Positions 1 through 42,258 of a DNA stretch of 42,258 bases are shown one piece after another. Source of the stretch: an uncultured Oscillospiraceae bacterium. GTDB taxonomy: Bacteria; Bacillota; Clostridia; Oscillospirales; Oscillospiraceae. Under the pieces are notes generated by a model. The model did no database searches, was not told where the DNA came from, and saw only the letters and a program-made list of their open reading frames with translations. The translations under genes and the position numbers were made by a program. The stretch is from NCBI GenBank assembly GCA_947168655.1, contig CAMVMU010000011.1:1-42258 (forward strand), in the 5' to 3' direction. How positions within the stretch are numbered: position 1 is the first letter of the stretch; every line of letters begins with the position of its first letter.

Positions 1-170
1 CCGGCGTCATCACCCTGCCCGAGGGCACCGAGATGTGCATGCCCGGCGATAACGTCGACATGAAGGTCGAGCTGATCACCCCCATCGCCATTGAGAATGG
101 CCTGCGCTTCGCTATCCGCGAGGGCGGCCGTACCGTTGGCTCCGGTGTCGTCATCGGCATCGAGGAGTAA
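1..170 (+). CDS. tuf: Elongation factor Tu, C-terminal end (partial)
   Basis: The frame beginning at base 3 runs without a stop to TAA at 168-170 and encodes the last 55 residues of EF-Tu, the GTPase that delivers aminoacyl-tRNA to the ribosome. The segment is the end of beta-barrel domain [13 protein letters not shown], then [10 protein letters not shown], then the almost invariant tail [16 protein letters not shown]. The 5' part lies outside the window. A strong hairpin terminator follows 16 bases after the stop. Confidence 0.96.
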
Positions 171-186
171 TTTCCCTACACAAAAA

Positions 187-223
187 ACAAGGTCTTCCGT
201 GGAAGCGGAAGACCTTGTTTTTT
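187..223. terminator. Bidirectional intrinsic terminator between tuf and the lipoprotein gene
   Basis: A perfect 13-bp stem (187-199 with 206-218) has a 6-base loop, with a T run on the plus side and an A run (T run on the minus strand) on the other. It sits between two convergent genes and overlaps the minus-strand gene's stop codon, so it probably ends both transcripts. Confidence 0.92.
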
Positions 224-668
224 ATGTTTTGGGGAACGACAGCCCCGCCATGAATCCGTCCTCACCCGGCGCGATCAGGTCGCCTCCCACCAGAACACCG
301 TCGCAGACGCAAAGGTTGATCTGTACCGGCCCCTCGTGGTCGGGGTAGTTGCGCACGGTGTAAGTATAGCGGGAGATGGTCTTGCCTGCGCACTGGGCAA
401 AGGGGAGATCCTGCTCCTCCTGCAGCTTTACGTAGTCGGCGTAATCCTCCGCAAGCTCCCCGGGCAGCCGCAGCACCAGCGTGTGGAGCGGTTCCGGATC
501 CACCTGCCAGCCCAGCGCGCTCAGATAGGCCATGCGCTCCTCGTTGGTGGCGGCGGGAATCGGCTCAGCTGTTTTTTCTCCGCCGCCGCACCCCGCCAGC
601 AGCATCAGTGCCGCCGCCAGTATGAGCAGGAGGACAAGCGGACGGCTTTTCTCATAAATGGTCTTCAT
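222..668 (-). CDS. DUF4830-like lipoprotein
   Basis: A 148-residue secreted lipoprotein. Residues 10-26 are a hydrophobic signal ending in the lipobox LLAGC, which puts the lipidated cysteine at 27. The mature part has the features I associate with DUF4830: an ERMAYLSALGWQVDPEP start, a middle acidic helix (DYADYVKLQEEQ), and a RYTYTVRNYP strand. No function is established for this family and no catalytic residues are visible. A clear ribosome-binding site, AGAGGTGATCC, precedes the ATG. The gene stands alone, divergent from the pseudouridine synthase gene and convergent with tuf. Confidence 0.85.
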   Translation of the reverse strand: MKTIYEKSRPLVLLLILAAALMLLAGCGGGEKTAEPIPAATNEERMAYLSALGWQVDPEPLHTLVLRLPGELAEDYADYVKLQEEQDLPFAQCAGKTISRYTYTVRNYPDHEGPVQINLCVCDGVLVGGDLIAPGEDGFMAGLSFPKT

Positions 669-693
669 ATTGGATCACCTCTACCATTTCATA

Positions 694-722
694 TTTCCAT
701 CTTGTCCGAAATATGCTAAAAT
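694..722 (+). promoter_or_regulatory. Probable sigma-A promoter for the pseudouridine synthase gene
   Basis: TTTCCA (694-699), a 17-base spacer, then TAAAAT (717-722) with an extended -10 TG at 714-715. The expected start is only about a dozen bases before the ribosome-binding site, giving a very short leader. Confidence 0.55.
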
Positions 723-741
723 GGATCAAAGAGGTGAGAGG

Positions 742-1452
742 ATGGAGCGCTTGGATAAGATATTGGCCGCCACAGGCCGCTGGTCCCGCCGCGAGGTGAA
801 GGAGCTGGTCCGCCAGGGCCGCGTAACGGTGGACGGCCATCTGGCCGCGATGCCGGAGGAGAAGGCGGATCCCGCCGTATGCCGGATCTGTGTGGACGGA
901 GAGCCGGTGAACTGGGAGAGGTTTGTTTACATTATGATGCACAAGCCGGCCGGCCTGCTGTCCGCCACGGAGGACAGCCGCCAGAAGACGGTGCTGGATC
1001 TGCTGCCGACCGAGCTGCGGAAACGGGGCCTCGCCCCGGTGGGCAGACTGGACAAGGACACTGAGGGCCTTTTGCTGCTGACCGACGACGGCGATTTGAC
1101 TCACCGCCTGCTGAGCCCGAAATACCACGTGGACAAGGTGTACTTTGCCCGGGTGGATGGAGAGCTGACGGCGGCCGACACTGCGGCGTTTGCCGCCGGA
1201 CTCACTCTGGGAGACGGCCTCGTCTGCCGCCCCGCCGGGCTGGAGATCCTGACGGGGGACACCTGTCTGGTGACGCTGCAGGAGGGAAAGTTCCACCAGG
1301 TCAAGCGGATGCTGGCAAGCCGCGGCAAGCCGGTGGTCTACCTCAAGCGCCTCTCCATGGGATCCCTGCACCTGGATGAGAATCTGGAGAAAGGGCAATA
1401 CCGCCGGCTGACGGAGGAGGAGCTCCACGCCCTGCGGAACGGGACAGCATAA
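742..1452 (+). CDS. rsuA: 16S rRNA pseudouridine synthase, RsuA/RluB/E/F family
   Basis: A 236-residue enzyme that isomerises a uridine in ribosomal RNA, most likely U516 of 16S RNA by its RsuA-like size. An N-terminal S4 RNA-binding domain (residues 1-45, ERLDKILAATGRWSRREVKE) is followed by the catalytic domain. The family motif GRLDKDTEGLLLLTDDG puts the nucleophilic aspartate at 104. The ATG at 742 is chosen because AGAGGTGAGAGG lies directly upstream and the S4 domain begins there; a longer in-frame start at 658 would only add non-conserved residues. The exact target uridine cannot be told from sequence alone. Confidence 0.93.
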   Translation: MERLDKILAATGRWSRREVKELVRQGRVTVDGHLAAMPEEKADPAVCRICVDGEPVNWERFVYIMMHKPAGLLSATEDSRQKTVLDLLPTELRKRGLAPVGRLDKDTEGLLLLTDDGDLTHRLLSPKYHVDKVYFARVDGELTAADTAAFAAGLTLGDGLVCRPAGLEILTGDTCLVTLQEGKFHQVKRMLASRGKPVVYLKRLSMGSLHLDENLEKGQYRRLTEEELHALRNGTA

Positions 1453-1523
1453 CGCGCTTCGTTATTATATCGACAGAACGCCAAAAAATCCGACGTGATT
1501 TTGTGAAAAACATAAAAAGACAC

Positions 1524-1552
1524 TTGCAAAATCGTGATTATGACGATATAAT
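1524..1552 (+). promoter_or_regulatory. Sigma-A promoter of the PucR/CdaR-type regulator
   Basis: TTGCAA (1524-1529), exactly 17 bases, then TATAAT (1547-1552). The transcript would carry a leader of roughly 50 bases before the GGGAGG ribosome-binding site at about 1599. Confidence 0.8.
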
Positions 1553-1610
1553 ATAGGTACTAACTTGACAGTTTGCACAAAGAGCCGATACCATCGGCGG
1601 GAGGAAAACC

Positions 1611-2705
1611 ATGTCAGGACGTATCTTTCAAAACGTAGTTCTGCAGTTTAAGGAGACAACGGACCGCACCATTGGCGTGATTGACTCGGAGGGCACAGTG
1701 GTTGCCTGCAGCGAGCTGACGGGCATCGGAAAGAAATGGCCCCAGTGCGTTGCGCTCATCAACGCCGCGGAGGGCGGCTGCGTGGCGCTGGAGGGGATGA
1801 CCTTCAAGGCCCTGCCCGGTTGGGGCGGTCAGTATGACTATGCCGTTTTCGCCTCCGGTGAGGACAGCACGGGCCGTACGGTCTGCGCCATGGCTGCCGT
1901 TGCGTTGAACTCCGCCAAGGTCTACTATGAGGAGAAGCACGACAAGGGCTCCTTTATTAAAAATATCATCTCCGACAACATACTCAGCAGCGACATCTAC
2001 ATGCGCGCCAAGGAACTGCACGTGACGGCCGAGGTGCCCCGTGGCGTGTTTGTCATCCGCCCGGCGGATGAGCGGGAGGAGTCGGTGCCGCTGGACGTGA
2101 TCCAGAACATGTTCCCCGACCGCCAGAGCGATTTTGTTCTCAGCGTGGGTGAGGATGACGTCGTTCTGATCCACCAGATGCCGGAGGGCTCCGACGGCCG
2201 TGACATGGAGAAGGTGGCGATGCGGATCGCCGATTCCCTGTGCCAGGACGGAGATAACCGCGTGTTTGTGGGCATGGGCACCATGGCCCTGCATCTGCGG
2301 GACCTGGCCCGGTCCTACAAGGAGGCCCAGATCGCCATCGAAGTGGGCAAGGTGTTTGACACCGAGCGCTACGTCATCAACTACGAGAACCTGGGCATCG
2401 GCCGGCTGATCTATCAGCTGCCCACCACCCTGTGTGAGATCTTCCTGCAGGAGGTTTTCAAGAAGAACCCCATTGATGCTCTGGATCAGGAGACCCTGTT
2501 CACCATTTATAAGTTCTTTGAGAACAACCTCAACGTGTCGGAAACGGCCCGCAAGCTGTTTGTCCACCGCAACACTCTGGTGTACCGCCTGGAGAAGATC
2601 AAAAAGCTCACCGGCCTGGATCTGCGGGAGTTCGACGACGCCATTACCTTCAAGGTCGCTCTCATGGTCAAGAAGTACCTGACCAGCCGCGGTATCGACG
2701 CCTGA
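1611..2705 (+). CDS. PucR/CdaR-type helix-turn-helix transcriptional regulator
   Basis: A 364-residue regulator. The C-terminal 70 residues are the PucR-type DNA-binding domain (HTH_30): FENNLNVSETARKLFVHRNT, then LVYRLEKIKKLTGLDLREFD. The middle (about 140-265) resembles the GGDEF-like domain seen in CdaR-type proteins (GMGTMALHLRDLARSYKEAQ). The N-terminal 130 residues are a probable sensor domain that I do not recognise. Relatives respond to purine or sugar-acid metabolites, but no such gene is nearby, so the ligand is unknown. It has its own promoter and a hairpin terminator, and is therefore probably monocistronic. Confidence 0.87.
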   Translation: MSGRIFQNVVLQFKETTDRTIGVIDSEGTVVACSELTGIGKKWPQCVALINAAEGGCVALEGMTFKALPGWGGQYDYAVFASGEDSTGRTVCAMAAVALNSAKVYYEEKHDKGSFIKNIISDNILSSDIYMRAKELHVTAEVPRGVFVIRPADEREESVPLDVIQNMFPDRQSDFVLSVGEDDVVLIHQMPEGSDGRDMEKVAMRIADSLCQDGDNRVFVGMGTMALHLRDLARSYKEAQIAIEVGKVFDTERYVINYENLGIGRLIYQLPTTLCEIFLQEVFKKNPIDALDQETLFTIYKFFENNLNVSETARKLFVHRNTLVYRLEKIKKLTGLDLREFDDAITFKVALMVKKYLTSRGIDA

Positions 2706-2721
2706 AAATTGGATCAAATAT

Positions 2722-2749
2722 GCCCGCCGGGATCAATTACCCGGCGGGC
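2722..2749 (+). terminator. Terminator after the PucR/CdaR-type regulator
   Basis: A perfect 10-bp GC-rich stem (2722-2731 with 2740-2749) has an 8-base loop, 16 bases past the stop codon. The T tract after it is weak (TATGTTGTTATG), so termination may be incomplete. Confidence 0.65.
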
Positions 2750-2792
2750 TATGTTGTTATGTAAATTTAATACTTTATTCATATCTTTCCAG

Positions 2793-2821
2793 TTGCCAAT
2801 TTGTAACCTTTTGTATATAAT
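2793..2821 (+). promoter_or_regulatory. Sigma-A promoter of the ftsEX operon
   Basis: TTGCCA (2793-2798), a 17-base spacer, then TATAAT (2816-2821), about 78 bases before the ftsE start codon. Confidence 0.8.
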
Positions 2822-2898
2822 GTGATTATCATGTTTGATACCGTCAGGTCCTGTCGCGATCGGGAGGACCTGCAGCGATTTCGAGGGGCATAACTGAT

Positions 2899-3591
2899 AT
2901 GATTCGTTTGACTGACGTTGTTAAAACATATGAAAACGGCACGGACGCCCTGCAGGGTGTCTCCTTTGAGATAGAGGACGGGGAATTCGTATTCCTGGTG
3001 GGGCCGTCCGGCTCCGGCAAATCCACGATTATCAAGCTGCTCACCGGCGAGGTGATCCCCACCTCCGGCCGTGTGATGGTCAACGGCTTCTCCATGAGCC
3101 TTATTGCCGAGCGGCAGATCCCTCTGGTGCGCCGCACCATTGGAACGATCTTCCAGGACTTCCGCCTGATCCCCGGCAAGACGGTGTTTGACAATCTGGC
3201 TCTGGCCATGCACGCAGTGGGCGCCACCCGCAGGGAGATCCAGAGCCGCATCCCCTATGTGCTGGAGCTGGTGGGCCTGGAGGGTGTGGAGAAGCGCTAC
3301 CCCGATGAGCTCAGCGGCGGCGAGCAGCAGCGCGTGGCCATCGCCCGTGCACTGGTGAACAACCCCAGCACCATCGTGGCAGATGAGCCCACCGGAAACC
3401 TGGACCCCGCCCGCTCTCTGGAGATCATGACGCTGCTGGAGCGGATCAACGCCCTTGGCGCCACGGTCATTGTGGTGACCCACGAAAAGGGATTGGTGGA
3501 CCAGTTCGACAAGCGGGTCATTATGATCGAAAACGGCGCCATCGTCGGCGACCGGGTGGGTACGTATGAGGTAAAAGAGAATGAAGCATAA
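2899..3591 (+). CDS. ftsE: Cell-division ATP-binding protein FtsE
   Basis: The 230-residue ABC ATPase that partners FtsX and drives a periplasmic or extracellular peptidoglycan hydrolase during division. Walker A GPSGSGKST is at 35-43, the signature LSGGEQQR at 138-145, and Walker B TIVADEPT at 158-165. The lengths and the IGTIFQDFRL Q-loop are typical for FtsE rather than LolD. It overlaps ftsX by 11 bases, and the M23 hydrolase follows in the same operon, so the whole FtsE-FtsX-effector module is encoded together. Confidence 0.97.
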   Translation: MIRLTDVVKTYENGTDALQGVSFEIEDGEFVFLVGPSGSGKSTIIKLLTGEVIPTSGRVMVNGFSMSLIAERQIPLVRRTIGTIFQDFRLIPGKTVFDNLALAMHAVGATRREIQSRIPYVLELVGLEGVEKRYPDELSGGEQQRVAIARALVNNPSTIVADEPTGNLDPARSLEIMTLLERINALGATVIVVTHEKGLVDQFDKRVIMIENGAIVGDRVGTYEVKENEA

Positions 3592-4465
3592 TTTTGGCTT
3601 TTTTATCCGTGAGGGCGTCGGCAACATGTTCTCCCACGGGTTCATGTCCTTTGCGGCCATCGGCATCACCGTGGCCTGCCTGGTGATTATGGGAACCTTC
3701 TCCCTGGTGGCGTATAACGCCAACGAGAATCTGAAAGACCTTCAGCGCGAGAATGCCGTGCTGGCTTTTGTGGACGAAAATCTGTCCGATGAGGAGGCCA
3801 GAGGGCTGCAATCCCAGCTGGAGAAGCTGCCCAACGTCACAAGCTGCACCTTCGTCTCCCGGGAGGAGGCAAGGGACAGCTACATTGAGCAGTACGACGA
3901 GGACGACCTGTACAGTGATCTGGATCCCCAGATCTTCCGCCACCGCTACGTGCTGAAGCTGGGCAATCTGGAACAGATGAGCAAGACGGTTCAGGCGGTT
4001 CAGGGCGTGGAGGGGATCGTGAAGATCCGGGCGGATGAGGACATCTCCAACGGCTTCCTGACGGTGCGCAACATCGCCGGCGTCATCAGCATCACGCTGA
4101 TCGCCATTTTGCTGATCGTATCCGTATTTATCATCTCCAACACCATCAAGCTGACCACCTTCGACCGGAAGGATGATATCGCCATTATGAAGATGGTGGG
4201 TGCAACGGACGGATTCGTCCGCTGGCCGTTCGTCTACGAGGGCCTGCTGCTGGGCATTCTCAGCGCGGCTTTTGCCTTTGGATTCCAGTGGCTGCTGTAC
4301 CGCGCCATCGCAGAGGGCGTGGAGAAATCCGACACGCTGCAGCTGCTGCGCATTGTTCCGTTTGAGCAGATCTATGTACCGGTTGCCATCGCCTTTGGCG
4401 CTGTGGGCGTCTTCGTTGGCGTGGGCGGCAGCCTGACCGCCATCCGCAAATTCCTGCGGGTGTGA
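3581..4465 (+). CDS. ftsX: Cell-division permease-like protein FtsX
   Basis: A 294-residue membrane protein with the FtsX layout: a transmembrane helix at about 22-44, an extracellular loop domain of about 115 residues that would contact the hydrolase, then three membrane helices in the C-terminal half. The conserved FtsX core TFDRKDDIAIMKMVGATDGFVRWPF-like segment is present (about residues 191-215). Start ATG is 3581, inside ftsE, which implies translational coupling. It transmits FtsE ATP hydrolysis across the membrane to the enzyme encoded by the next gene. Confidence 0.96.
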   Translation: MKHNFGFFIREGVGNMFSHGFMSFAAIGITVACLVIMGTFSLVAYNANENLKDLQRENAVLAFVDENLSDEEARGLQSQLEKLPNVTSCTFVSREEARDSYIEQYDEDDLYSDLDPQIFRHRYVLKLGNLEQMSKTVQAVQGVEGIVKIRADEDISNGFLTVRNIAGVISITLIAILLIVSVFIISNTIKLTTFDRKDDIAIMKMVGATDGFVRWPFVYEGLLLGILSAAFAFGFQWLLYRAIAEGVEKSDTLQLLRIVPFEQIYVPVAIAFGAVGVFVGVGGSLTAIRKFLRV

Positions 4466-4482
4466 TGAAAGAGGAGGAAGAG

Positions 4483-5682
4483 ATGAAAAAACGGCTTTTA
4501 TCTGTCCTGCTGGCGCTGGGAATGCTGGTGAGTCTGGTCTGCCTTCCCGGCCATCCGACGGCATACGGCGAAAGTGCCAAGGATAAGCTGGCGGAGACCC
4601 GCGCCAAGATTGCGGAGCTGAATCAGCAGCTGGAGGCGGCGCGCGCCAACAAAGAAAACGTCATGGAACAGAAGTATCTGCTGGATCAGCGCTGCAACGC
4701 GCTGATGGAGGAGATCGATCTCATCGGCGTCCAGATCAGCGAGACCACCTCCCGCATCGAGGAAAATGAGGTGCAGGAGGCCGCGCAGTACGACCTCTTC
4801 TGCCGCCAGGTGCGGGAGGAGGAGGAACGCGGTGTGATCTCCTACTGGTCGGTTTTGTTCAAGGCCACCGGCTTTGCGGATCTGTTGAGCAGGCTGGACT
4901 TTGTCAACGAGGTCATGGATTACGACAAGTCCGTCATTGAGGATCTGCGCGCCATTCGCGCACAGCTGGCCGATGACCGTGCCGCCCTGCAGCAGCAGGA
5001 GGCGGAGATGAACGAGGCCAAGACCGAGCTGGAGGCCCAGATCGCCGAGGCAGATGCGCTGATCGCCCAGTATACCAAGGAGGAGGGCGCTCTGCAGGCG
5101 CTGCACGACGAAAAGGAGGCGGACGCCGCCCGTTTGGAGCAGGAGATCCGCGAGGCGGAGGAGCGCGCCAGAAAGGAAGAGGAAGAGCGCAAGCGCAAGG
5201 AAGAGGAGGAGCGGCAGCGCCAGAAGGAACAGGGCGGATCCGGCGGATCTGAGACGCCTGTTGTGGTGGAGAGCGGTTATGCCTGGCCCACCAACGACAC
5301 CCGGCTCATCACCTCGCCCTTTGGCCCGCGTCCCGCCCCCGGCGGCATCTACAGCACCTACCACGGCGGCGTGGATATCGGTGCCAGCTACGGCACCAAC
5401 GTGCTGGCCTCCAAGTCCGGCACGGTGCTGATCAGCCGCTGGTACGGTGGCTATGGCTACTGCGTCGTTATCCAGCACGACCACGGCAACATCACCCTGT
5501 ACGGCCATATGAGCCGCCTGCTGTGCTCTGAGGGGCAGAAGGTGAGCCAGGGCCAGGTTATCGGCCTGGTAGGCTCCACCGGCAACTCCACCGGCCCCCA
5601 TATCCACTTTGAGATCCGTGAGAACGGGGTCAAGGTCAACCCGCTGAACTATCTCACCGGCTGGGTCCGTGGATTCCACTAA
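4483..5682 (+). CDS. Secreted coiled-coil M23 peptidoglycan hydrolase, EnvC-like FtsEX effector
   Basis: A 399-residue secreted protein. Residues 1-29 are a signal peptide. Two long charged coiled-coil stretches (about 32-105 and 155-250) are separated by a short segment, as in EnvC/PcsB-type proteins regulated by FtsEX. A Gly/Ser linker leads to the M23 domain (about 265-399), with zinc ligands in YHGGVDIG and GPHIHFEI and the catalytic-site GHMS. All expected ligands are present, so unlike E. coli EnvC it should itself be an active endopeptidase. ATG 4483 is preferred over an in-frame ATG at 4462 because GAGGAGG (4471-4477) precedes it and the signal peptide begins there. Confidence 0.93.
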   Translation: MKKRLLSVLLALGMLVSLVCLPGHPTAYGESAKDKLAETRAKIAELNQQLEAARANKENVMEQKYLLDQRCNALMEEIDLIGVQISETTSRIEENEVQEAAQYDLFCRQVREEEERGVISYWSVLFKATGFADLLSRLDFVNEVMDYDKSVIEDLRAIRAQLADDRAALQQQEAEMNEAKTELEAQIAEADALIAQYTKEEGALQALHDEKEADAARLEQEIREAEERARKEEEERKRKEEEERQRQKEQGGSGGSETPVVVESGYAWPTNDTRLITSPFGPRPAPGGIYSTYHGGVDIGASYGTNVLASKSGTVLISRWYGGYGYCVVIQHDHGNITLYGHMSRLLCSEGQKVSQGQVIGLVGSTGNSTGPHIHFEIRENGVKVNPLNYLTGWVRGFH

Positions 5683-5700
5683 GCCATCATCGGATATTTA

Positions 5701-5737
5701 CCCCTCCCGTCCCATAGAATGGGGCGGGAGGGGTTTT
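5701..5737 (+). terminator. Terminator of ftsEX operon with the next gene's Shine-Dalgarno in its 3' arm
   Basis: A 9-bp stem, CCCCTCCCG (5701-5709) with CGGGAGGGG (5725-5733), extends through a G-T pair into five more pairs closing a 3-base loop, and is followed by TTTT. The 3' arm GGGAGGGG is also the only plausible ribosome-binding site for the ATG at 5741, so read-through RNA would have that site buried. Confidence 0.85.
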
Positions 5738-5740
5738 GCT

Positions 5741-6439
5741 ATGCTTGGCTATCTGATCTGGCGCGGGGAGGGACGACCCCGTGTGACGCTGGAGAGGCGC
5801 ACCGTCGGCGGCGTGTGGTTTCAGGTGCTTGAGGTCCGGGGACGGGGACGGCGAATCGTCCGCCGTGTCCGCCGCGCCGTGGAGGAGATGAGAGCGAACG
5901 GTGTGCGCCGCTGCGTAGCGGAGCCGGACTGGCCTGCGGAGTGGGGAGAGGGGCTGCAGCCGGTGGGAGAGGAGCGCCTGCGGTGTGCGATACTGCCCCA
6001 GCTGCTGGATTGGCTTGCCGAACAGAAAGGGCTCCATCTGAGCGGGGCCACGGTGGAACTCACCGCCCCCTGGGCCGATAAGCCCGTGTGGGAGGCGGCC
6101 CAGCTGCTCAGCCGCCGCTGCCGCTATCTGCGCCTTCACACGGACGGCGCGGACGATTTGCGGGAGGAGCTGTGGCGGCGGTACGGCATCGCCGCCGGCG
6201 GCGGAGGCAGTCCGGCCTCTCTGCAGATCTGCTTCGGTGAGCCCGCCGGAGACGCGCCTGCCCTGCTGCTGGGGCCGGACTGCGGGCGGCTTCAAAAGGC
6301 CGAATACACAATCCCCAAGGCGTTGGGGGAGGATCTGAAACCTTATCCGGTCACATCGCAGCTGGTGGCGGCACTTTGGGAGTGCGGCGCGGTGAAAACG
6401 GAGGAAATCCGGCTCAAATCGCTGGATTTCCACGCTTGA
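5741..6439 (+). CDS. Unrecognised 232-residue cytoplasmic protein
   Basis: I do not recognise this protein. No signal peptide, membrane helix or known catalytic motif is visible. It is rich in Arg and Trp at the N-terminus (YLIWRGEGRPRV), has a Gly-rich stretch near 170-175, and ends in an acidic-basic tail (AVKTEEIRLKSLDFHA). ATG 5741 is chosen because GGGAGGGG precedes it; upstream in-frame codons overlap the M23 gene and the terminator. Its stop codon lies inside the greA promoter. No promoter of its own is evident, so it depends on read-through or on an unseen start. Confidence 0.7.
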   Translation: MLGYLIWRGEGRPRVTLERRTVGGVWFQVLEVRGRGRRIVRRVRRAVEEMRANGVRRCVAEPDWPAEWGEGLQPVGEERLRCAILPQLLDWLAEQKGLHLSGATVELTAPWADKPVWEAAQLLSRRCRYLRLHTDGADDLREELWRRYGIAAGGGGSPASLQICFGEPAGDAPALLLGPDCGRLQKAEYTIPKALGEDLKPYPVTSQLVAALWECGAVKTEEIRLKSLDFHA

Positions 6440-6464
6440 CATAGGGAGGGAAACTCTCTATAAT
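6436..6464 (+). promoter_or_regulatory. Perfect-consensus sigma-A promoter of greA (and probably lysS)
   Basis: TTGACA (6436-6441), 17 bases, TATAAT (6459-6464): both hexamers and the spacing match consensus exactly. The -35 box contains the stop codon of the preceding gene. The leader of about 75 bases contains a small hairpin (6499-6504 with 6512-6517). Confidence 0.95.
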
Positions 6465-6545
6465 GCAGTATGACATATTATGAACAATCATGCGCTTTTT
6501 CCGCTGAACAGGCGGAATGAGCGGATAAGAAAGGATCGTACAAGC

Positions 6546-7019
6546 ATGGTAAAAGAATTCAAAATGAGCCAGGAGCGGTATGACGAGCTGAAGCGTGAGC
6601 TGGAGTACAGCAAGACCACCCGTGCCGATGAGATCGCCGATCTCATCAAGGAGGCCAGAGGCTTCGGCGACCTGAGCGAGAACAGCGAATACGACGAGGC
6701 CAAAAACGAGCAGGGCAAGCTGTATTCCCGTATCGCTGAGCTGGAGGATATCCTGCTTCACGCCGTGATCGTGGACGAGGCCGAGGATTCCGACAAGATC
6801 TCCATCGGCTGCCGCGTCATCGTCACCAACCTGGATACCGGCAAGCAGCTGCCGGAATATAAGATCGTCGGCTCCCAGGAGGCGGACGTCATGAGCCGCG
6901 CCGTCAGCGAGGATTCCCCCTTCGGCAAGGCGCTCATGGGTCACAAAGCCGGGGACGAGGTCAGCGTGGAGGCCCCCAAGGGCGTGATCCGCTACCGCGT
7001 GGACGCCATCGAACGATAA
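6546..7019 (+). CDS. greA: Transcription elongation factor GreA
   Basis: A 157-residue factor that enters the RNA polymerase secondary channel and stimulates cleavage of backtracked transcripts. The N-terminal coiled coil (residues 5-75) carries the hallmark GFGDLSENSEYDEAKNEQ, which has the acidic tip residues needed for cleavage. The C-terminal domain ends in SPFGKALMGHKAGDEV and a PKGVIRYRVDAIE strand. Start ATG 6546 gives the standard length; AAAGGA lies about 11 bases upstream. It is followed after 44 bases by lysS, a common pairing in Firmicutes. Confidence 0.97.
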   Translation: MVKEFKMSQERYDELKRELEYSKTTRADEIADLIKEARGFGDLSENSEYDEAKNEQGKLYSRIAELEDILLHAVIVDEAEDSDKISIGCRVIVTNLDTGKQLPEYKIVGSQEADVMSRAVSEDSPFGKALMGHKAGDEVSVEAPKGVIRYRVDAIER

Positions 7020-7025
7020 CGATTC

Positions 7026-7045
7026 GCGGGCAAGGTGCCCGCTTT
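7026..7045 (+). terminator. Weak hairpin between greA and lysS
   Basis: A 6-bp GC stem (7026-7031 with 7037-7042) with a 5-base loop is followed by only three T. It could lower lysS expression relative to greA or protect the 3' end, but is too weak to call as a full terminator. Confidence 0.35.
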
Positions 7046-7063
7046 ACGAAAGGAGAACTGCAT

Positions 7064-8986
7064 ATGGCAGAGCAGGTCAACAATCAGAGCCAGCAGGAGC
7101 TCAGCGAGATCCTGCAGATCCGCCGGGACAAGCTGAAGGCTTTGCAGGAGGCGGGCCAGAATCCCTTTGAGATCACCACGTATGACGTGAGCCATCACAC
7201 CCAGGAGATCAAGGACAACTTTGACGCCCTGGAGGGCTCCGCCGTGTCCGTGGCCGGCCGCCTCATGAGCAAGCGCGGCATGGGCAAGGTGTCTTTCTGC
7301 GACCTGCAGGACAAGACCGGCCGCATCCAGATCTACGCCCGGAAGGACGAGATGGATGAGGAGATCTATAACCGCTTCAAGAAGTTTGACATCGGCGACA
7401 TCGTGGGCGTAAAGGGCGAGGTGTTCCGCACCCAGCGGGGCGAGATGAGTGTCCGCGCCAATGAGATCACCCTGCTGAGCAAGTCTCTCCAGCCCCTGCC
7501 CGAGAAGTTCCATGGCCTCACCGACAAGGAGCTGCGCTACCGCCAGCGGTACGTGGACCTGATCATGAACCCGGAGTCCAAGCGGAACTTTGAGATTCGC
7601 AGCAAGTTTGTCTCCTTCCTGCGCCGCTATCTGGAGGATCGCGGCTTCATGGAGGTGGAGACGCCCGTCCTCAACACCATCGCCGGCGGCGCCAACGCCC
7701 GGCCTTTCATCACCCACCACAACACCCTGGATATCGACATGTATATGCGCATCGCCACCGAGCTGCACCTGAAGCGGCTCATCGTGGGCGGTCTGGAGCG
7801 CGTGTTCGAGGTGGGCCGCATCTTCCGCAACGAGGGCATGGACACCAAGCACAACCCGGAGTTCACCACCTGCGAGCTGTATCAGGCCTTTACCAACCTG
7901 GACGGCATGATGGACATTCTGGAGGGCATCATCTCCGGCGCCGCCATGGAGATCCTGGGCACCTATCACGTCACCTGGCTGGGCAATGACATCGACCTGA
8001 CCCCGTCCTGGCGCCGCGTCACCATGGCCGACGCGGTGAAGGCCGTCACCGGCGCAGACTTCATGGCCTGCGAGGGCGACGCCGACGCCGGTGTGGCGCT
8101 GGCCAGGAGCGTGGGCGTGGACATGGACGGCGTGGACCACACCTGGGGCAACGCCCTGTATGAGACCTTCGACCAGAAGGTGGAGGAGACGCTGATCCAG
8201 CCCACTTTCATCACCATGTACCCCGTTGAGGTCAGCCCCCTGGCCAAGCGCAGCCCCGCCGACCCCCATCTCACCGAGCGCTACGAGATGTTCATCTGCG
8301 GCTGCGAGATGGGCAACGCCTTCAGCGAGCTCAACGACCCCATCGACCAGTACGAGCGCTTCAAGGCCCAGGCGGCCAAGCGCGCCAACGGCGACGACGA
8401 GGCCGACATGATGGACGAGGACTTTGTCCTGGCCCTGGAGTACGGCATGCCCCCCACCGGCGGTCTGGGTTTTGGCATCGACCGCTGTTCCATGATGCTT
8501 TGCGGCACCGACTCCATCCGCGACGTGATCCTGTTCCCCACCATGAAGCCGCTGGATCTGCCTAAGAAGAAGGAGGAGAAGCCCGCTGCCCCCGTGGCGG
8601 AGGAGAAGATCGACTTCTCCAACGTGGTGATCGAGCCCCTGTTCGCCAATCAGGTGGATTTTGAGACCTTCAGCAAGTCTGACTTCCGGGCCGTGAAAGT
8701 CCTCAAGTGCGAGGCGGTAAAGAAGTCCAAGAAGCTGCTGCAGTTCACTCTGGACGACGGCACCGGCACCGAGCGAACCATCCTCAGCGGCATCCACGAG
8801 TTCTACGAGCCGGAGGAGCTGGTGGGGAAGACCTGCATCGCCATCACCAACCTGCCCCCCCGCGCCATGATGGGCATCGAGTCCTGCGGTATGCTGATCA
8901 GCGCTGTCCACAAGGAGGGCGAGGAGGAGAAGCTCCACCTGCTGATGGTGGATCCCCACATCCCCGCCGGCGCCAAGCTCTATTGA
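7064..8986 (+). CDS. lysS: Lysyl-tRNA synthetase, class II, with C-terminal tRNA-binding domain
   Basis: A 640-residue enzyme that charges tRNA-Lys. The anticodon-binding OB fold covers about 55-150. Class II motif 2 is FRNEGMDTKHNPEFT (about 253-267) and motif 3 GLGFGIDRC (about 467). Standard LysS ends near residue 500; here a Lys/Glu/Pro linker leads to an extra domain (about 530-640) matching the EMAPII/Trbp111-type tRNA-binding fold found at the C-terminus of many MetRS proteins (FSKSDFRAVKVLKCEAVKKS and NLPPRAMMGIESCGMLI). The ribosome-binding site AAAGGAG is well placed. It is probably cotranscribed with greA. Confidence 0.95.
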   Translation: MAEQVNNQSQQELSEILQIRRDKLKALQEAGQNPFEITTYDVSHHTQEIKDNFDALEGSAVSVAGRLMSKRGMGKVSFCDLQDKTGRIQIYARKDEMDEEIYNRFKKFDIGDIVGVKGEVFRTQRGEMSVRANEITLLSKSLQPLPEKFHGLTDKELRYRQRYVDLIMNPESKRNFEIRSKFVSFLRRYLEDRGFMEVETPVLNTIAGGANARPFITHHNTLDIDMYMRIATELHLKRLIVGGLERVFEVGRIFRNEGMDTKHNPEFTTCELYQAFTNLDGMMDILEGIISGAAMEILGTYHVTWLGNDIDLTPSWRRVTMADAVKAVTGADFMACEGDADAGVALARSVGVDMDGVDHTWGNALYETFDQKVEETLIQPTFITMYPVEVSPLAKRSPADPHLTERYEMFICGCEMGNAFSELNDPIDQYERFKAQAAKRANGDDEADMMDEDFVLALEYGMPPTGGLGFGIDRCSMMLCGTDSIRDVILFPTMKPLDLPKKKEEKPAAPVAEEKIDFSNVVIEPLFANQVDFETFSKSDFRAVKVLKCEAVKKSKKLLQFTLDDGTGTERTILSGIHEFYEPEELVGKTCIAITNLPPRAMMGIESCGMLISAVHKEGEEEKLHLLMVDPHIPAGAKLY

Positions 8987-9060
8987 TCCCGGAGGATTTT
9001 CAGGTTCGAGTCTCAGATCCGCGCAGGGAAAAGCGCGGTCACCTCTCCACTGCATCGCAA

Positions 9061-9099
9061 AAAAGGACCCGTATTCCTTGTGAATACGGGTCCTTTTTT
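9061..9099. terminator. Bidirectional terminator between lysS and the MATE gene
   Basis: A perfect 16-bp stem (9061-9076 with 9082-9097) has a 5-base loop, flanked by A and T runs on both sides. It sits between convergent genes and ends both transcripts. Confidence 0.95.
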
Positions 9100-9100
9100 G

Positions 9101-10852
9101 TCAAGCCGCCTTTTCCGTCGGAAGTTTCAGCGTCAGGTTGTTCAAATTCAGTGAGTAGATGTAGTGGGCCTCCTTCGCCATCGCCAGCGTGAGACGAATG
9201 CCCAGGGCGTCCTTTCCCTCCCGGGGAATATAGTGCACCGGATCAAAGGCGCCGCAGTCATCCCGGAAGCGCACCACCCATCCGTCCTTTTTGCGCAGCA
9301 CGCGCACGGAAAGATGGTGGGGTTTATTGTCTTTTTCAAACCCGTGCAGGATGGTGTTGCCGGCCATTTCCTCGATGCAAAGAGCGATCCGTTTGCTGAT
9401 CCTGGGGCTCTCCCCGTGGGCCAGGCAGAAAGCTTCCGCCTCCCGCACAACGGTTCCCATCTCCTGCAGAGTCTGGATGTCAGCTTCCAGCACGTCCTCT
9501 TTCGGCACAATGAAATCGTCCTTCAAAAGCAGGAACGCGCCGTTTTTCCAGGGCAGCGTCCTGGTGCGGCAGCGGATATAGAGGCAAATGACCAGCAGGG
9601 TGATCAACTGACCCGCCACGAAATAGAACCAAATGCCCGTTGTCCCCAGAAAACGGCTCAGCACGAAGGCCGCCAGTGCCGGGAAAATGGCTCCGCCAAA
9701 TAGAGATATCCCCTCTGTCAGCAGTTCCCTGCCCATGACCTGATAGGCGTTTTTCAGGGCGCTGTTGATGCAGCAGGGGATCAGTCCTGCGGCAAACAGC
9801 CGCACGCCCAGAATGGCCATCGTCTGCACCGCCCCGGCCTGCGGAACGAACAGCCCCACAAAAACGGGGGCAAAAACAACCAATATGGCCCCCACAGCGA
9901 GACCCAGTATCACGGAATCCCGGAAAAGCTGCTTCATCACATCTTCCAGGCCGGAACGGTCCTCCTCGCTGAAAAGGATCCCGGCCAGCGTCAGCGACAC
10001 ACCGCCGATCCCCGTGGCAATGCAGTTGGCGGAGTTGCCGATGGAGGTCAGCACGGAGTAGGCCGCCACAGCGTCGCTTCCGCCTGTCCCCAGCAGGATC
10101 TTGTTGAGCAGGAAGATCAGAATGACGGAGGAGGCCATGTTGAATACGGCGGGGACACCGCTTCGGAACAGCTCCGCGATTTTCTTCCCCGTGATCAGAC
10201 GCCGGGAGAAGCGGAACATGCATTTTTTGGACAGGAAGTAGAAACAGCCCACCGCCAGCGCAACGTAATAGCTGATGGAGGACGCCAGACCCATGCCGAA
10301 CATGCCACCGTGGAATACCAGTACGTTCAACAGATCCAGACCGATATCCGAGAGCGTCATCCCCAGAACGGCGGCAATGAGCAGCCTGTTCTGGCCCGCC
10401 ATCTGCATGAAGGGCACCAGGATCAGCGCACCCATGGATGCCGGCGCGCCGATCATGAATCCGATCAGATAGCTCCGTGTCTGATCAAACAGCGCGCCCT
10501 CCCTGCCTGCGCCCATCATGGTGGCAATGGGAGAACTGAAGACCAGCACCAACAGCGTCAGGGAGAGGGATATCCCCATGGTCAGCGCAACGGCGGAGGA
10601 ATAGCCGGCGTTGGTCTCCTCCTGAGATCCCCGCCCCAGCGATTTGCTGCATGCCACCTGTATGCCGGCGGCCAGCATGCTGCCCAGCGCCCCGATCACC
10701 AGCAGAATGGGGCTTGCCAGCTGGTACGCCGCAATGGACTCCACGCCGAGAAAGCGGCCGATGATCACGCTGTCAATCAAAAGGCACAGCGACACGGTCA
10801 GCGCGGAGAAGATCTGCGCCGTCAGCATTTGTCTGATCAATTTCCGAAGCAT
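9101..10852 (-). CDS. MATE family efflux transporter fused to a C-terminal GHKL/RsbW-like ATPase domain
   Basis: A 583-residue protein. Residues 1-445 form a MATE-type exporter with about 12 membrane helices and the duplicated halves of the family (ADSVIIGR-like start: LIDSVIIGRFLGVESIAAYQ). The last 125 residues are soluble and carry ATPase-fold features of the RsbW/SpoIIAB type: N-box EEMAGN at 494-499, DDCGAFDP at 531-538, and GKDALGIRL. ATG 10852 is selected because AAAGGAGACC precedes it and the first membrane helix follows; a longer frame has no ribosome-binding site. Substrate is unknown. The fused domain suggests nucleotide sensing or kinase-like control, which is inference. Confidence 0.9.
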   Translation of the reverse strand: MLRKLIRQMLTAQIFSALTVSLCLLIDSVIIGRFLGVESIAAYQLASPILLVIGALGSMLAAGIQVACSKSLGRGSQEETNAGYSSAVALTMGISLSLTLLVLVFSSPIATMMGAGREGALFDQTRSYLIGFMIGAPASMGALILVPFMQMAGQNRLLIAAVLGMTLSDIGLDLLNVLVFHGGMFGMGLASSISYYVALAVGCFYFLSKKCMFRFSRRLITGKKIAELFRSGVPAVFNMASSVILIFLLNKILLGTGGSDAVAAYSVLTSIGNSANCIATGIGGVSLTLAGILFSEEDRSGLEDVMKQLFRDSVILGLAVGAILVVFAPVFVGLFVPQAGAVQTMAILGVRLFAAGLIPCCINSALKNAYQVMGRELLTEGISLFGGAIFPALAAFVLSRFLGTTGIWFYFVAGQLITLLVICLYIRCRTRTLPWKNGAFLLLKDDFIVPKEDVLEADIQTLQEMGTVVREAEAFCLAHGESPRISKRIALCIEEMAGNTILHGFEKDNKPHHLSVRVLRKKDGWVVRFRDDCGAFDPVHYIPREGKDALGIRLTLAMAKEAHYIYSLNLNNLTLKLPTEKAA

Positions 10853-10894
10853 TGTCTGGTCTCCTTTGTCAGGCTCGTCATCACGTGTCCACAA

Positions 10895-10923
10895 ATTATA
10901 TACGAAAACCGCGAAACAATCAA
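10895..10923 (-). promoter_or_regulatory. Sigma-A promoter of the MATE gene
   Basis: On the minus strand TTGATT (10923-10918), 17 bases, TATAAT (10900-10895). The leader to the ATG at 10852 is about 35 bases. Confidence 0.75.
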
Positions 10924-11114
10924 CAATGGCAAACAAAAAACCGATCGAATAAAAAAGCGGAAGAGCCACTTGTCTGAGGGGGCAACAGCCTCTTCCACCC
11001 TGGCGTATCGTTTGATACCGAGTGATCAACGACAGGAATCCGGCGGAAGAGTTGGCACTCCTGGGAAAAATGACGAAAAATTCTCAAAAAAGGCTTACTA
11101 CAAGTGATACAAGG

Positions 11115-11123
11115 TGCTATAAT
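11115..11123 (+). promoter_or_regulatory. Extended -10 promoter of the large secreted protein gene
   Basis: TGCTATAAT (11115-11123) is an extended -10 element. A poor -35, TTACTA (11095-11100), lies 17 bases upstream of TATAAT. The leader is about 98 bases and contains a small CCCG/CGGG hairpin near 11145. Confidence 0.65.
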
Positions 11124-11227
11124 ACATAAGGTGTGATAATGCGTCCCGTTTTCGATGCGGGTCATCGCAGATTATCTCGCCAATATACCGATTTTAGTAC
11201 CAAATTGAGGAAGGGAAGGATTCTTGA

Positions 11228-14200
11228 ATGAAATGTACTCGCAAATTCCTCGCATGGATACTATCCGTCTGCCTGGTCGTCAGTCTGCTTCCGGGCACCG
11301 CGCTCTCCGCCGCGGCGGAAGAGTCAGAAACCGGGAGTCTCGCCCTGACCGGGAACACCGGCGCGACCCTGACCTGTGATTTCACGCCCCTGTCCGCCGA
11401 GGTGGACAACAACGACCTGGCCATCGTCGAGATCCGGGGCAATACCGTCCGGGTCATCGGCAAAGACGGCGCCGTGGGCGTTGCCCGTCTGACCGTAGAG
11501 AGCAGCGCGGGATATCAGGTCTATGACATCCCCATCGGCTATACCACCTTTGCCTTCAACGGTGATCAGCTCACCGTCATTCCCGGCAGCAGCGCCAACT
11601 ATGAGGTGGCCGGCGTCAACTCCGCCGACGAGGAGTACCTGGTGGGCGACGCGACCTATACTCTGCCGGTGACCACCGATGAGAACGGTTACAGCGTATA
11701 TGAAAACACCGATACCTACAAGCTCTGCGTCGGACTCAAGAAGGCCGGCGGCATCTACGTTTTTACCGGCACGGGCGCGGATTCCTGCATCGCCGTGAAG
11801 AAGGCCGCCACCGCTCCCACCACCATCCTGCTGGCGGGCCTGGATCTGACCTCCTCCTTCACCGCACCCATCACCATTAAGAAGGAATCCACCACGACCG
11901 CCACTATCACGGCGCTGGCGGGTTACACCAATACCCTGACCGACGCCGACTTCAATAACGCTGACACCTACGGCGATCCCACCGAGGACGGCGGCGACGG
12001 CACCAACACCGCCTACGCAGAATCCGCGGTCATCAAGGGCAAGTCCAACGCCAATCTGACGCTGAACGGCGAGGGCACCCTCAACCTGGTGTGCAACACC
12101 AAGAACGCCCTGAAGGTGGGCGAATACGGCAGCCTGACCATCGACGGGCTGACCCTGAACGTCACCTCCGCCAAAAACGGCATTTCCAGCGACAACACCA
12201 TGGTCATCAACGGCGGCAACATCACCGTAACCACCGCTTCCGGCGACTGCATCCGCACCGATCCCGACACAGTGGACGCCAATGCGGGCTGTGCCGCCAA
12301 CATCGTCATCAACGGCGGCACCTTTAACCTGCACTCCGCCAGCGACGGCATCCAGTCTGCCCAGGATCTTACCATCAACGGCGGCGATTTCACCATTCAG
12401 GCCGGCGCCGGCTACAACGACAGCAGCTTTGACAAGGACACCATGAGCTGCAAGGGCATCAAGGGCACCAATCCCTCCGACGATGAAACCGCAGAGGGCA
12501 CCAATGTGGTGACCATCAACGGCGGCACCTTCCATCTGAACACGGCGGATGACGCCATCCACTCCGACGGCACCATCGCGATCCTGGGCGGCGAATTCGA
12601 CATCCAGACCGGTGACGACGGCGTCCACGCCGACACCCGGGTGGACTTCGGCGCCGAGAACGCCGCGGACTGCAAGATCCATCTCACCGTGTCCACCTGC
12701 TATGAGGGCCTGGAGTCCAAGGATGTGTACATCTGGTCCGGCTGCTACAGCGTCCGCTCCTCCGACGACGGCATCAACGCCGCCGGCGGCAGCAGCAACG
12801 GCACCGATCCCGGCGGCGGTGGCTTTGACCCCTGGAACCCCGGCGGCGGAGGCAGCTCCGGCGGCGACTATTCCCTGAACGTCAAGGGCGGTCTCGTCAA
12901 CGTCAATGCGGACGGCGACGGCTTGGACTCCAACGGCGCGCTGAGCATCACCGGCGGCAGCGTCATCGTCTGGGGCCAGGCCACCGGCGGCGACAACTCC
13001 CCCCTGGACTGCGACGGCACCATGACCGTCAACGGCGGCACCGTCTTCGCAGGCGGCACCAATCCCATGAACGAGAATCCCGATTCCTCCACCAGCCAGC
13101 CATACGTCAAGTACGGCTCCTCCGGCGGCGGCTGGGGCGGCGGTGGCAGCTCCATCACCGCGGGCAAGACTGTGGTGGTCAAGAACGCCAGCAGTCAGGT
13201 GGTCTTCAGCATCCAGACCCCGAAGAACATCAACTACGCCCTCTATTCCTCCCCCAGCACCACCTCCAGCTGGTCCATCACCAGCGACAGCTCCACACCC
13301 ACGGCCAGCACGCTTTGGGCCGAGCACAGCTACGGCGCCTACGTCCAGACCACCGCGCCCACTTGCACCGTGGCCGGCGTCAGCACCGCCACATGCTCTG
13401 TCTGCGGCGATACCGTGACGGTGCCCATCGCTCCCACAGGCCATTCCTGGAGCTATGTCACCGTTGCTCCCACCCTCACCGAGGAGGGCTATGACCTCTA
13501 TACCTGTTCCGTGTGCGGCGGCCAGTACCGGACCAACTTCACCGAGGCTACCGGCTGCAGCGGCGGAAACCACAGCTGGGACGAGGGCGTCATGACCAAG
13601 GAGCCCACCTGCACCGAGGACGGTGAGATGTTCTACACCTGCTCTGTCTGCGGCGCAACCAAGACCGAGGCGATCCCCGCCCTGGGCCATGACTTCAACG
13701 AGGATGGCGTCTGCCAGCGCTGCGGCCTGGAGGCCTTCAAGGCCACCTTCGTCTGCAGCGAGGGCTGCTCCGTCACCGTCTATCCCACCCAGGATCTGAC
13801 CACAGGCGGCACCGGGAACGCTGCGTTTGCCTTCCCCCGCTCCAGTGCCGACGGTTCCATCGACGTCTCCGGCGAGGGCCAGGTGAACTTCGTGGTCGTC
13901 CTGGAGGACGGATACCGGGTGGAGAGCGTTGTGGCGACCCCCACCTCCAATTATAAGAATCTCAAGGCCAATGCCGACGCCACTGTGGCCAACAGCTATC
14001 GTGTCACCAAGATCACCGACGCCATCACCATCACCGTCACGGCCACCGATCAGGCCTGCGACCACGAGTTTGATGAGAACGGCTTCTGCATCCACTGCGG
14101 CGTGGAGGCTCCCAAGGTCGTCTTCACCTGCGACGAGGGATGCTCCGTCACCGCCTATCCCACCCAGGATATGACCACCGGCGGCGTGGAGAACGCCACC

Positions 14201-16021
14201 GTAGCCCTGGCACGTGACAGCGCCACCGGCGAGGTGGATCTCAACGGCAATGGCCAGGTCAACTTCGTTCTGAATCTCAAGAGCGGCTACGAGCTGGTGA
14301 GCGTCACTCCCGGCGGGGCTTACAAGAACCTGAAGGGGCCCGCAGATACCGGCGTGGAAAACGGCTACCGCGTGACCAAGATCACCGGCACAGCCACCAT
14401 TGATGTCGTCACCAGGCAGGTGGGCTACACGGTCCACTTCTCCGTTCCCGCCGGTGTGACGCAGCCTGCAGACATGACCTGCTTGCCGGAGGGCAGCATC
14501 AACCTGCCCACGGTGGAGGCCCCCGAGGGCTACACCTTCCTGGGCTGGGTCGTGGAAGATTACGACAACGTCACCGACAAGCCTGCCGAGATCCTGACCG
14601 GCGACTACACCGCCACGGAGGAGATCACCCTGAAGGCCCTGTTCACCTACGTGGACGGCGAGGGCACCGGCGGCGTTGCCTATGAGCTTCTGACCGCTGC
14701 TCCTGCCGACTGGGCCGGCAATTATGTCATCACCAACAACAGCACCACAACCAAGTACGTTGCAAAGGGTGTGACGCCCGCCTCCAACGGCGCAAGCATT
14801 GAGAACACCACCAACTGCAGCACGCTTGCTGTCTCCGGCATCACCATGGAGGATAACCTGCTGACAAATGTGGCCGAGGATTACGTCTTTACCCTGGCTG
14901 CCAACGGCAGCTACTATACCGTGCAGAGCGTTTCCACCGGCACTTATGTCGGAATGAACGCCTCTTCCTATCTGTCCGGCTACACCGCCATCAATTCCAC
15001 CTACTGCAACTGGACGCCCGCCATCAACGCCAGCGGCGCCGCGCAGCTGAAAAACGCCGCCAACGGCAGCTATCCGTACCTTGGCTTCAGCACCGGCAGC
15101 AACTACTTCTGGGGCGCCTCCACCAACTACGCCAACGTGCTCCAGCTCTGGAAGGAAGTTCAGATCGGCACCGCCTATTACACCACCGAGCTGCCCCACG
15201 AGCACACCCCCGCCGAGGCGGTGAAGGAGAACGAGGTCGCTGCCACCTGCGAGGAGGCCGGCCACTACGACAGCGTGGTTTACTGCACCGTGTGCGGTGA
15301 GGAAATCAGCCGCGAGACCGTGGAGATCCCCGCACTGGGCCACAAGTGGGGCACTCCCACCTACGAGTGGGCTGCTGACAACAGCAGCGTGACAGCCACC
15401 GTGGTTTGCGAGAATGATGAGAGCCACGTGATCACCGAGACGGTGGATACCACCTACGCGGTTATCACCGAGCCCACCACCGAGGCCGAGGGCCTGGGCC
15501 GCTACACGGCGGTGTTCACCAACGAGCTGTTCGCCACCCAGACCAGGGACGTGGTGCTGCCGCAGCTGGAGATCCAGGGGTATCACATCTACGTGACCAA
15601 CAAGACCGCGGCGCCCAGCCTTGCCACCACAACTCTGAACGATGAGACGCTGTACAGCGGTGAGGTGACCTTCACTGTGACCTGTGCCAAGGCCTGCGTG
15701 GTAGCCATTGCCAACGCCGACGGCACCTACACCAAACTGGACTGCACCACCACGGACAGCGGCGAGCATGCGTTCACCGTGCCGGTGACGGATGCCGACG
15801 TGAGGATCGTGGTTGCCCTGCGCGGCGACGCCAACCTGGACGGCAAGGTATCCACCTCGGATGCCACGCTGGTGAAGCAGAAGTATCTGGGCACGGCGTT
15901 TGCCATCGACGCGAACCTGCAGGCACTGACGGCTGACGCCAACAAGGACGGCAAGATCTCCACCGTGGACGCCTCCGTCATCAAGCAGGCGTACCTGGGC
16001 AGCTACACCATCCTGTGGTGA
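11228..16021 (+). CDS. Large secreted carbohydrate-binding (Cthe_2159-like) beta-helix protein with dockerin
   Basis: A 1597-residue exported protein. Residues 1-31 are a signal peptide. About 120-650 is a beta-helix-like region with recurring rungs (TINGGTFHL, LTINGGDFTI, ADDAIHSDGT) resembling the Cthe_2159 polygalacturonate/cellulose-binding family, with Gly-rich loops. Six CxxC segments (CSVCG, CQRCG, CIHCG, CTVCG) occur between about 720 and 1355. Two roughly 115-residue tandem repeats start with FVCSEGCSVTVYPTQD and FTCDEGCSVTAYPTQD (about bases 13738 and 14110). A ricin-like or fascin-like segment around 1150-1310 is possible. The end (1531-1597) is a type I dockerin with two DxNxDG calcium loops. 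It likely binds plant polysaccharide and docks to a cohesin, though no cohesin gene is nearby. Confidence 0.9.
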   Translation: MKCTRKFLAWILSVCLVVSLLPGTALSAAAEESETGSLALTGNTGATLTCDFTPLSAEVDNNDLAIVEIRGNTVRVIGKDGAVGVARLTVESSAGYQVYDIPIGYTTFAFNGDQLTVIPGSSANYEVAGVNSADEEYLVGDATYTLPVTTDENGYSVYENTDTYKLCVGLKKAGGIYVFTGTGADSCIAVKKAATAPTTILLAGLDLTSSFTAPITIKKESTTTATITALAGYTNTLTDADFNNADTYGDPTEDGGDGTNTAYAESAVIKGKSNANLTLNGEGTLNLVCNTKNALKVGEYGSLTIDGLTLNVTSAKNGISSDNTMVINGGNITVTTASGDCIRTDPDTVDANAGCAANIVINGGTFNLHSASDGIQSAQDLTINGGDFTIQAGAGYNDSSFDKDTMSCKGIKGTNPSDDETAEGTNVVTINGGTFHLNTADDAIHSDGTIAILGGEFDIQTGDDGVHADTRVDFGAENAADCKIHLTVSTCYEGLESKDVYIWSGCYSVRSSDDGINAAGGSSNGTDPGGGGFDPWNPGGGGSSGGDYSLNVKGGLVNVNADGDGLDSNGALSITGGSVIVWGQATGGDNSPLDCDGTMTVNGGTVFAGGTNPMNENPDSSTSQPYVKYGSSGGGWGGGGSSITAGKTVVVKNASSQVVFSIQTPKNINYALYSSPSTTSSWSITSDSSTPTASTLWAEHSYGAYVQTTAPTCTVAGVSTATCSVCGDTVTVPIAPTGHSWSYVTVAPTLTEEGYDLYTCSVCGGQYRTNFTEATGCSGGNHSWDEGVMTKEPTCTEDGEMFYTCSVCGATKTEAIPALGHDFNEDGVCQRCGLEAFKATFVCSEGCSVTVYPTQDLTTGGTGNAAFAFPRSSADGSIDVSGEGQVNFVVVLEDGYRVESVVATPTSNYKNLKANADATVANSYRVTKITDAITITVTATDQACDHEFDENGFCIHCGVEAPKVVFTCDEGCSVTAYPTQDMTTGGVENATVALARDSATGEVDLNGNGQVNFVLNLKSGYELVSVTPGGAYKNLKGPADTGVENGYRVTKITGTATIDVVTRQVGYTVHFSVPAGVTQPADMTCLPEGSINLPTVEAPEGYTFLGWVVEDYDNVTDKPAEILTGDYTATEEITLKALFTYVDGEGTGGVAYELLTAAPADWAGNYVITNNSTTTKYVAKGVTPASNGASIENTTNCSTLAVSGITMEDNLLTNVAEDYVFTLAANGSYYTVQSVSTGTYVGMNASSYLSGYTAINSTYCNWTPAINASGAAQLKNAANGSYPYLGFSTGSNYFWGASTNYANVLQLWKEVQIGTAYYTTELPHEHTPAEAVKENEVAATCEEAGHYDSVVYCTVCGEEISRETVEIPALGHKWGTPTYEWAADNSSVTATVVCENDESHVITETVDTTYAVITEPTTEAEGLGRYTAVFTNELFATQTRDVVLPQLEIQGYHIYVTNKTAAPSLATTTLNDETLYSGEVTFTVTCAKACVVAIANADGTYTKLDCTTTDSGEHAFTVPVTDADVRIVVALRGDANLDGKVSTSDATLVKQKYLGTAFAIDANLQALTADANKDGKISTVDASVIKQAYLGSYTILW

Positions 16022-16055
16022 CGCATCACCGGACAGAAAAATAGAAAATCGGAAA

Positions 16056-16087
16056 AGAACGGGCGCGCCCATGGGCGCGCCCGTTCT
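16056..16087 (+). terminator. Terminator-like perfect palindrome after the dockerin protein
   Basis: A 32-base perfect palindrome forms a 14-bp, extremely GC-rich stem with a CATG loop, 34 bases after the stop codon. The following bases (CTGTATATAA) lack a proper T run, so it may act as a 3'-end barrier rather than a classical terminator. Confidence 0.65.
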
Positions 16088-16150
16088 CTGTATATAACAA
16101 GAATCACTCGATAGGGGGCTCCACCGTTGATGTGCAGAAACGAGCGGCCG

Positions 16151-16164
16151 TATTATCGATAATA
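16151..16164. other. 14-bp AT-rich palindrome upstream of idi
   Basis: TATTATCGATAATA reads the same on both strands and lies about 70 bases upstream of the probable -35 box. Such a site could bind a dimeric regulator. No cognate regulator gene lies within the cluster. Confidence 0.4.
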
Positions 16165-16231
16165 TATTATAGAAATGCGAATAATCGCAAATGCACTGCA
16201 CACCGGAGGGAGAAAAAAGGACAGGACAGTA

Positions 16232-16260
16232 TTTACACCATATTGTTTTTGTGGTAGTAT
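16232..16260 (+). promoter_or_regulatory. Candidate promoter of the idi-ugd cluster
   Basis: TTTACA (16232-16237), 17 bases, TAGTAT (16255-16260). A perfect TATAAT overlaps at 16258-16263 but would need a 20-base spacer. Either way transcription should start near 16268, some 75 bases before idi. No other convincing promoter was seen further along the cluster. Confidence 0.5.
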
Positions 16261-16345
16261 AATTTGATGAAAACGAGGGCATATAGCCGTAAAACCAGGA
16301 CAAAAACGTTTGATTATAGCCGCTTTTATACCGGAGGCAGCAGCA

Positions 16346-16855
16346 ATGGATGAGTTGATTTTGGTCAATCTTGACGATAAGGCTATCGGCAGTATGAGCA
16401 AAGAGGAGGCCCATCGGTTCGGCAGACTGCACCGCGCCTTCTCCATTTTCATTATCAGCGATGGAAAAATGCTGATCCAGAAACGCAACCGGAACAAGTA
16501 TCACTCCGGCGGACTTTGGGCGAACGCCTGCTGCTCGCACCCTCGCCGGGGAGAGACCCTTTCCGAGGCGACCGAGAGGCGCCTCAAAGAGGAACTGGGT
16601 TTCAGCTGTCCCCTGACGGAGCTGTTCTCCTTCGTCTACTATTCGCCATATCGCGAGGATCTGGCGGAATACGAGTACGACCATGTTTTTATCGGCGAGT
16701 ACAGCGGGGAAATAGATTTTGATCCAGACGAAATCGAGGAAATCAGATGGATCGGTCTTGACCAGCTCCGCGATGAAATGCTGAGATGTCCGGAGCAGTT
16801 CGCAAGCTGGTTCATGATAGCGGCTCCGGGGGTACTCAAACGGTTATCCCGCTGA
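16346..16855 (+). CDS. idi: Isopentenyl-diphosphate delta-isomerase, type I
   Basis: A 169-residue Nudix-fold enzyme interconverting IPP and DMAPP, the C5 units of isoprenoids. The catalytic cysteine is in NACCSHP (C63, matching the CGHP site of E. coli Idi) and the catalytic glutamate in EYEYDHVF (E110). Metal-ligand histidines are in AHRFGRLH. The Nudix-like helix GETLSEATERRLKEELGF is present. ATG 16346 has GGAGG nine bases upstream. Many Firmicutes carry the unrelated type II (flavin) enzyme. A type I gene heading a cluster with UbiA and a prenyl-reductase-like gene suggests pathway-dedicated isoprenoid supply. Confidence 0.93.
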   Translation: MDELILVNLDDKAIGSMSKEEAHRFGRLHRAFSIFIISDGKMLIQKRNRNKYHSGGLWANACCSHPRRGETLSEATERRLKEELGFSCPLTELFSFVYYSPYREDLAEYEYDHVFIGEYSGEIDFDPDEIEEIRWIGLDQLRDEMLRCPEQFASWFMIAAPGVLKRLSR

Positions 16856-16947
16856 GGGCTGATCAGCGGCAAATACAGCCGGAAACGGCATTTTCGGCGA
16901 TACACGGCTGCGATACGGAACAGGCTTAATGAAATGAGGAAGCAAGC

Positions 16948-18072
16948 ATGGATTTTTCGATAGTGATCCCCACTTGGAACAGGTCAAAGCTGGTAGAGGC
17001 TCTGCTGGAGTCATTATATAAAGACCGGCAGGACTACGATGGCGGTGAGACAGAAGTCCTCATCGTGGACAGCAGCGCAGGCGAGGAGAAGCAATCCATT
17101 ATGGATTCCTGCCGGAAATATGACGCCAGGTATATCGAAGGCGACGACAGTGTCCGAAAGAAGCGGAACAAGGGAATCGATCTGGCGCAGTATGAGTACA
17201 TCCTGTTCATCGACTCCGACGTCACCGTCAAGCCCGGCCTGCTGAAGAGCCATGCGGCTACTTTGAGCGAGGGAAAGACCAATCCGAAGATCACGGGCTC
17301 CTTTGGACTGACGGAGTTTGTGGGGGAAAAGAAATTCTGGTGGAAGGTCATCGAGCATACGACGTTCCTGGATTCCTTCAGCTTTGCCAAACAGATGCCG
17401 TACGTGTCGTGGACCATCGGCAATAACGTGGCGTTCCGCAGGGACGAGCTGATCCGGATCGGCAAATTCGAGGAGAACTTTCCGTTCAAGCTGGGCGGAG
17501 ACGATCTGGAGATGACCTATCGATATACCAAGTCGGGAAACCTGATCAAAACGACCCCCGAAGCGGTTACCTATCACTCCAGAGAGACGTGGAACTCGCG
17601 CAAAGCGGTCAACGACCGGGCAAAGCGCTGGGGAACCATGGAGTACTTTATCCTGAAACGGTATCCAGAGCTCGTCAACAGAAGGCTGCCCATGACGGGC
17701 GACGTTGTGGCGCTGGTCACGCTGGCGTTTGCCGCCGTTGCGCTCATCAAGCTCTCGTATATTCCGCTGCTGTTCCTGGCGGCGTGGTACCTGTTATTAT
17801 TCCTGATGATGTACGCGTATCATGTCAGAACACACGGGAAGACCAATGTTTTCTTCTGGTCTCTGGCCATGATCCAGCAGTTCAAGTACAGATTCTGGCG
17901 GGCGGTCGTCTCGCTGCGAAAGCGCGATCTCTCCTGCGCGTTCAAGGGCGCCTATTACGGGCTGTACCACATGCAGTCGGATTACCGCTACAGCGTGAAA
18001 AAGGTGTGGCGCTACTTTTATTCGATATTCGCCGTTTTAGCGGCTATGATCGTTTATATGTTTATCGTATAG
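16948..18072 (+). CDS. Family 2 glycosyltransferase with C-terminal membrane helices
   Basis: A 374-residue membrane-bound glycosyltransferase. The GT-A domain (1-240) starts with SIVIPTWNRSK, has the metal-binding DSD at 89-91, and GGDDLEMTYRYTKSG as the acceptor/base motif (around 191-205). Two or three membrane helices follow (about 250-292) plus one at the extreme C-terminus (356-373), so it works at the inner face of the membrane, probably on a lipid-linked acceptor. The next gene is a diverged paralog with the same architecture. The ribosome-binding site GAGGA is 10 bases before the ATG. Sugar specificity is not predictable. Confidence 0.88.
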   Translation: MDFSIVIPTWNRSKLVEALLESLYKDRQDYDGGETEVLIVDSSAGEEKQSIMDSCRKYDARYIEGDDSVRKKRNKGIDLAQYEYILFIDSDVTVKPGLLKSHAATLSEGKTNPKITGSFGLTEFVGEKKFWWKVIEHTTFLDSFSFAKQMPYVSWTIGNNVAFRRDELIRIGKFEENFPFKLGGDDLEMTYRYTKSGNLIKTTPEAVTYHSRETWNSRKAVNDRAKRWGTMEYFILKRYPELVNRRLPMTGDVVALVTLAFAAVALIKLSYIPLLFLAAWYLLLFLMMYAYHVRTHGKTNVFFWSLAMIQQFKYRFWRAVVSLRKRDLSCAFKGAYYGLYHMQSDYRYSVKKVWRYFYSIFAVLAAMIVYMFIV

Positions 18073-18090
18073 TCGTGAGAGGGCAAAGAG

Positions 18091-19206
18091 ATGGACAAGA
18101 TTGGGTTTAGCATTGTTGTAGCCACAAAGAGCAGGGTCAAGCTGCTGACGGAACTGATCGAGAGCATCGACGTCGCCCGGCGGAACTATCCGGGCGAGTG
18201 CGAAGTGCTGATCGTCGACGACAGCATTCCCGAAGAGAGCGCAGCGGTGCAGAAGGTCTGCGCGGAGCATGACTGCCAATACGTGTTTTTTGAAAACAGT
18301 GTGGCCGCCAAGAGAAATCACGGCGCGGCGCTGGCGAAGAACGAGGTCATTCTGTTCCTCGACTCCGACTGCATCTGCACGGAGCATATCCTCGAACGGT
18401 ATGAGGAGAGATACACCGACGATACCGTTGCCGCCGTGGCCGGCCCGCTGGAATTCGTGGGCGAGGATACCTGGTTCTGGAAAGCCATCGAAGCAACGCC
18501 GTTTTTGACCTGCTTCTATCTGCCGCGCTTCCTGCCCCGGGTGGAATGGGGCGTCACCGCCAACTTCTCCATTCGCAAACGGATTTTTGAAGAGGTCGGC
18601 GGCTTTGACGAATCCTTCAAGAGACCGGCGGGAGAGGACGTCGATCTCGGTCTGAAGGTCTGTGAAAAAGGATACGTGATCAACGCCGCGGCGGAAGCCC
18701 TGGTATATCACAGCAAAAAGACGTGGACGTCGGTAAAGGCCATGTACAGAAGGCTGCGCTTTTACGGAACGGCAGACTGCGATCTGATCCGGAAGCATCC
18801 CGCCCGGGGAGACGTGGTCCTGCCCAAGAGATGCCTGCTGTATATCATTTATTCTCTCCTGCTGGTCCTGATTGCGGTGGCCTCTCAGAAGTGGTGGGTG
18901 CTGGCCGGGATCCCGTTGGTGTTCATTGCCGAGAACGTGGCCATGTCCCTGCTGGTGAACCACCTGTCCGACGAAAAGAAGGCCACGCTGGCCCAGCAGT
19001 TCGTCGCCCAGACGCTGATCCATGACAGCGATTGGGCGTATCTGAAGCGGTGCGCAGCCTCCGGGCGGTTTTCGGACATCAGAAAACAGATGATCTATTA
19101 CCTGGGACAGTACAGAGGGATGCTCCAGATCGGATCCTACGGCACGTGGCTGCAACTGATTGCCCTGATGGGCATCGTTGTGGTGGCGCTATTCATCATT
19201 GCTTAG
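18091..19206 (+). CDS. Family 2 glycosyltransferase with C-terminal membrane helices (paralog)
   Basis: A 371-residue relative of the preceding protein. The GT-A domain begins GFSIVVATKSRVKLL, with DSD at 91-93 and the GEDVDLGLKVCEKG motif near 191. Shared features with its neighbour include FVGE(K/D)xxFWKxIE and a YHSxxTW segment before the membrane region. Membrane helices lie at about 250-290 and 352-371. It starts 18 bases after the previous stop. The two enzymes probably add successive sugars, or act as a pair, on the same membrane-bound acceptor; this is inferred from similarity and adjacency. Confidence 0.88.
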   Translation: MDKIGFSIVVATKSRVKLLTELIESIDVARRNYPGECEVLIVDDSIPEESAAVQKVCAEHDCQYVFFENSVAAKRNHGAALAKNEVILFLDSDCICTEHILERYEERYTDDTVAAVAGPLEFVGEDTWFWKAIEATPFLTCFYLPRFLPRVEWGVTANFSIRKRIFEEVGGFDESFKRPAGEDVDLGLKVCEKGYVINAAAEALVYHSKKTWTSVKAMYRRLRFYGTADCDLIRKHPARGDVVLPKRCLLYIIYSLLLVLIAVASQKWWVLAGIPLVFIAENVAMSLLVNHLSDEKKATLAQQFVAQTLIHDSDWAYLKRCAASGRFSDIRKQMIYYLGQYRGMLQIGSYGTWLQLIALMGIVVVALFIIA

Positions 19207-19238
19207 GAGATTTGAGATTATTAGGAGATTTGAGAGAT
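19203..19238 (+). repeat. Tandem 18-bp repeat containing duplicated ribosome-binding sites
   Basis: TTAGGAGATTTGAGA occurs at 19203-19217 and again at 19221-19235. Each copy carries a Shine-Dalgarno-like AGGAGA, so the PaaK-like gene has two candidate ribosome-binding sites upstream of its ATG; the first copy contains the previous gene's stop codon. Confidence 0.8.
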
Positions 19239-19239
19239 C

Positions 19240-20424
19240 ATGCATGAGAGAGAAATGAAGCAGCTGAGAGAGCTGTATGAGAGCGGGGTATTTCAAAAGC
19301 CCTTTTATTCCGACCGTCTGCACGGGATCGAGGACTTTGACAGCTATGAGTCTTTCACCAAAATCCCGTTTATGTATAAGCAGGATATCCGCAGGACAAA
19401 GCCCTTTGAGAGGACCGCGACCCCGCCTGAGGAGGCCTACGGCTTTTTCTCCAGCAGCGGAACAACGGGCAAGAAGACGTTTTATCTCTATAGCAAAACG
19501 GATAAAAAGGTCCACGAGGAATTCGTAAAAACGTATTTCACGCCTCTGGGCATCGGCCCGTCCGATATCGGCGGCGTTTTTGCGCCGGTGGACACGGGCG
19601 TCATGGCCCACACCATGATGTGGCAGTTCACCACCATGGGATGCGGATACGTCAACTGCCCCGAGCCCTCTCCCCGGAATATCATCGAATCGATCCAGGA
19701 CGTGCCGGTCACTTTGATCGCCACAAGACCCAGCGTGGTGTGCTCCATCATCGGCAACCCCGAGTATGAGCGGATCGCGCGAGAGTCAAGCGTCAGAATG
19801 ATGCTGATGGGCGGCGGATTCCTGACCAACGGCCGCAGACATCTCATCGAAAAGGCGTGGGGCGCGGAGTGCTACGGCATGTTCGGCATGAGCGAGGTAT
19901 TTGGCCCCATGGCGGGTGAATGCCGCGCCCAGGACGGGTACCATTATCTCGACAAGTATCTCATGGTGGAGATCGTGGACCCCGTGACCCATGGGCCCCT
20001 CGGCCCCGGGGAGTACGGCGTCGCCGTATATACCACCCTCTGGAACAAGGGATTCCCCCTGCTCCGGTACTGGACCGATGATTATATCGCCGTGGACACC
20101 TCCACCTGCCGGTGTGGCAGCGACCTGCCCAGACTCCGCTACAAAGGCAGGCTGGCGGACAGCCTGAACATCAACGGAAGCTACGTGTTCCCCAGCATGC
20201 TGGAGGAATGTCTGTTTACCAACGGATACTTTGGCGAATACCGTGCCGTTCAGGGCGACCGCATCCGGGTTATTCTGGAGAAGACAGACGGCTTTGAAAT
20301 GAGCGGCGAATTGAAGCAAAAGATCGACGAGCTGTTTATGAGCGACGTGGTGATCGAGTACGTGGACAGAGAGCAGCTGCTCTATGATGGACACGGGATC
20401 AGATTCACAAAAGAAGACCGGTAA
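19240..20424 (+). CDS. PaaK/CapK-like AMP-forming acyl-activating enzyme
   Basis: A 394-residue member of the phenylacetate-CoA ligase-like (ANL) family. The AMP-binding loop SSSGTTGKKT is at 71-80; later MFGMSEVFGPMAGEC and YWTDDYIAV are the A5- and A7-type motifs. It would adenylate a carboxylic acid and pass it to CoA or directly to an acceptor. Close relatives occur in capsule clusters (CapK) as well as in aromatic acid catabolism. Here it sits between glycosyltransferase genes, so an aromatic, fatty or amino-acid substituent on the final product is likely. The substrate is unknown. Confidence 0.85.
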   Translation: MHEREMKQLRELYESGVFQKPFYSDRLHGIEDFDSYESFTKIPFMYKQDIRRTKPFERTATPPEEAYGFFSSSGTTGKKTFYLYSKTDKKVHEEFVKTYFTPLGIGPSDIGGVFAPVDTGVMAHTMMWQFTTMGCGYVNCPEPSPRNIIESIQDVPVTLIATRPSVVCSIIGNPEYERIARESSVRMMLMGGGFLTNGRRHLIEKAWGAECYGMFGMSEVFGPMAGECRAQDGYHYLDKYLMVEIVDPVTHGPLGPGEYGVAVYTTLWNKGFPLLRYWTDDYIAVDTSTCRCGSDLPRLRYKGRLADSLNINGSYVFPSMLEECLFTNGYFGEYRAVQGDRIRVILEKTDGFEMSGELKQKIDELFMSDVVIEYVDREQLLYDGHGIRFTKEDR

Positions 20425-20440
20425 GGGAGCGGGGAGATCC

Positions 20441-21301
20441 ATGAATATATCTGTTGTGATTCCGGCGTACAACGAGGAAAAACGCATCGGTGCCTGCATC
20501 AAGGCGCTCCTGGAGGGCAGCGAGAAGCCCTTTGAGATTATCGTTGCCGATGGTATGTCTTCCGACAATACGGTCCAGATCGCAAGGGATCTGGGCGCCG
20601 TTGTGGTGAACAACGAAAAGCGTCACGCGGCCGGCGGACGAAACGAGGGGATCAAAGCGGCCCGGGGCGATGTGATCGCCTTTATCGACGCCGACTGTGT
20701 ACCCGACAAGGACTGGCTCAAAGAGATCCACAAGGCTTTCGAGGAGGATGACATCGACGGTCTGGGAACGTATATCGAGGCAGCCAAATCGGACAACAAG
20801 TATGAGCAGTTCTGGGGACACCTGTCGCTGCAGATCCTGATGTCCTACGGCGACGAGCCCTACTACGTGGAGCAGAAATCCCTGAACACCGCGTTTATCA
20901 CGGCAAGCTGCGCGTATAAGCGCTCTCTCCTGCAGAAGCTGAACGGCTTCAGCGACTTCTTTGCCAACAACGCCGAGGATATCGACCTCTGCTGGCGGGC
21001 GGTGGATGCCGGCGCAAAGCTGAAATACGTCCCCAGCGCGAAGATCGTTGCCCATTCTCCCGACAATCTCAAGGGGATCCGCAAAAAGAGCTTCCGCAAC
21101 GGTGTTTCCAGCTCCAAGCTGCAAAAGACGTACTCCGGCAAGAAATTCAATATTGACCGGAATCTCTACAAAGCGCTGTTTTCCAATATTGGCGGTATGT
21201 TCACCGGGCGGAAATTTGCCTCGCTGTTCGTGGTGGAGATCCTGTGCCATCTGGCGGGCAAATACTACGGAAGTATAAAGTGTGGTGTGATTAACATTTG
21301 A
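20441..21301 (+). CDS. Family 2 glycosyltransferase
   Basis: A 286-residue GT-A enzyme: ISVVIPAYNEEKRIGACI at the start, metal-binding DAD at 83-85 (FIDADCVP), and NNAEDIDLCWRAVDAGAKL in the acceptor region. Only a short hydrophobic segment occurs near the C-terminus, so it is probably peripheral rather than integral. ATG 20441 is picked because GGGGAG precedes it and the conserved strand begins there; an upstream in-frame ATG lies inside the previous gene. It differs clearly from the two membrane-anchored family 2 enzymes upstream and likely transfers a different sugar. Confidence 0.88.
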   Translation: MNISVVIPAYNEEKRIGACIKALLEGSEKPFEIIVADGMSSDNTVQIARDLGAVVVNNEKRHAAGGRNEGIKAARGDVIAFIDADCVPDKDWLKEIHKAFEEDDIDGLGTYIEAAKSDNKYEQFWGHLSLQILMSYGDEPYYVEQKSLNTAFITASCAYKRSLLQKLNGFSDFFANNAEDIDLCWRAVDAGAKLKYVPSAKIVAHSPDNLKGIRKKSFRNGVSSSKLQKTYSGKKFNIDRNLYKALFSNIGGMFTGRKFASLFVVEILCHLAGKYYGSIKCGVINI

Positions 21302-22536
21302 GAAAGATACTGTTTATCTCGGCAGGCATTTTTCCCATTCCCGCCAACAAAGGCGGCGCGGTGGAGGAGCTGATCGACAATTTTACGCAGGACAACGCCG
21401 CACACGGAAGATTTGACATCACTGTGGCCAGCTGCGCTTTCAAGGGAACGGAGATCAAGAAAAAAACCGAGGGCGTGGAGTACTTTTACGTCAAAACTCC
21501 GCTCTACATCGCGGCTGCGGATCTGGTCTACAACTTCTATATCGACAAGTTCCTGAAGGATTGGCGAAGCATGTTCCGGAGAAACCGGTTCAAGAGCAGC
21601 CACTACATCAGAACGATCGTGAAGCGGCTGGATCTGAAGGCGTATGACGCCGTCATTGTGGAGAACAACATGTCGCTTCTGAAGGAAATCTCGGACGCGC
21701 TGGGCGATGAGTATGAGCAGAAGTGCATGTACCATATGCACAGCGATCTGGTGGACAACGAGGAAATGATCCCCTATCTGGCGCGGTGCAGACGGATACT
21801 GGCGGTCAGCGACTATGTGAAACACCACCTGTACGAAACCGTTCCCGCGTTCAAAGACACGGAGATCGTAAAGGTCACCAACGGCATCCGGATCAGCCGC
21901 TACACAGACGAGGAGAAGCGTGAGATCCGCCGCAGACTGCGGGAGGCGTATCAAATTGGCGAAAACGAGACCGTTTATCTGTTTTCCGGCCGGGTGAGCC
22001 CCGAAAAAGGCGTGCTGGAAATGACCAGGGCTTTTGCGGACGCGCTGCCTGAGATGAAGCGTCCGTCCCGCCTGCTGATCGTCGGCTCCGCCACCTCGGG
22101 ATCCAACAAGGAAAACTATTATTACAAGCAGGTCCGGGAGGCCGCTGCCCGATGCCCGGAGCATATCACCCTGACCGGCTATATCAATCATGAGCGCATC
22201 ACGGAGTTCCACGCCATGGCGGATGCGCAGATCGTACCCTCCATTATGAACGACCCCGCGCCGCTGACGGTGCTGGAGGGGATGTCCATGGGGATTTTTC
22301 TCATGCTGTCCCGGGTGGGCGGGATTCCCGAATATACCCGGGCGTATGAAAACAAGCTCTTCTTTGAGCGTGACGAGAACTTTGAGCGGAATATCCGCGC
22401 GGCGTTCCTGACATTTGACCAGAAGTATGCGCCTCACGGATATACCGCAGACGCGATTTATTTTGACGATACCCTTTACTACCATGAACTTGCGGAGGCA
22501 ATAGATGCTGCGAAAAAAGCTGGAGAAACAGATTAG
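21298..22536 (+). CDS. GT4-type glycosyltransferase (TTG start)
   Basis: A 412-residue GT-B fold glycosyltransferase. The N-terminal domain opens with RKILFISAGIFPIPANKGG, the nucleotide-sugar domain has FSGRVSPEKGVLEMTRAF, and the retaining-enzyme motif is NDPAPLTVLEGMSMG. The start codon is TTG at 21298, sharing TTGA with the previous stop; the conserved N-terminus begins immediately after it, so no downstream ATG fits. The ribosome-binding site is poor, indicating translation by coupling. It overlaps the next gene by 32 bases. Confidence 0.88.
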   Translation: MRKILFISAGIFPIPANKGGAVEELIDNFTQDNAAHGRFDITVASCAFKGTEIKKKTEGVEYFYVKTPLYIAAADLVYNFYIDKFLKDWRSMFRRNRFKSSHYIRTIVKRLDLKAYDAVIVENNMSLLKEISDALGDEYEQKCMYHMHSDLVDNEEMIPYLARCRRILAVSDYVKHHLYETVPAFKDTEIVKVTNGIRISRYTDEEKREIRRRLREAYQIGENETVYLFSGRVSPEKGVLEMTRAFADALPEMKRPSRLLIVGSATSGSNKENYYYKQVREAAARCPEHITLTGYINHERITEFHAMADAQIVPSIMNDPAPLTVLEGMSMGIFLMLSRVGGIPEYTRAYENKLFFERDENFERNIRAAFLTFDQKYAPHGYTADAIYFDDTLYYHELAEAIDAAKKAGETD

Positions 22537-23434
22537 TTACCTTTTGTCTCGTGCGGGGAGGTTTTCCTATTATAGCCGGATAAGGGCGCTGGGGTTCTAT
22601 AAGGAGAGGCGGATCCGGCTGTCCGCGGCTGAAAAATGGAAGCTGATATTCGGCTCGCGGTCGGAGGTCATCTTCCCGTTTATCGATATCGATATCACCA
22701 CCTATTGCAATCTGAGGTGCAAAAGATGCGCCAAGTGCATCCCGTATTTTGAGCATAGAAAGCATTACACCGCCGAGGAGATCGAGCAAAACCTGGATCT
22801 GCTGACCAGGTATACCGACCGCATCTGCTTTGCGAACATCATCGGCGGTGAGCCCCTGCTGAATCCCGACCTGAAGAGGATCATTGCCGTATGCGCCGCC
22901 AATAAAAAGATCGAGCACCTGGAGCTGACCACCAACGCGACCATCATGCCGGACGATGATGTGCTCAAAGCCATAAAGGACGGCGCCGTCACGGTGCATA
23001 TTTCGGAATATGAGAACCTCGGCCCGCGTTATGAGGAAAGGCTGAAGGCGCTGGTGGAGAAGTTGGAGAAGTTTGAGATCCCGTATGAATACCAGTTTCA
23101 TAAGATCTGGCTGGATTTCGGCGAGATTGAAAAGCGCTGGTATACCGAAAAGGAACTGGACCGGATGCTCATCCGCTGCCCGATGAACAGCTGCACCGTA
23201 TATAACAATAAGGTGCTCTATCGCTGCGGAAAAGCGAGCTACCTTGCCCAGCACGGCATGGTGACGTCGGAAGACGACCTGATCCGGATGGAGGACATCT
23301 CCAGCAAGGAGGAGATGCGGAAGGCGGTCAAGCGTTTCTTCTCCATAAAGCACCTTCCGGCGTGTCAGTACTGTGAGGCTCATCCCAAGGGGATTCCTGC
23401 CGCAGAGCAATTGGAGAAGGACAATGATCTATGA
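22505..23434 (+). CDS. Radical SAM protein with C-terminal auxiliary-cluster-like cysteines
   Basis: A 309-residue enzyme. The cluster-binding CxxxCxxC is CNLRCKRC (C68, C72, C75), followed by the GGEPLLNPD motif that contacts SAM. C-terminal cysteines (CPMNSC, RCG, CQYC) suggest a SPASM/twitch-like second cluster. A basic N-terminal 55 residues precede the barrel. The ATG is inside the previous gene with GGAGG 8 bases upstream. It differs from the four later radical SAM proteins in sequence and lacks their NGxGEP motif. Substrate unknown; placed among glycosyltransferases, a sugar or lipid substrate is possible. Confidence 0.87.
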   Translation: MLRKKLEKQISYLLSRAGRFSYYSRIRALGFYKERRIRLSAAEKWKLIFGSRSEVIFPFIDIDITTYCNLRCKRCAKCIPYFEHRKHYTAEEIEQNLDLLTRYTDRICFANIIGGEPLLNPDLKRIIAVCAANKKIEHLELTTNATIMPDDDVLKAIKDGAVTVHISEYENLGPRYEERLKALVEKLEKFEIPYEYQFHKIWLDFGEIEKRWYTEKELDRMLIRCPMNSCTVYNNKVLYRCGKASYLAQHGMVTSEDDLIRMEDISSKEEMRKAVKRFFSIKHLPACQYCEAHPKGIPAAEQLEKDNDL

Positions 23435-24338
23435 TTATGTGATCGCAGGCGCAGGCCCTGCCGGCTGCATCTGCGCTGCGGGATTAAAGAGGAAAAACCT
23501 GTCCGTACGCATTCTGGAGAAGAACCTCCCCGGCTATCGCAAGGTCTGCGGCGACGGAATCGGCTATGCGTGCGTGCAGGCGCTGGAGGATATCGGCTTT
23601 CCCATGGACCGGCTCACTGACGCGGGCGCTGTGCAGATCAAACAGTTCATCCACTATATCGACGGGAAGAAATATACGGACATTTTGTCCGATCACAACA
23701 AACGGGCGTTCGGTATGCCGAGAGACGCCTTCGACGGCATGCTGCAGGAGTATGTCAGCGGTACCCTGGGGATTCCCATCGATTACGGCGTGAACGTCAG
23801 GGAAATCCGTACAGCGGCCGAAGGCTTTGACGTCTGCGGGATAACAGCGAAGAAGGTCGTTATCGCAGCAGGCGCAGGCGCTGCCATCAGATTCGACGGG
23901 AAAACGCTGGTGCAGCCCAGCGGGGAGAACCCTGTGGGGATCTCTGCCGCCGTGCGCGCCCCGGCGGCTGCCGAACCGTTCTTTATGTTTGACTATCAGA
24001 AGCAATATGACGGCGCCTACGGCTGGATCTTTTCTGTGGGCGACGGGGAATACAACGTGGGCCTCTGGCTGAACCATGACAAAAAACGGCTGAAGAAGCT
24101 GTTTTACCAGTTTATGGAGACCCGGGGCAGAGAGTATCTGGGCGACCACATAGAGTGGATCCGTGAACCCCGGGGCGCCCTGATGGGCATAGGGGAGAGA
24201 AGGATCAGTCCCTGCGAGGGGATCGCGCTGATCGGCGACGCGGCCAACACGTCCAACCATCGGGATGGAGAAGGCATCTCTCGGGCGATCATGGATGCGG
24301 AGAACTTTATCGGTCGATTGGAGAGGACGCGCGGATAG
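23424..24338 (+). CDS. Geranylgeranyl-reductase-family FAD-dependent oxidoreductase
   Basis: A 304-residue flavoprotein. The N-terminal dinucleotide-binding motif is DYVIAGAGPAGC (residues 4-15), and the second FAD motif is IALIGDAANTSNHRDGEGIS (about 269-288). The family includes geranylgeranyl and digeranylgeranyl-lipid reductases and also halogenase-like and PHBH-fold hydroxylases. It is shorter than typical geranylgeranyl reductases (about 390), so part of the substrate domain is missing or reduced. With idi and UbiA in the same operon, reduction of a prenyl chain is the likeliest role, but oxidation of an aromatic ring cannot be excluded. It overlaps the previous gene by 11 bases. Confidence 0.82.
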   Translation: MIYDYVIAGAGPAGCICAAGLKRKNLSVRILEKNLPGYRKVCGDGIGYACVQALEDIGFPMDRLTDAGAVQIKQFIHYIDGKKYTDILSDHNKRAFGMPRDAFDGMLQEYVSGTLGIPIDYGVNVREIRTAAEGFDVCGITAKKVVIAAGAGAAIRFDGKTLVQPSGENPVGISAAVRAPAAAEPFFMFDYQKQYDGAYGWIFSVGDGEYNVGLWLNHDKKRLKKLFYQFMETRGREYLGDHIEWIREPRGALMGIGERRISPCEGIALIGDAANTSNHRDGEGISRAIMDAENFIGRLERTRG

Positions 24339-25274
24339 ATGAAGCAGATAGAGAAGTATGTTCCCTTCATTGACCAATGTCTGGGCAAGGGATCGTACAC
24401 CATCGAGGATATCAGAGGCGGGAGCTCGTATGATATCAAGAAGAAGCTGACCTGCGGTGACGCCGCCTATATCGTCAAAGTGGTCGAGGGCGCCCTGGAA
24501 AAAACAGAGCCTGACAGGGACCGCCTGCTGTGGTATCAGGCGCTGTGCCGGATCCACAGACAGAACCCCGGCATTCTCGGCCCCACATGGTACAGCAGCG
24601 TCAACAACCACGCCGTAACGATAACGGAATGGGTCGATGGGGCACAGTTGAATGACCTGTTTGACCGGCACCCCGATCTCATGCCGGTTTACGGCAGAGA
24701 AGTCGGAAAGCTGCTGTATCAGCTGCATCACGTAGATTTCGTAAAAGCAGCTGTGGAGGAGAGAAACGTCAGTGTCAGAGCCAAGGTTTTTGACACGGTA
24801 TCCCGCCTGAAGGCCACGATCAAAGAGAACGGGATCCATTTTGACGGGATGGATGCGGCGATTGCCTTTTTGGATGAAAACGCCGACGCCATTTCGGACG
24901 ACAGGGGCGGCATGGTGCAGAATGACGTGCGCCCCGAAAACGTGATCCTCAAGGACGAAACGCTTTATCTGTTTGATTTTGATTCCGGGACCATATGTGA
25001 CGTTTATGCGGATTTCACGTTTCTAACCGCCATGTCCCATCACAAGTACAGACCGTTTTCTGCCGCTGTGATCGAATCCTATTTCGACGGTGACGTTCCG
25101 GAGGTATTTTGGAAGGTCAATGCCTGCTTCTGCATTATCAAGCTGCTGGAGTACGCCATCTATCGATACGAAAAGAGCGGAAGGATGATCGCGGTTCAGG
25201 CGGAAAACTACATGAACCTGTTTGACAACTATACAAACCCCATCCCCCGCTGGATCCGGGAAATTGCCGACTAA
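24339..25274 (+). CDS. APH/choline-kinase-fold phosphotransferase
   Basis: A 311-residue protein with the aminoglycoside-phosphotransferase fold. The catalytic loop is VQNDVRPEN (193-201), containing the base D196 and N201, and the metal-binding DFD is at 213-215. The usual histidine of the HxDxxxxN loop is replaced by Q194, which occurs in some active relatives. It probably phosphorylates a small hydroxyl compound (an amino alcohol, sugar or prenol). The ATG follows the previous stop codon with no gap. Nothing suggests antibiotic resistance specifically. Confidence 0.82.
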   Translation: MKQIEKYVPFIDQCLGKGSYTIEDIRGGSSYDIKKKLTCGDAAYIVKVVEGALEKTEPDRDRLLWYQALCRIHRQNPGILGPTWYSSVNNHAVTITEWVDGAQLNDLFDRHPDLMPVYGREVGKLLYQLHHVDFVKAAVEERNVSVRAKVFDTVSRLKATIKENGIHFDGMDAAIAFLDENADAISDDRGGMVQNDVRPENVILKDETLYLFDFDSGTICDVYADFTFLTAMSHHKYRPFSAAVIESYFDGDVPEVFWKVNACFCIIKLLEYAIYRYEKSGRMIAVQAENYMNLFDNYTNPIPRWIREIAD

Positions 25275-25362
25275 TCATATACGCTCAGAGCAGAGAGGCC
25301 CATGGAAGAAAAAAGCTGCCTCTGCTGAGCGTGCGCTCATCAACTCAATTCGGGAAGTGGAT

Positions 25363-26358
25363 ATGAAAACAGTAATCAAATATCTCCGCGCAGACGAATG
25401 GATCAGCTCAAAGGTCACCATGATGCTTGGGATGACGGCGTATTTTATCTGCATCAACCAGGTTTCCCTCCCCCGTGCGCTGCTGATCCTCGTGGTGTTC
25501 TTTCTGTTCATCTCCGCTTTTCTGGCGATCAGCTACGTGTCCAATGACTTTTCGGATATGGAAGCAGATAAAAAGGCGGGCAAGGAAAAGATCATTGCAA
25601 AACTGCCCAGGCCGGTGATCTGGCTTTCACTGGCGGCGCTGACGGTGATCTGCGTGCTGCCGGTCATGCTGTACGCAAAAAGCACCATCGCCGCCGCTGT
25701 GGTACTGGCCCTGACCGTTTTTCTCGGCACGGCGTATTCCATGCCCGGGATCCGGTTCAAGGAAAAGGGCCTCCTGGGGCTGATCGAGTGCTCCTTTGCC
25801 CAGCACTGCATGCCCATGATGGTGCTGTGGCTGTTTTTGGAAGCCAATACAAAAAACGTGATTTTGTGGGCCGTATGGTTTGTCCTCTCGTTTGCCAACG
25901 GGCTGAGATATATCCTGATCCACCAGTATATCGACAGAGAGAACGACCGCATCTCAAACGTACATACCTACGTCTCGGATAAACAGGTCAGCATCAAGAC
26001 CAGCATCATCTGTTTTCTCGTGCTGGAGTCGGTTTGCTGCATCGGCTTGTGCGTGCCGCTGTTTACCGAATTCTGGTTCATCCTTGTTCCGGGCTTCCTC
26101 CTGAATCTGATGCTGGAGTTCTGCATCTATGAGGTGCTCAACGTATTTGCCAAAAAGGACTGGCTGGTGTCGTTTGATTCCGTGCCGCTGGAAGCCTTGC
26201 TGAACTTCTTCATGCCCCTTATGTTCGGAGCCTGCATGATGAAGATCAGCTCCTGGATGATCCTGTTCTGCCTGTTTGTGGTGATCTGCTGCTGGCGCGC
26301 TATGAGGATCAAGCTCGGTATCGCGGCAGTCTATGTGAAATCGAAGTTTTTCAGTTAA
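25363..26358 (+). CDS. UbiA-family membrane prenyltransferase
   Basis: A 331-residue integral membrane protein with 8-9 helices. The first prenyl-diphosphate motif is NDFSDMEAD (61-69), the second YIDRENDR (189-196), and YSMPGIRFKEKG (125-136) is the typical UbiA loop. Relatives attach prenyl chains to aromatic rings, to glycerol phosphate, or (DPPR synthase) join phosphoribose to polyprenyl phosphate; the sequence alone does not decide. ATG 25363 is chosen because the conserved cytoplasmic start (KYLRADEW) follows; a longer frame would overlap the kinase gene. The 88-base gap upstream is the largest between intact genes in this half of the cluster apart from the decayed stretch at 36.0 kb. 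Confidence 0.9.
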   Translation: MKTVIKYLRADEWISSKVTMMLGMTAYFICINQVSLPRALLILVVFFLFISAFLAISYVSNDFSDMEADKKAGKEKIIAKLPRPVIWLSLAALTVICVLPVMLYAKSTIAAAVVLALTVFLGTAYSMPGIRFKEKGLLGLIECSFAQHCMPMMVLWLFLEANTKNVILWAVWFVLSFANGLRYILIHQYIDRENDRISNVHTYVSDKQVSIKTSIICFLVLESVCCIGLCVPLFTEFWFILVPGFLLNLMLEFCIYEVLNVFAKKDWLVSFDSVPLEALLNFFMPLMFGACMMKISSWMILFCLFVVICCWRAMRIKLGIAAVYVKSKFFS

Positions 26359-26377
26359 CGAAGAGGGGAACACAACC

Positions 26378-27910
26378 ATGGTGAAGGTTACGGTTTATTG
26401 CGAGGATCTCAACCGGACGCCCATAAAAGAGCTTGCCGAAAAAACCTTCGGCGGCGCTGTCGTTTTTGCCGGGCTGGAAAAACTCGGCGCCAAAAGCGAT
26501 ATCCTTATCGTCGATCACGCGCTTGCCAACCGCCTGAAGCGGGACGAAACGCAGGGGTTCGGGCAGGTCTGTCTCTTTTTCAACGATCGATTGTACGACG
26601 TTTCCCGCGGCGATGACCTGGCGGAAGAACGTAGCGCGCTGATGGCACGCGGAGACTGGAGCGGGGCAAAGGACCTCAACGAAGTTCTGTGTGACATCGA
26701 TTTCCTCTGTAAGAACGCGGTCAACCGCTCCTATCCCGATTTTCTGCAGATCGAATCCACGGATTTCTGCAACAGCCGGTGCATCATGTGCGACCACTAT
26801 TTTTCGCGCAACAAGAACGCGCAGATCCTCAGTGCGGAGACGCTGGACCATCTCAGGGACGCCATCCAGCTGAGCCGCCGCATCAACCTCAACGGGATCG
26901 GCGAGCCCTTTATCAGCCGGGATATCAAGAGCCAGATCGACTTTTACGTTGGCTACGGCAACAAGATCGTCGCCAATACAAACCTGTCGGTGCTGGATGA
27001 CGGCCTGATAGAGCGGATCGCGAAGCACTTTGAGTGGCTGGCTATCTCCGTCGACGGCGCCAGAAAAGAGACGTATGAGTCCATCCGCATCGGGATGAGC
27101 TACGAAAACCTGCTGAACAACCTGGAAAGGCTCCGGGAGAAAGCGCCTCACGTGAAGAAGATCATCTCCATGGTCATCATGCGCCAGAACGTCTGTGAGA
27201 TGCCGGAGATGATCGAACTGGCACACCGGTATGGCGTAGACCAGGTGGTTTTCCTGAGCCTGAATACGAATCTGATCATCGGAAACCTGCGGGATTCCCT
27301 GCAGTATTATCCGAAGGTCACCAAATACTACTCCGTAAAGGCCCTGCAGAGGGGGGCTGAGCTGGGCGTCAACGTGGTGGTGGCAAACAACCCCGGCCGG
27401 GATTGTGAGGTCCGCTGGGAGGACATTCAGGACGAGCTGGAGGAGATGCGCAGCCTGCCCATGTGGAAGACGCCCGAGCAGGAGCAGAAGATGATGAAGA
27501 TGGCGGCATTGGTGGAGGACTATTTCAAAACACACGACAGGCTGCAGGATTCCGCCGCCCCGTCAAAGGTCAGATGCGCCGGCGTATGTGACTGGCTGCT
27601 GAAAAGCTGCTATACCAATCTCAGCGGCGACATCTCCATGTGCTGCCGGAACCTGGCATACCGCGCAGGAAACGTGGATCGGGAGGGGCGGTTCCTTGAC
27701 GTCTGGAACGCGCCGCTGCTCCGTGAGGCGAGAGAGATCTTCTACGCCGGTTATGTGCCGGAGCCCTGTCTGAAGTGCGGCATGATTGAAAGCGGCGAAT
27801 TGAAATATCTGAGCGTTGACATCAACAGCGACTTTTATGAGGACACCGAACTCAAAAAAGAGCAGAAGAGAGAGGCAAGAAGACTCCTGGGAGAGGACCA
27901 TGACGCTTAA
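26378..27910 (+). CDS. Radical SAM/SPASM protein with 120-residue N-terminal extension
   Basis: A 510-residue enzyme. CNSRCIMC (C131, C135, C138) binds the SAM cluster; NGIGEPF and SVDGARKETYESIR follow. C-terminal cysteines (CAGVCDW, MCCRN, CLKCG) form a SPASM-type auxiliary-cluster region. The first 120 residues are an extra domain of unknown type beginning VKVTVYCEDLNRTPIKE. It is clearly paralogous to the products of 27900-29054 and 30179-31534: all share NGxGEP, the (S/V)xDG...ESIR segment and an MRQN motif. The next gene overlaps by 11 bases. Confidence 0.9.
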   Translation: MVKVTVYCEDLNRTPIKELAEKTFGGAVVFAGLEKLGAKSDILIVDHALANRLKRDETQGFGQVCLFFNDRLYDVSRGDDLAEERSALMARGDWSGAKDLNEVLCDIDFLCKNAVNRSYPDFLQIESTDFCNSRCIMCDHYFSRNKNAQILSAETLDHLRDAIQLSRRINLNGIGEPFISRDIKSQIDFYVGYGNKIVANTNLSVLDDGLIERIAKHFEWLAISVDGARKETYESIRIGMSYENLLNNLERLREKAPHVKKIISMVIMRQNVCEMPEMIELAHRYGVDQVVFLSLNTNLIIGNLRDSLQYYPKVTKYYSVKALQRGAELGVNVVVANNPGRDCEVRWEDIQDELEEMRSLPMWKTPEQEQKMMKMAALVEDYFKTHDRLQDSAAPSKVRCAGVCDWLLKSCYTNLSGDISMCCRNLAYRAGNVDREGRFLDVWNAPLLREAREIFYAGYVPEPCLKCGMIESGELKYLSVDINSDFYEDTELKKEQKREARRLLGEDHDA

Positions 27911-29054
27911 ACAGCTGAAAGAGGACAATCTGGAGAAGATCAGGAGATTTGAGGCATCCCCGGCGCAGGAGCCCGGGTGGGATGGCTCGGTTCCGTTCTA
28001 CCCCAGATACATGCAGATCGAGCATACCACGCGGTGCAACGCCAGATGTATCATGTGCAATCACCTGTATACAGCCAACAGAGGGGCCAGGGATCTCCAC
28101 AGGGATGTGCTCCGCGGGATCGAACCCGTCCTGCCGTACGTCCAGACGGTCATGCTCAACGGGGACGGCGAACCCTTCCTGTATGGCGGCATTGAAGAGT
28201 CCCTTGCCCTGTTTCACAAGTACGAGGTCGGCGTGGGGGCCAACACCAATCTGACCGCTGTTTCCGATGAAATACTGGACTATATCGCGTCGGACTTCGC
28301 GTTTCTGAACGTATCCTGCGACGGCTCGACGCGGGAGCTCTTCGAGAGCATCCGGAGGGGGCTATCCTATGAAACGTTTGTGGGGAATCTGAAAAAGCTG
28401 AATGCGATCGCCCCGCATCTGGCGAAAAACCTGGACTGCGTACTGATGCGGCAGAACATCGGAGACATGGAGAATCTGGTGCTCTTCGCGTCGGACCACG
28501 GGTTTGCCTCCATCCGGTTCCACGCACTGGGCGTGAACCCCGTCATCGGCAACGGTGCGGACGAGCCTGCGCTGTATCCCCACTATCTCGCCGAACACGT
28601 CGCCAAGGCACAGGAGGCGGCGGAGCAGGCCGGCATCGCCATACAGCTTCCCGACGGGATCGCCCCCGACCCGATACGCGCCAGGAGCGAACGGGAAAAG
28701 GCGGCGGAGGCCGAGGCGGCATCTCAAAAAGCAATCGCGCGGGCTCTTGCCATGGGGGAACAGCTGTCCCGGCAATACCTGGCGATCCCCGTCACAGAGG
28801 TGGATCTGTCACCCGCCGCGTTTGACTGCGGCCGGACGTGCCGCTGGGCCATCGAGCGCTGCTATCTGGATCTCAACGGCAACATGACCACGTGCTGCTA
28901 CGACGTCAGCCACCGGTACGGCAATCTCGGGGAGCAGACCTTTGACGAGATCTGGAACGGCGCGCTCTACAAACGGTTCCGCACCGAGATGGTGCAGGGC
29001 CGCCTGCCGGAATGGTGCGGGGGCTGCCAGTGGCTGAAAAACCCCCAGTTCTGA
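27900..29054 (+). CDS. Radical SAM/SPASM protein (paralog 2)
   Basis: A 384-residue enzyme. CNARCIMC (C46, C50, C53) starts the barrel after a short N-terminus (HTTRCNARC), then NGDGEPF, SCDGSTRELFESIRRG and LMRQNIGDME. An inserted acidic/Ala-rich helical segment (about 245-290) separates the barrel from the SPASM-like C-terminus (CGRTCRW, TCCYDVS, WCGGCQWL). ATG 27900 overlaps the previous coding region and has GGGAGAGG just upstream. It lacks the extra N-terminal domain of the preceding paralog. Confidence 0.9.
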   Translation: MTLKQLKEDNLEKIRRFEASPAQEPGWDGSVPFYPRYMQIEHTTRCNARCIMCNHLYTANRGARDLHRDVLRGIEPVLPYVQTVMLNGDGEPFLYGGIEESLALFHKYEVGVGANTNLTAVSDEILDYIASDFAFLNVSCDGSTRELFESIRRGLSYETFVGNLKKLNAIAPHLAKNLDCVLMRQNIGDMENLVLFASDHGFASIRFHALGVNPVIGNGADEPALYPHYLAEHVAKAQEAAEQAGIAIQLPDGIAPDPIRARSEREKAAEAEAASQKAIARALAMGEQLSRQYLAIPVTEVDLSPAAFDCGRTCRWAIERCYLDLNGNMTTCCYDVSHRYGNLGEQTFDEIWNGALYKRFRTEMVQGRLPEWCGGCQWLKNPQF

Positions 29055-29081
29055 CGAATGGTGTTTTGAAAGGATACGCAT

Positions 29082-30155
29082 ATGACGATTTACGATTCGG
29101 TAAACGATATCAAAGAAATGCTGTTCGGAGAGAAGGACGTGGGCTTTGACACGGTGCGCTCGTCCATCCAGCGTGAGCTGGGACAGGAGAGCATCTCTAT
29201 TCCGCCCCAGTACATGATGATGAAAATCACCAACTACTGCAACTCCGACTGCGTGTACTGCAATCATGCCCGGAGCAAGGTGCAGAATGAAACCAAGGAC
29301 TCCATCGCCCTGGACCGTGTCCGGTCCATCATTGCCCAGGCCATTGAGATGGGGGTAAAGGCCATCAGCATCAGCGGCGGAGAGCCACTTGTCCGGGGCG
29401 ACGTGGAGCAGATGGTGAAGCAGATCGCCGAGAACAACGTGGTTCCCGTTCTGCTGACCAACGGCACGCTGCTGAAGGACCGGGCGCAGTCCCTGTATGA
29501 TAACGGCCTGCGGTACTTTATCATCTCCCTGGATTCTCTGGACGGGGATGAGTATTTTGCCCAGCGGGGCGTGGAGATCGGACCCGTTCTGGAGGGAATC
29601 GAGGCGGTTAAAAAACTGAAGGAGAAGGACAGCACTGTCAAGATTCACATTACGCCTGTGGTCACGGCAAAGAATATCCTCCACATGCCCGAGATGGTCC
29701 GCTGTTTCTCCGCTCAGGGGATCTCCGTTCAGTTCAGCCCGTATCACCGGTTTATTTTCAACCGGAAGGACGAGCTGGCGGACTTTGATGAAGAGGACGT
29801 CAACAGAACGATCGATACGCTTCTCCAGATGAAAAAGGAGAAATACCTCATTGCCAATTCGGCGGCTTTCCTGCGTCATTTCAAAGACTTTATGTGCAGG
29901 GGGAAGATTCTGCCCGACCATTACAGCTGTCTTGCGGGCTACTCCACCGTTTACGTGGACACCTATGAAAACGTGCTGCCCTGCTGGAGCGGCGGGATCG
30001 GCGTTGTGGGCAGCCTGAAATCCCGGTCCCTGTCCGAGATCTGGTACGGCAGGGAATACGCGGAGATCAGAAAACGGATGCTCGCGTGCCGGTGCGCGGG
30101 GTGCTGGCTGCTGTGCACAGGCGAGCTGACCATGCTGGTGAACGGGGAAGAGTAG
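29082..30155 (+). CDS. Radical SAM/SPASM protein (MoaA/PqqE-like type)
   Basis: A 357-residue enzyme. CNSDCVYC (C53, C57, C60) is followed by SISGGEPLVRGD, the classical GGEP motif, making it a different subtype from its neighbours, which have NGxGEP. The C-terminus (SCLAGYSTVYVD, LPCWSGG, CRCAGCWLLC) looks like a SPASM domain. AAAGGA lies 8 bases before ATG 29082. Relatives in this subtype modify peptides or sugars, but no precursor peptide gene is visible nearby. Confidence 0.9.
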   Translation: MTIYDSVNDIKEMLFGEKDVGFDTVRSSIQRELGQESISIPPQYMMMKITNYCNSDCVYCNHARSKVQNETKDSIALDRVRSIIAQAIEMGVKAISISGGEPLVRGDVEQMVKQIAENNVVPVLLTNGTLLKDRAQSLYDNGLRYFIISLDSLDGDEYFAQRGVEIGPVLEGIEAVKKLKEKDSTVKIHITPVVTAKNILHMPEMVRCFSAQGISVQFSPYHRFIFNRKDELADFDEEDVNRTIDTLLQMKKEKYLIANSAAFLRHFKDFMCRGKILPDHYSCLAGYSTVYVDTYENVLPCWSGGIGVVGSLKSRSLSEIWYGREYAEIRKRMLACRCAGCWLLCTGELTMLVNGEE

Positions 30156-30178
30156 AGGGCAAAAAAGGAGACAGGGAC

Positions 30179-31534
30179 ATGCTGTTCAGCAGAGATGAGA
30201 TCATCCATAAATTCGGCCCCATTTTTTTCGATTACGATGAGGAGAGCGTAGAGCTGTACTACGACGGCGCACGGTTCGATCTGACGGATGGCGAGAGCGC
30301 AGCAGCGCTGACGGAAAAATCGATCGAAAAAGAGGACTATGAAATAAGCAAAATCGCCAACAATTTCCTGGCGGTTCATGAGGTCAGGAGCAACTGTGTC
30401 CGCTATACCCACTATCCGGTCATGATGCATATCGAGCTGTCGGATTTTTGCGACTGCGAATGTATCATGTGCAAGCACTGCTACGAGAAGAACAGCAGCG
30501 CCAAACGCCTGCCCCGGGAAGCCTTCCTGGAGCTGGAACGATTCTTTATCACCTGTAAGATCGTTATCATTAACGGCTACGGCGAGCCGCTGATCCATCC
30601 CGACATCTCCGAGATCATCTCCGTCTTTGAGAAGTACGGGGTCAAGCTGTTTACCACCACCAACCTGCAGCGGATACCGGAGAACTGCTTTGAGCAGATC
30701 AACAAGGTTTTTGCCAGGATCAACGTCTCCTGCGACGGAGCGTGCGCGAAAACCTATGAGTCCATCCGCAGGAGGGCGTCCTTCGATACCTTTGTGAGAA
30801 ACGTCACCACGCTCCGGGAAAAGTGTCCCGACGTTCAGCTGTTCATGTCGGTGTGTATCATGCGGCAGAACATTGAGGAGGCGGTGGAGCTGGTGCGCCT
30901 GGCCAAACGGCTGGGCTTTGAGGAGATCCGCTTCGGCAGACTCGGCTCCAATCAGTTCATTGGGAATGAACACGATGAATTGATCTTCTATCCCAATTAC
31001 GCCGAATACATGCTCAACCTCGCCAGGCTTGAGGGAGAGAAAACGGGCATACGCGTGGTGACCCCCCTCATCATGCGCGACAACGATATCTCCATGGAAA
31101 AGGCCGAAGCCGAGAGGAAACAGCTCCACGAAACGCCGTTCTTCCGGGATGAGGAGTTCTATCGGGCGCTCGGCGAAACATACAGGCAGCTGAAAACCCA
31201 GCAGAAATTCGACTACCATCTCTATTCTACCGACGGTACGATCTCCTGCCAGGGTATGTGCCATTGGATCGGCTATGGGGTCTACATCAATTCCTCGGGC
31301 AAGGTCAGACCCTGCTCGGAGGTCCCGAATAACCGCGCCCAGGAGAAAACCGACGAGACCGTCGATTACAATCATGATGAACTGCTGGCGTTCCGCCGCT
31401 GTTTCATCTCAGGACGGGTGCCGGCGGTGTGTATGGATTGCGCCTTTATCATGAGCGATGAGATCGGTTGTCTGAAGGTCAACCTCGACGAGTACAAGAA
31501 ATTCTTTCAGGATAAGGCCGGGAGAGCTGAATGA
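30179..31534 (+). CDS. Radical SAM/SPASM protein (paralog 3)
   Basis: A 451-residue enzyme. CDCECIMC (C91, C95, C98), NGYGEPL, SCDGACAKTYESIRRR and IMRQNIEEAVEL tie it to the two earlier paralogs. An N-terminal 75-residue segment (FGPIFFDYDEESVELYYDG) precedes the barrel, and the C-terminal cysteines are fewer (CQGMCHW, PCSEV, CMDCAF). ATG 30179 has AAGGAG at a normal distance; upstream frame codons lie within the previous gene. One base separates its stop from the following ligase start. Confidence 0.9.
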   Translation: MLFSRDEIIHKFGPIFFDYDEESVELYYDGARFDLTDGESAAALTEKSIEKEDYEISKIANNFLAVHEVRSNCVRYTHYPVMMHIELSDFCDCECIMCKHCYEKNSSAKRLPREAFLELERFFITCKIVIINGYGEPLIHPDISEIISVFEKYGVKLFTTTNLQRIPENCFEQINKVFARINVSCDGACAKTYESIRRRASFDTFVRNVTTLREKCPDVQLFMSVCIMRQNIEEAVELVRLAKRLGFEEIRFGRLGSNQFIGNEHDELIFYPNYAEYMLNLARLEGEKTGIRVVTPLIMRDNDISMEKAEAERKQLHETPFFRDEEFYRALGETYRQLKTQQKFDYHLYSTDGTISCQGMCHWIGYGVYINSSGKVRPCSEVPNNRAQEKTDETVDYNHDELLAFRRCFISGRVPAVCMDCAFIMSDEIGCLKVNLDEYKKFFQDKAGRAE

Positions 31535-31535
31535 T

Positions 31536-32966
31536 ATGACAGGTTTTATGCTGGAGGTCGGCCCCAGCGGAAGCGCGAGGTTCCTCTTCTCCCAGGGGGA
31601 GAGGGTGATCGACCGCGGAGACGAAAAAGTCTTCTTTTTCGGCGCTGCGAGGGAGACAGAACGCCCCGGCAGCGGTCGGGCGGACCTGCCGCTGATCCCC
31701 GCGCTGAGGGATGCGTATCGCGGCACCTATACGGCCGTGACGGTCAACGCCTCCGCGTCCCGCTGCGCCGTGACGCAGAGCCCCATGGGGGGCAATCTGC
31801 CGGTTTATTATCTCAGCAGCGGCGATAGATACTACGTTTTCACTTCACTGACACTGCTGTCCATCATCGGCCGCGGATGCCGCTTCCACAACGATTCCGA
31901 GTTGATTGCCGAATTCATCTACAACGGTTTTATTAGAACCCGGGACACGCTGATCGAGGGCGTTTACAAGCTGCTCCCAGATGAGTATCTGGAGTTCCCG
32001 GGCGGAAAATTGCGCCTTGGAAAGTTTGAGAGAAAGAAAGCTATTCCCGCAGCTGTCTCTCTGGAGGAGATGTACCGGCGGGAGGAGAGCATCATCGACG
32101 CCTATCTCGAAATGGCCGCCGAAGATGACGAGAACATCAACATCGCCGTGTCGGGCGGCTATGACTCCAATCTGATCCTCCATTTTCTGACCGGCAGAGG
32201 ATTAAACGTCCGCGCCTTCACGGTGGGCGGCCGGAGAGGCCAGGATGAGACCGGGACCGCCGAAAAAATCTGCGCCCACTACACCGGCGTCAGCCTGGAA
32301 AAGGGCACCGTAGACGGCGGAGTGCTTCGCTGCATGGGCGAAATCGTCAAAGCGCTGGAGGGCAACGTCTACGAAAGAGGCGTCTTTCTGCAGTACGCCC
32401 TGGCTGATTTGCTCCGCAGGAACGGGGTGCGCTATATCCTGCTGGGGGAATGCTCCGACCAGGTTTTCAACAGGAATTTCTACAGAGTTGAGGAGCCCGG
32501 CTATCTGACGAATTACACAGATCATCCGTATGAGCTGGGGACGATGGTTGTTCTGAAAAAAAGTGTCCTGATGCTGAACGCCTTCGGGATCACGGGCCTG
32601 TATCCCTTTACGGATGAGGCCATGCTGGACCTTGGCGCTGAGATCACAGAGGAGAATCAGACGGCCAAGATCAGACAGAAGGAGATGTGCGGAGCGTTTT
32701 TCGATCCCTTCGTTCAAGGCTTGATCCAAAAGAAACCGGGCAGCACCTCTCTGTGCGCCCTGTTCCGCGACGAAGCCGAAGAGGCGGAATTTATCGCCAA
32801 TGTACAGAGGACAAACGAGTTCTATGACCCTTCCTTCAGAATCTCCTATAAATACGGTCCCGGCGAATCAGAACTGGACTATTATCTCTGCCTGGAATAT
32901 CTGAGGGTATTCAAGCAGATTTATTGTGAGGAACCGCACGGTTCCGATCTATCAGTAACGAGGTAA
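31536..32966 (+). CDS. Asparagine-synthetase-like amide ligase without glutaminase cysteine
   Basis: A 476-residue protein. The PP-loop for ATP is AVSGGYDSN (residues 204-212), which in this family adenylates a carboxylate. The N-terminal part keeps the outline of the AsnB glutaminase domain (FTSLTLLSIIGRG, DTLIEGVYKLLPDEYLEF) but starts MTGFMLEV, with no cysteine at position 2, so it cannot hydrolyse glutamine. That is the state of beta-lactam synthetase and lasso-peptide cyclase, which use an amine within the substrate. It probably forms an amide in the cluster product. No lasso protease, precursor or RiPP recognition gene is adjacent. Confidence 0.87.
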   Translation: MTGFMLEVGPSGSARFLFSQGERVIDRGDEKVFFFGAARETERPGSGRADLPLIPALRDAYRGTYTAVTVNASASRCAVTQSPMGGNLPVYYLSSGDRYYVFTSLTLLSIIGRGCRFHNDSELIAEFIYNGFIRTRDTLIEGVYKLLPDEYLEFPGGKLRLGKFERKKAIPAAVSLEEMYRREESIIDAYLEMAAEDDENINIAVSGGYDSNLILHFLTGRGLNVRAFTVGGRRGQDETGTAEKICAHYTGVSLEKGTVDGGVLRCMGEIVKALEGNVYERGVFLQYALADLLRRNGVRYILLGECSDQVFNRNFYRVEEPGYLTNYTDHPYELGTMVVLKKSVLMLNAFGITGLYPFTDEAMLDLGAEITEENQTAKIRQKEMCGAFFDPFVQGLIQKKPGSTSLCALFRDEAEEAEFIANVQRTNEFYDPSFRISYKYGPGESELDYYLCLEYLRVFKQIYCEEPHGSDLSVTR

Positions 32967-32969
32967 GAT

Positions 32970-33827
32970 ATGAACACTGTCAATTGTGAGATCCTGGCGC
33001 CTGCGGGCAGGCCCACGGACATCATACCGCTGATCGAGAGCGGCGCCGATGCCATCTACGTGGGCCTCTCTGGCTACAGCGCCAGGCCCAAATCCTCCGA
33101 CTTTACCCTGGAGGAGATCGGGGAAGCCCTTGCCCGGGCCCATGAGAGGAACGTCAAACTCTTTGCCGCTGTGAACGCAAACGTTCCCGACGCAATGATC
33201 CCCCAGCTCTGCGAGAAGCTGGTGCAGCTTGACGAGATGGGCATAGACGCCCTGATCATCTCGGATTACGGCCTGATGAAGCGCGCCGCGGGCCTGATCC
33301 GGCATGCTCAGCTCCACGCCAGCACCCTCACGGGCATTTACAATTATGAGGACGTGAAAATGCTCCGGGAGATGGGCGTCAAACGGATCATCCTGTCATC
33401 GGATCTGTTCGTCGATGAGATCGCGGACATCATCGACCATGTCCCCGACCTGGACTATGAGATCGTGGCGGACGGCGGGATCTGCTTCAACTCGAACCGG
33501 CAGTGCCTGCTGCCCCATTTTGGCCAGAAGGAGTGCTACAACGTTTTCTGCCAGAAGGATTACATACTGCTCAAAGACGGAACTGCGCTGAAGCGGGCTG
33601 AGAGGATCGGCAACCGCCCCGGAAAGATCCACCATACCATGGGGATCTATCTCGGACTGGGAATCAGCTCGTTCAAGATAGAGGGAAGAACCAACGCTTT
33701 GGATTATATCCTGCAAAGGGTAAGGGACGCCGCGCAGAGCAAACGGTATTATGCAGAGCATGCCTCCGATATCCCGGGGATGATGCATTATATCCGGCGC
33801 AGCAACCGATACGGTGAGCAACGATGA
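32970..33827 (+). CDS. U32 peptidase-family protein, UbiU-like
   Basis: A 285-residue U32 protein: an EILAPAGRPTDIIPLIESGAD start and the GxDAxYVG strand, with cysteines C172, C179, C189 and C194 (ICFNSNRQCL, KECYNVFCQ) able to hold an iron-sulfur cluster. The C172/C179 spacing equals that of the first two cluster ligands I recall for E. coli UbiU (169/176). U32 proteins include tRNA and rRNA hydroxylation factors and the UbiU-UbiV pair, which hydroxylates ubiquinone precursors without oxygen. The adjacent second U32-like gene, sharing ATGA with this one, favours a heterodimer of the UbiU-UbiV kind. Confidence 0.83.
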   Translation: MNTVNCEILAPAGRPTDIIPLIESGADAIYVGLSGYSARPKSSDFTLEEIGEALARAHERNVKLFAAVNANVPDAMIPQLCEKLVQLDEMGIDALIISDYGLMKRAAGLIRHAQLHASTLTGIYNYEDVKMLREMGVKRIILSSDLFVDEIADIIDHVPDLDYEIVADGGICFNSNRQCLLPHFGQKECYNVFCQKDYILLKDGTALKRAERIGNRPGKIHHTMGIYLGLGISSFKIEGRTNALDYILQRVRDAAQSKRYYAEHASDIPGMMHYIRRSNRYGEQR

Positions 33828-34549
33828 AGCAGATATTTGTGAGCTGTGAAAGCTACGATGCCGAACGGGTGGAGCGTTTGTGCCGGGACAGTGACGTACA
33901 GGGCATCGTCCTGGGGGATCTGTTCTGCCAGAAGCGCATGTTCCCCAGAGCGGCGGCGGATCTGGTTTTGCTGATGAACCGCGTCCTCTCCTCGGAGAAG
34001 ACCGCCGTTTACCAGGCGCCGCTGTATGTGACGTGCAGAAACTGGGACGAGGTCGTGGCGATCCTCGATCTGATGGATTCCTTCGCCAAGCCGTCCTACG
34101 TCATCGTGCAGGACTTTGGAACGGCGGAGTGGATCGCCAAAACATACAAAAACCTCCGGCTGGTCTGGGGCCAGCTGGGAAGAGTGAGGGAGCTGAGGTA
34201 TTCAGAGGATTTCCTCGTTTTTCTAAACGAAAAGGGGTTCTTCGGCATGGAGACCTCAGACCCGGATCTGGCCCGGCGGCTCCGCCGTCACGCTCTGGTC
34301 CCGTTTGCCTGCAGCGCGGTTCTGCAGTATCAGACGCTGGGCAGAATATGCTATGTAAAGTATCAGCTTGGCGCTTGCGACAAGAAGGCCTGCACCACGG
34401 GGTGCTACTCCATGAGGGCCGAGGACGAACCGTTTGAGATGACGGTGGACGGCTATATGCTGGGCGAAAAATATAAAGCGATCTCTGATGAGACGTTGGA
34501 AAAGCTCTGTGAGGGCGGAGAGTGCTATCTGATAAAAAGGGGAGAGTGA
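33824..34549 (+). CDS. U32-like protein, UbiV-like partner
   Basis: A 241-residue protein starting at an ATGA overlap with the previous gene. Cysteines C35 (GDLFCQKRMF), C176 (GRICYVKY), C190 and C194 (CTTGC) match in position and in the final CxxxC the four cluster ligands I recall for UbiV (39, 180, 193, 197); C185 is additional. The N-terminal barrel strands are present, but the usual U32 signature is weak, as in UbiV. Together with the preceding protein it probably carries out an oxygen-independent hydroxylation or a related step. Substrate unknown. Confidence 0.78.
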   Translation: MKQIFVSCESYDAERVERLCRDSDVQGIVLGDLFCQKRMFPRAAADLVLLMNRVLSSEKTAVYQAPLYVTCRNWDEVVAILDLMDSFAKPSYVIVQDFGTAEWIAKTYKNLRLVWGQLGRVRELRYSEDFLVFLNEKGFFGMETSDPDLARRLRRHALVPFACSAVLQYQTLGRICYVKYQLGACDKKACTTGCYSMRAEDEPFEMTVDGYMLGEKYKAISDETLEKLCEGGECYLIKRGE

Positions 34550-34550
34550 G

Positions 34551-35999
34551 ATGAGCACAGCCGAGGAAACCAAGCGGTATGTCCGCAAATTCTACGAGGA
34601 GAATATCTGGGTCAACGATTCCCATTTGAGAAGGCTGGAGGAAGCCGTTGACCGTGACGGCCTTTCCGTGGAAGATGTGGATAGAGCCCTGGCAGAGCAC
34701 TCGCAGGCGGTGGCGTTTGCAAAGAGAATGTTCAGCGCTTCCTGCCGCGCCATGACCCGCAAGGATCTCTATTATCGATTTAACGAGACCATTTTTCCCG
34801 TGGGAAAACAAGCCGTCATTACAGTCTCCGGCATGTACAAATACCAGCGCATCAGCGGCCGGTTCAAAGTGGTCATATCGCCGTTTTACAACTACGCATA
34901 CGGCGCGCTGGAGCAGTATACGCCGTTCGTGACAGAGGTAACGGGAAAAGACAACCAGATTGAGATACTCTATTGCTTCGACCACGAGGACTTGTATGAC
35001 ATCAGCGTATTTTATCTGCTCGACGGCGAGGAGACCCTGTTTTTCAGGGGCAACGTCTATGCGCTGGAAGAGGATCTGTTCGGCAAGAAGTTTTACAAGG
35101 CGGATCTTCATATTCACTCGACCTTTTCGGACGGGTGCGAGGCGCCTGAGCTGGTGGCGGCATCCGCCAGAGAATGCGGGATGGATATCATTGCGGTGAC
35201 CGACCACAACAGCTTTTACGGCTCGCTGGCCGCTCGGGAAAGAGCAAAGGAACTCGGCCTTCATCTGACGGTCCTGACGGGAATCGAATATGCTATGGCC
35301 TATTCGCCGATGCATATTCTGTCGATCGGGGCGGAGAGAAGCGTTGACCGCAGCTTTCTCGGCAGTGATCTGGCGAAGTCGGGCAGGGTGTTGAAAATCA
35401 TCGAGGAGCATCCCGATCTCTCCTGCGACGCCGTTGCTTACGCCTGTACGCAGATCCTGCTCGACGAAATACAGAAGACAGGCGGTATCATCGTCCTGGC
35501 GCATCCTTATTGGAAGCCCATTCATGACAACGGGTCGAGGAAGGATACCCCGGAGAACCTGTTTGTTGAACTGGCCAAGGAAAAACGATTCACGGGATAT
35601 GAGCTCGTATCCGGCTCGCCCCTGGGGGAATGCCAGGTATCTCATCTGCAGGCCTCGCTGGTGCGCGAGATATCGGGCGGAGATATGAATCTGCCGCTCC
35701 TGGGCATCACCGATTCTCATCATTATACGTCCGACGATATCTGCGGAAAGCACTTCACCGTGATCATTTCGGACTCCAAGGGGGAAGAGGACGTCCTGGA
35801 GGCGCTGCGCAAAGGACTGTGCGTTCCGGTGGAGATAGAGAACGGCAAGCCGCTGTGCTACGGCAGCCACAGGCTGAACAAGCTGGCCATGTTCCTTGTG
35901 GGCAGCTATTTCCCGGAGAGAGACCGGCTGGCCCGCCTGGAGGCCATGATGGTCAAGGAAAAGTATTTATATAAAAGTACCTATACAACAGATGAGTGA
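34551..35999 (+). CDS. PHP-domain metal-dependent phosphoesterase, copy 1
   Basis: A 482-residue protein. The first 180 residues are an unrecognised alpha/beta domain ([11 protein letters not shown], then YKYQRISGRFKVV). The rest is a PHP hydrolase: DLHIHSTFSDG (185-195), TDHNSF (217-222), [26 protein letters not shown] and GITDSHHY hold the expected metal-binding His/Asp/Glu residues. PHP enzymes cleave phosphoesters or cyclic phosphates. It lies one base after the U32B stop. Its C-terminus is six residues longer than copy 2 owing to a small insertion before the stop. It likely acts on a phosphorylated intermediate of the cluster. Confidence 0.88.
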   Translation: MSTAEETKRYVRKFYEENIWVNDSHLRRLEEAVDRDGLSVEDVDRALAEHSQAVAFAKRMFSASCRAMTRKDLYYRFNETIFPVGKQAVITVSGMYKYQRISGRFKVVISPFYNYAYGALEQYTPFVTEVTGKDNQIEILYCFDHEDLYDISVFYLLDGEETLFFRGNVYALEEDLFGKKFYKADLHIHSTFSDGCEAPELVAASARECGMDIIAVTDHNSFYGSLAARERAKELGLHLTVLTGIEYAMAYSPMHILSIGAERSVDRSFLGSDLAKSGRVLKIIEEHPDLSCDAVAYACTQILLDEIQKTGGIIVLAHPYWKPIHDNGSRKDTPENLFVELAKEKRFTGYELVSGSPLGECQVSHLQASLVREISGGDMNLPLLGITDSHHYTSDDICGKHFTVIISDSKGEEDVLEALRKGLCVPVEIENGKPLCYGSHRLNKLAMFLVGSYFPERDRLARLEAMMVKEKYLYKSTYTTDE

Positions 36000-36078
36000 C
36001 AGGATGAGAAATGCCAGTATCGGGCGGAGCAGGGCTCATAGGTTCCCATGTATGCAGGGGATTCCGGAACGAAGACAG
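35992..36078 (+). pseudogene. Decayed 5' fragment of the UDP-glucuronate decarboxylase gene
   Basis: From the ATG overlapping the end of PHP copy 1, this stretch aligns with the first 89 bases of the decarboxylase gene (37538-37626): the last 51 bases align without gaps, including GCTCATAGGTTCCCAT opposite TTCATAGGCTCCCAT. Two bases are lost near 36016, shifting the frame, so the Rossmann motif GGAGFIGSH is destroyed. The frame stays open to TAA 36103-36105 (37 codons), just before PHP copy 2. It is a relic of the tandem duplication and is not expected to make a functional product. Confidence 0.85.
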
Positions 36079-36110
36079 AGAATACTATCTGATAAAAAGG
36101 AGTAAATGAG

Positions 36111-37541
36111 ATGAGCGCAGCCGAGGAAGCCAAGCGGTATGTCCGCAAATTCTACGAGGAAAATATCTGGTTACACGATCTGTATTTGAAAAGACTGGAG
36201 GACGCCATAGATCGTAAAGGACTATCCGTGGAGGATGTGCAGAGAATCATTGCAGAGCGCACGGACGCGGTGGCGTTTTCAAAAAGAATGTTCAGAACCT
36301 CCTGCCGCTCCATGACCCGAAAGGATCGGTATTATCGCCTCAGCGAGGTTGTTTTCCCCGTGGGAAAACAATCCGTGATCACGATCTCCGGCATGTACAA
36401 ATACCAGCGTCTCGGCGGTCGGTTTAAGGTGATTATCATGCCGTATTACAACTATCCGCAAAGCGCACTGGAGCGATATACACCCTTTATGACGGAAGTT
36501 ACGGCAGAAGACAACAAAATCAAGATCCCCTATGTTTTCGACCACGAGGACATGTATGAGCTCGGCGTATTATATCTGCTCGACGGCGAGGAGACGCTGC
36601 TTTTCAGAGGCTGCGTTTACGCACTGGAGGAGGATCTGTTCGGCAAGCAGTTCTACAAGGCGGATCTTCACATTCATTCCACCTATTCGGACGGGTGCGA
36701 GGCGCCTGAACTGGTGGCGGCGTCCGCCAGAGAATGCGGCATGGACATCATTGCGGTGACCGACCACAACGGCTTTGACGGTTCGCTGGTTGCAAAGGAG
36801 AAAGCAAGGGAATTCGGCCTTGATCTGACGGTCCTGACGGGGATCGAGTATTCCCTGTCCTATTCACCCATGCACATCCTGTCCATCGGGGCGGAAAGAA
36901 GCGTCGACTTCAGATTCCTCAGCTGTGATCTGGCGAAGTCCGATGAGGTGTTGAAAATCATCGAGGACCATCCCGATCTCACCTGCGACCCGCTTGCCTA
37001 CGCCTGCACGCAGGTCCTGCTTGACGAAATACAGAAGGTCGGTGGCATCGTCGTCCTGGCGCATCCTTACTGGAAGCCCGGTTATAACAACGGGTCGAGA
37101 ATGGATACCCCGGAGAACCTGTTCAGAGAATTGGCCAGGGACAAACGATTCACGGGATATGAGCTCGTATCCGGCTCGTCCCTGGGGGAATGCCAGGTTT
37201 CCAATCTGCAGGCCGCGCTGGTGCGCGAGATATCGGGCGGAGATATGAATCTGCCGCTCTTGGGTATCACCGATTCTCATCATTACACGACCGACGATAT
37301 CTGCGGAAAGCACTTCACCGTGATCATTTCGGACTCCAAGGGGGAAGAGGACGTCCTGGAGGCGCTGCGCAGGGGATTGTGCGTCCCGGTGGAGATGGAG
37401 AACGGCAAGCCCATGTGCTACGGCAGCCTCAGGCTGAGCAAGCTGGCCACGTTCCTCGTCGGCAGTTATTTCCCGGAGAGAGACCGGCTGGCCCGCCTGG
37501 AGGCCATGGCGGTCAAGGAAAAATATCTATACAATAAATGA
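36111..37541 (+). CDS. PHP-domain metal-dependent phosphoesterase, copy 2
   Basis: A 476-residue paralog of the preceding PHP protein, identical at the large majority of positions along its whole length. All metal-binding segments are kept ([45 protein letters not shown]). Differences cluster in the N-terminal 180 residues and around 265-285. The leader repeats the end of the U32B gene (CTATCTGATAAAAAGG), which supplies its ribosome-binding site. Retention of both open frames suggests both copies are used, perhaps with altered specificity in the N-terminal domain. It overlaps the decarboxylase gene by 4 bases. Confidence 0.88.
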
Positions 37542-38476
37542 GTGATATGATGAAAAGAATTCTCGTTACGGGCGGGGCCGGATTCATAGGCTCCCATCTT
37601 TGCAGAAGATTGCTGGACGAGGGCGGCAAGGTATTCTGCCTGGACAATATGTTCACCGGCACCTATGACAATATCAGGGAACTCTACGAAAACCCCAATT
37701 TCGAATTCATCAATGCCGACGTGATCCATCCCATCCAGCTGGACGTGGATTATATCTTCAACCTCGCCTGCCCCGCCAGCCCGATCCATTATCAGTACGA
37801 CCCGATCATGACCTCCAAAACCAGCTTTATGGGCGCGCTGAATATGCTGGATCTGGCCAGAAGATGCCATGCCAGGATCCTGCAGGCAAGCACCAGCGAG
37901 ATATACGGGGATCCCCAGGTCCATCCGCAGACAGAGGACTACCGGGGCAACGTGAACCCCATCGGCCCGCGTGCCTGCTACGATGAGGGAAAGCGGATCG
38001 TGGAGACGCTGTTCTTCGACTATCACCGCAGGCACCGCGTGGATATCCGCGTCATCCGCATTTTCAATACATACGGCCCCAATATGCTGGAAAACGACGG
38101 CAGAGTGGTGTCCAACTTCATTATGCAGGCTCTGCACAACCGGGATATCACCGTGTACGGCGACGGCAGCCAGACCCGGAGCTTCTGCTACGTGGATGAT
38201 CTGATCAACGGCATGATCGCCATGATGCGGAAGGACAATTTCTATGGGCCCGTCAATCTGGGCAACCCCCAGGAGATCACCATTCTGGATCTGGCCCATA
38301 TGATCATCGAAAAGACAGGGTCCCGTTCCCGTATCGTTTTCAAGGAGCTTCCCGAAGACGATCCCGTGAAGCGGAAGCCCTGCATCGATCTGGCCAAGAA
38401 GGAACTGGGATGGGCGCCGGTGATCCCCATCAGCGAGGGCCTGGACAGGACCATCCGGTATTTTCAATCCAGATAA
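37538..38476 (+). CDS. UDP-glucuronate decarboxylase (UDP-xylose synthase)-like epimerase
   Basis: A 312-residue extended short-chain dehydrogenase. The NAD-binding motif is [10 protein letters not shown] (11-20). [14 protein letters not shown] and STSEIYGDP are typical of UDP-glucuronate decarboxylase, and the catalytic Tyr-Lys pair is Y148/K152 (CYDEGKR). [10 protein letters not shown] and [14 protein letters not shown] complete the family pattern. It converts UDP-glucuronate to UDP-xylose, using the product of the UDP-glucose dehydrogenase gene 0.9 kb downstream. The start is ATG 37538, 37547 or 37550; the first shares ATGA with the PHP stop. Confidence 0.92.
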
Positions 38477-38525
38477 CCAGCAAATGAGCGTGTGACGCCG
38501 GGCCTTGCCCACGGAGGGAGCAAAC

Positions 38526-39317
38526 ATGATCATCCATCCCGTAACCGCAGTAAGGCATGCGGTCTGTCCTGCGGCATACCGCAGGATCATCACAGCAAAA
38601 TACGATGAGGCGGAGGCCGTTATCAACTCCTTCGACCAGCCCCCTCTGACGGATGAGGTGTTCGAGGAATTCGGCATCCGCACAGTGGGCGATCTGTCGT
38701 CGTACCTGAGCAGACGGGCGGAGTACGGCGGCTATATCTCCGTGCCGTTTTCCGAGCGACTGGTTCTCATCCCCTTTCACAACGATTTTATGAATCGGTG
38801 GCTGCGGTTTGACAATCCCCGGGTGACGGCTTTCTATGATCAGCTCTATGAGGAGAGAAAGTCGGAATTCGACAGCCGGCAGCAATTTGACAGGGCGCGG
38901 TTTCGCATTGAGGAGGAGTTTCAGCTGAACGCGTGGCGGATGCCTCCCCTGGACAAGCGGATGCTTTTGGCTCCCATCAGCGGATGCTGGGACAAGCCCG
39001 AGCTTCTGGCCCATTTTCTGACGCTGAAGGGCTATCCCGTCAAAAGGCTGAGCTGCAACGACGGCAACAATCTGCGGGGACACTGCTTCTGCGTCTACTA
39101 TGACGGCAAATACTGGCGTCCGGCCGGGCGCTACCCCATCAAGAACCGGGATTATAAAAAGCTGTGCCGCACGATGCTGGATATCTTCCGGCGTGTGCCT
39201 ATGTTCAAGCATCCCGACCGCTGCCGCCTGATGGAGTTCGGGGCACCGCAGACAGGTGATACCGGCAGGGAATACGTTGAGCTGATCGACAACGGCTCCG
39301 TGGTCGTGCAATCCTAA
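38526..39317 (+). CDS. Transglutaminase-like fold protein (probable)
   Basis: A 263-residue protein. The segment GCWDKPELLAHFLTLKGYPV followed by GHCFCVYYDGKYW resembles the transglutaminase-like cysteine and histidine motifs (C154 and H186). The third residue, normally an Asp in a (V/L)DP segment, is replaced by RPAGRYP, so a standard triad is not complete. Residues 1-145 are not recognised. GGAGGGAG ends 5 bases before ATG 38526. Located between the UDP-xylose and UDP-glucuronate genes, it may make or break an amide bond in the product; this is a weak inference. Confidence 0.6.
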   Translation: MIIHPVTAVRHAVCPAAYRRIITAKYDEAEAVINSFDQPPLTDEVFEEFGIRTVGDLSSYLSRRAEYGGYISVPFSERLVLIPFHNDFMNRWLRFDNPRVTAFYDQLYEERKSEFDSRQQFDRARFRIEEEFQLNAWRMPPLDKRMLLAPISGCWDKPELLAHFLTLKGYPVKRLSCNDGNNLRGHCFCVYYDGKYWRPAGRYPIKNRDYKKLCRTMLDIFRRVPMFKHPDRCRLMEFGAPQTGDTGREYVELIDNGSVVVQS

Positions 39318-39374
39318 GAGAATAACCGGCGCGGCGATTGAAGCGAAAAATAAAGAATTCTCAGGGTGAAACAG

Positions 39375-40595
39375 ATGAAAATAGCAGTAGCAGGTACAGG
39401 TTATGTGGGCCTTTCCATGGCGGTGCTTCTGGCACAGCACAACACCGTCAAGGCGGTGGATATCATCCCCGAAAAGGTGGAGCTGATCAACCAAAAAAAG
39501 TCGCCCGTTCCGGACGAATACATCGAAAAGTATCTGGCGGAGAAGGAACTGGACCTGGAGGCGACGCTCGACGCGGCGTATGCCTATCGGGACGCGGACT
39601 TTGTGGTGATTGCCGTACCCACCAATTACGACAGCGGGAAGAATTATCTGGATACCTCTGCCGTCGAGACGGTCATCGGGCTCGTGATGCGGTTTAATCC
39701 CAACGCGATCATGGTGATCAAAAGCACCATCCCGGTGGGCTTCACGGTACATATCCGCGAAAAAACAGGCAGCAATAATATCCTCTTCAGCCCTGAGTTT
39801 CTGCGGGAATCCAAGGCGCTCTATGATAATCTCTACCCGTCGCGCATTATCATCGGCACCGATCCGGCGGATGAGCGGCTGATGGAGGCGGCGCACACCT
39901 TTGCCGGTCTCCTGCAGGAGAGCGCCATCAAGGAGCCGATCGACACGCTGTTTATGGGCTTCACGGAGGCGGAAGCGGTCAAGCTGTTTGCCAATTCCTA
40001 CCTGGCGCTGCGCGTCTCTTATTTCAATGAGCTGGACACCTATGCCGAAATGAAGGGCCTGAATACGCAGGATATTATCCGGGGTGTGTGTCTCGACCCC
40101 CGCATCGGCGCGCAGTACAACAACCCGTCCTTCGGCTACGGCGGCTATTGCCTGCCCAAGGACAGCAAGCAGCTCCTCGCCAATTATGACGGGGTGCCGC
40201 AGCGTTTGATGTCCGCTATTGTTGAGAGCAACCGCACCCGCAAGGACTTCATCGCGCAGCGCGTGCTGGAGCGGGCGGGCTTTGATTCGGGGGACAGCGC
40301 GGCGGAGCGCGGCGTTACCATCGGCGTATATCGCCTTACCATGAAATCGAACTCCGCCAACTTCCGGCAGAGCTCCATTCAGGGCGTGGTAAAGCGCATC
40401 AAGGCAGAGGGCGCGGCGGTGATCATCTATGAGCCCATGCTGGAAGACGGAAGCGCCTTCTTCGGGTCCCGGGTGGTCAATGATCTGGACGAGTTCAAGC
40501 GGCAGTCCGACGTCATCATTGCCAACCGCTGCGACAGCGAGCTTGAAAGCGTGCAGGACAAGGTCTATACCCGCGATCTGTTCGGAAGAGACTGA
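39375..40595 (+). CDS. ugd: UDP-glucose 6-dehydrogenase
   Basis: A 406-residue enzyme oxidising UDP-glucose to UDP-glucuronate with two NAD+. It has the N-terminal NAD motif [36 protein letters not shown], and the catalytic cysteine C259 in [13 protein letters not shown]. The length is typical of the short bacterial form. ATG 39375 is chosen because AGGGTGA is correctly placed in front of it; a GTG at 39366 overlaps that site. It is the last gene of the cluster and supplies the decarboxylase upstream. A structured hairpin follows. Confidence 0.96.
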
Positions 40596-40633
40596 GATAA
40601 CGCAGATTCCGCAAATGCAAAAGCAGACAAAAG

Positions 40634-40696
40634 GAGAACACGGCTTGCACTCTCCGCCGGAATGAAGTGGCGGCAGAGACTGCAAACCGTGTTCTC
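40634..40696. terminator. Long imperfect hairpin between ugd and the SpoVA-like gene
   Basis: GAGAACACGG (40634-40643) pairs with CCGTGTTCTC (40687-40696), and inside it TTGCA pairs with TGCAA and CTCT-CCGCC with GGCGG-AGAG, leaving a 10-base loop. The T tracts are short. It lies between convergent genes and probably acts as the 3' end of both; a repeated intergenic element is an alternative. Confidence 0.6.
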
Positions 40697-40718
40697 TTAT
40701 GTTGAGAAATGATCTACC

Positions 40719-41471
40719 TTATTTATCAGGGTTCTTTCCGGCGAGGGCCAGCCCGCAGAGGGATCCCATGGCGACCAGAACGCAGTTGAGAAGCACCGTG
40801 ATCAAAAACGGAACCCAAATACCGGCGGCTGCCAGTATGCCCGTACCGTAAGCGCCATTGCCGCAGCCGACAGCGGTGACGGTGGCCCCTGCGCCTGTTA
40901 AGGTGTTCAGGGTGTCAAGCACGCCAAACCTTGTCAGCAAACCGCCGCCGATGGCGATCAGCGCCATTGCCACAATGGGGAAGGGGACTTTCGCCTCCGT
41001 CAGGAGCTGGGCAAATGCGCAGAGCAAACCGCAGACAACAAACGCCCAGAGAAACTGCATTCCCAGGGAAGGCGCTTCAACGGGTACGCTTCCTTTGTAA
41101 GGCCCCAGCACGAGACCCAGAACAAAAGCCACCACAAAGCCGGCGCCCAGGATCTTCATGATCATCCAAAAGCCCGCGAAAAAAGAAGCCAGCGTACCGC
41201 GTCCCGACCGTTTGGCGTCGGCACACGTCATGGCTGCCCCGAACATGAGGCCGCTGATGGGGAGGTCCGCCCCGTGTCCGCCGAAAGCCGCCAGCTTGAA
41301 GTACAACCCGCTGAGGATCAACGCGACGGAAACAAAACCATACGTGAGCATGGTTGCCGGCACGATCATATCGGACGGGATCGCTGTTTTGGAGATAACA
41401 AGGAAGATGACCTGGCCGATCAAGCCCATTAACCCGCCGACGAGAAAGCCCTTTACGATTCTTCTTATCAT
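40719..41471 (-). CDS. SpoVA-like membrane protein with two SpoVAC/SpoVAE-type domains
   Basis: A 250-residue integral membrane protein. The N-terminal half opens FLVGGLMGLIGQ, matching the SpoVAC start, and continues with LSGLYFKLAAFGGHGADLPI, like the SpoVA repeat (GLGxYDxxGxFAGAGTxxPI). The C-terminal half repeats the pattern: GVLDTLNTLTGAGATVTAVG. SpoVA proteins form the channel moving dipicolinate in and out of spores. This protein joins two such domains and is not next to the usual spoVA genes. ATG 41471 is favoured because GGGGT lies 7 bases upstream and the conserved start follows; ATG 41507 is possible. Confidence 0.78.
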   Translation of the reverse strand: MIRRIVKGFLVGGLMGLIGQVIFLVISKTAIPSDMIVPATMLTYGFVSVALILSGLYFKLAAFGGHGADLPISGLMFGAAMTCADAKRSGRGTLASFFAGFWMIMKILGAGFVVAFVLGLVLGPYKGSVPVEAPSLGMQFLWAFVVCGLLCAFAQLLTEAKVPFPIVAMALIAIGGGLLTRFGVLDTLNTLTGAGATVTAVGCGNGAYGTGILAAAGIWVPFLITVLLNCVLVAMGSLCGLALAGKNPDK

Positions 41472-41596
41472 TGCATTTACCCCGCTTAGCAAAAAGATCT
41501 TCCGCATAAACACAAATGTCAGCACTAAAACGCCATTTCGGCTATAACGGCGCGGTTTGGCGCAGCATCGTTATAACGCATGATTCGACAAAAGAT

Positions 41597-41626
41597 ATTG
41601 TACGCTTTCCTCTGGGGGGAAGTCAA
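41597..41626 (-). promoter_or_regulatory. Probable sigma-A promoter of the SpoVA-like gene
   Basis: On the minus strand TTGACT (41626-41621), 18 bases, TACAAT (41602-41597). The leader is about 120 bases. No forespore-type (SigG) promoter is obvious, so expression may not be restricted to spores. Confidence 0.6.
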
Positions 41627-41762
41627 TAGGTTTTGGTGGGGATCTGCATCACAACGATGCCATGATTTACTGCTTGATCACCTTCCCGTTCCGTTTTACG
41701 ATCAAAAAGCCGCCTTTTGCCCTGGCAAGAGAACAAAAGAAGAGGATTCTGTGGGAGTTTAC

Positions 41763-41792
41763 TTGACACCGTTCCCGATCACATGGTATTTT
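41763..41792 (+). promoter_or_regulatory. Probable promoter of the last gene
   Basis: TTGACA (41763-41768), 18 bases, TATTTT (41787-41792) with an upstream TG at 41784-41785. A perfect TATAAT also lies at 41800-41805 but has no matching -35. Confidence 0.5.
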
Positions 41793-41858
41793 ATAAGAGT
41801 ATAATGACGTATTATGTCGTTAGAACGATTTGGAACTGAATGAAATGAGGGAATGAAT

Positions 41859-42258
41859 ATGGCACAGATGACCCGCGACGAAAAGATTTTCAAGCTTGGA
41901 AAAATCATCACGGATCGCAAGGAAATCCTGCTGGGGCTGGAGAAGATGTCCACCAATGCGCCTGAGTACTGGGGCATTGACTGCGGCATCCAGTATGCCG
42001 AGCGGCGGTACGGCAAAGAGGTCGCTGACCACTGCCTGGATCTGGCGCTGAAGATGGGCAAGCGCAAGCCCAAGACCTTCGCCCAGCTGAAGAAGCTGAG
42101 CGGCTATGACGACGAGCACCTGAACACGGTGCTGGAGGCCCTGTGCCAGGCCAGCCTGGTGGAGTGGCACTTCGAGAACCTGGACGGCAAGAATCCCAAC
42201 CATGAGAAGCGCTGGGTGCTGGACATGTTCGTGCCCGGCAGCGCTGAGATCATGGTCA
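41859..42258 (+). CDS. N-terminal part of an unidentified protein, possibly an oxidoreductase (partial)
   Basis: The first 133 residues of a protein cut by the window end. It begins MAQMTRDEKIFKLGKIITD and is strongly helical with an AQLKKLSGYDDEHLNTVLEA region that looks like a small winged-helix or helical domain, ending VLDMFVPGSAEIMV. I have the impression that similar N-termini precede iron-sulfur/FAD oxidoreductases in gut Clostridia, but no cofactor motif falls within the visible part. GAGGGAA lies 8-10 bases before the ATG. Confidence 0.65.
   Translation, partial: MAQMTRDEKIFKLGKIITDRKEILLGLEKMSTNAPEYWGIDCGIQYAERRYGKEVADHCLDLALKMGKRKPKTFAQLKKLSGYDDEHLNTVLEALCQASLVEWHFENLDGKNPNHEKRWVLDMFVPGSAEIMV

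Follow-up and report, generated by a model that had tools for sequence, protein, structure and literature searches.

A putative isoprenoid, radical SAM and glycosyltransferase gene cluster in an uncultured Oscillospiraceae bacterium and its diverged copy in a goat-rectum genome

Gene content and layout of the run

In this study, we investigated 42,258 nucleotides of DNA (the window) from an uncultured Oscillospiraceae bacterium, in which positions 16346-40595 carry 22 genes, all on the + strand and with intergenic distances of -32 to 111 nt, as expected from a preliminary description that spoke of one tight, co-directional run. Unless stated otherwise, families were assigned by Pfam/NCBIfam and agree with those named earlier, except that an APH-like small-molecule kinase (24339..25274; 50%) had been overlooked; percentages in brackets give protein identity to a diverged second copy of the cluster in the goat-rectum MAG RGIG3186 (genome G588, locus L034).

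The run opens with idi (16346..16855; 56%), a type-1 isopentenyl-diphosphate isomerase of the Nudix type (PRK03759, 138.8 bits, cut-off 127), followed by the family 2 glycosyltransferases GT2a (16948..18072; 77%) and GT2b (18091..19206; 80%), a PaaK-like AMP ligase, or adenylase (19240..20424; 66%), a third family 2 enzyme, GT2c (20441..21301; 79%), a GT4 glycosyltransferase (21298..22536) and the radical SAM protein rSAM0 (22505..23434; 57%). A geranylgeranyl-reductase-like (GGR-like) FAD protein (23424..24338; GG-red-SF E 1.5e-30, 106.9 bits, below the cut-off of 158.8) and the kinase precede a UbiA-superfamily intramembrane prenyltransferase (25363..26358), the radical SAM/SPASM proteins rSAM1 (26378..27910; 60%), rSAM2 (27900..29054; 59%) and rSAM3 (29082..30155; 68%), and a further radical SAM protein, rSAM4 (30179..31534), which is 30-31% identical to rSAM1 and rSAM2. 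The AsnB-like ATP-dependent amide ligase that follows (31536..32966) starts with MTGFML, has no Cys at position 2 and matches Pfam in the synthase domain alone; the N-terminal Cys glutaminase domain of class II glutamine amidotransferases is absent from it.

Downstream of two genes treated below as the U32 pair, there are a PHP metallohydrolase, PHP1 (34551..35999; 53%), and its tandem copy PHP2 (36111..37541), 80% identical to it; both are PHP proteins by Pfam, and the earlier label of phosphatase was not supported. The run closes with a UDP-glucuronate decarboxylase-like protein, or UDP-xylose synthase (37538..38476; 77%), a gene with no Pfam family that is transglutaminase-like by eye only and has no match even at E 1 (38526..39317), and a UDP-glucose 6-dehydrogenase, UGD (39366..40595; 65%). 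The decarboxylase-like protein belongs to the NAD epimerase/dehydratase family, and at the DNA level it matches two plasmid genes that carry the name UDP-glucuronic acid decarboxylase; no model of that name occurs among the 25 NCBIfam matches listed, all of them below cut-off.

Promoter-like sites numbered 13 (shuffles 8.3, sd 2.8) and 7 (7.3, sd 3.1) in two counts, with three on the + strand just upstream of idi (16127-16260) and another at 19212-19241, in the gap that precedes the PaaK-like gene. The corresponding counts of terminator-like sites were 16 (shuffles 12.1, sd 3.4) and 21 (10.7, sd 3.8), and all 15 of those on the + strand fall within genes.

Recurrence of the cluster in a second genome

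The cluster was found once more, in the goat MAG, where 17 of the 22 genes are present at 50-80% protein identity and in the same order apart from idi, which there stands directly before ubiA. The flanks of the two copies are unrelated, as none of 11 window flank proteins matched the stretches of the G588 contig that were searched (E 1e-5). Two diverged genomes thus keep a 17-gene core as one block between unrelated flanks, which supports the earlier view of a single functional unit. The G588 cluster has no counterpart of the GGR-like flavoprotein, GT4, one radical SAM protein (rSAM4), one PHP copy and the gene at 38526, and we therefore regard these five as accessory; the GGR-like protein was not found anywhere in the G588 genome. 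In G588, the 17 counterparts and a PARG-like gene take up the whole span, with only three glycosyltransferases among them.

No third copy of the cluster was found. PHP relatives in 23 other genomes of the class are about 25-35% identical, and their flanks of roughly 1.5 kb hold no other cluster gene. Scans of viral contigs gave no relative, plasmids gave none of AsnB at E 1e-5, and phages gave none of UbiA at E 0.01; two further loci, L035 and L036, match U32a alone. In seven relatives, the neighbourhood of the right-flank gene showed no cluster genes, no window left flank and no window SpoVA gene, save for two distant ABC ATPase matches.

Codon usage

Most genes of the run differ in codon bias from a genome sample, namely 164 long ORFs on 15 stretches elsewhere in the genome. 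Across the 22 genes, AGA and AGG make up 184 of 520 Arg codons (35%), compared with 667 of 4313 (15.5%) in the sample and 16 of 180 in eight window core genes, confirming the enrichment that had been noticed by eye. Twelve of the 22 genes lie above the 90th percentile of the sample, and GT2c (9%) and UGD (4%) show no enrichment. The similar claim for ATA did not hold against the genome sample (45 of 538 Ile codons, 8.4%, versus 384 of 3663, 10.5%), though the run does exceed the eight window core genes (8 of 157).

The putative U32 pair

The two genes between the AsnB-like ligase and PHP1 had been described as a UbiU/UbiV-like pair, and only half of this could be shown. U32a (32970..33827; 69%) is a U32-family, UbiU/TrhP-like protein (PF01136, 108 bits; E 6e-26 to the UbiU model and 1.3e-36 to the TrhP model, each below its own cut-off), and none of 300 shuffles aligned as well with E. 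coli UbiU (z 29). Its cysteines are Cys172, 179, 189 and 194, including the CX6C cluster cysteines (C172-x6-C179), and E164, C172 and C179 are spaced as E162, C170 and C177, the residues given for TrhP in PMC6599085.

Its neighbour U32b (33824..34549) has no Pfam or NCBIfam match, so the second half of the pair is a proposal from cysteine spacing only: C35, C176, C190 and C194 (CXnCX13CX3C) may correspond to C39, C180, C193 and C197 (CXnCX12CX3C) as given for UbiV in PMC6747719, and U32b could be the UbiV-like partner of U32a. Sequence tests gave no significant similarity, since against UbiV 62 of 300 shuffles scored as well in local alignment and 109 of 300 in global alignment, the figures for the G588 copy being 31 of 300 and 300 of 300, and hhalign returned E 0.035 (probability 1.5) for UbiV, compared with 0.53 against UbiU and 0.3 against a protein taken as an unrelated control. 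A structure prediction for U32b was too poor for use (pLDDT 53); Foldseek gave nothing with an E of 0.001 or less, its best rows being generic barrel-type enzymes.

The UbiA prenyltransferase and its relatives

The window UbiA passes PF01040 (49.2 bits, gathering cut-off 34.2) and carries the motifs NDxxDxExD and HQxxDxxND, whose residues N61-D62-D65-D69 and D191-D195 are invariant in six relatives. No other PF01040 gene was found in its genome (G000, 76% complete), and G588 likewise yielded only one; this argues against MenA and gives no suggestion of quinone synthesis, and no MenA or UbiA equivalog is among its five NCBIfam matches. A structure prediction was again too poor for use (pLDDT 44).

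Among solved structures, a six-sequence UbiA profile lies nearest to chlorophyll a synthase (E 2.9e-9, the alignment spanning both motifs), followed by DGGGP synthase at 5.7e-7. It matched in 6 of 299 genomes of the phylum, the window included; by NCBIfam, two of these proteins are of the chlorophyll-synthase type and one of the DPPR (decaprenyl-phosphate phosphoribosyltransferase) type, one further match groups with MenA in a tree, and another is L049. A UbiA match in genome G410 was taken as chance: of three ORFs longer than 200 aa at its locus (L003), the one whose length agrees with that of the matched open frame (407 aa) reads as an MFS-like transporter.

The nearness to chlorophyll synthase would fit a glycosylated, prenylated aromatic or quinone-like redox lipid, in which UbiA prenylates an aromatic acid and U32a/b hydroxylate the ring; the proteins that come nearest to the U32 pair in function act, according to PMC6747719, on prenylated rings. 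We consider this decidedly unlikely: Pfam finds neither a methyltransferase family nor one that forms aromatic acids among the 22 proteins, two of which have no family, and five radical SAM, the AsnB and four glycosyltransferase genes would be left unexplained.

Another reading takes UbiA as a polyprenyl-phosphate phosphoribosyltransferase of the DPPR type and PHP as the 5-phosphatase; like three-component systems, the locus would then make a lipid-linked pentofuranose donor that serves a surface glycan. According to PMC11127046, this is the role of a UbiA protein encoded within a glycan cluster in Citrobacter youngae O1 and mycobacteria; PHP hydrolases and glycosyltransferases are present in the run, and the goat-MAG UbiA weakly matches PRK08238 (E 6e-5), a model also matched by L051, the DPPR-type protein of the same phylum. 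We find this reading improbable because the window UbiA has no match to any DPPR model at E 0.01 while L051 as a positive example scores 282 bits, L051 lacks in the alignment the second DxxxD that the window UbiA retains, and the run has no GT-C transferase or HAD phosphatase family by Pfam. The motif argument is not absolute, as two Asp-rich regions are described in these enzymes too (PMC11127046).

Four plasmid UbiA relatives, from Nostoc, Oscillatoria, Methylomagnum and Novosphingobium (cyanobacteria and proteobacteria), group with the two anaerobe proteins, a grouping that is weakly supported (70/81 in a rebuilt tree with L047 and L048 but not L049, Ec_CyoE or the Rhodococcus row; 59/43 in another tree, which had Ec_CyoE and Rhodococcus rows but lacked usable L047, L048 and L049 rows). 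Like the window, all four plasmid loci set UbiA among glycosyltransferase genes; 26 residues are invariant in all six proteins, and two loci have AMP-binding genes. In Methylomagnum, a polyprenyl synthetase, a twitch radical SAM protein and AsnB stand directly upstream of ubiA, though these proteins are no more than distantly homologous to their window counterparts (AsnB, 21% over 151 aa). Unlike the run, all four have a sulfotransferase, no U32 gene was noticed at them, and three carry PhyH, an O2-dependent-type hydroxylase, which is fused to UbiA in Nostoc and Oscillatoria, lies about 6.6 kb downstream in Methylomagnum and was not seen at the Novosphingobium locus. The plasmid hosts are aerobic or oxygenic, and the two anaerobe clusters have U32 genes where these relatives carry PhyH, so that six loci in all suggest a possible PhyH/U32 swap between aerobes and anaerobes.

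Genes of the GT2/GT4, PaaK-like, radical SAM, AsnB-like, UGD and UDP-xylose synthase kinds are common in surface-polysaccharide loci, and the run might be an ordinary one of these, with UbiA, idi and the U32 pair adding minor decoration and export and polymerisation genes lying elsewhere. The preliminary description had counted the lack of a flippase, polymerase or exporter against an ordinary capsule locus. That absence holds for the 22 genes, in which Pfam detects neither Wzx nor Wzy, nor any ABC exporter or initiating phosphoglycosyltransferase family, but it counts only weakly against a surface glycan, because three of the four plasmid loci have ABC transporter ATPase genes nearby, another difference from the run. 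With the makeup of the G588 span, and its three glycosyltransferases, also speaking against it, we judge an ordinary locus unlikely.

Proposed pathway

We see an even chance that the run is one horizontally acquired pathway by which an anaerobe makes a glycan or glycolipid bearing an isoprenoid, and we propose an O2-independent route to a prenylated, xylose- or uronate-bearing product. UGD and the decarboxylase-like enzyme would supply UDP-GlcA and UDP-Xyl, and the three GT2 enzymes could build a short glycan. Idi may provide DMAPP for UbiA or balance the prenyl pool, and UbiA would prenylate a membrane-bound sugar, cyclitol or phenolic acceptor; no prenyl synthase lies in the run, PF00348 was found in G000 but not in G588, and the reverse was true of IspH, G000 being incomplete. 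U32a/U32b would hydroxylate the product or acceptor without O2, replacing the PhyH dioxygenases of aerobic relatives. Further oxidations or epimerisations might fall to the radical SAM/SPASM enzymes, the AsnB-like ligase would amidate a carboxylate, as MoeH5 does to the galacturonate of moenomycin, the APH kinase may add a phosphate and a PHP hydrolase remove one, and the PaaK-like enzyme may activate an acyl group.

All findings are compatible with the anaerobic prenylated uronate or xylose molecule suggested earlier, but a membrane lipid with saturated isoprenoids is not what the two clusters have in common, because the GGR-like protein is dispensable; a saturated archaeal-type lipid was set back for the same reason. 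More broadly, and only tentatively, the loci may belong to undescribed multi-phylum surface glycans with a UbiA-installed, then hydroxylated isoprenoid, with oxygen-dependent hydroxylation by PhyH in aerobes and oxygen-independent hydroxylation by the U32 pair in gut anaerobes, a parallel to the two routes of ubiquinone hydroxylation; we hold this possible but doubtful.

In moenomycin synthesis, MoeK5 is a radical SAM protein and MoeH5 is AsnB-like. A moenomycin-like secreted phosphoglycolipid antibiotic would likewise combine a prenyl chain, glycosyltransferases and a hexuronate amidated by the amidotransferase MoeH5 (PMC13096315). Such a product seems very improbable here, as none of the 22 proteins is of the MoeO5/PcrB-type family (PcrB/GGGPS fold) by Pfam, no exporter lies in the run and no phosphoglycerate chemistry is evident.

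Comparison with known systems

No described cluster of this kind was found in the open-access literature searched, in line with the earlier remark that the cluster was unrecognised, and the 22-gene block looks like a dedicated, so far undescribed pathway. Our proposal names a 17-gene core open to expression and testing. If it is true, UbiA prenyltransferases decorate glycans in several phyla, U32 hydroxylases act in specialised metabolism too, beyond the ubiquinone (PMC6747719) and RNA modification (PMC6599085) of the cited papers, and an exact hydroxylase swap is predicted between aerobes and anaerobes.

The ebo operon (EboA-F), for which PMC5133447 proposes an isoprenoid-cyclitol pathway, also joins a divergent UbiA-superfamily protein and hydrolase genes in a conserved operon. 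It differs in that none of the 22 window proteins matches the EboD sugar phosphate cyclase (PF01761) and in that its six families, as described there, include no glycosyltransferase, radical SAM, AsnB or U32 protein; no Ebo-named model is among the NCBIfam matches of the window UbiA, and NCBIfam may hold none. The three-component pentofuranose systems (DPPR/PPPRS; PMC11127046) share a UbiA-superfamily protein in a glycan cluster, and are set apart from the run by the DPPR models, GT-C and HAD phosphatase families discussed above. The UbiU-UbiV-UbiT system of O2-independent ubiquinone hydroxylation has an adjacent U32 gene pair, to which U32a and its putative partner U32b would correspond, but no UbiT was seen in the run and U32b is not detectably homologous to UbiV. 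The moe cluster employs MoeO5/MoeN5 as prenyltransferases, unlike the run; as described in PMC13096315, it resembles the proposed pathway in making an isoprenoid glycolipid, in using an amidotransferase on a hexuronate and in having a prenyltransferase that acts on an oligosaccharide intermediate.

Gene content and layout of the cluster

The cluster extends over 16346-40595 of the window, which is the entire contig C11 of a genome of 1.71 Mb in 78 contigs (76% complete), and it comprises 22 genes, all on the + strand, with intergenic gaps of -32 to 111 nt. The preliminary description had named these genes from the sequence alone, and the families were borne out by Pfam and NCBIfam, except that the geranylgeranyl-reductase-like protein (GGR-like) scores below the curated threshold for its subfamily and that the AsnB-like ligase matches Pfam in its synthase domain only. 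As for the supposed UbiU/UbiV-like pair, U32a (32970-33827) belongs to the family, and the adjoining U32b (33824-34549), whose start overlaps U32a by 4 nt, has no Pfam or NCBIfam match. An APH-like kinase (24339-25274, + strand) had been overlooked, and 38526-39317 matched no Pfam family. The two PHP proteins, in tandem at 34551-37541 and 80% identical, look like a recent duplication; the goat-gut cluster has a single PHP. One of the promoter-like sites falls in the gap preceding PaaK; of the terminator-like sites, the 15 on the + strand are all intragenic.

Outside the cluster, 9101-11029 (- strand) is one ORF with a MATE-type transporter and a C-terminal histidine-kinase-like ATPase domain (HATPase_c_2, E 9e-5, under its cut-off), an unusual fusion. 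At 11228-16021 (+ strand), a protein of 1597 aa carries a Cthe_2159 carbohydrate-binding domain and a C-terminal dockerin, which suggests cellulosome-like machinery in this genome. The last 55 bases (42204-42258) are identical to the opening 55 bases of C5, another contig in this genome, which may be the continuation of the window contig.

Second copy and signs of transfer

With the U32a protein as query against genome contigs, 57 stretches matched, a relative was encoded in three, and the cluster was recovered in one of these three, locus L034 of the goat-rectum MAG Oscillospiraceae RGIG3186 (G588). Contig G588:C121 carries 17 of the 22 cluster genes with their order kept, save for idi, which there follows the APH kinase and precedes ubiA. 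Identities between the two copies are 77% for GT2a, 80% for GT2b, 66% for PaaK and 79% for GT2c; 57%, 60%, 59% and 68% for rSAM0 to rSAM3; 50% for APH, 56% for idi, 58% for UbiA and 59% for AsnB; and 69% for U32a, 59% for U32b, 53% for PHP, 77% for UXS and 65% for UGD. GT4, GGR-like, rSAM4, the second PHP and the 38526 gene are missing from the G588 cluster, and GGR-like was not found anywhere in that whole genome. A PARG-like microbial macrodomain gene (L034:13964-15247) separates UXS from UGD in the goat-gut copy. Of 11 proteins encoded in the window flanks, none had a match at E 1e-5 in those parts of G588:C121 that were retrieved. That the genes stay together although the copies have diverged this far and stand in unlike surroundings speaks for selection on the gene set.

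The cluster appeared rare in genome sets that are overlapping samples drawn from larger groups: a single-sequence UbiA query matched one of 200 family genomes (the window's own) and two of 391 class genomes, the second match being taken as chance; a two-sequence UbiA profile, run on 147 genomes related to G588 and including it, matched G588 alone, and a two-sequence U32b profile matched one of 398 phylum genomes (the window's own). The right-flank DNA (40719-42258) was matched in 15 of 31 genus genomes including its own, chiefly in the gene from 41858. In fetched stretches of seven of the other 14 (three contigs of 7-10 kb), no cluster gene adjoined it, and the window's left flank and SpoVA gene were absent, with two distant ABC ATPase matches only. 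The suspected AGA/AGG enrichment was confirmed: these codons make up 35% of Arg codons across the cluster and 15.5% across 164 ORFs sampled elsewhere in its genome. GT2c and UGD show no such bias, and the suspected ATA enrichment was not confirmed (8.4% against 10.5% in those ORFs). This AGA/AGG bias, together with the unlike flanks in G588, suggests that the cluster was gained by transfer.

UbiA and its plasmid relatives

The cluster UbiA is the sole PF01040 gene found in the window's genome, and likewise in G588; since no other was found in either, menaquinone or ubiquinone prenylation is not suggested. Against plasmids, the window UbiA retrieved relatives from Nostoc and Oscillatoria, the Nostoc UbiA domain two further ones from Methylomagnum and Novosphingobium, the Methylomagnum query the same four again, and the Novosphingobium query these four and a marginal Rhodococcus match (E 0.004). 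Across the six aligned proteins (these four and those of the window and G588), 26 residues are invariant, among them NDxxDxExD and GxRxILxHQxxDxxxD. Compared with solved structures, the profile built from them comes closest to chlorophyll a synthase and DGGGP synthase. The six group together in the UbiA tree, with weak support (70/81, and 59/43 in another tree).

In Nostoc, a PhyH-UbiA-TPR fusion lies near GTs, an AMP-binding fragment, an ABC transporter and a sulfotransferase; in Oscillatoria, a methyltransferase-UbiA-PhyH fusion lies near GT, AMP-binding and sulfotransferase genes, with no ABC transporter listed. The Methylomagnum locus holds GTs, an epimerase, a polyprenyl synthetase, a twitch radical SAM, AsnB, UbiA, ABC transporter genes, a methyltransferase, PhyH and a sulfotransferase. 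Novosphingobium has UbiA with sulfotransferase, ABC ATPase, epimerase and GT genes, and PhyH was not seen in the subset of ORFs scanned of this unannotated record. The Nostoc protein (L042:14134-17790) fuses PhyH, UbiA, a middle stretch and TPR repeats; by eye, the middle stretch resembles Novosphingobium L045:16864-17991, and neither protein matched a terpene-cyclase family.

Searches of the open-access literature, bioRxiv aside, returned nothing combining UbiA, radical SAM and geranylgeranyl reductase in a gut gene cluster, nor UbiA, sulfotransferase, phytanoyl-CoA dioxygenase and glycosyltransferase, nor U32, radical SAM, UbiA and glycosyltransferase; with open-access and few subscription papers covered, this absence is no proof of novelty. 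Papers that mention UbiA alongside exopolysaccharide, prenyltransferase and glycosyltransferase do exist, as do papers naming UbiA with Wzt; one of the latter, PMC11127046, deals with DPPR-type UbiA.

The U32 pair

A PhyH-type hydroxylase accompanies UbiA in three of the four plasmid loci, and U32 genes are present in both anaerobe clusters. PhyH-type hydroxylases are O2-dependent by family; to judge in part from their kin, the four plasmid hosts presumably live in the presence of O2 and the two MAGs in its absence. We infer that the U32 pair takes the place of PhyH in the anaerobe clusters.

U32a is a relative of E. coli UbiU, none of 300 shuffles having scored as well (z 29), and its best model was TrhP (E 1.3e-36). 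Its E164, C172 and C179 have the same spacing as TrhP E162, C170 and C177, three conserved residues singled out in PMC6599085. In U32b, C35, C176, C190 and C194 are kept in both genomes; UbiV uses C39, C180, C193 and C197 (PMC6747719). In the best local hhalign match, the stretch around C35 is aligned to that around C39 in UbiV (E 0.035, probability 1.5%; controls E 0.53, 0.3), and shuffle tests of U32b-UbiV similarity were negative for both the window and G588 copies. Because the hhalign match is weak and the shuffles negative, U32b is only proposed as a UbiV-like partner.

Proposed mechanism

Of what follows, only gene content, co-conservation and UbiA similarities were observed; every chemical step we infer from family knowledge. 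UGD and the UXS-like enzyme would supply sugar nucleotides, from which GT2a-c may assemble a glycan, and UbiA would perform the transfer step with a prenyl donor drawn from host isoprenoids and balanced by Idi. The U32 proteins would hydroxylate, the radical SAM enzymes tailor, the AsnB-like ligase form an amide and the PaaK-like enzyme activate an acyl group, with phosphate added by APH and removed by PHP. In the moenomycin pathway, MoeH5 is AsnB-like and MoeK5 is a radical SAM methyltransferase. The comparison with that pathway is based on PMC13096315, according to which MoeH5 moves C5N onto a galacturonate and MoeN5 prenylates an oligosaccharide intermediate.
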